Part shown: piece by piece, positions 1 through 64,000 of the stretch | Position numbering within the stretch: position 1 is the first letter of the stretch | Layout: every line of letters starts with the position of its first letter | Made by a program: the position numbers and the translations under genes | The notes under the pieces: model-generated | Databases searched by the model: none | Told to the model about the DNA's origin: nothing | The model's input: only the letters and a program-made list of their open reading frames with translations | DNA from: Saxidomus purpurata | Taxonomy: Eukaryota > Mollusca > Bivalvia > Venerida > Veneridae | Assembly (NCBI GenBank): GCA_022818135.1 | Contig: JAFMSR010000010.1 | Coordinates: 13,957,324 to 14,021,323, forward strand | DNA length: 64,000 nt | Direction of reading: 5' to 3'

Positions 1-14
1 AGAAGGCACAGACC

Positions 15-63
<49 letters not shown>

Positions 64-214
64 CACACACACAATGTACACACACATATACACACTACCA
101 ACACACATAGCATGAGCACCCAGGACAAAACGAACAATTAAAGGGGGGGGGGGGAACACAGTGGGGCGCCGCCTTGGAACGGTCAGTGGCAAAAAACACC
201 ACTGGGGAGCTTAA
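1..214 (-). mobile_element. Family C element (microsatellite-core repeat), partial, with (CA)n
   Basis: A (CA)n tract fills about 17-72. It is followed by the reverse complement of a module seen again at 8801-8935 and 57714-57800: GCTCCCCAGTGGTG, then GCCACTGACCGTTCCAAGGC, then CCCCACTGTGTTCC. The element is cut by the window start, so its other module is not seen. A conserved unique module beside a CA/TG core recalls bivalve pearl/Helentron-like non-autonomous elements; that class is inferred, not shown. Confidence 0.7.
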
Positions 215-354
215 ACCGGTTTGGTGGCGCCCCCACCCTCCCTTTTCCCCCACCATGTTCCAAAGTCACAGGACAGTGTAAATAAAAGTAATCCCTGCTA
301 GGTGAATCTCTAACAACACTTGCCATTACCTAAAAGTATTGTTATAATTAATAG

Positions 355-1500
355 GTTTTCGGCAATGTCAAAATTTTCAATGATGACGTAAATAAAAAGT
401 AGGGGGTCAAGTGCTCAGCCCTGTGGTCCCTGTGGTACACAAGCTGAAATATTCAATACCTCGGATGTTGCGGAACAAATAAAAACTGATAGTTTATGGT
501 CAGAGATATACCCATTGAAGGATTTCATCGTTTAAACCATACTGTTTTAATTTAAAAGTAAACCAAAAGCCAGACTCGATTGCTTGAACATTATCAAATG
601 ATTCACATATTTGGTGATAGATAAATGTCTATAAGCTGGTATACGGTTGAGTGTCCTGGAAGAACACCTGATTGTAATGGATAGATCAAATGGAGGGTGA
701 AGATGATTATAATTTTGTTTGTAAATTACTCGTTCCATGACTTTTCTTATACAGCTTATTAATGGTATAGGTCTATAATTAGAAGGTATATTTTCATCTC
801 CCTTTTTAAGAAGTGGTATGACTTTTGCGAATTTCCAAATATTTGGATAATCACCATCTTTAACAGATCAACTAAACAAATTATAAAGCGGAAAACAGAT
901 ACTACGGTGAGTTTCTTTAAGAATCGTATGACTTATTTCATCAGGTCCTACTGCTTTGTTAAAAGTTAATGTAGACAGGATGTCTTTAATTGTTTGAGGG
1001 TGAATGGTAAATGAAGACGAACTTTTTTCAAGTTTTACGAATAAAATTTGGTAACTGAGTTGCCGTTGCATGGACTATTTAAACTGAAGTAAAATACTCG
1101 TTTAGACAATTAGCCTTTTCTTCATCCGAAATATAATATTTGTCAGCACCGTTTTTGTTAACTACTCGTATTAGCGAAGGAATGCTTTTGAAACTGTTAT
1201 TGTTATTTTTAATTAGCAATTTTCCAGTTTTCCAGTAGGGTTTTGGATTGTTTATTCCTTATCATTCCAATGTGAATTCTAAATTACTGAAAATTGCTCA
1301 TTTGTATGTTTCTTAAGGTTGCTAACTTTGTTACGGAGTTGTTTATACAAGTGTCATCCAGTAACGGAATTTGTATTGAGAGCTGGATCTCTTTTTCTAA
1401 ATGTTCTACGAATAACGGAAGGCCGTCCATTAATGTTGCTAGAACTTGTGGCCCGACCCACTTGCTTTTGTTTTGTTGTGTCATGTCTGTTTTTGTGTAC
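355..1500 (-). mobile_element. Decayed non-LTR retrotransposon (LINE), reverse-transcriptase fragment
   Basis: Read on the minus strand with several frameshifts and stops, this encodes the middle of a jockey/CR1-like ORF2. A pre-RT linker (NNPKPYWKTGKLL near 1250, SDEEKANCLNEYFTSV near 1100) leads to RT motif 0-1 (NKAVGPDEISHTILKE, about 905-965). Next come KKGDENIPSNYRPIPLIS (about 755-810), QSGVLPGHSTVYQLIDIY (about 625-680) and CVPQG (about 415-445). The 5' endonuclease and the catalytic FADD box are missing. The copy is dead and truncated at both ends. The family assignment rests on motif wording only. Confidence 0.85.
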
Positions 1501-1621
1501 ATGTATTAATGTATATATGGAATAAAATATGATAAAACTAAATCAAACTTACTTATTCCAAGGTAAGACTGAGACAAGGATTGATTTCGTTGTAGAAAGG
1601 GATTTAAGTTGAGGGACTTTT

Positions 1622-1978
1622 TTAAAGCTGCTCGCTCTCAGTTACCGTTGAATTTTTTTTTTAATTGACATAATTATACCTAAATATAAAACTAAAGGCT
1701 AGAATCAAATTATAAGCAAAAATCTAGGTAGGAATTTGCAGAAATCGATTGACTATGTCGGTTTCACGGCACCGCTACACTATATGTTTATATTGAAATT
1801 TCAAAAGCGTTTGCAACGCTTTTGAATTTGGTAGCGCATTTTTTTTAATTTAGAGATAAACGTGGCAGGAATTTATACTGGAGCCTTTTTATATGACTGT
1901 ATGTTCTAAAATACGTTATTTACATACAGTTTGAAGAACTTAATTTTTTTACCAAAATCTGAGAGCGAGCAGCTTTAA
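1622..1978 (-). mobile_element. MITE family A, complete copy 1 (TTAA-flanked)
   Basis: A 349-bp body lies between TTAA tetranucleotides at 1622-1625 and 1975-1978. The terminal inverted repeat is AGCTGCTCGCTCTCAG. An internal palindrome, AAAGCGTTGCAAACGCTTT, lies near 1805-1823. It has no coding capacity. Related copies are at 3069, 16062 and 55996. TTAA flanks fit a piggyBac-like mobiliser, but the termini do not start with CCC, so that is only inference. Confidence 0.85.
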
Positions 1979-2877
1979 GCATACGCAACCACTTTACATG
2001 TTTAATGAATTGCAAAATCCGATGCGACTAGATGGCCAATCAGTGCATTAAATGACTTCTGATACTCCCTGCAGCTAGCTGACCAATAATAATTGGTATC
2101 CCAAATCTTGTTAGTGGACACTCTATTGCGCTACTGCACGAAATTGAATGTATGTATGTGTTTTTCAGTACCAACTACCAAGGATAACACAATAATTAAA
2201 GAGCAAGCTCTTATTTCCATTGTGGTCCTTTTATTAAAGTATATGTTTGCATGCTTTATGTATTTCGTTCAATTTTACATTTGTCTGATATGTACCAAGA
2301 AACAAGCATTCGGCTCTCTCAGTCTTTTCGTAAAACTTTTTAGTACACACCGTCTCTAGAGCGGTTGAATTTGGCGCCAGGTGAGATGATAATAACAATT
2401 CCTGTATTCGTAAGCGCAATTTGGTGTCCGGCTCAAAACTGCGCTAATACACGACCGGGAGCTATTCGACATCAACAGTACCCAGCTCCAAAATACAGGG
2501 TTTTTTTAAATTCGTGTCGGTTTTCTTTTGAAAATGAGAATGTCAGCTCCAACGACTTTGTGTACGAAGAGGTAAACATATGGACTACTGACTGGCACCA
2601 GTAAGTTTTCGTAAGGTGTAATGTGGATTCTTGAAATGTATCGTGAATTGAAAGAAGTTGTAATTTTTCCACCATTGGAGTCTGGTATCTTGTGGTTTAT
2701 AGAGACATATAGTGAAAAAGGTTTTTTTTTTAAATGTGTCCGTTGAGTGACTAAACTTGTTCAATGTGTATACTGGGTTCTTATAGTATGTGGATATGAA
2801 AAAAAATACAAGATAGATACAATTGGGCCAGAATCGCTCTACTGAACCCAAGTGTCTGTGGTTTTGCACAGGGACAT
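1979..2877. other. Unassigned AT-rich sequence
   Basis: Several short open frames (for example 2365-2604 plus and 2585-2869 minus) lack splice-site-bounded coding signal or recognisable motifs. No repeat or RNA gene was recognised. Confidence 0.4.
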
Positions 2878-3068
2878 TAAAGGGTCACTCCCTACATCTA
2901 GCATATGGAGAACGTATTTTGTGTTCAATGAACGTTAAATGATTAAAAAGTACAATTATAAAGACCATAGACACCTTCTGTAATAAATTGCTGTACATCA
3001 ACTTATATAGATTATTGAATGATTAACGGTACTTTTTAAACACCTTTTAAAACACTGAAATGTATAGC
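2878..3068 (-). mobile_element. MITE family B, truncated copy 1
   Basis: It begins TTAAAGGGTCACTCCCTACATC, the characteristic end of family B, and carries the internal block TTCAATGAACGTTAAATGAT. It stops after GTATAGC at 3068, where family A copy 2 starts with TTAA. Complete copies at 4583 and 52565 continue with a TGAAACTTT block, so this copy lost its other half at or near the family A junction. Confidence 0.75.
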
Positions 3069-3345
3069 TTAAAGCTGCTCGCTCTCAGATTTTGGTAAAA
3101 AAATAAAGTTCTTCAAACTGTAAGTAAATAACGTATTTTAGAACATACGGCGATATAAAAAGGCCCCAGTATAAATTCATGTCACGTATATCTCTAAAAA
3201 TACGCTACCAAATTGCAACGCTTTTGAAATTTCAATATAAACATATAGTGTAGCGGTGCCGTGTAACCGACCTTTTCAATCGGTTTCTGCAAATTCCTAC
3301 CTAGATTTTTGCTTATTTTTTATTCTAGCGCCTTTAGTTTTGTAT
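3069..3345 (+). mobile_element. MITE family A, copy 2 (right end missing)
   Basis: TTAAAGCTGCTCGCTCTCAG at 3069 is the same terminus as copy 1, followed by closely similar sequence to about 3345. The distal inverted repeat is absent. It abuts family B copy 1 exactly at the TTAA. Confidence 0.8.
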
Positions 3346-4021
3346 TCATGAATAAGAATGTTATGAGGTAAATTACAAACAATGACTACAGTAGTCACCA
3401 CCTTTGCAAACAAGCCGTTCAATCAGGAACACCAGCTTATCAAACAGGACTACATGCAAATCAGATTTTTGAAGTTTGTCTTGTACCATCGTGAAAATTC
3501 TCACAGAAGACCAAGTATGGAATCTGGATTTTGCAAATTGATCTCATGTTGGTGGTGATGATGACGATATGCCCTTTATAAATTCAATAGCAAAACGGAT
3601 GAAGAAAAAGAAGAACTATCATGGCCTCTCCATACTTATTTATAGAATTGATATTCCAAGAGTAATTGTTGATAGTATCACAAAAGGCCTCTGCAACTAT
3701 GACAAAGCCAAAAGACCAATGGCACTAGAAATATTAAGAGTATTCCAAATAGTTTGGTCAATATACATGTACATAACATTACAATCATACACTGACCTAT
3801 ACGGCCGAGTTGTTCAACAGGTTGTGATACACTTTGATTTATTATTTGATTAACTTTGCTATAGCATGTGCTGCCCCGACACGTGCTATAGCAACGTCCC
3901 ATTCCCTGAATGTTTCGTGTGCGTTGTCGAAGGGTTTTAACTTTACTCTTGTAATTTATTTGTATCGATTAAGTATTAAGTAAAATGATGAAAATGATGT
4001 GAAATTATTAAATAAATACAA
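3346..4021. other. Unassigned sequence
   Basis: A 94-codon open frame (3569-3853 plus) has no recognised domain and overlaps a minus-strand frame of similar size. No convincing gene, RNA or repeat is seen. Confidence 0.35.
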
Positions 4022-4189
4022 AAAAACAAAAATAATATCAAACAGGGAATGCCACATACCAAAAACGCAGCCTCCCCAAAACGAGCCCCATAGCACCCAG
4101 AAGTGCACACCACAAGACTGTGGGGTTCGTTTTGGGGAGGCGGCGTTTTTGGTACGTGGCATTCCCTGTTTGATATTATTTTTGTTTTT
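4022..4189. mobile_element. Family C module as an inverted pair (168-bp foldback)
   Basis: Arms of about 69 bp (4022-4090 and 4121-4189) are near-perfect reverse complements around a 30-base loop. Each arm is the right-hand family C module: TTTTGGGGAGGC, then GTACGTGGCATTCCCTGTTT, then GATATTATTTTTGTT. The same module occurs singly at 9015-9113, 10150-10246 and 29152-29214. Confidence 0.8.
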
Positions 4190-4582
4190 ATATGATTCCA
4201 TGACTTGAAGTTTTCGATTACACGATTTCAACGTCACAAATTTACGATTTCACTTTATAAATTCACGATTTCAACTTTATGAATTGACCGTTCCAACTTC
4301 ATGAATTCAACCTCAGTTTCAAATTATAATATTGAATTCTCGAATTTCAAGTTGAAATTAAATTAGACATAAAGTTTGACGTGAGATTGTCCCGTTTTGT
4401 ACTGCTTTTGGGTGTTTAATTTACGTGCTTATTACGTATGGCTGCTTTAGTGCACTTCATATATTTTGTTCATAAAAAAAACTGGTGTCTGAATCAACAT
4501 TCAATTGGCCATATATTCAACAGAGTTTTCAAGTCGGGGTCAAAATGATAAAAAAAACACCTGAATAAGCTATCTAATGACA

Positions 4583-4960
4583 TTAAAGGGACATACCCTA
4601 TAACTGATGTCAAACTTAATAACCTCCAAAACATAAATAATAGAATCTTTAGAAGTATTATAACTTAACCTAAAAGTTTCAGATATGCATTCCCAGTCAT
4701 TATCAATAAAATCAGCGGTTTAAAATATACTGCAGTACCGTTAACCTTTCAATACTCTGTGTAGAGTTGTTGTTGTACAATTAATAGGTCGATGCGATTC
4801 ATTACAGAAAGCCTCTATATTGATTGATTGTGGTAAAATGAGGCATTTTTCGCCATAGGTTCATCTTTGAAATTGTATTCATTTATTATTTTATGTTCAT
4901 TGAACACATAATCTATGTTTCGAGAAAATAATCGGCTAGATATAGGGAGTGCCCCTTTAA
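4583..4960 (+). mobile_element. MITE family B, complete copy 2
   Basis: Left end TTAAAGGGACATACCCTATA and right end ATATAGGGAGTGCCCCTTTAA form imperfect terminal inverted repeats on a 378-bp non-coding element. Internal landmarks are GTTGTTGTTGTACAATTAAT and TCATTGAACACATAATCTATG (21 bases split by substitutions among copies). It is a reference copy for the family. Confidence 0.8.
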
Positions 4961-6477
4961 ATTTACAAACCTAGAATGCTTGGTAAAAGACTTGGCTTAT
5001 ACGGATTTATCTAGAACACATATTATTGTCCTAAAATCCTGCGTTGTGTGAACAGCCCGATGAACCAGTCGATGGTTATTACGCCCTCCTTTCCTGCGCC
5101 ATTAATCTTGAATGATACTATGTGTAAGTGTGGACTAATTTATCTGAGACATGTAGGCATTACTCGAGAGGAAGTTGCTTTCGTTCAACATTGGGCTTAT
5201 CATTCTTCGCTTAATTCACGTTGTGCTTCACACTCTTGAACCACTGATGACTACTGCTACTGGATGTAAACGGATATGAGTACTAGGTGTAAACATTACA
5301 AGAATGTTAGTTTCAACTTGGTTGGATTTCTAACGGATTTCTTACTTAAATGCATATTCAATAGAGTCGCCTTAAATTTTCCGAATGTATGATGTCGGCA
5401 ACACATAATTTCATGCATGAAAAATTCATATTTAGACAAAAACTACCTACTTTCTTATGCCCACAGCAAAAGCATTTTGTAGGGAATAAAACCACTTGCT
5501 GTCTAAATTGAATGTGAACCACATATACTCTTTTGTACAATAAAGCATTATCAATTATGTGACCCCTAAATTTTGTCATTGTCATTTTTTAAATGAGCCT
5601 AAATGATGTACACATGTATCAAAAATTAATGTTCTGTAACAATTACTCCCCGAACACTTATTTCAAACAAAATTCATTTCCAGTTATCTAACACTGACAG
5701 GGAGCTTTACTTCTTGCAATAATAACAGAAGCCATCTTTATTGGCAATCTCTACAAACACTTGCATTCATATTGTACCATTCCCAATTATTGTGTTAAAT
5801 GAGATTCAAATAAGGACTTTTTGCAAGCCATGGCAAAACAAATTAAGGGCATAACAACTTCTGTGCAGCTTCGCATCAATACTAGACTTTGCAAACGTTA
5901 TTCTACTCGAATAGTTTTTAATAGACCAAAATAATGTGCACATGTATCAATTATCTATATTGTGTAACAATTTATTCCTGACAAACATATATTTAAAACA
6001 AAATTCCTTTCATGTAAACGTATTAACATATTCTCTCCAATACTCATTTTCAAAATATTCAGTTTGTCAGTGGGATTCAAATTCAATATTCTTTCTATTA
6101 GATATTTTACTGATGCTTCCTGTTAAATTAGTTTTCAAAATCCAGCGAAGAGTTTAGGAGATAATGTGCGGACAATACTTTCTTCGAACAGGTTCCCGAA
6201 ACCTTGACCGTTGACGTAGTTCCCGCTAAGTCTATAAAACTCCAGCGAGGAGTTCCGAATTTGATCTCGTTCAGGGATGACAGTTCTGAAGACAACGACG
6301 TGTAACTAGCGACAAAAGTTTGCTTAAACAATACAGAACTAAAGATGAAGTAAAATAAAAACCAACATGTCCTAGTCGAATAGTATGTTTATTATTTGAA
6401 AGGCAGAACGTTTTTGCCGTTTATGAAATTAAATGGGCAATCCAAAAGTCTAGCTGATTAAATTCTCCAGGCATAAT
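4961..6477. other. Unassigned AT-rich sequence
   Basis: Only short frames without motifs were found (for example 5358-5585 minus, 5936-6157 plus). Two stretches near 5610 and 5935, each with an ACATGTATCAA block followed by a TGTAACAATT block, hint at an old local duplication. Confidence 0.35.
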
Positions 6478-6801
6478 TAGTGTGTTCTATGAACGTAAAA
6501 TGATAAAAAGATACAATTTTAAAGAAAACATAAATCGAAAAATGCCTCATATTAGCACAAATTACCAACACCGGAACGTTTTGTAATAAATCGCTAATTG
6601 ATTGTACAACAACAGATTTACATACATCATTTAATGATTTACGTAATTGCAACATGTCGGGTGACTGGAATGTACAAATGTATAGCTGAAACTTTTAGGG
6701 TAAGTAGTACTACATTGTGTAATAACACTTGTTAATATTCTTTTATTTATGTCTTTGGAGTTAATTAAGGACACGACACCTTCAGGGAATGCCCATATAA
6801 G
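6478..6801 (-). mobile_element. MITE family B, degenerate copy 3
   Basis: This is a reverse-orientation family B body: TTCTATGAACGTAAAATGAT near 6485, GATTGTACAACAACAGATT near 6600 and GTATAGCTGAAACTTTTAG near 6682. It ends with a mutated terminus, CAGGGAATGCCCATATAAG. The first terminus is lost. Confidence 0.65.
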
Positions 6802-7019
6802 GTATGCAACGGTCGTCTGTTCCCAAACCGGTACGTCTCCAGCCGTATCTTGGCATCAAATGGGAAGTCACAATCTAAGTAAAGAACATCACAGATACAA
6901 TGAATGTTTAATATAAAAGGCTAACACATTGAAGGCATACCCCAAAACTTGAGGCAATGCAAATAACTTCAAAACACAAAACCCAAATGTTTCAGCTAAA
7001 ATCATTCCAGCAATTATCT

Positions 7020-7062
7020 TGGTTTTTCTTCAGGAAGCGGACTCGAGAGTGACTCGAAAAGC
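7020..7062 (+). repeat. SINE 3' fragment
   Basis: GGAAGCGGACTCGAGAGTGA matches, in the opposite orientation, the tail of the tRNA-derived SINE at 36746-36898. Only the tail is present. Confidence 0.55.
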
Positions 7063-7111
7063 TACACGCTTTCTGCACAATCGAGCTTAAACTACTAGAG
7101 CAATAAAAATG

Positions 7112-7630
7112 AGCAATAGCTCTGTAATTACTAAAGAAAGAGTTATGGTTCTTGTACACTGTGCTTCCTCTCATTGTGCTTGACAATAGTTTGAAGTTGT
7201 ATTGAATTCCAACCAGAAGTTTTCAAGTTAAATTCTGGACAAGAAAAAGTAACAAAGGTCAATAAATCTGTAATTAGTCAAGATGGAGTTATGGTTCTTG
7301 TGCACTGCACTTCCTCTCAATTTGTTTGACCATTGTATGAAGTTGTATTGAATTCTAACTAGAGGTTTTAACGTTATGCTCCGGACAAGGAAAAATAACA
7401 AAGGCTATAACTCTGTAATTAGTCAAGATGGAGTTATTGTTTTTTTTTGTTTTTTTTGCACTGCACTTCCTCTCAATTTGCTTGACCACTGTATGAAGTT
7501 GTATTGAATTCAAACTTGTCGTTTCAAGTTATGCTCCGGACAAGGAAAATGCAACGGACCACCCGACCGACCGATCAACCACCGGGTGACTCCTATGTAC
7601 CCCCCCCCCCAACTTCGTTTCGGGGGTATA
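7112..7630 (-). repeat. 146-bp tandem repeat array 1 with flank
   Basis: About 3.3 units. The landmark GACAAG recurs at 7238, 7384 and 7539; spacings are 146 and 155, the extra bases coming from a poly-T expansion near 7440. The array ends in an ACCGACCGACCGATCAACC tract and a C-run/GGGGG stem near 7600-7627. The flank matches the start of array 2, so the unit array is internal to a larger element. Confidence 0.85.
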
Positions 7631-8359
7631 ATAAATTAGTATAAAAATATCTGTCGAATCTGTGGCATCAGCCGTGTTGTAGTTCGGTGAAACCTTCATA
7701 AACACTTATTTCATAATTTTTGGGTGGATAGGGTTTTATTATCGGAAGGTCTAAACTGGGTTTTCGTGCATAGCGAGACATTTTTAAACGCCGGAAGGGA
7801 CGTTATATTTGATACCGGTATTATATATGTTACTCTTGAAAATTGCATTTATTTGTCATGTTACGTAAAATAAGCCCATTTTTTCCGGTAAATATTCTGC
7901 TAGTTTTAGGGTATGCCCATTTAAAGTGATCTGTATAATTAGATATTTTGTAGAATTGTGCAAGTTTCTTTTTAAGAATAGCTCCTTTGTCGAAGGTGAT
8001 TATAATTTTCTGCAACATGCTACTTATAAAGTAATAATCCGAAACTAAAGGTCATAAAATGTTTATAGTTTTATAAAATTCTATACATCTAAAATATGTA
8101 ACGTCCAACAAATAGTTAATGTTCGTTTGCAGTGTACCTAGACAGAAATACAAAAATCCCATCTTATTTGCATATCTAATTTTTGAAGTTATTTCATCAT
8201 CATCATCGTTACTTCATAATTGATATTTTATCAGGTGAAGGTTGTTTTGATTACAATAAGATGCAAAACAATAGAAGAGAAAAGTTGAAAACGACACACA
8301 CTAAGACACACACTAACTGTCAAGAAACGAATAGTTGTTATCTGTCCCTGATTAAATAA
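7631..8359. other. 3' flank of gene 1; no other feature seen
   Basis: The sequence is AT-rich. A small CATCATCATC tract sits near 8196-8209. The gene 1 transcript should end here, but no canonical AATAAA hexamer was found close to the stop. A 62-codon minus frame at 7830-8018 has no support. Confidence 0.3.
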
Positions 8360-8938
8360 CTAACCACTTCTTGTGTTACAAACTCTTTCAACCCAGCTAC
8401 CGAAGACACTTCCTTTTTGGCAAATGTTTTGAAATTCGCCTCTCTTTTTGTTAACAATCAAATCGTCATCGTCATAGCTTGATGTTTTTACCCGTTTCTC
8501 AAATATGTCGTCCCAGAATTTTGAACCAGTTTCAAGTGGTGCTGTTAAAGATGCGCGCGGTCCCTCTCTGAAATCACTGGGTTCTAATCTCGTAGCGAAA
8601 TCGAACTTGTCATCGGAGCTTTTTGTGTCATCTTTGATTTCGGACGATTTTTGGTACTCCATCAATGCATTTTTCAGCAACGTGTAAACATCAGTATAAA
8701 GTTTCAGTTCTTCTCTGGGAATGTCTGAAAAAGAACATTTGGAATAAACAAAAACAAGTATGCATGATCTAGTTACTCATAAATGGCAAGAAAAGGTTGA
8801 CTTAAGCTCCCCAGTGGTGTTTTTGCCACTGACCGTTCCAAGGCGGTGCCCCACTGTGTTCCTTTAATTGTTCGTTTTGTCCTCGTGTGTTTGCTTTGTA
8901 TGCTAGTGTGTGTTGGTAGGGTGTGTGTGGTTGTGTGT

Positions 8939-9016
<78 letters not shown>

Positions 9017-12000
9017 GGTGGTGTGCACTTCTGGGTGCTGTGGGGCTCGTTTTGGGGAGGCTGCGTGTTTGGTACGTGGCATTTCCCTGTTTGATATTAT
9101 TTTTGTTTTTTTGACTTTTTCTGTATACATATTCGACCGGCACTTTTTGGATCAGCAAGTATCCACTCAATTGTGCTTTGATTGAAAATTTCTCATTGGT
9201 TGTATTCCATTAACTTGTTTGTCAAACATAGAACAGAGATCAGTAAGTACGTATTGTTTAGTACAATGTATAAAGATCCGTAATTTTTATTTGGTTATCC
9301 CAGGTTGTCAATTACAGTTTACAGAGGCATAACTGTTTCTGTGACAGTCACTATTATTTTGAGATGATAACTAAGCAAACTATGATATACGTGCAATTCG
9401 TGATTTTTATTCATATACAAGACATTAGCTTATGCTCATGTTACTTCGAATACGAAAATGTAGACTCGTATATAAATCAAAATTGACCGGTATTTAGGTT
9501 ACCGTTTTAATACGTCAGTCCAAATGGGCAATGTCCCATGTTAAACATAGATATCGCACGGCATATTTTGATTTCCAAACTATTAAAGTTTACAAAATAT
9601 TTGAATGTGTATATTGAGTATCTATCAAAAGAATATAACAACTCTAAACTATGTAAAAACAGGCCTGCGAAGATGATACTGACGTTTTGGGCCCGCAGAA
9701 AAATAAATACAATGATCCGTAAGTTGGAGATCTTATTTTTTTCGAAGGCTGACACGATACACCTTTTCAGACCTATGTTACTTGTTTCAAATTATTAGCT
9801 TGTAAAAGGCTAGATAGCGGCTCGTTGGGGTTACAAAGCAAATGAAATGCTGTTTGGGAGAAAACCAAATGAACCTGTTGCTTTACGTCAAACTGAACAC
9901 CTTTTGTTCTTTAAAAAATGGTCAAATTATAGGGCATTTCTATCCGCGGTTATAGCTCTGTTCTGATGGTCACATGTTTTGAAACAATCAAAATTTTAGA
10001 TTTAGTCTTTGACTTTCTCATCTGTAATGAAAGGGAGAGATGTTGAAAGCCAGGCCTTGGTTTGTTTTCATTTTCTTGTTATAAGAAAGATATGCAAATG
10101 TCAGTTCAATAAATATAAACAAAAACACAAGTGGACAAAACAAAAATGGTTTTTGGTGGTGTGCACTTCTGGGTGCTGTGGGGCTCGTTTTGGGGAGGCT
10201 GCGTTTTTGGTACGTGGCATTCCCTGTTTGATATTATTTTTGTTATTTTTGAATATTTTGAAGCTATCTCGTTGATGTCGATATTTATTTTCAAAGTGCG
10301 ATAGTTTTCGATTCATAATACCGTAGTATTATCGATGACACCAATATGAAAATATTTCAAGCTGTTAAAAACTACATCCGTGAAAGCAGACTCTGTAATT
10401 GAAATTAATCTATCCTGTTCATTATCTCATCTTTTCCTTTCTTCTTGAGTTAAGCTAAATTTCTGTTTATTCAGTCAATCACTTTATTTCATTTAGATCA
10501 CTTTATTTTATTTAGATAACTTATCTATTTAAACAATTTTGATACAGACTTTGAGTAAAAAAGCTAATTTTTATTTACAGCATCCACCCAAGCTGAAATA
10601 TAACAGACTAGATAGAACATTAGCATAACAGTATCCAGCGAGAGGTAGGCGTTTTCAGTGCAAGTGTGATCATTTAATTCGTGATAACTACCCGCTTATG
10701 TTTGAAAATTAATACACATGTTATGCTTCATGTTATTCCTTTACACGGTTACTAGTTAGGGAAAAATAGGTATTTTGATTAATAATAATTGCCTTTCGAT
10801 ATATACAGAGCCTTTACCTATTTGATATATCCTTAAAAAATCATAAACTTCTGATCTAGGCAGTTGGAGACCTCAATGCAATGTCTGTTCAGTTTAAGTC
10901 TTGTTCAAGCCAATAACAAGTCGTAATGCGAAGAATGTTTATTACAATGACTGTCAAAATAATTGCACACAATACGAGTTTGTATAAAAATTATAACATG
11001 CGACGAATGTTTATTACAATGTCTGTCAAAATAATTGCACACAATACTGGTTGGAGACCACCAAACACGGACGACCATCAAACCGGACACTTGCGAAAAT
11101 GCTTGATTTTTTGTTAATATTTAAGTCATGTATTGTTGATCAAACAGACACTTTATTTTCAGCAACAAAGTGCAAAACCAACAGTTTAATGTAACTTTTT
11201 GACCAAGAAATCTAACTATTTATTTTGTCATTCACTGGTAGCATGTTCACATTGTTGGGGATTGAAAATGACAGACTGTGCACGCGCAAATTTCTGGGGG
11301 GGGGGCAAATAAAAATCACAAGGGGGGGGGGGGGGGGGGGGTGTTTTAATTTTTTTTTTTGTGATATTTCATTTATGTGTCAAATGATTGAAACAGTTTA
11401 CACAATTTAAAAGCTAACATCAAAAAAAATTAATCTATTTAAACTAGCTGTCCGGAAACATGGTACAGTTGGTCAATAAAATTGAGCAATTTGCTGACCT
11501 CACTACCTGGCCTCAAAAATAAGTTCTTTTTTTGGGAGAAGAACCGAACTCTTCTAAATTTCGATTACTAGTACAAAAATACCACCAGAGTTATCGAAAA
11601 TATGTTTAAATAGTGTCCGGATGTAAGACTCCAACCAGTACGAGTTTGTATAAATATTATAAGATTGAAAAAAGTTTGACATAAATAGAAACAGAACATA
11701 CATAAATAGGGACATAACATACATAAATAGAAACAGAACATACATAAATAGGGACAAAGAGAAGCAGTAGTATTCGTTTAGGGTCATCAACAGCCACAAT
11801 TATAATAACTTATAGAGTGCAGAAGACATTTTCCGATTTAGTTAATCTTTCTACTTTTGTTTCACGCTTTTGGCTGCATTCACATCTTTTAATATCCATA
11901 GTTGATGATAAAAATTACAAAGAAATGGCTTTATTTAATAAGTTGTGAAAAATGGCTATTTCCTAATTTTTATAAAAAAATGACAGCAGTGTAGACAATA

Positions 12001-12541
12001 TATATAAAATGAAAATCTGCAATCGTAATGATCTTATGATATCTTTTTACCTAAAAACTTAATTTCTGCTTATAGAAGATCCTGATCTACAACACAACTT
12101 ATATAAGGACTGACAATAATTATCATGTTGAACTTTAAATCATTCACAATACAAGTTATATGAAGTGACATAAATAAACATCATCTTCAATTCTACTTCT
12201 AACTGTTGTTTACAAAATATGCTTGTCTGAACATACAGAACCATACAATACTCAATTTTTGAAGCCTGATATTTTAATGTGACTAATATATATTTCATTT
12301 CAATACTAAGAGTACATGTAAAAAAAGTGTATTTGCCACAAAGATTTTAATTCTATCAAAATGACATGGATTGATCAGTTTTCTATTAAAAATAACTAAT
12401 GTAAATTATCTTACCTAGTAGGAAAGGAAGAAGAGATTTTTCTTCTCCAGTTGGCCATTGTGGTAATCCATTAGAACTTTCTAAAACTAGTACAAATACG
12501 GCCACTTTAAAAATTGTTCTACGAAGGCAAAGAAGCACCAT
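8360..12541 (-). CDS. Putative secreted cysteine-loop peptide precursor, paralogue 1 (two exons)
   Basis: Predicted 163-residue protein from exon 1 (12541-12415, 127 bp) and exon 2 (8724-8360, 365 bp). A phase-1 intron (donor GTAAGA, acceptor TTCTTTTTCAG) joins codon G|AC. Residues 1-25 look like a signal peptide (basic RR, then VAVFVLVL, then SSNG). An acidic spacer includes FWDDIF (112-117) and DDDD; KKR at 135-137 is a likely prohormone cleavage site. The C terminus is a two-cysteine loop, CQKGSVFGSWVERVC (144-158), followed by NTRSG; the last Gly could be an amidation donor. The loop pattern C-x-[KR]-G-x2-F-x2-W-x3-[VL]-C recurs in the genes at 35870 and 56816. Function is unknown; a peptide hormone or other secreted ligand is inferred. 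The 3.7-kb intron holds family C elements and tandem repeats. The start is the first ATG before the hydrophobic run. Confidence 0.72.
8801..9113 (+). mobile_element. Family C element, full copy with (TG)n core, inside the gene 1 intron
   Basis: The left module (GCTCCCCAGTGGTG to about 8935) and right module (GGTGGTGTGCACTTCTGGG to GATATTATTTTTG, 9015-9113) flank a (TG)n core at about 8941-9014. It is the only copy with both modules, so it defines the family structure. A TTAAGCT left edge is shared with the copy at 1-214. Long frames across the (TG)n are artefacts. Confidence 0.8.
8941..9014 (+). repeat. (TG)n microsatellite, family C core
   Basis: About 36 uninterrupted TG units between the two conserved modules. 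Confidence 0.95.
9115..10148. other. Gene 1 intron sequence, no feature recognised
   Basis: Two overlapping antisense frames (9507-9755 minus, 9538-9798 plus) have no motif. No splice-bounded exon was seen. Confidence 0.35.
10150..10246 (+). mobile_element. Family C right module, solo copy
   Basis: GGTGGTGTGCACTTCTGGG through GTACGTGGCATTCCCTGTTT to GATATTATTTTTGTT. It nearly matches 9015-9113 but has no microsatellite or left module. Confidence 0.8.
10926..11060 (+). repeat. 72-bp direct tandem duplication
   Basis: Units start ATGCG at 10926 and 10998 and share AATGTTTATTACAATG and CTGTCAAAATAATTGCACAC. The spacer piece TACGAGTTTGTATAAA appears again at 11639-11654. Confidence 0.85.
11291..11365 (+). 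repeat. Poly-G / poly-T homopolymer tract
   Basis: G runs of about 10 (11296) and about 20 (11322), then a T run near 11350. Low complexity within the gene 1 intron; run lengths may not be reliable. Confidence 0.85.
11679..11762 (+). repeat. 21-bp tandem repeat, four units
   Basis: Units ACATAAATAGAAACAGAACAT and ACATAAATAGGGACATAACAT alternate (A-B-A-B). The regular repeated peptide in the minus frame is a by-product. Confidence 0.9.
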
Positions 12542-13230
12542 GATTATTTACAAGATGTTCTCTTATCCGAATCGTGTTAAATAGTCTGTTAGAAGAACCT
12601 GTCAACAAAGCTTTGGTGATGACGAAGGTGATGGCATTCATTAAATAACGATTAAATTATAGCACTTTGCGATAAAAACATGCGGGGAAATCAAGAGTTT
12701 TATCTGCAATATCAGTTTTTAGTAATTCGAGCTCAATGCGAAAGTATTCATGAAATCTAAAAGCTCTTTGCCATTGACGAAATTTATATCTTAATATGAT
12801 GCCGAGTCTGGGTCCCTGAGCATTTAAATCTTAATTGCGCATTGAAATTAATCACCTATTGTAATCAGTTTAAAATAAAAAAAAATCTAATGTATTCTAT
12901 GAGAATCATTTCTACTATTGACATTCTAAAACTTGATGTCCTCCGTCTATGTTGTTCAATATTATAATTATATCATGGGAAATCCCCACCAACTGTCCTT
13001 TAGTCGCGACACAAATTGACATGTTAACTGTAAAACCTGACTTCATTGCATCTATTTTAATCAAGTTAAATAATGTATATAGAATAGTTAGCAGAGGAAT
13101 CATATCTTACATTCATGTTGCAAAATAAAAAATAAATGAAACAAACGCTTCTAAAATCAGAAGACAACGCGCTAGATTTTCAACAATTGAAATTTGACCT
13201 ACTAAGTAAAGGTAAAATGTAAAAGAGAAG
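12542..13230. other. Upstream region of gene 1
   Basis: This is 5' flanking sequence of the gene 1 start at 12541. No clear TATA box or other regulatory site stands out. A short duplicated motif occurs further upstream at 13484 and 13657. Confidence 0.3.
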
Positions 13231-13249
13231 TGTTTCTTTATCAGAGTGT

Positions 13250-13465
13250 AGCCCATAAGGGAAGCCATTTTTGACTGATGAGACACCTTCATTCTGAGCA
13301 CCTTTCTGAGGATCATATCCTTCAATACCCGGCACCAGACAGTTATGCATACGGTAACCATTATGTAACTCTCTGCCGTCTCTGGTGGCTCACCAATCGG
13401 CCATATGACACTCAAACCTTCGATCTACCGCTCCCAAGGCGAATGCCTTTACAACAAGTGCAAAG
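13250..13465 (-). repeat. Possible tRNA-derived SINE
   Basis: On the minus strand, ATTCGCCTTGGGAGCGG resembles a tRNA anticodon arm (loop CTTGGGA, anticodon TGG). GGTTTGAGTGTC resembles a weak B box. The remainder would be the SINE body. The D arm is poor, and a 67-codon plus frame (13278-13481) overlaps. Confidence 0.35.
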
Positions 13466-13483
13466 GAGATGGTCTATTTAAAA

Positions 13484-13682
13484 GAATGCTAATGAATATG
13501 TTAATTGTAAAACTCAGTTTTATAGGGTTATTTAATGATTGACTTCAAATTTTTGACAAAGGTTTTTAAATGATTTCAGCGATCCGGCATTTGCTAGTAT
13601 TGTTGCTGCTCATTTTTAATAGCTTTGATGATGCGTCACTTTTTATTTAAAATTGAATGCTAATGAATATGTTAATTGTAAC
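13484..13682 (+). repeat. Direct repeat pair flanking 150 bp
   Basis: The block AATGCTAATGAATATGTTAA, followed by TTGTAA, occurs at 13484 and again at 13657, 173 bp apart. Confidence 0.7.
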
Positions 13683-14110
13683 AACATCTGTATTCATAAG
13701 GTGGTTTTTCATATAGAAATGTTGGGTTTTATATTTATTTATCGTGTACTTAAATAAACATTTTTTTAATAAAACCCGCCGCATTAGTCTGATCCATTAT
13801 GTATTATAAACCTTACGTTGTTTTTCATCACGCGGACGTTCGCGTCCTTTTTAACGGACGTGACGTCTTTTTGTTTTGTATACTGTATGTTGTATATTTT
13901 CTGACGAAGACATACATGCAAATTGAAAACTTCGTGTTGTCTTGATTTTATTTATACTAGTGCATATTTTGTGGAGTTTGCGTTTTCTTGCTATTGTATC
14001 GTAATTAAACAATAGTAAACGTTGTTTTGTATTAAAATTATTTAAAATTCTAACATGACTCACGATTTTATCACTATATACAAAGAGTAGAAAAATTATG
14101 TTATATTTAA

Positions 14111-14312
14111 GAAATAATCTATGGCTTGGAGTGCTTTATCGAAATTGAAGCATTCCCCGGAGGTGATGTGCATGGCGATATAATTCACGAGGGCGAAGCT
14201 AGAGCCTGCGTAATATTCACTGGGCTTCGACCTCGTGAATTATTCCGCCAGGCACATTACCGATGGGAAATGCTTCAATTTCGATAAAACACTCCAAGAC
14301 ATAGATTATTTC
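14111..14312. mobile_element. Foldback element (202 bp)
   Basis: Two arms of about 90 bp are near-perfect inverted repeats: GAAATAATCTATGGCTTGGA at 14111 and TCCAAGACATAGATTATTTC ending at 14312. Inner blocks include GAAATTGAAGCATT/AATGCTTCAATTTC and ATTCACGAGG/CCTCGTGAAT. It is a non-coding MITE-like hairpin. Confidence 0.85.
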
Positions 14313-14919
14313 GATTCTTAGAAGCCGATTTTTAAAAAACTATCGTAACTACTACGGACCTTTTTTCAGTTCGGCGGTAATGTGTAAAATAGCATAAATA
14401 GTGGCTGTTGGAATTCACTCCCCTATTCGGGCAACCATTCAAGATATCAAACATAACTATATTATACAAACTTATTTTAGTTTAATCATCTAATACATAA
14501 AATATAAAAAGAAATACCTGACTGACATTATGCAGAAGACGTCAGATTCAGAACCTAACAAAGCAGCCAATCGATTTAAATGCGTACCGTTTATTTGAAC
14601 TGTACAACGTTTTAACGTGGAGTAATGACGTCAGTGTGATGACGTAAACGTTTTCATTCATAGTTTTGTCTCCCGGAATCAAAACATTGTATGACTGTTT
14701 ATCCTGAATTTCTTGGCCTTTTTTAAGGAAAACAAGTTGAGGGTATTCTGAGGCTTACTTGACGCAATCAAAAATAATATTTAGGTTCTTAACAAATCTT
14801 TTTCATGCGACTGATGTATTTATACTGATATTATTATTTATATGTTTTATTTTTGCGCGGAAGTAAATACGAAAAGTCGGAAGGAGCTACTTCCATGTCC
14901 GAAACTCCGCCTACTTTTC

Positions 14920-14948
14920 CGAGTGCTTTAATATGATTAAAGCACTCG
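14920..14948. repeat. Perfect 13-bp palindrome
   Basis: CGAGTGCTTTAAT and ATTAAAGCACTCG are separated by ATG. Confidence 0.9.
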
Positions 14949-15542
14949 AATTGACTATAGAAATATACCGTAGGCATATTAGAATAAACCATAGACAACG
15001 CGGGAACCGATATGCAGTAAACGGTGACGTAAATGAGCGTCGCGTAGAAAATAAAGCTTTGCATTTATTCACCTTTTGTAATATCTGGTCATGTTAAAAA
15101 AAAAAAAACAACCTTTTCAGGGTTAGCGTTATCGTCAAAAACAAAATTGTCGTACTGATGCGCAGTTATAAACCACCAGGCTTTCGGCCTTCTGACTAAT
15201 TACTGCGTATCAGTACTCCAAATCATTGTTTATTAAACGACAAACACCGCTGGAACGGATGTTATTTCATAAGCAAAGGACGCAGGTAAATTATCAAAAT
15301 ATTTTATTCAGTTAAAATTTATGAAAACGGCTATCTCCAAAATACATTATCACCACAATTATCTATAGATTCCCAGAGTGATTTAAAATAAATTGTGAAA
15401 AACTAAGATGACATTGTAAATTTTAAACTGCAATGTAAAATGAAATGCAATAGAGGCAGTGATTGGTATAATCTTTGCAGATCTGTTTTCATTACATAAT
15501 AAAACTTCATTTTCTCGTTTCTCTTATCTTAACTATTAATTA

Positions 15543-15675
15543 AGAAATAATAAATGTCTCCCTGTATTTTATCGTTGAATAAAATATAGTCAGGAGTGTT
15601 GATGCGTAGTAATTAAATCACGAGTGACTGTATTTTATTCAACGATAGAATATTGGGAACAATTTATTATTTCAT
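15543..15675. mobile_element. Foldback element (133 bp)
   Basis: Inverted arms TATTTTATCGTTGAATAAAA and TTTTATTCAACGATAGAATA, with outer GAAATAATAAAT / ATTTATTATTTC. Its GAAATAAT termini resemble those of the 14111 foldback, suggesting one family. Confidence 0.75.
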
Positions 15676-16061
15676 CTCTGAAGTTATTTTTTTTGAAAAC
15701 TATCCTGAACTTTATTTAACGCGTAGTATTGCATCATTGTAACCTTAAAACGCGAAATACGATTGGACGGGCTTGTTTACATACGTTACGTCATTTCGCC
15801 GTCATCCTTGAAAAGGCGTGCTGTCGTCTTGAAAAAAAGCGGCTGCTCACTATTTTTTATGTAGGAAGTGCTGTATTTTATCGCAAAAAAAAAAAAATGT
15901 AAAATAGGAAAAGTAGCCGATTGTGTTAGAATCAAAAATCACAATTCGCAGAAAGACAAATAAAATCATAAAATATTTTTTCTTGACACTTTCGGTAATA
16001 TTTAACTTTAAGTGTTGTCAAAAGTATTAATTCATCTGAAGGCGAAACCGCTAATCAGGAC

Positions 16062-16275
16062 TTAAAGCTGCTCGCTCTCAGATTTTGGTAAAACATAAAG
16101 TACATGTGCTTCAAACTGTATGAAAATAACTATTTTAGAACATATAGTCAGATAAAATGGTATCAAATGATAAAAATAAATTCCTGACACTTATATCTGT
16201 AGACTTAAAGTACTCCGCTATGAAATGACAAAGCTTTGCAAACGCTTTTGCAACTCCAATATAAACATTTAGAGT
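16062..16275 (+). mobile_element. MITE family A, copy 3 (right end missing)
   Basis: It starts TTAAAGCTGCTCGCTCTCAG and follows the family through CTTCAAACTGTATG and AACGCTTTTG to about 16275. Then similarity stops; the right terminus is lost. Confidence 0.75.
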
Positions 16276-16468
16276 TTGCCCTACTTTCCAATCCAATCAA
16301 ATTGCCCCTATTTCATTCAAAAAAGCTAATTGTATTCTCAATATTGACTCAATATCTCCAATATGAAAATAATTATTTCACTTATTTTTCCAATAAGTGA
16401 GACTGTGACATCACAGAGCTAAGCACCGCCCTTATAAATATTGTCTGTAGATGGGAAAACTGTCAGCC

Positions 16469-16570
16469 GGTTATAAGTCCATATTACAGGAATAAACAAA
16501 CTTATTGCATCGGTTCGCTGACGCTTCCTCGCAATAAATTTATTTATTCATGTAATATACACCTATAACC
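16469..16570. mobile_element. Foldback element (102 bp)
   Basis: GGTTATAAGTCCATATTACA at the left mirrors TGTAATATACACCTATAACC at the right. Inner GAATAAACAAACTTATTGC pairs with GCAATAAATTTATTTATTC. Confidence 0.75.
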
Positions 16571-16577
16571 TATACTA

Positions 16578-16885
16578 ATTACCCTTCCATGAAATTTGCG
16601 GTCTTCTGATTGGTCAACGATATGTAAATTGATATTAATATTTACGGGCAAACCGTTAATATACAGTTAATGCAAAACTTGACATAACCCCGTTATTGCA
16701 CGCCATGCTAAACGTGAGCTTCTTCGCCGCGTACACTACGTCAATGTATAAGTCCGTGCTGATTTGTGACGTCACGCAGTGACATTGAGGTATCATAAGG
16801 GGATTTGAAGGTTTGTTTACGTTCAGTCGTTAAATAAATAAAACATAAACGGAATCTTTCAATATTTAAGAAAGGGAAGGGTAAT
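16578..16885. mobile_element. Possible short TIR element (308 bp)
   Basis: An 11-bp perfect inverted repeat, ATTACCCTTCC (16578-16588) and GGAAGGGTAAT (16875-16885), bounds a non-coding segment with an internal TGACGTCA-like site near 16768. It could be chance; no second copy was found. Confidence 0.4.
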
Positions 16886-18420
16886 AAAATTTTTAACTGT
16901 CAGGCTGAACAGTTCGAGTTTACGTATGACCATACTAATGATAGGAAGTACATTCAGTTTACACCACGTGTACGAAAGAATAGTCAAGGTGGACTAAAAC
17001 ACAAACGGATAAACAATAACCCGCTAATTCACTGTGATCAGCATAGTAATCAAACTTACTTCTATAACATTTACAAGGTTCCGCGGTAGGGCCTTTTTTC
17101 GAAAACCTTTGGGGGCGTTGATGGGAAAAAATTTGAGATTTGGGTGTGCTACGATATCGCAGAACACGCGAAAAAAAAAAGGTTTTTTGAAAATGGCAGG
17201 TATCCAACGTCGAGAGGAAAATCAGTAATCATTCTGCGCGTGTAAGTGCTATGCCCCGCGCTATACAATGACGTTTTAGCGATAAATGTCGTAAGCCGAA
17301 GTAAACACAGAAGTCGTAGTGCAACAGTACCAACGTGAAATTTTCGGACTGTTGAACGACATAACTAATGCCTTAGAACCACCAAAACCCTTGCTTCCTG
17401 CAGACGAGTCCAAAGTAGTGAAGTAAACTCTGTCGAGCAACCAGCCCCGGCACCCCTTGCAGCCGCTTGTTCTAACCAAGAAACAAACTGTTCAAACGAA
17501 GATGTAACTGTGTTCGTTCCTATTTGTGTTTAAAAAGTCATAATCGTAAAAGATGAAAAAAAGCAATCGATATATAAACAGCTGTCAATAAATCGGCGTA
17601 TTTTATTTTCAACGCAAGTCAAAGGATTTTTTTTTGTGGAGACAGTGCCTAACATTTGTTTACTTTCTTGTTTAAATGTCTAAAATGAAAAAAGATAAGG
17701 ATTATAAAGAAGGTGTTGTTAATTAGTGTTGTTTGTTTTTATTTCCTATGGCCTAATGAATATTAAAGAGGCTGGTCTGTTTGCGCATACGCAAAACAGG
17801 TCCATAGAACCTGGCTCTATCTCGATAGTGGTGACATAGAATTTTCCGTGAGAGGTTTATGGCAAATAGACGGACAGAACTAAAATTTCTGCGCGTTTTC
17901 AATGGAGGAAAATGTAGGGCAAACAATAAAGTAAACTTTAACAAAAGTTGTGTTGCATTTTGCACACTGTACTATGCTTTAACGATCTTTGTCCCAGATT
18001 GCTCAAATGTTTATGTGATAAAAAGTTATACCCCTAACCATACAAAGATGCTTTTAAACTAAATCAAACAATGCATTCAAATTTCATGGAATCAAACAGG
18101 GAATAGTGCATAAAATGAAAATAATATCGGTGTGTAAGGCAATATCATTAGATGTAAGCCTTATTTAATAATATTAAGTGATCAAAGTGTTTCTTTTTGT
18201 AATCCTGAAAACCTTTGTGTTGTTAATTAAAAGACCTTTCCAAAAAAAGAAAAGGTGTAGTTATTTTCTAAACTTAAAAAAAAGTATAAAAACGTTTAAA
18301 GAGTTTGGCAAATAAAATTGCAGCTTTGGTCAGGATAAAACCGTAAAGTATTCAAATTTTTTTATAATTACAGATAACATTTATGAAAACATTTTTGTAC
18401 ATAAAAAACAACTTTATTTC
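16886..18420. other. Unassigned region with a weak coding trace
   Basis: A plus-strand stretch at about 17299-17437 reads EVNTEVVVQQYQREIFGLLN then DITNALEPPKPLLPADESK before a stop. A frame-shifted continuation carries SVEQPAPAPLAAACSNQ. It reads like decayed coding sequence, possibly from a transposase or its accessory protein, but has no diagnostic motif. Other frames here are unsupported. Confidence 0.2.
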
Positions 18421-19110
18421 AGCTCACCTGGCGCTAAGTGCCTGGGTGAACTATTATGATCGCCCCTTCTCCCCCCTCCCCCCCCCCTGCCACTCTGCCG
18501 TATGGCGTACGTCGTCCACTCACGTTTTCCTTATCTGAAGCCACTTGATGACATTGATGAACTGGGCAATGTTGTTCGTTGGTGAAGCCCTATAAAATGA
18601 TTCCATTCCATGCAGAACTATGTTTGCCATTGTAACGGAAAGAAAAACTTTAAAATCTTCTTAGCAGGCCCAGAGCTTAGATATTTGGTACATTGTATGT
18701 AATATTGTGTAGTGGACCTCTACCAAGATTGTTCAAATTATGACCCCCGGGTCAAAACTGACACTGCTCGGGGCGCCCTTGATTTTGCATAGTCTTATAT
18801 AGGAAAAACGTTTGAAATTTTTTATGAAACCACAAGGCCTAAAGTTAGATATTAAGCTTGTAGAGTTGTCTACTTTATGTCTATCAAGATTGTTCAAATC
18901 ATTAGCCTGGGTAAAAAATAATCCCGCCTGGGGGTCACTTGATTTAAGATAGGCTTATATAGGTAAAACTTCAAAACTCTTCTTGTCTAGAACCACAAGA
19001 CCAATTTTTCAAATTGTTGTTCAAATAAGGACTCCCGGACAAAACTGACCCTTTCTGCTATTGATGACCTTGTATTATAGTAAACGGTAGCCAGATGAGC
19101 GATATAGGGT
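18421..19110 (+). repeat. Interspersed repeat with degenerate internal tandem units
   Basis: It opens with an AGCTCACCTGGCGC / GTGCCTGGGTGAAC palindrome and a C-rich tract. Two or three decayed units of about 160 bp follow (landmark GATTGTTCAAAT at 18727 and 18888, with GGGTCAAAACTGAC). It ends near CAGATGAGCGATATAGGG. The wording matches a repeat type common in molluscan genomes; that match is from memory. Confidence 0.65.
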
Positions 19111-20338
19111 ATATATTGGCCATCTTGTTGCATTATGCCTCGATTCTCTCGATGCAGGAGAACTTATTTTTATTTTTTTTAGATTTGTATCAAGATTAAA
19201 AGAAATGTTAAAAGCTCCTCAAACCCCTAAACACTATTTCGCAGGGAAAAGATTGCATTATGCAGTAAAGGTTAGAAAATAGTTGCTGTAATCTAAATTA
19301 CGATTTACACAAACATCATTAAAGAATTAATCCCAAGTGCAATACTTTTGTTTCCCCGTTTAAAATACCCAACAGTTCTATTTTTCAGTGTTAAAAGTAT
19401 GAATAACAAAAAAAGAATAAATCTGCTTCATGAAACTTTCAAAAATGATGATCAGGGATTGTTTTGCCCCGCTAAAGACCTGTCGCTAAACTTGCTAAAT
19501 AACGGTTTGCATATAGTGTCATTTAATGCATATTTTCTACCTAAATTTACGAGCCCAAGTGCTGATTATATGATAATTATCATTGACAAGAAAAGTTTAA
19601 ATCTAGGAATATAATTGACCCAGAACTCGGTTTTAATCGTATGAAATTCGAACGAACGGATAAGCTACAAAAAAGCTGGCAGAGGAATAATAATTTATCT
19701 TGAAAACAATATAATACCGTTTCAAAATAAGTTTCGTTTATTATGCACCTGTTTTCTTAAGACTTGACTTTCCAGTTAGTACGCGAATTCATGCACAAAA
19801 GATAGAAAAATGATTATTTGATATCAAATGCACAGTATCTTTATAATAAAACACCAAAACCATATCTCTTTATCAAACTGAGATACATGTACAGGAATAT
19901 AGTACATTTTTCATTGTTTTATATTTCAATTTATTTGAATTTCATGGAACTATATTTAATGGTGTATGAATGAGGTGAAATGGATGTAATTTCGCATTTT
20001 GACTAGGGTAGTTGCATCGGAAGACTTACTGAAAGTATCTCCTTTCAAAAATTGACTGGGTCATTTTATTATTGAAAGAGCAAAACAACATTTATGCAAT
20101 TTATGCAATAAACTAATAAAAGTTAGATTAATTTGAAACTTTATATACAAACATTATGAAAATGCCTCCAACTCCCCCAAAAAAAATCAACTGGTTTCAA
20201 CAAACACATCACTATAATAGCGTCATTTATTTTTAAATATTTAACTGACAGTGTGTTCAATGATGGAGCTAGACTCAAAGCTCAGAAATAGATATTTTCA
20301 TTCAAATTTAATAAATCCATTCGATGTTAAATATACTA
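19111..20338. other. Unassigned AT-rich sequence
   Basis: An 88-codon plus frame (19348-19614) is the longest open stretch; it has no recognised domain and no clear splice sites. Confidence 0.35.
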
Positions 20339-21150
20339 TTAAAGTGGAATTAGGCACATTTTTTTTCAAGTAAAATCCAGCTAAAATATGTGTGTGTAAA
20401 AAAGGGTAGAGGAAATAATATCTTCTAAAGGGACATACGATATAACTGGTGTTCAACTAAATAACCTCCATAAATAATAGAATCTTTGGAAGTATTATTA
20501 CTTAACTTAAAAGTTTCAGCTATGCATTCACAGTCATTACCGATAAAATCAGCGGTTTAAGATATACTGCAGAACGGTAAGCCATTCAATAATCTATGTA
20601 GAGTTGTTGTTGTTGTACAATTAATGGCTGGATGTTTTTTATTACAAATGACCTCTATATTGATTAAATGTGGTAAAATGGAGCAAATTTCGTCATAGGT
20701 TCTTCTTTGAAATTGTATTCATTTATCATTTTACGTTCATTGAAGACATAATCTACGTTTCGAGAATATAATCTGTTAGATGTAGGGAAGGCCCCTTTAA
20801 CCCAATGCATCAAACTCTTCCTGATACCAGTGCGAAATAATAACTTTGCAAATATCATTTTTCCTATTTTGACTGGGAGTCTTTTTAAAAAAACAACTGC
20901 ATGCAGTAGTTGCTTCCCTACCACTGCCGAAATCTCTACCAACAACAACAAAAACACAAGGGAGGCCACTGCGAAGAAAGGAACTATTATTTGATTAGGT
21001 CGATTTTTTTATTTCTCAAGCACAAACTTCTAATACTAATGCTGTATTATCATTAATTTAACACATTTAAATGCACAGCAACCGAAACTTGCTTTTATTA
21101 AACTCACCAAAAACACGATGTGCAGTAAGATGCGCATAGTGACACTTTAA
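20339..21150 (-). mobile_element. MITE family D, copy 1, interrupted by a family B element
   Basis: Ends TTAAAGTGGAATTAGGCACA and TGCGCATAGTGACACTTTAA match the termini of the uninterrupted copy at 40793-41241, in reverse orientation. A family B MITE occupies 20426-20800. Without it, the flanks AGGAAATAATA and CCCAATGCA(C)CAAACTCTTC rejoin as in the intact copy. Confidence 0.8.
20426..20800 (+). mobile_element. MITE family B, copy 4, nested in family D
   Basis: Left TAAAGGGACATACGATATAAC and right TGTAGGGAAGGCCCCTTTAA with the full family B interior. A 101-codon minus frame beginning MASLVFLLLLVEIS spans the D/B boundary and is therefore chance. Confidence 0.85.
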
Positions 21151-21564
21151 TTGATTCAGTACCGCTAAGTCAAGTGGAGATAATGGCATAGCTGCAAAAT
21201 CATCAAACTATGCACTTCTGATAACAAGTATCGTTAGCAGTAACTCAGGAAGTGGCATTTTTCGAAACAGGTTAGAAATGCTTGATATGCTATTTCTCTT
21301 ATTATCGGCCTATTTTCATTTTCCTTCATTAAACGCAGGTTTAAGATCAGAGTATCGTTGCCGCAGCAGCGGCCCACTATATTTAATACGTGGTGAGTAA
21401 AAAATGCATGGAGACTTAAGCACTAGATCGAACATATGTGTCTCTCTTCATTTTATAAGATTGAGGTACTTCTGAGATGAAAACTGTAGACAGAGTCTAC
21501 TTTTTTTGGAAAAGCAAGAGTTGTCGTTTGTAATTGAGTTGTCGTTCGTTTCATAGAGGGCGTA

Positions 21565-21652
21565 ATCTACGCTGATAAAAATAGAAAATTTGAAGCGCTT
21601 TTCACATTTCAGGCGCAATCTACGCTGAGAAAAATGGATATATGATTGCTTT
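21565..21652 (+). repeat. Short direct repeat pair
   Basis: GCGTAATCTACGCTGATAAAA and GCGCAATCTACGCTGAGAAAA lie about 55 bp apart. No element structure was found around them. Confidence 0.5.
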
Positions 21653-21774
21653 TTTCCACTTACACAGCCTTTGACATTATAGAAACGAAGTGCAGTCGGC
21701 TGAATATTCTTCGATGGACTTTAATTATATATGATATTATCTTAGCTCATTTTTTCCCTTCACTTTGAAATTTG

Positions 21775-21872
21775 TCTCCGTGGTGTAATGAGTAAAGACG
21801 GTAGTTGGTACACTTTTGTGTTAGTGTACTTTTACGATCCATGAATTCGAATCACATCAACACCCAATTTAA
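21775..21872 (+). repeat. Possible decayed tRNA-like / SINE head
   Basis: TCTCCGTGGTGTAATGAGTAA resembles an A-box region and GAATTCGAATCACA a decayed B box (consensus GGTTCGANTCC). Spacing is roughly tRNA-like, then an A-rich tail. Weak evidence. Confidence 0.3.
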
Positions 21873-22387
21873 AAAAAAATCTGCTGTTTTAATCATCATT
21901 TTTAGCCTTTTAACCATTTTAGAATATTTTACGGAAAATAATCATAAAAATCTTCATTCACGTAGAATATACTGATTCTACGTTCCTGGTCAAATTAATA
22001 AGGATAATTATAATGAAAAATTGAGACATACCAGGAACGGTCCGTAGAGCATTCCTGGACATACTGTATAAATATTATTTTATCACAGTACAAGTATCGA
22101 TACTACAGCTCAGTCAGTAGATGTGGTGTCGTGTCAGGTTTTGCTTGTTCAACCAGAATTGGTTTCCTCGAGTTCTTTTGGGGCCATGCCTCAATATCAA
22201 CCATCACCAATTTCCAAAATATTTACATGGGATTATTGTTTGTTGGCCCGCTGTGATACTTTGTATCACAGTTTTTCTTGTTGTTGACTGTCCTCACTCT
22301 TTTGACTGATACATGGATGAAGGCTACAAGTGACGTCATATTGATCTTGAAAAGGCCTTTGATCTTTTTAACGATGACTTAGTCAAG

Positions 22388-23645
22388 TTATCGTTGTTTA
22401 ACCCCAAGTAACGAAAGTTTCAGGGAAAATGCAATAGTCACCCGGTGGTTGGTCGGTCGGTTGTTAAGTCGGTCGGTCGGTCGGGCGGGCTATTTGCATT
22501 TTCCTTGTCCGGAGCATAACTTGAAAACTACTTGTTGGAATTCAATACAACTTCATACAATGATCAAGCACATTGAGAGGAAGTGCAGTGCACAAGAACT
22601 ATAACTCCATCTTGACTAATTACAGAGTTATTGCCCTTTGTTAGTTTTCCTTGTCCGGAGCATAACTTGAAAACTACTGGTTGGAATTCAATACAACTTC
22701 ATACAATGGTCAAGCACATTGAGAGGAAGTGCAGTGCAGAAGAACCATAACTCCATCTTGACTAATAACAGAGTTATTGCCCTTTGTTGCTTTTCCTTGT
22801 CCGGAGCATAACTTGAAAACTACTGGTTGGAATACAATACAATTTCATATAATGATGAAGCACAATGAGAGGAAGTGCAGTGTACAAGAACCATAACTCT
22901 ATCTAGAGTATTTTCAGAGTTATTGCCCTTTGTTATTTTTTCTTCTCCAGAGCATTACTTGAAAACTACTGGTTGGAATTCAATATAACCTCATACAATA
23001 GTCAAGTACGTTGAGAGGAAGTGCAGTGCACAAGAACCATAACTCCATCTTGACTCATTACAGAGTTATTGCCCTTTGTTACTTTTCCTTGTCCGGAGCA
23101 TAATTCGAAAAGTACTAGTTGGAATTCAAAACAACTTCATACAATGGTCAAGCACAATGAGAGGAAGTGCAGTGCAGGGGAACCATAACTCAATCTTGAC
23201 TCATTACAGAGTTATTGCCCTTTGTTACTTTTCCTTGTCCGGAGCATTTTTCGAAAACTTCTGGTTGGAATTCAATACAACTTCATAAAATGGTCAAGCA
23301 CAATGACAGGAAGTGCAGTGCGAAAGAACAATAACTCTATCTTGACTCATTTCAGAGTTATTGCCCTTTGTTACTTTTACTTGTCCGGAGCATTATTAAA
23401 AAACTATTGGTTGGAATTCAATACAACTTCATACAATGGTCAAGAAATGAGAGGAAGTGCAGTGTACAAGAACCATAACTCTATCTTGACAAATTACAGA
23501 GTTATTGCCAAGAACAATATCTCTTTTTAGTTTGTTTGCAAGGTATTCTGTTACTACGAACTTTCTCAGTTTATAAAGCAGTCTTTTGGGGGTATTAATC
23601 ACATTTAGTGATAGCTCTAGTTTAATCTAAAGTATCATTTCAGTG
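22388..23645 (+). repeat. 146-bp tandem repeat array 2, seven units in a larger element
   Basis: The landmark TTGTCCGGAG or its variant starts at 22505, 22651, 22797, 22943, 23089, 23235 and 23381, exactly 146 bp apart each time. The left flank has a GGTCGGTCGG tract (22449-22490). The right flank (CTCAGTTTATAAAGCAGTCTT then GGGGGTATTAATCACATTTA) is shared with array 3 in the opposite orientation. Open frames across the array (23076-23288, 23222-23530) repeat because the DNA repeats. Confidence 0.95.
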
Positions 23646-25969
23646 AAAATGCAATATCATGGTTCAAATCGTAATCAGCTTGTTAAGACATTGTCTAGCA
23701 CATTGGATATTAAAACTGCGGTTCTTAAAGAGTCGATATTAGGTCCGTTTTATTTGCGTGTAAATGATTTTGCTTATGATTCTTAAAAATGCAAAATTAA
23801 TATGGATGCTTGGGAATTAAGAAACAACTGGCTTTTGGTGTACATAAGTAACTCATATGTATTAAAATGTTAAAATATATGTCTTTTCATCACCTTTCGT
23901 TTTATGACTTTTGATGGTTATCGATCAGTCATATATCAAAAAAGATTTGATCAATCGTCTTCAAACTTCGTGTAGTGTTTCTCCGATTTTTAACGTGAAA
24001 CTATGCAAACTTTAATTACAATCAGATCACTGGTTGTGTAAATATTTAATTTTTAGTTACTTTTACGCCGGCTTTACTTCATAGCGTGGTACACCAGGGA
24101 CTTTCAAGTAGTAACCCCGCTAAAACTTCTCAAATGTACAGAATTAATGATTGTTAAACTTGTTAACAGAATAAGAGAAAGTGTAGGTAGTTAATATAAG
24201 ACTGCATGAACGGATTTGTATGTTGATCCTTATCTACGCTTAGTCTAGTCGCAGAGGCAGTAAAATTTATTAGGTTAGAGTTAGTCATAGAAAATGCATG
24301 TTACTTCTGTTTATCTTAATCTTCGAAGTTTTCCGCAGTTTAAGAATGAGCTTCCCTATGCACAACATTTTAGATATTTTTTCAAATTGTTTTTTTTTTT
24401 CAGTTGAAAATTTAATTGTGTTTTGTATAACATCCGTGAGGTATTAACTACATGTACCCTTGATTTACATTATAACATGCCTTTAAAATAAAAAATATTT
24501 TGTGACATCTCGTGCTTTATAATTTATGAGACTGATTCATACTGATATGTGCACCTAATTACATAGATGTAATACATATTAAACAATTACGAGAATTCCG
24601 TGCATTGACGTACTGCTAAAATGTTGAAGAATAATTTATTACAATATGACACTATTGAAATTGTGCTATACGCACTCATAAATAAGTTTGTATCACGATC
24701 ATTTATTTTTTGGCTTTAAATTGGTTTGTTTGTCTATGATTGCCGAAGGTGTGTGAAAACTATTTTCGTCACATGTTATCACGGAAAAAGTTTTCAAAAG
24801 TGTTCACCTTTAAACAATGATATAAAGAAGACTGAATTGTGATTACGGTTGCTGATTTTAGTATTTTGTAAATTGATTGCCGAGGGAATGTTAGAGATAT
24901 TTTTAATGCATGTTATTTCATACGATTGTCCCGCTCCTTTTTCCGCGCTGTTCTAGTTAAATTAACTATAGTTTAATAATTGCTGTTATGTTTCCGGGAA
25001 TTTAACTGTTTTGTTATTGATATTTGTAAATGTAGCGTTTACTGCTTGCATACTTTTGACATTTCCGAAGGATCCCTGATACTTCAAAGCAAAACATAAA
25101 AATTCTATACTAGATTTTAGAATTGTCCGTAACAGACTCATATGTATTGGACCTGCCAGACGTTTTAATTTCAGATAGCAATCATAACATTAAGATGCTG
25201 TACTAATGTAGCTGTACGAACAATATAAAATGGTTATTCGATATTTTCCGACAGCAGATATTTCTATTAAAATCACGATAAATGTAATTGCATTCACGCC
25301 TGGCGTGTTTGAAATATACCGAGGTTTGCCTGAAACCTACACTTTCCTCATTGCATTCCTATGATTCTTGTATTCTGGCAAAATATGTAAAATGTGCTAT
25401 CAAAAAGAAGCCTCTGTTAATATAAATCTCTATTTCCAGATTCGTCACAATGGGAGCATTGGTGCCACTCTTTTCCCGTGAAACGCTTTCATATTCAGAT
25501 GGATCATTTCACGTCAAAGTTTTATTGGTGAAAAAAGCGTAATCCTCGAGATGTTCACACACAAAGCAAGCATTCTATTTTCCCTTGACGTCATAGTTAC
25601 ATTTATAATGCCTACGTATCTACTTTTTCTAAAAAGTCATTGTATTAAACGAATAAAGTTCATACATTATAGATCTAATATCAAATATAAAAAACACACT
25701 AAGAATCATGGGTAAATTTTGAGGACAGAATAAAGCGTTTTTAGTCTGCCTTTTTAGTCTGACTTGATTGGTTTTAATTTTAGTACGTAGATAATTCATT
25801 ATATACATAGTATGTTATTACCGGCAAACTAATGTCAATTATAAGTTTAACAGTAGGGTAATCATACTTTCTCGAGCAGTGAATAATGGTCAATATTTCG
25901 AGTAACATATTTGATAAGAAAGCCAAGGATTAAGTTTGTTTGTCTGATGCGTATTTAATCACAATTTGA
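23646..25969. other. Unassigned AT-rich intergenic sequence
   Basis: No open frame of note, no hairpin, no recognised repeat and no RNA gene in 2.3 kb. Confidence 0.4.
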
Positions 25970-26399
25970 GAGTCAAGTCAAGTCAAAGTCAAAATGTTTA
26001 TTGGCATAAACAAATACATGTTTTTCGCCAAACTCTCATTGGCGGTTTGTTTTAACATGATCATATTGAAAAGTATGAAAACAAAACATATAGTAAACGT
26101 GACTAAATCAATCGTAAGCAAACGTTAGAATACATTATAGTATATATACAAACAATTTTTACATAACTGCTTATAGCAAAAAAGAAATTAACTATTATTA
26201 TTTCGAATCTTCATTGCAAGATGTACGAACTTAGCAAGCTTGACAATTATAGATTTCCTTGAAGTAGACATGAGTTTTCTGAATTTGGTTAAATCGGGCC
26301 AGGTATAATAATATCTACTTAGAAGACTACATCTTAAAACTCTGTACATTGGACATACTAACAAAAATGATACTCTGATTCAACTTAATTCAAATTACA

Positions 26400-26882
26400 T
26401 CTACTACAAATTCTATCACATCTAGCAACATTTCTATAACGACCTTCTTCTATTTCAAGTTTATGAGATGAACATCTTAATCTTGCAAGGTCATTTCTGT
26501 GTGCATCATTTTTAATAACATGCAAATAACTTTCTTGAACAAAATTTGACTTAAACTGTTTGTAATAATCTAATTTCGAAGAAGCTTCCAGTTCTGAACA
26601 TCACTGCTGTAAATATTGATCATAAATTCTCTGAACAACTGCATTTATATTGGCTACAGTTATTGCTGCATTATTCCACAGAAAAGAAAAACCAAGTTCA
26701 TTTAATAAGTTTCTGACATTATTAGACCAGCTATTTAACAATGTATTGTTACTTCTTTGTATCATCATTAACTTGTACATTAATGAATTAGGCATTTTCA
26801 TAATTTTGAACCAATACTTGATAACTCTTACTTTTACGCTTTCATACATGCTTCTAAGTGTTTTTAGCATTTTACATGACAC
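26400..26882 (-). pseudogene. LINE copy 1 C-terminal region joined to RT by deletion
   Basis: Reads ...SMYESVKVRV directly into IKYWFKIMKMPNSLMYK; compared with copy 2 the catalytic palm (FADD) segment, roughly 700 bp, is missing at about 26820. It continues through SWSNNVRNLLNELGFSFLWN to SSHKLEIEEGRYRNV. A broken zinc-knuckle-like CSRCNLN then a stop, with VESEYHF, lies near 26370-26420. Confidence 0.8.
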
Positions 26883-27427
26883 ACCACTATTAGCTTATTT
26901 AAACCAAATACCATTTCTATAAGTTAAATCAAAAGCCTTACGAAAATCAACGAATGTGGTGAACAAACTTCTTTTTTCGCTTTTAATAACCTTTTCAATA
27001 ATAGAATTAAGCACAAAATGCAATCAACAGTGTTTTTTCCTTTTCTAAATCCATATTGATTATCGTTCATTTGATCATTTTCTTCGGACCATTTACGTAG
27101 CCTGTTGTCAAGGATTATCGAAAATATTTTTGAGAAAATACTTGTGAGCGAAATTCCTCTGTAATTGTTGACGTCACTAGGATCGCCCTTCTTTGGAACT
27201 GGAACTATTACAGCTTTGGTCCAAGAATGAGGATACACACCATTTGTAAAAATATGATTAAAAAGTTTGCCCAATGCAGGGGATATCAAGTTATTGCATT
27301 CTATAAAAATTTCAGGTATAAGTAAATCATACCCTCCACTTTTGTTTCTGTTTAGTGAGGAAATAGCTTTTGACACTTCAGCAATAGTAATTTCTGAATC
27401 CAACATGTCAACGTGATTCAACTCCAT
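26883..27427 (-). pseudogene. LINE copy 1 RT N-terminal part
   Basis: SSLNRNKSGGYDLLIPEIF, VIVPVPKKGDPSDVNNYRGI and NDNQYGFRKGKNTVDCI are classic non-LTR RT blocks. After a frameshift, FVDFRKAFDLTYRNGIWFK carries the first catalytic Asp (motif A). Confidence 0.9.
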
Positions 27428-27487
27428 GTCATTTCTATGTAAAAACTGTTCAACATCATCATTTGCAAAAATATCTTCATCACTGAA

Positions 27488-28006
27488 TTAATGTTTAAAA
27501 TGGTCATAAAACTCCTCTTTAGACACTTTAGATATAGAATTTTTCTTTTTAAATTTTCGTATTTCGCGCCAAAATAATTTGGGAGAATTTTTTGACATAT
27601 TATGCATTTTGTTTTTTTGAGAAATGTGACATTTGGTCTTCGCTCGCCTTTTTGCCAGTCTATACAGACGTCTATTCGTTACTAAATTACATCTATTCAA
27701 TATTGACCTGTTATTTGTGTATACTCTGTTTGCTGCAACAAAACTTTTTCTTGCTTGTTCGCAGTTATGGTCAAACCATTCACTCTTATACTTTCTCCTG
27801 TATTTATAAGATCTGAAAGTTTTACTAATACCAAATGTATCATATGCCTTATTATACAATATATCAGATATATAATCAACACCTTGATCTAAGCTTAAGC
27901 TATTTTCTATAACATCGTTCACAATAAAATCAATATTTGGCAATTCAGAAGTAATTTTCTCTCTAAATATATCATTCAAATTATCATCCCATTTTAATTT
28001 TTTCAC
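27488..28006 (-). pseudogene. LINE copy 1 linker between endonuclease and RT
   Basis: A 172-codon frame rich in Lys/Arg, with SEWFDHNCEQARKSFVAANR and SKNSPKLFWREIRKFKKKN, corresponds to the EWLNDECRIAKAKF / SKRSPKMFWQNVNRFR stretch of copy 2. It is a structural linker with no enzymatic motif. Confidence 0.8.
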
Positions 28007-28027
28007 ATGAACGGATTCACTGCAACT

Positions 28028-28762
28028 TTAACGCTTTCTACAATAACAATTCAAGTCAATATGTATCGGTGCATGTGGAGAGAAAGTGAATAAATCATGT
28101 ACTACACAGTCACTTATAATGGGAAATATTCGATACGACATTAACGCATAGTCGATAACGCTATTACTTGTACTTGACATAAATGTGAAATGACCAATAC
28201 CGTAATCTTGACCAAACCTTCCGTTAACAATTTTCAGATCAGAACACAAACATAAATCGAGTAATTTTAATCCCGATGAATTAACAGTTTTATCTAGAGA
28301 ACTTCTCACGGGTAACTTATCTAAATTAAAGTTACATGTACAATCTTCAATGTCAACCGAATGTATATAACGCTCAAAAACGTCTGCAGACTCTAAGATA
28401 TCGCACTTTTCACCGCATCTCGATTTCAAGTCTCCCATGATTCCAACAGAGCCCAAAGAAGAATATTTTCTTACGTTAGCTTCAAGCAGTTTGAAAATCC
28501 TATTTCGTGCGTGTGAAAATATACGGAGTTGCTTGGGGGATATACCGAAAGCATAAATAGATATCGTCTTCATTTCCAAAAAAGGTTTTCAGTAGTTTAA
28601 TCCATATTACACCGCTCTTATCGATGTCTACAATTTGAACACCTTCTTTCAAAGAGTCATTAAGTAACAAACAAACACCCCCGTGTCCTCTTCTACTTGT
28701 ACCATTTAAACATTCAGGTCTAGGAATAGAAACTGATTCATAACATGAGAGAAAAGAGATAA
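28028..28762 (-). pseudogene. LINE copy 1 APE-like endonuclease, 5'-truncated
   Basis: The N-terminal part appears in a second frame (ECLNGTSRRGHGGVCLLLND). The main frame (28579-28028) carries MGDLKSR and FSPHAPI where an active enzyme has GDxNSR and SDHxPI. Both catalytic positions are therefore altered. Confidence 0.85.
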
Positions 28763-28766
28763 GTTG

Positions 28767-28842
28767 CCGCTTAGCTCAGCCGGGTGAGCTGTAACATCTC
28801 TACAAGCGAAGGGCCATGGGTTCGCCCCCGGTATAGGTACAT
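28767..28842 (+). repeat. tRNA-like sequence / SINE head at LINE junction
   Basis: TTAGCTCAGCCGGGTGAGC makes a good D stem (GCTC/GAGC) with an A-box fit. GGGTTCGCCCCC is a near B box about 35 bp later. The acceptor ends do not pair, so a working tRNA is unlikely; a tRNA-derived SINE or tRNA pseudogene fits better. It sits directly at the 5' break of LINE copy 1. Confidence 0.5.
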
Positions 28843-29066
28843 GTTTTTTGTCAACCTGTGTCATTTCGCGCCTTCTGGCTAAAAATTAATTAACAGTAAT
28901 TTTTACTATACATGGAAAAGATGCTATCTTAGTATATGATAAGATCATTATCAAAGGGAATAGTCGAAACACTAGGAACGCGGGCTCGAACCCAGGTTAT
29001 ATGGGAACAGCCATGGCAATGGACCATAGCACACAGGAAAATGAAGGCTAGGATAGCTATGAACAT

Positions 29067-30062
29067 TGTCTCACTTTTCTCCAGTGGAATGTACAAGGCA
29101 TTTCGAATAAACTCAACGACTCTGATTTCTTAAATTACATTTCGAAATACAACATTTTGGGGAGGCCGCGTTTTTGGTACGTGGCTTTCCCTGTTTGATG
29201 TTATTTTTGTTATTATGTTATTTACAGAAACATGGTATTCACAGGTAGCAAATATAGAAATCAAAGGATATCATCATTTTAGTTGCCCACGGCCGAAAAC
29301 GAATAAAAGAGCTAAACGGTATAGTGGGGGTATTATTGTATACTATATAAAGAAACATTGCCATGTAAAATTCAATTGGAAAAGATTAATCGTAACGGTA
29401 TATTGTGGTTTAGGCTGACATGTAATCAGGATAATGAATTTAAAGATATTTTTTTCTGCGTGTGTTACATTCCACCTGAAGAATCTTCGGTTTATAAAAA
29501 TCAGCAATCAAATTTATTCGAGTACGACTTTTTTGAAATTTTGAGTGAAGATATTTTACATTATAGCGTTTTAGGGGAAGTTAACATAACTGGCGATCTA
29601 AATAGTCGGATAGGTGAATTGCCAGATTATGTAGAAAATATTCAGCTTGATAGATTTTTACAGTTATCATTGCAAGCTGATTATGACTTTCAATATAGAA
29701 TATCAAGCGATAAAAAAGTTAATTCTTTTGGGCATCGGTTAATTTCTCTGTGCAAAGAGCACAGTATGATTATTGCTAACGGCCGTCTTGAGCCAGGAAA
29801 ATGTACTTATTTTTGCGTTCATCGTAATAAAGTAGGTGCAAGTCTTGTTGACTATTTGATTACAAATTATAGAAATTTTGAATTTATATCCGATCTGTCT
29901 GTAGTAGATTTAAATGATCACTCTGATCACTGCCCGATTTCTTTTAATTTTAACTACCATAGCTTTGTAAATTGCAATGAAATAGAATCTGTAACGGAAA
30001 CTTTTTTGGGACAGCGAAAAGGCAGATGTTCTTCTGACAGAACTAGAAAGCAAAAGAAATGA
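29067..30062 (+). pseudogene. LINE copy 2 APE-like endonuclease
   Basis: CLTFLQWNVQGISNKLN (catalytic Asn) is followed after the family C insertion by TETWYSQ (catalytic Glu). GDLNSR and DHSDHCPI follow, so all the expected catalytic boxes are present. A frameshift near 29360 separates the TETW part from the main 234-codon frame; another at about 29990 breaks it again. It would nick target DNA for target-primed reverse transcription. Confidence 0.9.
29152..29214 (+). mobile_element. Family C right-module fragment inserted in the LINE endonuclease
   Basis: TTTTGGGGAGGC, GTACGTGGCTTTCCCTGTTT and GATGTTATTTTTGTT match the family C right module. It interrupts the endonuclease between KYNI and TETW codons, so it arrived after the LINE. 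Confidence 0.85.
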
Positions 30063-30182
30063 ACGCACTGATATAACAAATAAAATTGTAGTTGGTGAGG
30101 GTGAAATTGATTCTAACATTAAATCGTTTACGGACAATATTTATGACTGTTCTTTCAAGATATTCGGAAAAACCGTCTCCTC

Positions 30183-30320
30183 TAAACATAAATAATAATA
30201 ATAATAATAATAATAAAATCTTTATTTCATGAAGGTTACATATCAGACATACAAGGATTTACATGTAAATCAAAATACATCTTATTTTCATATGGCCTAA
30301 GATCACGCTTTAAACATAAA
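30183..30320 (-). mobile_element. 5'-truncated LINE tail inserted in LINE copy 2, with target-site duplication
   Basis: Read on the minus strand, a short 3' end finishes AAATAAAGATTTTATTATT with (TTA)n. This resembles the tail at 40088-40149. The host sequence TAAACATAAA is duplicated exactly at 30183-30192 and 30311-30320. Removing the insert restores the linker reading SSKHKSEWLNDECR. Confidence 0.85.
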
Positions 30321-30497
30321 AGTGAATGGTTAAATGACGAATGTAGAATTGCAAAAGCAAAATTTTTATCAGATAAAAGAAAGCTTGCGATTCATAAATG
30401 TGATGAAAATGTAATTAATTTTTTAAATAGCCGGAAACATTTTTGCCTGATTAAAAGAAAAGCCAAAAATAAATATTTTACTGAACAAAAACGGAAA

Positions 30498-31500
30498 ATG
30501 TCAATTTTGAGCAAAAGATCGCCAAAAATGTTTTGGCAGAATGTTAATAGATTCAGAAATGCTAAGAAAAATAGAAGTGGTGATATCGATGCAGCTGATT
30601 ATGCTAATTATTTTTCGCAAACTCTTTGTACATTATCTGACGAAAACTTCGTACCTACGTCTGTTATTTTGAACCGCAATATTGAAATTGATGAATTAGA
30701 TAAACCCTTTGATGAACTAGAAGTGGGAAGAACAATTTCTTCCTTAAACAGAAACAAAGAACCGGGATGTGATAGAGTCGTTTCAGACTTTTTTATTGAT
30801 GCGAAACCTTTCATTACTCCTTTTTGGTTAAAATTTTTAATAAAATTTATAGTGACGGTGTATACGTCTGGTATACACCGTCACTATAAATTTTATAAAG
30901 GTATTATCGTGTCTATACATAAAAAGGGTGATAAAAGTAACCCATCAAACTACAGGGGAATAACTCATTAATACGATTGCTAAGTTGTTCTCACTACTAC
31001 TACGCAACAGGTTAAATAAATGGTGTGAGCACCAGAGTATTTTTAACGATGTTCAATATGGTTTTCGAAATGATAAAAGAACTGTTGACTGCGTTTTTAT
31101 ATTACACAGTATTATTAAAAAAATCGTCTCAATGAATAAATCTCTTTATTGTGCTTTCATAGATTACGAAAAGGCATTTGACACAATTGTAAGGGATGCC
31201 TTGTGGTTCAAGCTTTTTGACTTAGGAGTTAGCAGCAAATTTTTAACAATGTTGCAATCTATTTACAGTCATGTATCATCATGTGTTAAAACATTTTCTA
31301 GTGTTTCGGACTTCTTTGATGTGTCCTTAGGCCTAAAACAAGGAGAACCACTTTGGCCAATCTTATTCATATTATTCGTGAATGATGTAACGAATAATCT
31401 TGATTTTAATTCACTTACAGACTATGATTTGAATCAATTGTGTATACATATACTATTGTTCGCAGATGATATGGCGCCTCCAGGCACAATTAGATAGTCT
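30498..31500 (+). pseudogene. LINE copy 2 reverse transcriptase domain
   Basis: SSLNRNKEPGCDRVVSDFF, VSIHKKGDKSNPSNYRGI, VQYGFRNDKRTVDCVF, AFIDYEKAFDTIVRD (motif A Asp), GLKQGEPLWPILF and LLFADDMA (catalytic Asp pair) are in order. Breaks occur near 30971 and 31490. The catalytic residues survive although the frame does not. Confidence 0.92.
30849..30898. repeat. Perfect inverted repeat inside the LINE RT
   Basis: AAATTTATAGTGACGGTGTA and TACACCGTCACTATAAATTT face each other around TACGTCTGG-type spacer. The related LINE copy has no such hairpin here (it reads FTNGVYPHSWTKAVIVPVP), so a local inverted duplication after insertion is likely. Confidence 0.85.
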
Positions 31501-32598
31501 GTATATGTATTCACTTAAATGGGGCCTGAAGATCAATATAAATAAGACGAAAATATGTATATTTAGAAAAAGGAAACAGAATGTTACTTTCCAGTGGTAC
31601 ATTAACAATGAACAATTAGATATTGTCGACTCTTTTTGTTACTTGGGTGTAAAGTTTTCAAATAACGGCTTTATGACTGAAGCAATAAAGGCTTTAGCCG
31701 ATCAAGCAATAAAAGCTGTGAATGGTTTATATGCTGTATTTTCAAGATTGAAACTTGACGTAAAGACAAAACTAACACTATTGGACCGTATGGTTGAACC
31801 TATTCTGTTATATAGTTCAGAAGTATGGGGGTATATAACGCAGAAATTGTGGATCGTGTACATATGAAATTTTGCAAAAAAATATTTGGTGTAAAACAAC
31901 AAGCCCCGAATATGGCTGTCTTGGGGGAGCTAGGAAGATATCCTATATAAATTCTGTGCAAGGAAAGAGCATTGAAATATTGGCTGAAATTGGTTAACAA
32001 TCCAACCACTACTGAGGCCAACATATTCAAATTAAACTGTAGCTATGTTAATTTTCTAAGAAGTTCATATTAGGGTAAGCATATAAAAGACATATTAGAT
32101 AAGCTTGGCTACGGATATTTATGGAATAATGTACTACCAAATATTAACCATTTGCCAATGTTGAAAACACGTTTGAGAGAACAGTTCATTCAGGAATGGC
32201 ATTTTTCTATTACTAATTCTCCTAAATTAGAATACTATGTGCGATTTAAGAACACATTTTTATTAGAACCATACTTCAGCCTAATAGAAAATGATTACTT
32301 TAGAAAGTTATTTACAGGTTTTAGACTGTCTTCTCATCGACTAGCAATCGAGACAGGTAGATATACTGGGGTACCACGTGAACAAAGAATATGTCTTAAC
32401 TGTCAGTTAAATGCAATTGAATCAGAATATCATGCACTGTTGATATGTGCAAAATACAGAGACATACGAATAAATCATTTGAGTAATATAGCTTGGCTAA
32501 ATCTGAATAAATTTGATAAATTAATGTCATCCAAAAGTAAAAGAACACTTGTTCATGTATGTAAATTTTTAAAAGAAACATATGCGTTACGGAATTAA
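31466..32598 (+). pseudogene. LINE copy 2 connection and C-terminal cysteine motif
   Basis: SLKWGLKININKTKICIFRK and DSFCYLGVKFSNNG, then a frame broken near 31867, FGVKQQAPNMAVLGELGRYP, and the last frame (32152-32598). That frame has SSHRLAIETGRYTGVPREQR and CLNCQLNAIESEYHALLIC, a C-x2-C...H-x4-C motif typical of this LINE group. Confidence 0.88.
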
Positions 32599-32844
32599 AG
32601 TACTGAATAGTTGTATATTGTTGCTACATTTATGTTTGATGCGCACTGATATGTAATTACTATGTCTATACTGTTCATTAGCCAAAGACATGTATTTGTC
32701 GATTTTGCTAATAAATGTTGTTGTTGTTGTACTATAAAATCTAGCTACCAATCGCTTTCATATACTCAAAATTGCACCGAAAATCTTTTTTAAAGTTAAA
32801 TATTTATACTCAGGTTGAGGTTTCTTGTATCAAAATCTTCTCAC

Positions 32845-33053
32845 TCAAAGGGGCACTTCCTATATCTAGCAGATTATATTCTCGAAACATAGATTATGTG
32901 TTCAGTTAACGTAAAATGATAAATATATACAATTTCAAAGAAGAACCCATAGCGAAAAATGCCTCGATACTCGTTATAATACTTTTAAAGATTTTATTTT
33001 TTATGTTTCGGAGGTTATTTAGTTAATACCAGTTATAGGGTATGTCCCTTAAA
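32845..33053 (-). mobile_element. MITE family B, internally deleted copy 5
   Basis: Both ends are kept (CAAAGGGGCACTTCCTATAT and ATAGGGTATGTCCCTTAA) but about 170 bp of interior is gone between GCCTCGATACTC and TTATAATACTTTT. Confidence 0.8.
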
Positions 33054-33339
33054 AGCAGTTCTTACTAAAGGAGTAAGTTGTTCTTTGTAGAATCTTCATA
33101 ATGAAGGAAGGGAAAAACCCTCACCTGAAATGGATTCAGAATATTAAGTGAATCTTCTTGGCCTGATACGGTCTGAATAACGTCTACCATCTACATTAAT
33201 TTGTTTTATATTTACAGGTTGCCCTACTCTTATACAGTCAGATGCTCCAATTTCACCTAGAAAATATGTGTTTTCCATATTGACACAATTTCTGAAAAAT
33301 GAAAATAATTATTTAATCTTATTTTGCTAATACGTATTA

Positions 33340-34014
33340 AACATAGCTAGAGCTATCACTAAATGTGATTAATGCCCCCGAAAGACTGCTTTATAAACTG
33401 AGGAAGTTCGTAGTTACATAATACTTTGCAGACAAAATTAAAATAGAGATATTGTCCTTGGCAATTACACTGTAATTAGTCAATATAGAGTTATGTGTAG
33501 TCTTCCCATTGTGCTTGACCATTGTAGGAAGTTAGGAAGTTGTATTGAATTCCAACCAGCAGTTTTCAAGTTATGCTCCGGACAAGGAAAAGTAATAAAG
33601 GGCAATAATTCTTTAAAGAGTCAAGCTAGAGTTATGGTTACTGTGCACTGCACTACATATCAATGTACTTAACCATTGTATGAAGTTGTATTGAATTCCA
33701 ACCAGTAGTTTTCAAGTTATACTCCAGACAAGAAATAGTAACAAAGGGCAATAACTCTGCAATTTGTCAAGATAGAGTTATGGTTCTTCTGCACTGCACT
33801 TCCTATCAATTTACTTGACCATTATATGAAGTTGTATTGAATTCCAACGAGCAGGTTTCAAGTCATGCTCCGGACAAGGAAAAGTAACAAAGGGCAATAA
33901 CTCTGTAATTAGTCAAGATGGAGTTAGGGTTCTTATGCACTGCACTTCCTCTTAATGTACTTGACCATTGTATGAAGTTGTATTGAATTCAAACTAGAAG
34001 TTTTCAAGTTACTT
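33340..34014 (-). repeat. 146-bp tandem repeat array 3, about 3.7 units, interrupted
   Basis: The landmark GACAAG recurs at 33581, 33727 and 33873 (146 bp each). The flank at 33345-33440 (GATTAATGCCCCCGAAAGAC) matches array 2's far flank in reverse. The array breaks at about 34014, where the TIR element at 34024 begins. Confidence 0.92.
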
Positions 34015-34023
34015 CATAAAATA

Positions 34024-34573
34024 ACAGGATTCATGGACAGCGTATACCGCTCTGCTCGGTTTGTTAGTGTTAAACTGAAAAACATTTACGTAATGTCTAC
34101 CTTGACTATGTCGCTGTAGAGCTACAAAATTTAGGCATATAAATAAATCACCGGAATTTTTTTTCTTCCACGTCTACCTCTAATTGGGCAAATATCCTAC
34201 TTTTTAATGGTTTTATGCGTGTTTTAATAATGGCTTAAAGTCTACAGTACTATTTCAGTAGATATCAAGTGCCAGTACCTTTGATATTTTGTATCTCATC
34301 ACAACTGACCGGGTGAGAATTCGAGAAAGTTTATCGCAATAAGGACACTTAGGCAAAAAAGCTCAGATAGATTATATTGTGGTCGTGTACAAGTTCACAG
34401 AAAGAAGATGAAGCATAAATAGCGAATGCAAACTTATATACTTCTTCAACCGTCGCTTCCAAATTTTCATTTAGATGACAATTTCGATTTTAGTCTAAGC
34501 TGCATGTGGTTATTGATAGCGGTCAAAACACTAGGTCAAATAAAATCTCAAACACTGTGTCCATGAATCCTGT
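34024..34573. mobile_element. TIR element (about 550 bp) at the edge of array 3
   Basis: Perfect 16-bp terminal inverted repeats ACAGGATTCATGGACA (34024) and TGTCCATGAATCCTGT (34558-34573), with outer AAAAT/ATTTT similarity. The interior is non-coding. Confidence 0.75.
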
Positions 34574-34583
34574 CATTTTGGAA

Positions 34584-35869
34584 AGTATTTTGAATATTTA
34601 AAAGTTCTGAGTTGAATTTTCAAATTTTTCACTAAGAAAACACATAAATTTGTCCGATAAGAGATACTGTTATATTTGTAATTGTTCAAAAACGTCTTTG
34701 AAAATGATTCGTGAAATACGAATTGGAACATTTTCGTTGTATCGTCAATTGGAACCTGAATCGTTGTATTTTTGAATGGGTAAGTTTTGCCTATAAAATG
34801 CGCAGATCGGTAAATTGTTGGTACATGCTTACGACATTTGACCCAAAGTTACATGCCATTGCATATCGTTTATGCTAAACACCTTAACTTCGATAATTTT
34901 GAGCAAAATCAATGCACTTTGGGTCTGTTTTGCACTTTTTATCGTTGAATCCTCTGTGTTCAACTTGCATTACTTTCACACGCATCGATGTCTGACACAG
35001 CCGACTAGCTACGGCCATGCAGAAAAGAAGTGAGCATTCCGTAAGAGTATTCGTTTCTTCAGAAGTTGCGATTTACCATGTAAAATACACGAATTTGTTA
35101 TACTGACTTGGGTTTTGTTTACTAAATCAGCCATTTTTATGTCGGAGCCTTGTCGTTACGTTAGTCGGAGCAGTATCGTTAAATTGGAGCCAGTGATAAT
35201 AAGGGCAAGAAGATGCATTATAGTGCGGATTAAACCTTCTGAAACCTTCATGAATTTTGATAGTTTTAATTCTTAAATGGATAGTGATATACGTGTATTA
35301 TAAATTGCTGCTATATGGGCAGTTCGTGCACCAAAGAGACTTTTCTCGACATAAGTTCTTCTTGCAAAAATGCTTTTATTTACTATTTTACGTACACTTA
35401 GCTAATTGTTAGTATTTTGAAGAATAAAATCTGCTAATTGTTTGGTATGTCCGTTTCCCAGACGTTTGTGCCGACATAAAAGAACAAATTCAAATTGCAA
35501 ACTGAAAGCAAACTAATTTTTCTAGAAAGAAGTAACTACAAAGAAGAAGAACCATTCAACTTTCCATTCCAAACAAAAATAGGCGAAGTCAGTGTTAACT
35601 ATCAGAGTATTGGCCATCTTTCTCTTTTTAAAGACAGCGCCTATCATTAAAATGTCCCGTCCCGATTATCTGATGACAGTTGTCTACACTCAACACAGCC
35701 GAAAATAACAAGCAGAAAGTAATATTTCATTTCTGTGACTGTACATGTATTTGTTCCTTGAATGAAATGTATTAATTTAAAAGTATCATTACTGAGAATG
35801 AGTGATCTTTAATCTCCTTGACTTAAAAGTAAATGCAATGGAAAATAAGAACTGCAAAGCGCCCGGGGT
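34584..35869. other. Unassigned region and 3' flank of gene 2
   Basis: No feature beyond a possible gene 2 polyadenylation hexamer variant (ATTAAA on the minus strand, near 35809). Confidence 0.35.
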
Positions 35870-37125
35870 TTATGACTGTGTCAGTCTTTGACACACTAAA
35901 CGCAACCAATGATTGAATGGCCTCCCTTTTCTACAATTCCTCAATATGTTTGTAATGTTATGAACCTCTCCTGTTCCATCATTTCTCTTTACGTCCATTT
36001 CATTCTCCAAATCTCGAGAACTTCGTATATCATGTTTCCAAGATTCTTCACTAGAATTTATGACATCTGATTTAAACTGGTTTAGAATTGCGTCATACAG
36101 TATTTGTTTCTTTGTGGTTCTATCCGTTGCTCTTTTGTTGATCACACGATTCCATATAGCTGATGCAATATAGTTTTCTGTCAAAGGGCTTTTGATTATA
36201 TCATCATCTGTAAACACATGAAGTATCAAATATCAGTCGTTCTTGCAACTTGATAATTTTGACTTACTCGCGAGTTTTGAAATTCGAAAGTCCGGTCCTT
36301 TGAAGCTCAAGAAAACATAAAATAGTTTGTTCTGAAACAGCAAACACAAACCGACCTCCCGAGTAAACAAATTCTATGAAGATAACACATAATTATTAGT
36401 CTAAAACTTGCAAAACCGTGTTCAGCAGTTTACAATGAAGTTAAATTTTGGTAAAACGTAAGAATCGATTCCGTGAAAATGATTAAAAAAGGATATGATT
36501 TTTTTATATTTAATATGACAGAAAAACGACACACAATGAAATGAAATTCAAACGAAACGTCTTTAAAAACCAACAACATTATAATAATATGACTTATATG
36601 TAAGGAAGGTATATTATTTCATATATAACGAGTATTATGATAGTCGGCTACATGTTCTTTCATCGTCAGCTGACTAAATAATACTCCTCTTCTTTATTTC
36701 TTTATACTAATTTAATTTAGCTCAATTGTGAAAGCTTGTGGCTTATCGAGTCACTCTCGAGTCCGCTTCCTGGAAAAACCGGTACTGGTGGCATATGAGG
36801 AGGTACGGTCGTGAACCCAGTTAGCTCGAACCCGTAACCTCTAGGATGAGCGGCAGACACCTACCTTAACCTCTATACCACCGCTCTACTCGCCTCTTAC
36901 TTGATCCGGCAACATAATTTTAAAACAAACGACTTTATAGGTCAACAACCTGTTACAGTTATATATGCCACTTCATAGAATTGCGCGCACATACATACCA
37001 TTTGAACGATTTTTCTCATTTTCTTCCAGGGAATAAATCCAGTTTCTGGATAAGCACGCTGTTGACGTGAGGATAGAGAACCAAATGTAGCATGAAAGCT
37101 TCATAACTTCTGCAAAATAGTTCAT
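35870..37125 (-). CDS. Putative secreted cysteine-loop peptide precursor, paralogue 2 (two exons)
   Basis: Predicted 154-residue protein from exon 1 (37125-36999, 127 bp, the same length as gene 1) and exon 2 (36207-35870, 338 bp). The 791-bp phase-1 intron has donor GTATGT and acceptor GTTTACAG, completing an Asp codon G|AT as in gene 1. A signal peptide runs from either Met1 or Met8 (MKLSCYIWFSILTSTACLS). The spacer carries LYDAIL (79-84), equivalent to FWDDIF in gene 1. A KR site is at 116-117. The loop CRKGRPFNHWLRLVC (134-148) is followed by QRLTQS. One NIT glycosylation-type triplet lies between KR and the loop. The intron contains a tRNA-derived SINE. Function is unknown; the shared architecture supports a family of secreted, processed peptides. 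Confidence 0.75.
36746..36898 (-). repeat. tRNA-derived SINE in the gene 2 intron
   Basis: On the minus strand, GCGGTGGTATAGAGGTTAAG fits an A-box region and ACGGGTTCGAGC a B box. A tail ends CAGGAAGCGGACTCGAGAGT, which recurs at 7020-7062. Antisense to nothing; same strand as gene 2. Confidence 0.65.
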
Positions 37126-37630
37126 TATACAACTATTTAAAACATTGACATAAACGTGATGTTACTGCTTTAAGTGACCATCAACATTTTGAAGAAAGAC
37201 ATTAATCAAAGATTACTTTTAAAGTTACATGTTCAACCGACATTGATCGATATTTATTTTCATTCCTCCTGAATAAAGTATAACATCTTGAAAATCAGCT
37301 TTGAATACCTTAGATAAGAAAAGAAAACACATAATTACATTTTATACCTGTTAAAGAGGGGTAACCTAAAACTGGAAGCAGTTAAAATAACCTGAAAACA
37401 TGTTTTATTCAAATTTTCGAAATAAGTGCCACCAAATCTCAAAGTTTCAATTCAACATTTAAATTTAGCATAATTATATGAGTTGTATGTTTCATGAAAC
37501 TTTCATTAACAACTGTTTCATACCTTTGAGTGGATATCAATTCTTACAAAAGTTCGCTGTATTAACACATGCGTAAAGGACATTTCTCAATATGAATTAT
37601 TTCAATATTCCTCAGGGAATAATAATTATA

Positions 37631-38020
37631 ACTGTTTTTCTATTTAAAACAACTCTTTAATTCAAATTTTCGGCAATATTGCCTTTTTTCAAGAAATTTG
37701 TCTGCACTTTTTAAATTCACATGTTGATCATATTCATGACAAGCTTAGAAATGAAAAAACTACAAAACGTCAGGAAATGACGTCACGTCCTAATGTCGTC
37801 ATATACACTAAGCGTTCAAATGACGTTTCCCGTACTTTCAGGTAAGAGTCCAATCACATGAAGAATACACTTAAGAACTAGAATTCAATTGTTTTTTCAT
37901 TTCTGAGCATGTCATGAATATGATCAACATGTGATTTTAAAAAGTGCAGACAAATTTCTTGAAAAAAGGCAATATCGCCGAAAATTTGAATTAAAGAGTT
38001 GTTTTAAATAGAAAAACAGT
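37631..38020. mobile_element. Foldback element (390 bp)
   Basis: Arms of about 135 bp (37631-37765, 37885-38020) are inverted repeats: ACTGTTTTTCTATTTAAAAC versus GTTTTAAATAGAAAAACAGT, plus TTTCTTGAAAAAAGGC/GCCTTTTTTCAAGAAA. The spacer has a TGACGTCA site. Frame 37924-38157 is chance. Confidence 0.88.
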
Positions 38021-38034
38021 TTCTCAGTATGATT

Positions 38035-38143
38035 TGTAACTGCGTTCTTCTTGAAAAAAAATTTATTTATTTTTTTACATACATTCAGCTCATTTTTAAC
38101 GTTTTGAGAAAATAATATGCTGGTTGTAGGGAATGCCTCGTTT
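38035..38143 (+). mobile_element. MITE family B, terminal fragment (copy 6)
   Basis: TTTACATACATTCAGCTC and GAGAAAATAATATGCTGG then GGGAATGCCTCGTTTA resemble the right end of copy 8 (56600-56725). Confidence 0.5.
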
Positions 38144-39087
38144 ATAAGTTTTGTCAAAGTATTCCTTATTTTTTAACATCCTTCTTGATCAATTCGATGT
38201 AGTGATCTTGAACGTTGCAGAACATAGATATAACTTTAGCGGTTTTTATTAATTATCAGCGGCCGTGATTGCTCATCAAAAGTTTTTCAAATGCTGATGG
38301 AAGGTGACTATTGGAAACTAACGAAATTTTTCTAAGATTTAGGTGCTGTAAGAATTTTATAATAACCCGCACATTAGAACAGGTAAATATCTTAATCCAT
38401 TGTTAAATTTGACAACTATATAATTATACAAGTTTAACATGTGTTGGCAACTTTATGCATCAACTATTTTCTCACGTATAAACAGAGTGATTTAAATAGT
38501 CTTCCGAGGTTTTTAGATAAGATGGCTTTGTCAAGGGGGAGTAACTGTTGAGAGAGTATGTTAAACTCCAGGTAGCTATTTCTTCCACTTAATGAAAAGT
38601 AGCACCTGTGCCTAGAAAGAAAGGGGCAGCTTATTATGTAAAAATTGAAAGATAATAGTTTCGAATCATGATATTGATGTACATTAATGTGTCATTAAGA
38701 CAGGGTTTGCAGATAAGTCTTGATTCTTAAGCTTTATTGGTCTGCGTTAGCGAGATTTATCTTAATTTCATCGCGTATGAATGATTGTGGGCTGTATTAA
38801 GGCAGAATGCTACATGACTGTTAGCTACTCCATAAGAAGGTGTATATTCATAAAAAGGAAAGAAGAGTTATAAAGCAACGTAAGGCATGTTTTGTATAAA
38901 TAACGGCACAGTAATTGCAACATGCACAGTAATCGTAAACCTTAAAGTATATCAATTAAAAGCATTCAAGATCAGCGCCTGTGAACTAATAATTTTGAAA
39001 TATGTAAATTATAGGCGATTACGGTCACTCCCTGACTAAAAAAGACAGTACCAGCGGTACCCTCTCCCCATATGAATATAAATTCAC
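38144..39087. other. Unassigned sequence
   Basis: No feature recognised. Confidence 0.35.
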
Positions 39088-40097
39088 CTACAATCGATAT
39101 TAAATAATCCGTTTCAATTTGTTAATAAATGGTGTCAATTAAATAATATGGCATTGCATCCAACAAAAACTAAATGCATGATAACTGGGTCTGCTTATAA
39201 ATTAAAATCCACTCGAAATCTACAACTATTTATCAAAGACATACGTCTAGAAAACGTTACTTGTCATAAGTTACTTGAATAAACTAACCTGGCACAATCA
39301 AATTGACAATGTCTGTAAAAAACTGAATAACAAAATTGCCCTGTTTAAGAACATAATATATTATGAAAGTCATGTTTTTAACGCATATATATTGCCCATA
39401 TTTGACTACTGTTGTTCGGTCTGGGGCAAAGGAACAAGTAATTATGTGAATAAGATAAATATACTACAGAAACCAGTTGCAAAAATAATACTTAATAAAC
39501 CGATGCGAACACCATCGGCAGAGCTATTCCAAGAATTAAAATGGCTGAGTTTTTCAGACCTGTGCTGTCCTGGTATATAAAATAACAAGGCCCCATCATA
39601 TTTGGCAGATATTGTAACGTTTTCTGACAATAAAACATACCAGTTAAGATCAGTATCAAACAAGGATCTTGTCTTACAGATAACACCTCGTACTAAATAC
39701 ATGGAAACATCATTCACAAATTATAGCAAAAATATATGGAATGACATTCCTTTAAATATAAGTACTTCGAAAACTCTTAAAACGTTCAAAGGAAATTATA
39801 AGCATTATTTATTGTGTGAATGGTAAGTTAATCTACATTTTCTATAACATATTTATATGTTTAATTTATATTCATATCCTTTGAGTGTCTGTCAGTGAAT
39901 GTTTATGTATGAATGCATTTATTAACAGAATGTTTAATAGTCTTATATGTAAATGTGTCTTTCTAGTTTTAACTTTGACAGGTGATTTATTTTCAAGTAT
40001 AATGCTTTTTCTTTTGTTTCTTTACTTTGAAGGCCATATTGAAAATTAGAATATATGTTTTCATATGTCTAAATGTGTAACCTTCGGTAAATAAAGC

Positions 40098-40149
<52 letters not shown>
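39088..40149 (+). mobile_element. LINE 3' fragment (jockey/CR1-like) with (TTA)n tail
   Basis: Post-catalytic RT region: NNPFQFVNKWCQLNN, MALHPTKTKCMITGS, then ENVTCHKLLE, a stop, and NLTWHNQ. YILPIFDYCCSVWG and KIILNKPMRTPSAELFQELK follow. After a frameshift (39560-39602) come ADIVTFSDNKTYQLRS and NYSKNIWNDIPLNI. The 3' UTR ends AATAAAGC then (TTA)n (40100-40149). It is 5'-truncated after the FADD box and belongs to a different LINE family from copies 1 and 2. Confidence 0.9.
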
Positions 40150-40792
40150 GAAATAATAGTTTTTTAGAAATGAACTATGTCTAAGGATGTTCATTTCCTT
40201 TTGAAATCAATTTGAACTTAATGAGTTTTGAAACTGAGTTAAGGAATTAAGAATACTACTTGTGTTTTATGCACACCTATAAAAAATGTGAACAAAATAT
40301 TTCCTATGGTTAATTGTGGAAATAGCGCCCATGTAACATGTGCTTTTCCAGGGTTTCGATCTAGAACTGTTTTGCCATAATATGGCCATACTGGATTATG
40401 CTCAACAATTATGCAGGAGCACAGTAACAAGTAGCTCTTATTTTACAAAGAAAGGTGTATAACCGGCGGAATTGACCTTTATTTGTACCAATAAGTATTC
40501 CTAACTTTCCTTTTTCAATTGATAAGTACATGTCAGAAATATAGCGCGGTATTTTTCAATGATATTACAAGAACATAAAATTGGCGTCCTGTCAACTCTT
40601 TTCCGTGAAGATGCGACTTTTATACGAAAGAATTATGGAAACATTGTTTTTACGAATGAATAGGACATGGTTCTATTATTATCCTATTGGTTACTTTTTT
40701 TCTATATCAGTACATTCAAAGTGGTGTTTGGACTTTATAACATAATGGTTACTGTGAAACCAGCCCCATTGTACGGACCTATTTCCCTATAC

Positions 40793-41241
40793 TTAAAGTG
40801 ACATTATGCGCATCTTACTGCACATAGTATATTTTGGTGACATTTTCATAAAAGCCATTTTCGGTTGCTGAGCATTTAAATGTGTTAAACTAATGATAAT
40901 GCCGCATTAGTATTTGAAGTTGGTGCTTTTTATAAAAAAAATGGACTGATGAAATATAATTCCTTTCTTGGCAGTGATCTCCCTTGTGTAACTAGTATTG
41001 TTGCCGGTAGATATTTCGGCAGTGGAAGGGAAGCAACTCCTCCATGCATTTGTTTATTTCTTAAATTGACTGTCCCAGTCAAAATACGAAAATGAATATT
41101 TGGAAAGTTATTATTTCGTAGTGGTAGCATGAAGAGTTTGGTGTATTGGGTTAAAAACTATTATTTCCTCTACCCTTTGTATACACACCTATTTCAGCTG
41201 GATTTTTACTTGAACAAAAAATGCGCATAATGTCACTTTAA
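40793..41241 (+). mobile_element. MITE family D, intact copy (449 bp)
   Basis: Terminal inverted repeats TTAAAGTGACATTATGCGCA and TGCGCATAATGTCACTTTAA are perfect over 20 bp. Non-coding. The region TAGTTTTTAACCCAAT is the uninterrupted equivalent of the site where family B sits in the copy at 20339. Confidence 0.9.
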
Positions 41242-42114
41242 GCTTAATGTCAAATATTGTAAAGTAAAATGACAAGTTGTTTTAGTACATTTGATGTAAA
41301 TTTAATTACAATTCAAGGTGTTCATCACAATTTTAATAATGCGTAGTTAGTTAAAATGAATATAATTAATATTAACTAAATACATTAATCTGTATAACAC
41401 TTTTATGTCAGTCGAATGTTTTTGCGTATAGTTAAAATCTTTTTTTTTTCACTCCTAGTAAAACAAATACCGGTTTATGATAATATTATAAAAAGAAACC
41501 AGAACAAAAATGAGTCATTTCTCGTATTGAAAAAAGCCCTAAAAAATAGGCGGATTGTCAATTTTGACTACAATAGTTTGGTGGTATTCATTTATCTACG
41601 AAATGTTTCGCAACGTTATAATATTATATTAAAACTATTTTTGTCACTTGAAGAGAAATTTCAATTGAAACATTCTTTTATTCACAAAAAATCAGAAATA
41701 TATCACTGATTTAAAGACCCATTAGCACTTTAAATAGTCCGATACATAATCATAAATTTACGGATAGAATAGTTATAGAACTGTGTTCTATTTATTCTAA
41801 AACAATGTTGACGTAAATCGTTCCTTCATTTTATTGTCGCTTATATACGAAAAGGAAAAAATACGGCGCTAAATGTTTAGCACGTACTTCCGATTTTAAA
41901 AGCAATGTTAGGAATATTTTTTGGAGAAATGACGGTCAATTTCGCCAATAGGATATCTTTCTTGGTAATAAAAGAGCTAAAGTGATTTTACATCCACTAT
42001 AAACAAATACAATTTTAATATTGCAAGCTGTATTTGACCCTTTTGAGCCTAGTGTCTATCAACAATTCGAACACTATTGAAAATATCTCCAATATAGGCA
42101 AAGAAGGATTTGAA
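41242..42114. other. Unassigned AT-rich sequence
   Basis: A 97-codon plus frame (41416-41709) rich in Lys, Asn and Phe has no recognised domain and no clear splice sites; most likely chance. Confidence 0.3.
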
Positions 42115-42141
42115 CGTGATATACTTACTAAGTATATCACG
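42115..42141. repeat. Perfect 12-bp palindrome
   Basis: CGTGATATACTT and AAGTATATCACG around ACT. The same GTGATATAC core recurs in the hairpin at 42512. Confidence 0.9.
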
Positions 42142-42511
42142 CTAGGCGCCCGGAACTATTTTTGACTGCTGAAATTACTCCCACATAATTTTCACAACAC
42201 ATCTACAAGCATGCATGCGCTGATACGCTTTTATCGGTATTGTTGTGAATGAATTCAGGTGATGGAAAAAAAATCGTAGTAAAATTTTCTACAGTCTTCC
42301 GGTATCGCCAGCAATATCAAAAACAATAAAAATAAGACGAAAAGCATTTTATTTGAGGAGTAAAAATAAACAGCCAAAATTTCACGAAACGCAAGGAATG
42401 CACGGAAAACTGCAAGATTCAAGACAGCGACTTCATGAAAGCACAGCAAATAGTACCCCATCGAGCATTTTGTGTCTAAATTAAAGTGTTAGAATAGAAA
42501 TAGATTTATTT

Positions 42512-42597
42512 TTGAGTGATATACAGGTTATTATATCACTGTGTGTCGTGTTTTCACTCCCCACAGTGATATACTAACCAGTATATCACTCAAAGGT
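42512..42597. repeat. Hairpin with GTGATATAC core
   Basis: TTGAGTGATATACAGGTTA pairs with TAACCAGTATATCACTCAA, and an inner TATATCACTGTG with CACAGTGATATA, giving a two-part stem. Confidence 0.85.
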
Positions 42598-42611
42598 GAA
42601 ATCTTTTCCCT

Positions 42612-42830
42612 AAATATACCTTCAAAAACAGCTTTTCCTAAAATCTTTCTAGTGTCTATCACAAAATATACCTTTTCAAACAGTTCCTACCAAAATCTGT
42701 TAAGTGTCTATCAACAATATTAATATACCTTTTCAAACAGCTACTCCAAAATCTGCCGTGTGTGTATCAACAAATATAATACCTTTACAAACAGCCACAG
42801 AATTTCCAAAATTTGACGATAAATACAATG
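42612..42830 (+). repeat. Degenerate 52-57 bp tandem repeat, about four units
   Basis: The unit contains ATATACCTTTTCAAACAGC, CCAAAATCTG and GTGTCTATCAACAA; starts at 42614, 42666, 42723 and about 42776. A single GTGTCTATCAACAATTCG piece lies upstream at 42051. Confidence 0.85.
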
Positions 42831-42839
42831 TCCTCTGGT

Positions 42840-43712
42840 GAGAATTTCAGTTGTCAACCTTATGATCTCAATTCTGCAAAGTAACCCTATCTTAGGAAAT
42901 AGACTTTGGAAATCAGAATATCCAATTGTAAAACTTAGGTATAAAAATGTAAAGAGTGTAAATTTGTTTCTATTTCAATAAAATGTAAATAAACGCATGT
43001 GCTGAAAGCAATCCAATAGTTACTGTTTGACAATTTTAAAAAGGTGAGGCTACAATTGTACGTACAGAAGAAATGATCCAAAAGCATTTATGAACAGATG
43101 CAATTCTTTATATACCAATTCAAATGAAATGTGAGCATATCTAGGGAATTCAGGAAAGTGGTGCAAATTGAGGGCAGATTTTATCTTAAGACAGTAGATA
43201 CCTTTTAGCATCTTATATTATAATGGATTGGGGGCTGAAACATTCTTCGCATTTTACCGCATGACAACAAAAAATGATTACAGTTTGCTGTGAAACAACA
43301 AAAATATACGTAAGTCGTTACATGAGGTTGTTTTTATATACAGTGTAATGCTTAAATAACCTAGTTCTCCGTTTGTGAAACAGGGTCCCATGTTATAAAA
43401 GCTGGTGTGAATGTGCTTCATTCTGTTAACAATTTCTTTATGAAATGAAGTACAAAAGCCTTATGTGCAACAGTCATGTATGAAAAAATGTAGGTTTATT
43501 GAAACAAATGAATTCTTCAATACTAACAAAAAAGTCATTAAACCTCAGTCAAAGTTCCGTTCAACCGTCCGTCCAATACGGACGGACAAAAAGACATTCA
43601 TCCCAGGGCTAAGTACTGCATCCTGAATAGCGGGATGGATCCTTCTTATTCTATAATGAATAATGTGCCGCAATGATACGTCTTATATACGTCTTTGTTG
43701 CATCGGGTCACT
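42840..43712. other. Unassigned sequence
   Basis: Nothing recognised except the short palindrome CCGTCCGTCCAATACGGACGG near 43565. Confidence 0.35.
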
Positions 43713-43826
43713 GGGGAGCTCTATTCGAAAAAAGGTACAAGAACCCCGAATACAGCTCCCATTTGATAAGGGGAGCTGTATTCGTTAATGCACACCGAAT
43801 ACAGCTCTCCAGGGAGCTGTATCCGG
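43713..43826. repeat. Five alternating copies of a 14-bp motif
   Basis: GGGGAGCTCTATTCG (43713), CGAATACAGCTCCC (43747), GGGGAGCTGTATTCG (43770), CGAATACAGCTCTCC (43796) and GGGAGCTGTATCCGG (43812) alternate in orientation, so several hairpins can form. Confidence 0.88.
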
Positions 43827-44654
43827 TGTTACATAGCCCGTCAATATGTTTACCTTGCCCGAAATCCTTTTTCAATATTACAGTTTTTAATGGCAACCAA
43901 TATATGTGAAAAAAAAGCTCATAAACAAACAGATATGCTCTCATAATTGGAAAATAACATAACACAATCATGTGGTCTATCATAAAGCGTCCATCAAAAA
44001 GTATTCTATATACCCTTATATCCTGGTGAATGATCACGTGACTTTTGTAATCATCAAAAAGGTACTTTTTTAATTAATGTAATTTAAACATATAAATATG
44101 GTCAATGTTGGTGCTTAAAGCAGTTAATAAACTTATGCAAGAATCAAGAGCAATCGTTGAACGGGTAGTAAAACTCTCTGGTAATACATCGCTATAAGAG
44201 CTCATTGCTGATTAAATATTCTTTAAAGGCTCATGGTCACTTTGAATGTTACAATAACGTGCAGCATTTACATTAACGAGATAGATGTAGAAATAAGAAA
44301 CGCTTTATGAAATCTATTTGAATCGCAAAGAAACTAAAAGGCACAGTAATACCATTGCTTTGAAAAACAAGTTTAATAATTATTCATTCGATTAATTCAT
44401 TATTATAAAATATACTATAGTTAATTATGTAATTTTTAAGACAGCAAATTACTATTGAAAATTTCTCTTGACCACTTATAGTTTAGACAAGTGTTAACAT
44501 CTATTGACTAATTGATCAAAATCAGCAATTTCGCTCAAATGATCCGGCGGCAGACTACTGTTTCAAATAGTACCATCCAAAATGAAGCATTCAAGCAGCA
44601 GAAAACTAAGAATTGACTGGCCTATTTTCCAAATTCATGCGCAGGAATAATAGC

Positions 44655-44965
44655 TGAAAAGTTAGTTTGCTGTATACAGCACTTCCGTGACCGCAACCCT
44701 GAAACATGTGTCCGGCCCCGCTTACCCGTGAGCAAGTTGGCAGTTTCTTACGAAAGACGGGAGTCTAAGTTCTGATTCTTCTAAAGAGCGATGCTTTTGT
44801 GAGCTTCCCGGCTACAAATAACAGAAATACCTTCGAATAAAAATGCTAAGGACCTAAATCTAGATTCATAAGTAACTTTCAGGATTTACCTTATCATGAA
44901 ATGTTAAAGTGCCGAAATGTGTATTTGCATTGCCCTGAACTTGATTCTTAGAGTAATATCGTATT
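44655..44965 (+). repeat. Duplicated module M1, copy 1
   Basis: GTTAGTTTGCTGTATACAGC, CGTGAGCAAGTTGGCAGTTT, GATTCTTCTAAAGAGCGATG and TTGCATTGCCCTGAACTTGA are shared in order with 50001-50350. Non-coding. Confidence 0.85.
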
Positions 44966-44990
44966 TAATAGAGTAATATCGTATTTAATA
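44951..44990 (+). repeat. Perfect 20-bp tandem duplication
   Basis: GAGTAATATCGTATTTAATA occurs twice in a row without mismatch. Confidence 0.95.
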
Positions 44991-45503
44991 TGCATGTTAT
45001 CTTTAAACACAAAAGCAGCTTAATAATTTTGTTATAATGTTCGATAAACCGTTCTAAAACATAGCGTGACAGATTTCGGAATATTTATTAAGTTGTTTCC
45101 AATTACCATGATGGTTCTTTTATTCGGATTAATCAATATGTATCGCTGTTTGATTGGTTCTCTTTGAAAAAGAGTTACATGTAAGTGAAAAATTTGCAAC
45201 CATGACAATTATATATAATAATGACTTTCGTAGAATGTTGTTTTCTTAAACATTCAATATAAAATTTCAACACTAATGAAAAATGTAGTAAGCACGGAAG
45301 TTAGAAATTTCCAACACAGTAACTAGAATACCTGCATGAAAATACTGGTAAAGTCAGAAGTTTCTGACTGATACAACCCAACTTACAAATTTGTATCTTG
45401 GACTTTATCAAATAAGGGAGATAAATTGATTTTAAACAAATAAAGTTACAAAACGCACGTCACATTAATCTACGAGATTATAATTTCGAAATACAAATAA
45501 TAT

Positions 45504-45560
45504 ATTCAATGAACGTAAAATGATAAATAAGTAACAATTTTAAAGAACAACATATACACA
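45504..45560 (-). mobile_element. MITE family B fragment (copy 9)
   Basis: TTCAATGAACGTAAAATGAT and TTTTAAAGAACAACATA are family B interior; no ends remain. Confidence 0.5.
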
Positions 45561-45650
45561 TTGTACAACCTCCTGCGTTGATAGAAGTTCAAGGTGTGAC
45601 AGCAGTTCATAAGATTCTTATAAATTTTACTAATTTTAGTTCACCATACG

Positions 45651-46034
45651 GACATTTTCATGACTATACCATATACCCTGTAAGGATTATTAACACCAGA
45701 CCTACCTCTCAATTTACATATATCACACTAGTGTGTTTCTGCGAAGTAAATATGATCATTCCCTGCATGTACTCACTTGGCAGTCCTGACAAACGAAAGG
45801 AGCACTCATACCGGTCAGAATCTTTAGATTCTTTAGTACATTATGCCTTTAGACAGTTCTTAGAGATTTTCCTTTGGCAAGCTCTATGCCTCTTTTAGAA
45901 TATTTGGTTTTCGTTCTGTCTTACATTGAACAATCTTTGGCTCCTTTGAACGCAGAGGAAAAGAAAATCTTTTTCAAACAGACCTCTCGGGAAAAGATAA
46001 AGATCACTGTAACTAAAAATAGAATCACCTTTGT
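45651..46034 (+). repeat. Duplicated module M2, copy 1
   Basis: GACATTTTCATGACTATACC to AGAATCACCTTTGTT, nearly identical to 48819-49203 with only scattered substitutions and one-base indels. Two overlapping frames (45578-45898 and 45874-46068) cross it; one-base indels between copies break them, so coding is unlikely. Confidence 0.92.
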
Positions 46035-46035
46035 T

Positions 46036-46060
46036 GACGCCGCCGTTGAACGGCGGCGTC
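46036..46060. repeat. Perfect GC-rich palindrome
   Basis: GACGCCGCCGTT and AACGGCGGCGTC around a single G. It is strikingly GC-rich in an AT-rich context and sits exactly where modules M2 and M3, contiguous at 49200, come apart. Confidence 0.92.
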
Positions 46061-47350
46061 AGTATTGAATAGGTTTCAAATTTGTACCATGGGGTTGCAT
46101 AATCGAATAGGGAGCAGCCAACATTATTATTGTAAATCTAAACTATGTTCTATGTATGAAAAATGACTTTTATGAATCATTAAATTGTATTAAGTCATTA
46201 AAAAAACAATACAATACAAAATACACATGTCTCCTTCCCTTATTTCAAAACTTTGGACACATTTAATAGTATTATAATAACTTTTCCACAAACTCGTAGA
46301 CCACGGTTTTTTTTAGCTTTGTTTACGGACCTTACGACCCGATTCATCAAAAGCTCAGAAAAAAGATTCGGAAGATGTTTTGCTATCTTAAAACACTCAG
46401 GTAATAGAATACATGGCGCCAACTTGAAAAATCAATGAAGACCCATCTTAATTACTACATATTAAACTATAATATTGAAACTGTAAAGAAAAACCGTTCA
46501 CCCAACTATGCAATACGTGGGGCCCTAACGGAATTCCATTCCATCATTTGTAAACAAAAACAATAATCAGCCAATGGAAGTTCTGTAAAATGTATACGTC
46601 ACAGCATAATTAATCATGTGGATTTCGTCTCTTTCCGCCATATTGCTGGAGTGTAAATGCTTCGGGAATAGAAAGAAAGAAAAATCCACATTACCAGCTA
46701 CAGGGAGGGAGGGGCAGGTATATCTGTTTTACAGATAGTTCTTTTTCACAATATTTAGACCCGGTGTAAATTATATTTGCACAGGTTTTTGCCTCTGCTT
46801 CCAATTAACCGACCGTAGTCAGTGAAATTGTGGGAGGAACCATGGTTATAAATAGTTTTGTGTATCAGTTCCTTGGTATCTAAAAATAGCCACTGTAAAA
46901 TTAGCATCCGAAAATAATTAATGTTGTGGGAAAAGAGGTATTTAATTATCACAATAGACAAACAATATGGAAGTTACACAAGGGTTCAGTATTATGCTAA
47001 TTACTAATAAAAACTTTATTTTTATAAATCAGTTTCATAAACAAAAAGGATAAACAGTTAAATACACAGAGGCACGGACCGGTATATTACTGATTACCGA
47101 AAACAACATTTTACCGGAAACAACCAAAAACAAATGAGATTACCGGAAACAAGTCTTAATTCAATAGTTTTTTATGTTAAATACACTTTTTATTATTCTA
47201 AATGATAAAAATTAATGTATTTGTTGAATATGTGTAATTTTAGAATGATACGTTAGATTTTAAGCGAATTAGTTCGATGTTACTTAGTGTGTACTTTATG
47301 TTGTAACGATTACCTCACTTAGACGGTATAAAAACCCAAAATCATTGCAA
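46061..47350. other. Segment separating M2 and M3 in copy 1
   Basis: This sequence is absent between M2 and M3 at 49200. It contains three TTACCGGAAACAA-like motifs (47093-47153) and no supported gene. Confidence 0.5.
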
Positions 47351-47351
47351 T

Positions 47352-47652
47352 CACGGACCTATATACACATGTTATAGGTCCGTGTTAAAATGAAAGATCT
47401 TTATTAGAAAAAAAGTATTAGTTTTCTTGTTTTGTATTTAAATAGTTCGATAAATTTTAGCGTTATTTTTTGTTCAAGTTCTTTGACAGTTTAACAACTT
47501 ATCTGCATTCCAGTTACGCAAATTCCCATGAGTGAATGAAAATAAAAAACAGAAACTAGAAAATCATTTAAAATCTTTTTACTTGCATATATCATTACAA
47601 GGATGAATAAAAACATATACCATAATTAACATAATGTGTATATAGGTCCGTG
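47352..47652. mobile_element. TIR element (301 bp)
   Basis: Perfect 19-bp terminal inverted repeats CACGGACCTATATACACAT and ATGTGTATATAGGTCCGTG. An extra internal TATAGGTCCGTG at 47373 forms a hairpin with the left end. A related CACGGACCGGTATAT lies at 47073. Non-coding. Confidence 0.82.
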
Positions 47653-47803
47653 ACAGAGGTAATGATCATTTTATGTAGTAAAAAAGGGTTCGCTGATGTT
47701 TACCACGCACATTTTATATAGAAACCTGCCTCAGTGCCCATCTCCCAGCCATGCTTCAAAAAACATGCGCGGCGTCTTTGATGCCTTGCATCAAAATTCG
47801 TCT

Positions 47804-47873
47804 TGTTTTATACTGTAAAGCTGGTACCGCGGTATTGCCGCCGTTCGTATGAGATATTGTATTGGTTAATCCT
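47804..47873 (+). repeat. Duplicated module M3, copy 1
   Basis: TGTTTTATACTGTAAAGCTG and GTATTGCCGCCGTTCGTATG, shared with 49201-49265. Confidence 0.85.
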
Positions 47874-48202
47874 TGGTACACAATTATTTACGATCCACAT
47901 CATTAGATATCGCTTGAAATTGAACAAAGCGCAAATTGAATTATTTTTATTGTTCTCTCAAACAATTGATATTGTTGCCCATGTGATTATTTTACATTTA
48001 ACGTACGTTTTATAATAAACAAACTTGCCTGCCACCAATATATTTGTGAATCATAAATTCTGTGTCATATACTAAATTTCACCCTATGCACATTTCGACC
48101 CGCGCTTTAGGTAAGGTTCAGCGGAAATCACGAAGGTCAAAAATTGTTTTTAGGGGAGTTAATCTATAGCCCCAAGGCCTTCAACGCTCACGGCGCTTTG
48201 AT

Positions 48203-48820
48203 TTGTTTTTGTGATTATTATAAATGTAACAGTAGATTACCCGATAAACTCACTGTTCACTCAGTGAAAATTATCAACATTTCCTACCCGGATTAACGTC
48301 AAAATGTATACCAAGCGTAATGAATGCAGGACGCCATACCACGATCGGGTGACATTTTATTGAAACAAACTCATCAGAAGTAGTGCTTGAGACATATAAT
48401 TAACAGAAAAAATGTTGGTATCGATGTAATATCACGATAATATTTTTCGTAAACATATCAGTTTTGGATCCATTCGGTGAAGTAATAAAATGATATTACA
48501 CCGTAACCAACACTTATCCTCTATTTCACTAATTGTATTTTATGAAAATGTGCCAAAGACTAACCGTATAACAACATTATACAGTATCCGGGCTCACAGA
48601 TTTCTTTCAAATTTTGTTTTTATCGCGCATGTTGTTCAGTGTATTGAAGGTCTTCAATTGTGATGCAACGCGATGGTTCGGAAAAGAAACCTTACGTGAG
48701 AAAGTACTGGCACCTAAGCAGGGAATCGTATTTCTTCTGTTTCCTTGTTGATGGCAAACATTCAATAATATACTATACACCTAGAAAAATGTTAAGCACC
48801 CCCTGGAAGTTATATAATGA
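48203..48820 (+). repeat. Duplicated module M4, copy 1 (about 610 bp)
   Basis: Starts near AGTAGATTACCCGATAAACT and runs through GGATTAACGTCAAAATGTAT, GATGCAACGCGATGGTTCG and AAAATGTTAAGCACCCCCTG. It matches 53306-53930 with few changes. No intact reading frame is shared by the two copies. Confidence 0.92.
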
Positions 48821-49203
48821 CATTTTCATGACTATACCATTTACACTGTAAGGATTATTAACACCAGACCTACCTCTCAATTTACATATATCACACTAGG
48901 GTGTTTCTGCGAAGTAATATGATCATTCCCTGCATGTACTCAGTTGGCAGTCCTGACAAACGAAAGGAGCACTCATACCGGTCAGGATCTTTAAATTCTT
49001 TAGTACATTATGTCTTTAGACAGTTCTTAGAGATTTTCCTTTGGCAAGCTCTATGCCTCTTTTAGAATATTTGTTTTTTCGTTCTGTCTTACATTGAACA
49101 ATCTTTGGCTCCTTTGAACGCAGAGGAAAAGAAAATCTTTTTCAAACAGACCTCTCGGGAAAAGATAAAGATCACTGTAACTAAAAATAGAATCACCTTT
49201 GTT
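48819..49203 (+). repeat. Duplicated module M2, copy 2
   Basis: Directly abuts M4 on the left and M3 on the right, unlike copy 1 at 45651. Confidence 0.92.
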
Positions 49204-49265
49204 TTATACTGTAAAGCTGGTACCGTGGTATTGCCGCCGTTCGTATGAGATATTGTGTTGGTAAA
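49201..49265 (+). repeat. Duplicated module M3, copy 2
   Basis: Contiguous with M2; at 47804 the same module is 1.77 kb away from M2. Confidence 0.85.
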
Positions 49266-49509
49266 TCGGTATGAAGCGTTCTATTAACATGGCTAGGCGA
49301 TGCCGCCGTATGATACAGGTTTAAATACTTGGGTTCTGCCTTGTATAAAAATATATGCATGCAACATACATGTTAGTCCTATTACCAACATTTAGGTAAC
49401 TTGCCATTCATTTAATAAGGCTTCGGTATGTTCTGTTTTGTCATATCCTCATTGTTTTACACATTGGTAAAATATGGGAATATGGGAATATATGTATTGA
49501 TAGTTATGG

Positions 49510-49765
49510 TAATACCGGGTATGTCACTCCTGAATCTGATCTTCGTAAACAAACGCGTGGGGTACAGTGTTTGTAAACTGGTGTGCCGTCCATGTTTCTG
49601 ACTTTGAGACCTCAGTTTCTAGATATTGCTATTCTTCGGTAAATTGGGGAATGGACCTGTAATGTGTTATATAATCCCCCCTTACTGAGCAATAACTAGA
49701 TTTTGTCGCAAACTATTATTATAGGTCACTCCTGAATCTGATCTTCGTAAACAAAAGTGGTGCGC
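49510..49765 (+). repeat. Short local direct repeats
   Basis: GTCACTCCTGAATCTGATCT and TTCGTAAACAAA occur at 49521 and again at 49724, followed in both by G-rich TGGTG(T/C)GCC(G/A)TCC text. Confidence 0.75.
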
Positions 49766-50000
49766 CATCCCTGTTTAAGGAGCAACTCATTTCTGAATTT
49801 GAGACCTTTATTTTTATCCGATCCTTTAGTACTAGAAAATAAGAGGTGATATTTCTTGAACTTTTTTTGTGTATTTCCAACCCGCCGTACCATTACAGAA
49901 TAGACTTTTAAAAATGATGTCAGGTCTACTCTGCCAAATAATGCCATTTATTATGTCTCTTTCATTCAACAATTTAATAGCATCTAGCATCAAACAGAGG

Positions 50001-50350
50001 AAAGTTAGTTTGCTTTATACTGGACACCCATGACCACAACTCTGAGACGTTGGTCATGGGTCCAGTCTCGCTTACCTGTGAGCAAGTTGGCAGTTTATTA
50101 CGAAAGATGGAAGTCTAAGTACTGATTCTTCTAAAGAGCGATGGTTTTGTTAGATTCCTGGCTATAAATAACTTAAATGCCTGTGGTATGGTATAAAAAT
50201 GCAAATGATACATACCTACATTTATGTACATGTATGTTGTTTGGTAACATGGACCAAAAATAAATTTTCATGATTTACCTTATCATGAATGTTAAAGTGA
50301 CGAAATCAGTATTTGCATTGCCCTGAACTTGATTCTAACAGTAATATCAA
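50001..50350 (+). repeat. Duplicated module M1, copy 2, followed by a diverged M2 piece
   Basis: Same landmarks as 44655-44965 with an extra 60 bp near 50190-50250. After it, 50350-50450 has CACATACATGTATATCACAC and TTGGCAGTTCTGACAAA, a strongly diverged M2. Confidence 0.78.
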
Positions 50351-50922
50351 TTCACATACATGTATATCACACCAGGGGGAGCTTCTATGTAGTATACTCG
50401 GTTACTCCCTGCACTCGGTCACTCAGTTGGCAGTTCTGACAAAAGAAGATGACGATTCAAAGTTTCATGCAACATACATTGTAGAACATTTAGGTAACTG
50501 GCAATTCAGTTAATTAGGCTGCTGTATGTCTCGGTCACTGCTGAAAATCAAAATAACAAGAAATTTTATTGACCATGATTTTTTTATAGAATCTAAGATA
50601 ATGATAGTAAATTTCTGGAAAAATAATGATGGGTCAATGACTTTACTTTTTCGAAATATTAATCTTTATTGATACACCATCAACGTGAGGTGCTAAATGC
50701 AGAATAAGCTAGAATTCGGGTTCGTAAACTTTTATGCATGTGGTGTGTTTTCAGATTAGGTATCAATTTTCTATCTTTTCTAATGTTATGATTATGTCAT
50801 ACTTTAGGACGAAAATAAGGGATAGTAGTTTTTTTTGTCATCATCTGAATAAATATTACGGTCCTTATCATTACCCCATTCACTTTACTAAAACTTTTCT
50901 TTTTTTCAATTTTTTATTAATA

Positions 50923-52350
50923 TAACTTGTCCAAAACAAAATGGCCACCAGTGAAAAAATGATGCTATTACTAAAATGTAGTCTGGTAGTCTTCTGACAT
51001 AATACACAATTAAATTACTGTTATATAAGCTTTTAGAACCTGTTTTAGTGTGTTTTGTTGCAAATATTGTTAAAACATGTCATTTCAGTTCTTGGGTTAC
51101 TTACATGAAAAATATCCAATTTTTGTGCAAGTTTCCTGACAATATCAAAGGATGAAATTATTCAAACTGGCACTTATTTACTAGTTTAATGTCTCCTCCA
51201 GATGCTCAACCATAGAAATAGTTGAAAAGTTCCTTCAATCTTACACATCAACAGTTTATTACACATCACTAAATTGTGAAGTTCACATGCTTGAGTTATG
51301 GTTTAAGGTACAGCACTATTGTCTTTAGTGGGTGGGATGCATGTTTTTTTTCTTCATTTTTTTTCCTTTCATGTAAACTGTGTTTCTTTTGGTCGGGATG
51401 TCATAATATTGTAGTATACTGACACTAATAATTCATGTAAAGAGAACTATAAATTAGTGAATTGTTATGAAGAACGGATACATTTTGAAACATAGTCTTG
51501 CTAGTTGACAAACAAAGACTCAGATTCAGATTCAGTGGAAATAAAGAGACTAAAACATAGTTAACACCATTATCAACATACTATTGTTTGAAGTTTCTGT
51601 ATCAAATGCATAATTTAAAAATATCTGTAAAAACAATAAGAGCGTCTTGCAGTATTTTATTTGGCTTGGTAAACAATATTTTTTACAACTAAGGTATGTT
51701 GATAATGGTATAAAATATGTTTTAGTTTCTTTATTCTACTGATTCTGTCACTCTGAGTCTTTTTGTCAACTAGCAAGAATGTGTTTCAAAATGTATCCGC
51801 TCTTTATTATAATGCACTGAATTATAGTTCTCTTTACATGAATTATTAGTGTCAGTATACTACAATATTATGACATCCCGACCAAAAGTTTACAGTTTAC
51901 ATTAAAGGAAAAAATGAAAATTGACAAAAAAATGCATCCCACCCACTAAAAACAATAGTGCTCTACCTTAACCATAACTCAAGCACGTGGACTTCAAAAT
52001 GTAGTGATGTGTTATAAACTGTTGATGTGTAAGATTGAAAGAACTGTTCAACTATTTCTATGGTCGAGCATCTGGAAGAGACATTGAACTAGTAATTAAG
52101 TGCCAGTTTGAATAGTTTCATCATTTGACTTTGTCAGGAAACTTGCACAAAAATTGGATATTTTTCATGTAAGTAACCCAAGAACTGAAATGACATGTTT
52201 TAACAATATTTGCAACAAAACACACTAAAACAGGTTCTAAAAGCTTATATAACAGTAATTTGTTTGTGTATTATGTCAAAAGACCACCAGACTACATTTA
52301 AGTAATAGCATCATTTTTTCACTGGTGGCCATTTTGTTTTTGACAAGTTA
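50923..52350. repeat. Large inverted repeat / foldback element (1.43 kb)
   Basis: Arms 50923-51581 and 51694-52350 (about 658 bp each) are near-identical reverse complements around about 112 bp. Outer ends are TAACTTGTC...AAAATGGCCACCAGTG and CACTGGTGGCCATTTT...GACAAGTTA. Mismatches and small indels are spread through both arms. No coding frame is seen. A transcript would fold into long dsRNA. Confidence 0.95.
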
Positions 52351-52564
52351 CCTTAATGCGTTTTTCATGATAAAGGAATAACAATGTTTTAGAAATATTT
52401 TGCTTACAGTAAGATTAAGACCTTTTTAAAAAATGGGAATAGATGTGCATACAACATGTTTAAGAAAGGAATTCAATTAAACTGACCAGTGTTTTTTAAT
52501 ATTTTGACAATCTTTGAGATACGACGGCAGTAACAAGAACTTGTTAATACTGTGTTCTGACAAA

Positions 52565-52954
52565 TAAAGGGACATACCCTATAACTGATGTCAAACTAAA
52601 TAACCTCAAAAACACAAAATTAATAATATAATATTTAGAAGTATTATAACTTAATGTTAAAGTTTCAGCTTTGCATTTCCAGTCGTTATCGATAAAATCA
52701 GCGATTTAAAATATACTGCAGTACCGTAAACCGTTCAATAATTTATGTAGAATTGTTGTTGTACAATTAATGGGTGGATGCAATTCATTACAGAAAGCTT
52801 CTATATTGATGAATTGTGGTAAAATGAGAAAATGTAAAATTTTCGCCATATGTTCTTCTTTGAAATTGTATTTATATATCATTTTACGTTCTTTGAACAC
52901 ATAATCTATGTTTCGAGAATATAATCTGCTAGATATAGGGAGTGCCCCTTTAAA
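52565..52954 (+). mobile_element. MITE family B, complete copy 7
   Basis: AAAGGGACATACCCTATAAC and ATAGGGAGTGCCCCTTTAAA ends with a full interior. A 64-codon minus frame here is a by-product. Confidence 0.85.
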
Positions 52955-53305
52955 GGAACATTTTATTAACTGAATATCTTAAACAGGTTTTGAGAACTGA
53001 CTATTTTCGTACCCCTATCCGCATTTTGGCATATGGCAAAACATGTCAATTTAGTCACAATAAACGATGTGATTTTTTTTCGCAAAAATGTTCAATCTTT
53101 TTGCACTAAAATTTTCCTATCCAATAATTTTTTTTCAAGTTAAATTATGATTTTTGAAATATAACAAGTGTAAATTTCTGGAAATGCAAAAATCTAAAAC
53201 CTCACCAGTGACACCCCCTCCCCCTATTTGCATGTAAAGCCACAGTGTTTAAATAAGAACAGTACTGATTGTAAGCAACAAGGTTAAAGTATATTTATTC
53301 ATTTT

Positions 53306-53930
53306 TTTGTTTTTGTGATGTATCCTATTATAAATATAATAGTAGATTACCCGATAAACTCACCATTCACTCAGTGAAAATTATCAACATTTCCTACCCG
53401 GATTAACGTCAAAATGTATACCAAGCGTAATGAATGCAGGACGCCATGCGACGATCGGGTGACATTTTATTGAAACAAACTCATCAGAAGTAGTACTTGA
53501 GACATACAATTAACAGAAAAAATGTTGGTATCGATGTAATATCACGATAATTTGTTTCGTAAACATATTCCATTCGGTGAAGTAATAAAGTGATATTACA
53601 CCGTAACCAACACTTATCCTCTATTTCACTAATTGTATTTTATGAAAATGTGCAAAAGACTAACCGTTTAACAACAATATACAGCATCCAGGCTCACAGA
53701 TTTCTTTCAAAATTTGTTTTTTTGGCGCGCATGTTGTTGTGTTAAAGGTTTTCAATTGTGATGCAACGCGATGGTTCGAAAAAGAAACCTTACGTGAGAA
53801 AGTGCTGGCACCTAAGCAGGGAACCATATTTCATCTGTTTCCCTGTAGATTGCAAACTATCAATAGTGAACTATACTATACTAATATATCTAGAAAAATG
53901 TTAAGCACCCCCTGCAAGTTATATAGTGAC
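53306..53930 (+). repeat. Duplicated module M4, copy 2
   Basis: High-identity copy of 48203-48820 without the following M2/M3 modules. Confidence 0.92.
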
Positions 53931-55995
53931 TTCTAATAATTATATCATGGAATCACCTTCAAATAAACGAAGGAAAAAATGCTGTAAATCATATCATCAA
54001 CCCTCTGCACGAACTGCAAACAATTTTGCACTTCAAGTGAAAGTATATTGTCTTTAAAAAGACCCAAGGTTCAGTCAGGGTCAGGGTGGTCATCCAAGCA
54101 CAGTGAAGGTTAACTCTGCTACTGGACGTATGAAGTAAGGATGTCACCTGAAGACTCAAAATTGCATTTTTTACTCTAATTCGCCACCTAAAATCTTCTT
54201 ATGACCTATACAGTCCCATACTTAATGTTTTTTTGATTTCGGATGAAACGACACTCGTTTATTGTTTAAGAATATCACCCGAGACCCAACATAAAATTAC
54301 TGCAATACAATATGCATGGAAAATCTCATGCAGTGCGACAGTATAAAATTCTGTAGCGTCTAACATACATATAATTGTGAAATAAAAACATAAAACATAA
54401 CTTTCTCTTGTTTGATAATACACTAAAAGTCCTGTCAACACTATTGAGCTTTTCTGAATCTTGTGAAGATAAATAACTTTTCAAACCCACTTTTTTTATC
54501 TAGCTTTTGTCTTTCTGAGACTTTTTTTCTGTTTTCGAAGGTAACAAAATTCCTATCGGTCTACATATACAGACTAGACAGGTTTTTTCTTCTTATAGAA
54601 AGTGTCGCAAAAGAGAGAGGTCAATGTCTGACTTTTACAGAATTACATTTCGAGAAATTATGAAAGGTGAATTATTTGTTTAATTTTTATAAATTTGAAT
54701 ACTTATCCTAAAACGAATTACCATGATTTCTGAATATAGGGCACACAATATGGAATTGAAATGCTCCTGGTATATTTTAACTTTTAAACAAGTAACCTAC
54801 ATTTGTTCACGCATATGATCCGGTATCAAGCATGACCGAGATCTGAATAAAGCTAAACGCTTAGTTTAAACAATTTTTAATAATTCAATGTATTTACAAA
54901 ACAAAAACATTACATAATAAATACATACAGGATAGAGTAGAAAGCTAACAGCTTTTTGGTAAACTATCTCATGAAAAATCTAAATTACATCTAAGGTAAC
55001 AATATTTCATAATTCTATTTCTAAATTAGAGTTAAAATGACTTTTAATTGATTCTCTGCACTTGTTACTATATTAGCTTTACAAACCCTTTTTTAATTTA
55101 GATTTAATAAAAAGAATAAAATTTGGTTGATATTACAGGAATAGAACCATTTTGATTAAAAATAACAACTTTTCTATAGTTCAAAAAAGATTAGGAATAT
55201 TTCAAATAGTTGTTTATTTTTGTACCTGTGTCACCAAATGTTGATATTTAGCTGTGTATAATTGTACTTATTATTAATTAATGACATTTTTCGACTCGTA
55301 ACTTCATCAAGGAAATCGTCCTTGCTAAATTTTACAAGGATTCTAAAGATCACAAAATATTGAAATATACTAGGTACTTATTTCATGTGACCTAGTTACC
55401 TTGATGTTGTTGAGTGTTTTTAAGGTTATTATAACATTCTCACAGAAACCTAGTTTTTAATCAGCAAGACAAAATCATCCAGGACTGACACACAAGATTT
55501 ATTAAAAAAAGGTAAAAGTTTCGAGGGTAACAAATCCTACGACATTCTTATTTCTAATATCAAGTAAAAAGGTCGACCGTCGAGTCCGACATGACATATC
55601 AGCATTTTAAATACAAGTCTTACTGTCGATCTTGACGATGAAACCGGACATTGTATTTCTTTGTATGATATATATATTGTTCGAGTGTCGAACTAGAAAT
55701 TCAAATTTAGCACACTGAATGTGATTGTTGCACGATATTCAAATATGTATTGGCGATCGTCTTCTTGCTCTGGATGCTTGTACATAACATATATTTGAAC
55801 TTAGCGAAATGACCTGAATATAATGCAGGATGTATATGCTATAGTGCAATGACAAACGCAATGAAAGAATTAACCATTATATACTTGTTTTAATAACGGA
55901 CAAAAAGAGACAGAAGACACAGTAAACTGCCCAATTCCATTTGATGAAACATTAACAGTTCAGTATATACATTTTTTACATCTCCCTGAACATAC
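53931..55995. other. Unassigned AT-rich sequence
   Basis: Small frames (54259-54441 minus, 54463-54663 plus) have no motif. No repeat recognised in 2 kb. Confidence 0.35.
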
Positions 55996-56361
55996 TTAAA
56001 ACTGCTCGCTATCATATTTTGGTGAAAAAATAAAGTTCATCAAACTCTCTGAAAATAACATGTTTAGAACTAATAGTCAAACAAAAAGGTTCAAGTATAA
56101 ATGCATGTGAAACAGTATCTGTAAATTTGAAATTATACTCTACCAAAATTATCAAGCGTTACTACGGTTTTGAAATTCCAATATAAACATATAATATAGC
56201 GGTGCCGTGAAACCAACTTCACCAATATTTTACATGAACGTTTGCAAATTTCTACCTAAAATTTTACTTAAATTGTTGATTCTAGCCATCGGTTTTACAT
56301 TTTACGTAAAAATATATCATCGTTAAAAACTTCAACGGCAACTGTGAGCGAGCAGCTTTAA
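55996..56361 (+). mobile_element. MITE family A, complete copy 4
   Basis: TTAAAACTGCTCGCTATCA at the left and TGTGAGCGAGCAGCTTTAA at the right, with TTAA at both ends (55996-55999, 56358-56361). The interior follows copy 1. Its right TTAA is also the left edge of family B copy 8. Confidence 0.85.
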
Positions 56362-56725
56362 AGAGGCCCTCCCTAAAATTTGTGTCAAAAGCATAAATAA
56401 AGACTCTTTGCAAGAACAGAAGTATTATAATCTAACCTAAAAGTGTAAACTATACCTTCCAGTCATCATCGGCAAAATTAGCGTTTTGAAATGTGTTTCA
56501 GTAGCGCTAAATATTCAATAATCTTCGCAATGTTGTTGTTGTACAATTAATATGTTGATAGCAATTTGTTACAGAAGGTCTCTATGTTTTCTATTTGTGC
56601 TAAAATGAGACATGTACATTGTAAGTTGTTTTTAAAATTGTATTTATATATCATTTTACGACCATTGAACATATTATTTATGTTAGGAGAATATTATTTG
56701 TAAGATGCAGGGAGTGCCTCGTTTA
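56362..56725 (+). mobile_element. MITE family B, diverged copy 8
   Basis: AAAGAGGCCCTCCCTAAAAT to GGGAGTGCCTCGTTTA with the standard interior (GTTGTTGTTGTACAATTAAT). It lies a few bases beyond gene 3's AATAAA cluster (56730-56742, minus strand), so gene 3 transcripts may end at its border. Confidence 0.75.
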
Positions 56726-56729
56726 GTTC

Positions 56730-56742
56730 TTTATTTTTATTG
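56730..56742 (-). promoter_or_regulatory. Probable polyadenylation signal of gene 3
   Basis: On the minus strand CAATAAAAATAAA gives two overlapping AATAAA hexamers about 75-85 bp past the gene 3 stop codon at 56816. Confidence 0.6.
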
Positions 56743-56815
56743 CATTAAATCTGCTGTGTGTAACAAAGCGTTATAATGACTAACAAAGGTGTGTTGTCCT
56801 TCGATTCACAGGATT

Positions 56816-57797
56816 TTAAATAGACGTCAGTGACCTACATAAAGTTCTGTGCCACAGACTGAATATGTGACCTCTCAGACAATCCTTGCGAACTTTGGTA
56901 ATATCCAGCCTCTTTTTCCGTGTTATCTTCCACTCTGTTTCCTCAGGATTCATGTCAGATTTTCCACGTTCTGTGCTTAGGTCTGGTCCGTTGCGATCCT
57001 TATCAAAAATACTGAAGAATGCGGAGACAGCATTAGGGTTCCTGAAAAAGTTTCCCCGCAGTATAGGAATTGGTGAAAGCGTTTCGGACTCTGTCTCCGT
57101 GGATTGTGGATTTTGAATTTTCAAATCAAACATGGAATTTAACGTATAACCTGAAAAAGAAATTTTGAATAGTTTTATTATCGTCAATGATATCGTCGTC
57201 TATTTGTGTTATAATGTATGTTATATGTAAATTATCAGTGACTAATGTTCTTTATTACTGATATGATACGCCTTAGGAGTAAGTCGGACTATCATTAAGA
57301 ATTCAGCGTCTGCTCAATAGCAGTAAGCTTCCTACTGTCATGTGATTCAAGGTATTGGCTTTTTGCCGAAAATTCTAAATGAAAACACCTCTAATCCAAT
57401 GAACGTATCACTTGAACCTAGCTAGCGTTAAAGATTTCGTATGTTTAATCAGTTATAGTTAAAAAGCATTGTTTAAGCAGTGTGTAAGTTTGCCGAATTC
57501 AACTTAGTTTAGATTTTTGGCGATGAAAATATGAAATGCAAATGTACAAACGAAAACAAATAAATTAAAACATTTAAGATCCTGATTACAACTTACATGT
57601 AATTTCGGAATTCGGCGAAAAGGGAAGCAAAATAATACTTGAAACGACTAAGTAAACATATTTGGCGAAAAACAAGGAAAAAAAGATACATTGTACTAAA
57701 TAAACCTAACTTTTTTGCCCCACTGTGTTCCTTTAATTTTTTGTGCTTTTAAGCGGGTGTGTGTTGGGAGTGTATATGTGTGTGTGTACATGATTGG

Positions 57798-57865
<68 letters not shown>

Positions 57866-57893
57866 TGGGGGGGGGGGTTTTTTTGGGGTTTTT

Positions 57894-57945
<52 letters not shown>

Positions 57946-57995
57946 TTTGGGGGGGGGGGGGGGGTTTTTTGGGGGGGGGGGTTTTTTTTTGGGGG

Positions 57996-58030
<35 letters not shown>

Positions 58031-58174
58031 CTTTTGGAAACTAATAAAATAGATACCTTCTTCTGGGTGTCCTGCTATTGTAATCGAGTCAATGGGAATG
58101 CCGTTTGTTTCTATGGTCACCATAACAAGAAGCACCGCAATCACACCAAAGCAATGAACGCACGAAAATCCCAT
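56816..58174 (-). CDS. Putative secreted cysteine-loop peptide precursor, paralogue 3 (two exons)
   Basis: Predicted 150-residue protein from exon 1 (58174-58057, 118 bp) and exon 2 (57150-56816, 335 bp). The 906-bp phase-1 intron has donor GTATCT and acceptor TTTCTTTTTCAG. The signal peptide has a core VIAVLLVMV and ends ETNG before IPID, resembling the SSNG-LP end in gene 1. The spacer carries FFSIF (84-88). A furin-like RKKR is at 117-120. The loop CLRGHIFSLWHRTLC (130-144) is followed by RSLTSI. Only these two cysteines lie outside the signal peptide. The intron contains a family C fragment with long G and T homopolymers. A double AATAAA lies 75-85 bp past the stop. The same exon phase, cysteine spacing and cleavage site in three loci make chance frames unlikely. 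Confidence 0.75.
57714..58026 (+). mobile_element. Family C left module with expanded G/T homopolymers
   Basis: GCCCCACTGTGTTCCTTTAA and GTGTGTTGGGAGTG are the left module. The expected TG core is replaced by G runs (57799-57863, 57904-57943 and others) alternating with T runs, ending with about 29 T. Apparent 89-141-codon Gly/Phe frames are artefacts. Run lengths may include assembly error. Confidence 0.8.
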
Positions 58175-59893
58175 ACCAGTCGTGTACCGTCAAGCCTAGT
58201 GTCAGAAGTTATTTTTTGAATGAAAAGAGTGTGTTTTCTGTACTTTGTACCAAACTGTGTAAAGAACCTTATATTTAAGCTTTAAGCTTTCGGATTGATC
58301 CACCACTCGTCGTTATTTTGATGAAATGTTTTATGCTTACTTGTTACTTTGGCAATTGACGATAGATATGTTTAAATTAAACTATATAATTTAATGTTCC
58401 GACCTGTCATCTTGAGCTGTGGTACTTAGAGTGTGAATTGTACGAAGTATATACTCGGGCTTTCTATTTCTCAGTTCTGAAAGACAAAGTTTAGATAACG
58501 TCAAATCATAATCAAAATCAACAAAGATTCAAACCAAGAACAAACTTTTGAGTATATGAAAGAGATTTGTAGCTAGTCTTCATAGTAATTAATAAGTCCT
58601 GTCAAGTTTGTAAGAGGACGAGAGGGCCAATTACGAAATTATCAGATACATTGAAATGTTATTACCGATGGAAGTGATCATCCTGATTAAAAGAAAGTCA
58701 ATTAGCAGCGATTTACTATAATTAACATATTTAGTTTTAATACTGCTCAAAATGACCAAAAATGTAAGGTCAAGAAAAGTTCTTAAGTCATGAAAATTGT
58801 TAATAAAATTAAAAGAAAATAAGTTATTCTCAACAATTTCTTTCATAAGTGCATGCAAAAACAAATTTATCATGTCAAATTGGTTCAAAAAAGATTTTGT
58901 TATTTTTCAACTACTGATCAATAAGAATAAAAATGTTGTTTATATAAATATTATTTAGCTATAACTTTCGCATGCTTGTTTTTTAATGATACTAAACCAT
59001 CGGTGAATTTATTACTTTAAATTGCGTTATCAAATCGAAGTGTATTACCACTTTAAAAAAAAGAAAAGTATCATAGCTATTTTGAGATGTATGAATATGT
59101 ATAGTGTAAACCCCTTTTGGTCATCCTTGTAAAAAAACAAGATTTATCTTCACGTGTATCAGCTAATAGGCAATTAATGCAAGCATGCCTACACAGATTT
59201 TTATATGGGTTCAAACATTAATTGTCTAGACCGAACTGCAGTACATAATAACAAGCTCTTTTCAGAAAAACGTGTTATTGTTACTGTGATAAGAGCTTTT
59301 TATTTACAATTATCGGCGATCCCGCACAAAATGCATCACTGCATTGTGTACACTGTCAGTTATAAATTATATAACTTCATTGACATTTACAAAACGTAGA
59401 TATTATATGTAACATAATAAATAATAATTAGAAAAAAACCTAGCCTACCTTTTTGGTCAGAGCTATCTACTTTGTCTTATTTATATTATTTTGTTACTGT
59501 TATAATAAGTAATTATTCCTATCTTGCAATACCCAATCAAGCACACTCGCTTATATACGGTATCCGTATCCTATGAAACCTGATAAGATAAAAAGGGGCG
59601 TTCAATCAGTTTCTATACTATTATAGAAAACCAGTTTGATACAGCTATTGCTGTCGACTCTAAAGAAATTGAAACAAGTTGACAGTTAGTTTGAAAAATA
59701 GGACATACAAGTTTGATATTGAAAATTCATACGATATTTCAGAATACAATTTAACGATCATATCGGAAGAAATAGTAGAAACAACATGAAATACTTTTGG
59801 CGCGAATATAATCAAGCGATCGAATCAACAAATGTTCGTTTAAGAAACAAGTTGGCTGCTTAAATAGCATACAATGGGTTATGTCGCATTGGT
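58175..59893. other. Upstream region of gene 3 and unassigned sequence
   Basis: No promoter element stands out. The 58631-58888 minus and 59205-59399 plus frames have no motif. Confidence 0.3.
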
Positions 59894-60006
59894 AGCATGC
59901 ATGAACATATCAAGAGAAAAATGGGTTTGGTTCTCATATGAACATCCAGAGAGACACTCTTGATGTTCATCTGAGAACCAAACCCATTTTTGAAGCTTGC
60001 ATGCAG
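59894..60006. repeat. Hairpin (113 bp)
   Basis: AAAAATGGGTTTGGTTCTCA and TGAGAACCAAACCCATTTTT pair, extended by TATGAACATC/GATGTTCATC inside and GCATGCA outside. Confidence 0.9.
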
Positions 60007-62067
60007 CTTCGTTTTTTACATCAATGCTCATGAAACTGGATACCGAGAGAAAAGTTGATGCTGGGAGAATAATTCATTTGTGTATGAAACTGAACATACA
60101 TGTAACAGGACCATCAACCTTCAGTCAATCGCAAACAGATAGTTGGTCACAATAGCGAGGGTATTACATCTGGGGGTTTAGGGCTCTTCGCTGAGGTCAT
60201 TAAGCAAACAGGCAAAGTTTCAATCGTTTACTTGTAGCTATTTTAATCAAATTATTTTTAATGAACATTTATAGCACGTTAATGTATTTTAGGTATGGAA
60301 AAGTCCAATATTCCCATATTGACACTATTATAGCATCATGCCTATCCTAGATATGGATGGGGTTTGTGCTGGCCATGGTTACAAAGAATATATATACGTA
60401 AATGTTTTATGACAAAATACTTGAACAGTAGGATATACAGTCCGACACTCTGTCAGAATTGTATCATTATCCAGCTGTTTGCAGCCGCTTAGTGTCGAAT
60501 TCTAAAAATAGATATAAGATTGAAGTTTTGGTAGATACAATTAAACGCTCATAATGGTACTGATGATTGACTGTGTACATAAATAAACTAAATAATTCCC
60601 CTTAGGGGCAACACTAGGTTGTAAAGAAGACTTATTTGCAAAAATAGATTCCCTCCTACTCAAAGTTTGCCATTTTCATTATGTGCAATATGGATTCAAT
60701 TAGTGTTGTTCACAACCTGAACAAAGGTGATGACGTAGAATATTCATTAGGTTGACAGAAATGCTAGAAAAGTATGAAATGTGAATGTAGAACTTTTTAT
60801 GTTCTTTAATGATATGTTGTAGATCTAGATGACTATATAAAACTTGAAACGGAACATGCGTCATTTCAAAAATTTAAAATAATGATATATCATTAAAATA
60901 ACAGTACAAATTTTGATTATAATTCTAAAATTTTGCATTTTGTTTCTAATAATAAATCTATTATATTTCAGGCAATTGTTTTACAAAAGTGAAGTAAGAA
61001 TACAGTTTAAGCAAATAAACTTTACCGAACTATTTCAGTGTAACAAAACCATCAAACACAGCACCCACCCACTCAAATCCAGACTCACACACAAACAAAT
61101 GATTCTTCATAATAAATATTACTATGGAACGCTATAACTGTCTCATGCTGAGACGGAAAATTTATTTTTCAACCTATTTTGTTTAAAGTGAAAGACGAAC
61201 ATGTCGTCTTGTTGAAAACCTTAATTTATTGTTTGTTTAAACAGCACATCATTCCGGATTAACATTATAACATCCATTTGTATCAAGACAACATGATATT
61301 GATTTAACAGAATAGCGCACTTGTTAAACATAATAGCGTACAAATCGAGCAAATTAATACACAGTTCTGCCACCACAATCTCATTACAAATCAATAAGAA
61401 AACATACCCGACAAGCATTTTAACAGATTTGATGCAGGTAACGAAACAAGAATCATTATTTCATAAGAATATTGATTTTTTGTAATGATTTTTTATCGTT
61501 TTATCAACAAAAGATATCACTTGGACATAATTGAGCTTAAGTTTAATAAGATTGCAGACTGATTAAACATGACAACACATCAATTCAAACAGATAAGATA
61601 GTGCTTATAGAAGATGGCACAACAGCGTACCGTTTTCGAATGGTACAACAGAACAATTTAGAAAAATGATATACATTTTCAACAAGACAACATATTCTTT
61701 TAACAGTACCAATTATACTTTGGACAAAACAGCATTTTTCTTTTGAACACAAGACAGTTGAGGCACACTCTAATTACGAACCAGTTTCGCAAATGTACAA
61801 ATAGAAAAGGATGTAACATGCCCAATGCCGCGAATAGTACACCACAATTCACAGAACAAAAACATAACTAAGTTTAAGGTTGAAACTGAGGTTATGCTTA
61901 TGACTAAGCATCATTACTGCCATTTGTCCAAGCACGTGATGTTTTCAAATTACAGTTATATCATGTGGACAATGTTATCAACATAATACAAAAATACACA
62001 ATGACATAAGTGTAAATAATATATGCTGTTTAATTTGCTTATTAAAGGTTAACATTTATTAGATAGC
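60007..62067. other. Unassigned AT-rich sequence
   Basis: No gene or repeat recognised; frames at 60913-61137 and 61221-61418 lack motifs. 61200-61900 is unusually rich in AACA-type trinucleotides (many ACAACA/AACAGA words). Confidence 0.35.
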
Positions 62068-62565
62068 AGGCTCAGACAGAACAGAAACTTTATTTAGTAA
62101 CTTATACAATATACAATATCTCGTTACATAATAACAAATATAGAACATAAAATTATGTCCATCAAGTAAGATCAAGTGCACATACATTTGTATTACACAA
62201 AAATACTTCCACGTGTAATCTTTCATTGTATCAGTAAATGAAATTGACAAAAGATATGAGCTGAAAAAGCTGTTATCGGACCAATACTCAAAACTCAAAA
62301 TATAGGTGATTATCTTCACAGGTCATTTCTTTTGTTATTGGTAAGTCGGATATATTTATATAACCCCAGTAAAATACATTTATTATTTGACAGTAACAAT
62401 TCTAAAAATTCATGCATATTTGGTCTTTCATAAAAGAATTGCTTAATGTAATTTGAGCGTAGCTCTTGAAATACAGTGCATTTCAGAATAAAATGGTACT
62501 CGTCTTCTATGTCGTGAAGGTCGCATAACTGACATAATGCAAATCTCGGTAGATTCCCCCTTTAC
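62068..62565 (-). mobile_element. LINE 3' fragment with C-terminal cysteine motif
   Basis: On the minus strand, LPRFALCQLCDLHDIEDEYH then FILKCTVFQELRSNYIKQFF encode the C-x2-C...H-x4-C end of an ORF2 related to LINE copies 1 and 2. The 3' UTR ends AAATAAAGTTTCTGTTCTGTC near 62073-62093. Confidence 0.85.
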
Positions 62566-62639
62566 ATAAATCGTTATACTAAAATTATCAAATATTGTTT
62601 AAATTTATATGGATATAAACAAAACAACTGTATCATAAA

Positions 62640-63453
62640 AAACTATTGTATACCAACAAAGATGGGATGTAATGGAAAACAACAACATGACTAACTGGTC
62701 GTCAAAAGTACGAAATATCTTGCAAACATCGGGATTCGCTGATGTGTGGTTATTTCCAGACTCGGTTAATATAGATATGTTTATACCTTTGTTTAATAAT
62801 CGTCTAAGAGACATATATCAATCAGAATGGCATGTTGGTGTGGAAGCGTGCACTTCTTTGTTACTCTATGGGCAAATCCATACTAGTATATACCGTGCTT
62901 TTTATCTAAGTATCATAGAAAATCCTAAGCATAGAAATGTTATAGCAAGAATAAGATTAAATTCTCATAACTAAAATATTGAAAATGGTCGACATAGAAA
63001 TATAGAAAGGCATCAACGAAAATGTACTTTGTGTAATTTAAATGATTTGGAAGACGAATATCATTTCATATTAAAATGTCCGTTGTATAACCAATTAAGA
63101 AATATGTATATTCCAAGGTTCTTTTCGATTCGTCCAAGTATGCACAAGTTAGTAAACCTGTTAAACTCTGACAATAAAAATGTATTAAAGAAACAGGCAC
63201 TCTACTGTATTAAAAGTTTCAAAATTAGAAACGATATCTTAAATCCATGATTAAAAATGTTATATGTACTATTGTATCTAGGTTTATGTTGGAAATGATG
63301 ATCACTCTCGAAATATGTAGTATTTACTGGTATTTTGTAACGAAATTATATGTTTAACTATTATACAATGTGATTTATTGTGACTGTCGTATGTATGTTA
63401 TGATGATGAGCTTGTATGCTTAAATCAAATAAAATTTCTGTTCTGTTCTGTTC
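62640..63453 (+). mobile_element. LINE 3' fragment with C-terminal cysteine motif, divergent partner
   Basis: NNNMTNWSSKVRNILQTSGF and ADVWLFPDSV, then after a stop CTLCNLNDLEDEYHFILKCP and YNQLRNMYIPRFF. The 3' UTR ends AATAAAATTTC then (TTCTG)n at 63429-63453. It is 5'-truncated near 62640 and in opposite orientation to 62068-62565. Confidence 0.88.
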
Positions 63454-63479
63454 ATAATCGTTCGTGCCTTTCAAACCTG

Positions 63480-63645
63480 TCCAGTATTATCATTGTTATC
63501 ATTATTATCATTATTGTTGTTCGATGTTGTTGCTGTTTGTTGTCACTGTTGTTGTTGTTGTTATTATTAATATAATAATTTTATTATTATAAAAGTGATA
63601 ATAATAGTGATGATGATGATAATAATAATAAAAATAATTTTGCAA
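63480..63645 (+). repeat. Imperfect trinucleotide tract (TTG/TTA, then GAT/AAT)
   Basis: Runs of TTGTTG, TTATTA, GATGATGAT and AATAATAAT follow the LINE tail, partly able to pair (TATTATTA with TAATAATA). Confidence 0.85.
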
Positions 63646-64000
63646 TTATTTTTTTTGCTAAATTTTTCGCAAATTTGCTCTATGTTTTTGCAAAACCAAC
63701 GCGAAAGATTAATTGCGCATAGATACATAATTAGAGAATTCTTTCGAAAATTTAAAATTCGCCAATAAATACGTGCTCAATGTGGGTAATTAGGACCAAG
63801 GTGCAATCAAAACGAGAAATTACGCAATCTACAGAAAATATTTTTATAAAGAATTTTCCGGAGCAAGTTTGTGGAACCGACTTTCAATATGGAAGGCAAT
63901 AAGTACAAATGTGCATTAACAGGGTGATAAAACATATCAACTACCGACAATCTACGCAATGCGGATTCTTTTTCAATTGCAAATTGATTGTACATGACAC
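63646..64000. other. Unassigned end of window
   Basis: A 62-codon minus frame (63807-63995) has no recognised motif. Confidence 0.3.

Follow-up and report, generated by a model that had tools for sequence, protein, structure and literature searches.

Three genes, here called g1, g2 and g3, lie on the minus strand of the window, the whole stretch of 64,000 nucleotides of Saxidomus purpurata DNA that was analysed. In each, a signal-type exon is joined across a GT-AG intron in phase 1 to a second exon, which encodes a spacer and a KR site and ends with a cysteine loop at the C-terminus. Exon 1 of g1 (12415–12541) carries the ATG start codon, the putative signal peptide with its hydrophobic core and the first spacer residues, and ends in a phase-1 GT donor. 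Its exon 2 (8360–8724) begins after an AG acceptor and stays open through the spacer, the basic cleavage site KKR (8441–8449, read from the codons) and the loop CQKGSVFGSWVERVC (8378–8422) to the stop, for a precursor of 163 residues. In g2, exon 1 (36999–37125) may start at either Met1 or Met8 and again has a phase-1 GT donor; exon 2 (35870–36207) follows an AG acceptor and supplies the spacer, the basic site KR (35984–35989, from the translation), the loop CRKGRPFNHWLRLVC (35891–35935) and the stop of a 154-residue precursor. Exon 1 of g3 (58057–58174) holds the start codon, the putative signal peptide and the first spacer residues ahead of its phase-1 GT donor, and exon 2 (56816–57150), behind an AG acceptor, encodes the spacer, the basic site KKR (56909–56917, from the sequence), the loop CLRGHIFSLWHRTLC (56837–56881) and the stop, giving 150 residues. 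The original prediction had described this two-exon layout with phase-1 intron, basic site and C-terminal loop, and open precursors are indeed obtained for all three genes. Its inner exon ends (12414/8725, 36998/36208 and 58056/57151) were each one base off, and we corrected them to those that GT-AG splicing in phase 1 needs (12415/8724, 36999/36207 and 58057/57150 for g1, g2 and g3, respectively).

A further copy, g4, is located 6 kb past the window, at window-relative positions 70238–71612, with the same layout and phase-1 splicing; both of its exons match those of g3. The predicted "three" paralogues are in tandem as claimed, and their number rises to at least four, the genome-wide pattern scan having covered the K-type loop core only. 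In all four copies, the dibasic site (KKR, KR, KKR and, in g4, NKR) stands directly upstream of the last 26–37 residues, and 3–6 residues lead from the second loop cysteine to the stop. The C-terminal residue is not Gly in g2, g3 and g4, which therefore have no amidation signal. By a simple scan, the hydrophobic cores of the signal exons score 2.86 (g1), 1.81 (g2) and 3.22 (g3). With the cut-off set at 2.0, the scan picks up exon 1 of g1 and of g3, together with one further candidate upstream of g3, and misses that of g2, whose signal exon, with the lowest core of the three, is for this reason the weakest part.

Within the loop, 13 residues separate the two cysteines and follow the pattern C-x-[KR]-G-x2-F-x2-W-x3-[VL]-C. 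A six-frame scan of the window, with either the strict or a looser pattern, returns these loops as its sole matches, in agreement with the three same-strand loop genes originally proposed. A chance origin of the loops is ruled out, as forty order-3 Markov windows contain a mean of 0.0 per window against the three real ones. The plain spacing C-x13-C is found 94 times in the window versus 65 expected, so the improbability lies in the motif rather than in the distance between the cysteines.

Alignments of the C-terminal region beat 2000 of 2000 composition shuffles in each of the three pairs among g1, g2 and g3, whereas spacer alignments are above shuffles in none, which makes the loop the conserved face. 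The clearly conserved part of the precursors is the loop, as it would be in a receptor ligand. Next to the loop, g2 and g3 have in common [ND]-I-T before it and L-T after it. Near the likely signal cleavage, g1 and g3 share ESSNGLP and ETNGIP, respectively (18 of 2000 shuffles equally good); the remaining two exon-1 pairs are not above shuffles. The statement that almost nothing else is conserved is, given these shared segments, slightly too strong.

The g4 precursor is identical to that of g3 at 114 of 147 residues and stops three codons earlier. Of the duplications, that of g3 and g4 is the more recent one. Across 446 coding columns the alignment of the two opens a single gap, against 32 across 1139 noncoding ones (P = 0.0005), and this pair provides the best evidence of coding. 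Decaying or never-expressed copies, whose open frames would be relics of an old duplication, might likewise display the overall g3/g4 dN/dS of 0.99 and the early stop of g4. However, gap openings are rare in the coding sequence, and all four copies retain the loop, the KR site and the splice phase, although g1, g2 and g3 are mutually very divergent, so that we regard decay as highly improbable.

Amino-acid changes between g3 and g4 affect 2 of 27 residues of the mature peptide versus 23 of 81 in the spacer (P = 0.033), and both changes in the loop spare C, R, G, F and W. Nucleotide changes are low altogether in the mature part (4 of 81 versus 43 of 360 in the rest; P = 0.07), for which gene conversion could be an alternative source. 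With a dN/dS of 0.99 overall, and 3.5 nonsynonymous versus 0.5 synonymous changes in the mature part, purifying selection on amino acids is unsupported. One might instead think of peptides for recognition in reproduction or through the water, such as gamete, pheromone or spawning signals, which would diversify quickly on a fixed scaffold; strongly divergent tandem copies with their scaffold residues kept, and the recency of the g3/g4 duplication, are in accordance with this. We consider it unlikely, as the overall dN/dS is not above 1 (approximately 37 of 47 changes are nonsynonymous, a share in line with the site ratio; P = 1.0) and no match to a known family was found in the searched collections. 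In addition, this explanation can merge with that of a hormone.

Genome-wide, the K-type loop core gives 72 matches (33 + 39), compared with 52 (19 + 33) for the reversed pattern. Fifty of the 63 checked are without a stop; among the other nine, eight are interrupted in frame, as judged by eye, and one (on C1526) has the same letters as an open match on C1430. Besides g1 and g2 there are 48 open matches among the 63, 40 of which were examined for cysteine spacing (8 were left out), and the cysteine is correctly placed in five: L053, L054, L057, L064 and L071. A basic pair precedes the loop in L053 (KR) and L057 (RK), with open frames ahead of it of just 28 and 34 residues, respectively; L053 looks like a repeat, given its near-identical relative L052. 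L071 has a longer frame, with no basic pair within 60 residues. All five were rejected as family copies, a judgement made from short stretches. Two weak matches of the genome search were set aside, L011 because it looks like a reverse-transcriptase fragment and L012 because it looks like noise. With g2 as query, a protein search of the genome, which is an insensitive method, finds g2 alone.

Searches of Pfam, PDB, a large protein collection, viral contigs and prokaryote genomes, collections whose bivalve protein content is unproven, turned up no relative. Pfam applied to ten window ORFs yields one reverse transcriptase above its cut-off; on six neighbouring ORFs it yields ordinary domains. Rfam and tRNA scans give 0 matches, six loop fragments have no match in the literature searched, and none of the papers listed there displays a loop of this kind. 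That the family is possibly undescribed is compatible with these results; its novelty is nevertheless unproven, since none of the searched collections demonstrably contains bivalve proteins. The genes could also belong to a known bivalve peptide family that is invisible to the searches used, none of which included an annotated mollusc protein set. The protein search, which requires shared 5-residue words, is blind to distant relatives. Such a loop is, however, absent from the families described in the portions considered of five molluscan or spiralian surveys, which, together with the unmatched fragments, renders a known family quite improbable. Orphan precursors turn up regularly in molluscan surveys.

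In AlphaFold2 models, both cysteines are placed in helices flanking a turn in two of two runs (three-sequence input; pTM 0.47 and 0.37), and the loop is thus predicted to form a helical hairpin. Foldseek finds no match (best E 4.6). The mature peptides of g1, g2 and g3 carry net charges of +1, +4 and +4 behind spacers of −6, −1 and −3, so the acidic spacer originally described is clear for g1 and not for the other two. These charges, the tandem array, a phase-1 intron like that of mussel myticalins and a g3/g4 dN/dS near 1 could point to host defence. In that case the spacer would mask a cationic peptide at the C-terminus, which a convertase would release to disrupt microbial membranes, and tandem copies would diversify it. 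Against this, the g1 peptide is barely cationic, and in none of the four peptides does the hydrophobic moment exceed that of shuffles (between 70 and 243 of 1000 reach it). The myticalins, antimicrobial peptides of mussels, are alike in being multigene and secreted, with a dibasic site and a phase-1 intron (PMC5577615). Their signal and propeptide are conserved and their mature region is hypervariable (PMC5577615); they are linear, and that region precedes an anionic C-terminal extension, whereas the mature part here lies at the C-terminus, contains two cysteines and is conserved. With a conserved loop, and spacers that align no better than chance, myticalin-type membership is ruled out, and we judge a host-defence function rather unlikely.

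The opposite conservation pattern of the myticalins was counted in favour of a hormone. On balance we lean towards an undescribed tandem family of peptide-hormone (prohormone) genes, whose product, a helical hairpin closed by a disulfide, would act on a receptor. That these are paralogous genes for secreted, prohormone-like peptides, as originally proposed, is well supported at the sequence level by the paralogy, the layout and the loop statistics, with g4 adding its own evidence that the coding sequence is constrained. Signal cleavage, the cut by a convertase, the disulfide and the receptor are inferred, as are tissue and role. Each precursor would enter the secretory pathway through its signal peptide, and a proprotein convertase would cut after the KR kept in all four copies, releasing a C-terminal peptide of 26–37 residues. 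A single disulfide between the two cysteines may hold a short hairpin (helix, K/R-G turn, helix) displaying G, F and W to a receptor on the cell surface, which would most likely be of the G-protein-coupled type. The spacer might serve in folding or routing and be free to drift. We counted against the hormone reading the g3/g4 dN/dS, the weak g2 signal core and the missing amidation signals, as well as the lack of relatives in the searched collections, models built from three sequences and the empty Foldseek result.

A bolder reading, which we put forward only tentatively, is a new signalling-peptide lineage with its own scaffold, the single-disulfide helical hairpin C-x-[KR]-G-x2-F-x2-W-x4-C, which expanded by tandem duplication in a bivalve and whose loop would be the ligand face for an unpaired receptor family. 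If expressed and processed, these peptides would supply the orphan peptide receptors of bivalves with a new family of ligands. Bivalves matter economically, and little is known of their endocrine control; the defined motif is easy both to synthesise and to seek in further genomes. According to an oyster survey (PMC4200219), mass spectrometry of unreduced peptides with an internal disulfide usually fails to yield interpretable fragments, and for this reason disulfide-loop families may be under-reported.

The layout resembles that of somatostatin, urotensin II and MCH, as originally noted, and the likeness ends there, as the loop lengths differ. Somatostatin and allatostatin-C prohormones have in common with these genes a long spacer, a basic site and one C-terminal loop peptide with aromatics in the loop, as well as a signal peptide and a single disulfide, both of which are putative here. 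Their loops comprise 10 and 6 residues, respectively, and those of urotensin II and MCH 4 and 8, compared with 13 in four of four copies here, which rules out membership in any of the four. In addition, the somatostatin and allatostatin-C core motifs are absent, and the models for these genes predict a helical hairpin. Urotensin II-type precursors also place a cysteine-loop peptide at the extreme C-terminus; their short, CFWKYC-type ring is absent in these genes. Natriuretic peptides, with 15 residues between cysteines and a ring starting C-F-G, are ruled out by the 13 residues, the C-x-[KR]-G start and the lack of a Pfam match. The cysteine spacing is 8 in GGNG peptides and 5 in both CCAP and calcitonin-type peptides. 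Urotensin II-type precursors have been reported in oyster (PMC8398477). Elevenin precursors are likewise poorly conserved overall except for two cysteines in one peptide, and the oyster elevenin (L11) has 8 residues between them (PMC4200219); the motif differs from the one here. With a spacing of 13, membership in the elevenin, GGNG, CCAP and calcitonin-type families is ruled out. In the insulin/relaxin B chain, too, two cysteines enclose hydrophobic and aromatic residues; the last two B-chain cysteines have 11 residues between them in most molluscan peptides (PMC5996578), versus 13 here. This family is ruled out by a stop at most 6 residues past the loop, by the lack of an A-chain CC...C...C pattern and by the lack of a Pfam match. 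Where somatostatin, urotensin II and MCH are built on small rings, the lineage proposed here would be built on a single-disulfide helical hairpin.

A six-frame scan of the whole window finds the loop pattern C-x-[KR]-G-x2-F-x2-W-x3-[VLI]-C three times, always on the minus strand, against a mean of 0.0 in 40 order-3 Markov windows used as a chance control. The loops close the precursors of three genes, g1 (exons 12415-12541 and 8360-8724), g2 (36999-37125 and 35870-36207) and g3 (58057-58174 and 56816-57150), in which exon 1 carries the start codon and a signal-type stretch, and exon 2 the spacer, the KR site, the loop and the stop. The loops and the two-exon, phase-1 layout of the original prediction stand, but its inner exon ends had to be shifted by one base; the intron of each gene then fits GT-AG and phase 1, splitting the codons G/AC, G/AT and G/GT, and the exons encode an open precursor of 163 (g1), 154 (g2) or 150 (g3) residues, with NTRSG, QRLTQS and RSLTSI, respectively, following the loop. 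In g2, translation may start at the alternative Met8 (MKLSC), which aligns with MVLLC and MGFSC. A simple scan for signal-type exons recovered those of g1 and g3 plus one further candidate upstream of g3, and missed that of g2 (core 1.81, cut-off 2.0).

The C-terminal regions of g1, g2 and g3 align with local scores of 50, 39 and 61, higher than all 2000 shuffles in 3/3 pairs. In exon 1 only the g1/g3 pair stands out from the shuffles (18/2000 score as well, against 1072/2000 for g1/g2 and 171/2000 for g2/g3), and in the same test the spacers are above chance in 0/3 pairs; paralogy thus rests on the loop and the common gene layout.

The window corresponds to C10:13957324-14021323. We searched the source genome (1,134,997,084 bases in 4232 contigs) with the C-terminus of g3 and obtained a match at C10:14027558-14027659, which belongs to a fourth minus-strand copy, g4, with exon 1 at window-relative 71495-71612 and exon 2 at 70238-70563. 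Its 147-residue precursor is identical to g3 at 114/147 positions, keeps KR, has the loop CLRGHHFSPWHRTLC and stops three codons before g3. The count of three therefore holds for the window, but the cluster is larger, with g4 just outside. No other loop was seen in 200 kb on the g4 side (16,733 bases unknown) and 20 kb on the opposite side. Genome-wide, loop cores with K before G gave 72 matches versus 52 for a reversed-pattern control, and among the 40 examined of 48 stop-free matches besides g1 and g2 in the translated subset, none was convincing. The second cysteine is in place in 5/40; two of these have a basic pair before the loop, and were rejected with only 28 and 34 open residues preceding it. 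As far as tested with K-type cores, the family would be confined to one cluster.

The g3/g4 pair provides sound evidence of coding. Gap openings in their blastn alignment number one in 446 coding columns and 32 in 1139 noncoding ones (Fisher P=0.0005), the sole coding gap lying in the last codons, and mismatches amount to 11.0% in coding versus 14.9% in noncoding sequence (P=0.04). The Nei-Gojobori dS and dN are 0.116 and 0.115 (ratio 0.99), and with about 37 nonsynonymous changes out of 47 the pair matches the site ratio (P=1.0). Taken with the rarity of coding gaps, this ratio indicates that the reading frame is constrained and most residues are not. Amino-acid changes number 8/39 in exon 1, 23/81 in the spacer and 2/27 in the mature part (mature versus spacer, P=0.033); since nucleotide changes are also few in the mature part (4/81 versus 43/360, P=0.07), gene conversion or chance may account for its low change.

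The window has a G+C content of 33%. About 100 bases past the g3 stop, a dispersed repeat roughly 300 bases long (56385-56718) starts, from which the g3 transcript may take its 3' end; relatives 72-74% identical lie at 4625-4953, 20469-20788, 52637-52946 and window-relative 70904-71163. ORF pieces whose reading resembles non-LTR retrotransposons occur in both orientations between g1 and g3 at 26924-28588 (minus), 29325-32598 (plus) and 39251-39580 (plus), and another such piece at 547-867 (minus); among them only 26924-27487 gives RVT_1 above the Pfam cut-off. The g1 intron holds a near-identical element of about 60 bases beside a GT repeat twice (about 9021-9080 and 10157-10220). In the g3 intron, the stretch adjoining exon 1 (57700-58044) is long and rich in G/C homopolymers, and its assembly may be unreliable. 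The middle of a plus-strand ORF at 3542-3853, AKRPMALEIL, resembles the last part of a protein kinase domain, with no Pfam match at E 0.1. On the g4 side, the closest ordinary gene seen that is not a transposon is a plus-strand ORF at window-relative 100509-101315 with a CHB_HEX domain (Pfam, E 1.8e-11).

Pfam gave no match for g1 or g3 and, for g2, a single sub-threshold one (E 0.15). In a large protein collection that may lack bivalve proteins, where the search depends on shared 5-residue words, g1 alone had no match at E up to 1, and neither the g1-g3 alignment nor a joined C-terminal query had one at E up to 10. PDB sequences gave 0 matches to the g3 C-terminus and two insignificant ones to the profile. 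Pattern matches in viral contigs (18) and prokaryote genomes (26), where bivalve genes are not expected, yielded 0 confirmed. The loops of somatostatin (10 residues), urotensin II (4), MCH (8), natriuretic peptides (15), allatostatin-C (6), GGNG (8), CCAP (5) and calcitonin (5) differ in size from the one here. A 13-residue loop with this motif was not found in the literature searched, which excluded supplements and most subscription papers, nor in the accessible text of the molluscan or spiralian surveys PMC8398477, PMC5996578, PMC6425005, PMC8557429 and PMC4200219. The family is undescribed only in the sense of not being found in these databases and this literature.

AlphaFold2 predicts helices at residues 15-24 and 30-40 of the 42-residue end of g2 (pLDDT 78, pTM 0.47) and at 3-12 and 18-28 of the 30-residue end of g3 (pLDDT 81, pTM 0.37), an arrangement that is a lead only, given three sequences per alignment. 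In both models the cysteines lie within the helices flanking the K/R-G turn, a placement that would suit one disulfide. Foldseek against the PDB returned 13 matches, the best at E 4.6.

In sum, the gene cluster is real, the hormone-type layout of its precursors is plausible from sequence, and the cluster is a candidate new family of a peptide kind itself already known. The best-supported reading is a putative prohormone that would release one C-terminal cyclic peptide, which, once freed, would act on a receptor; this reading is preferred mainly because conservation sits in the peptide and KR site, not in the signal or spacer. Net charges of the mature peptides (+1 in g1, +4 in g2, +4 in g3) decide little between readings. 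As described in the accessible text of PMC5577615, myticalins, antimicrobial peptides of mussels, conserve signal and propeptide and have a hypervariable mature part, whereas g1-g4 conserve the mature peptide and KR; both share a phase-1 intron, which for that reason does not discriminate between them.
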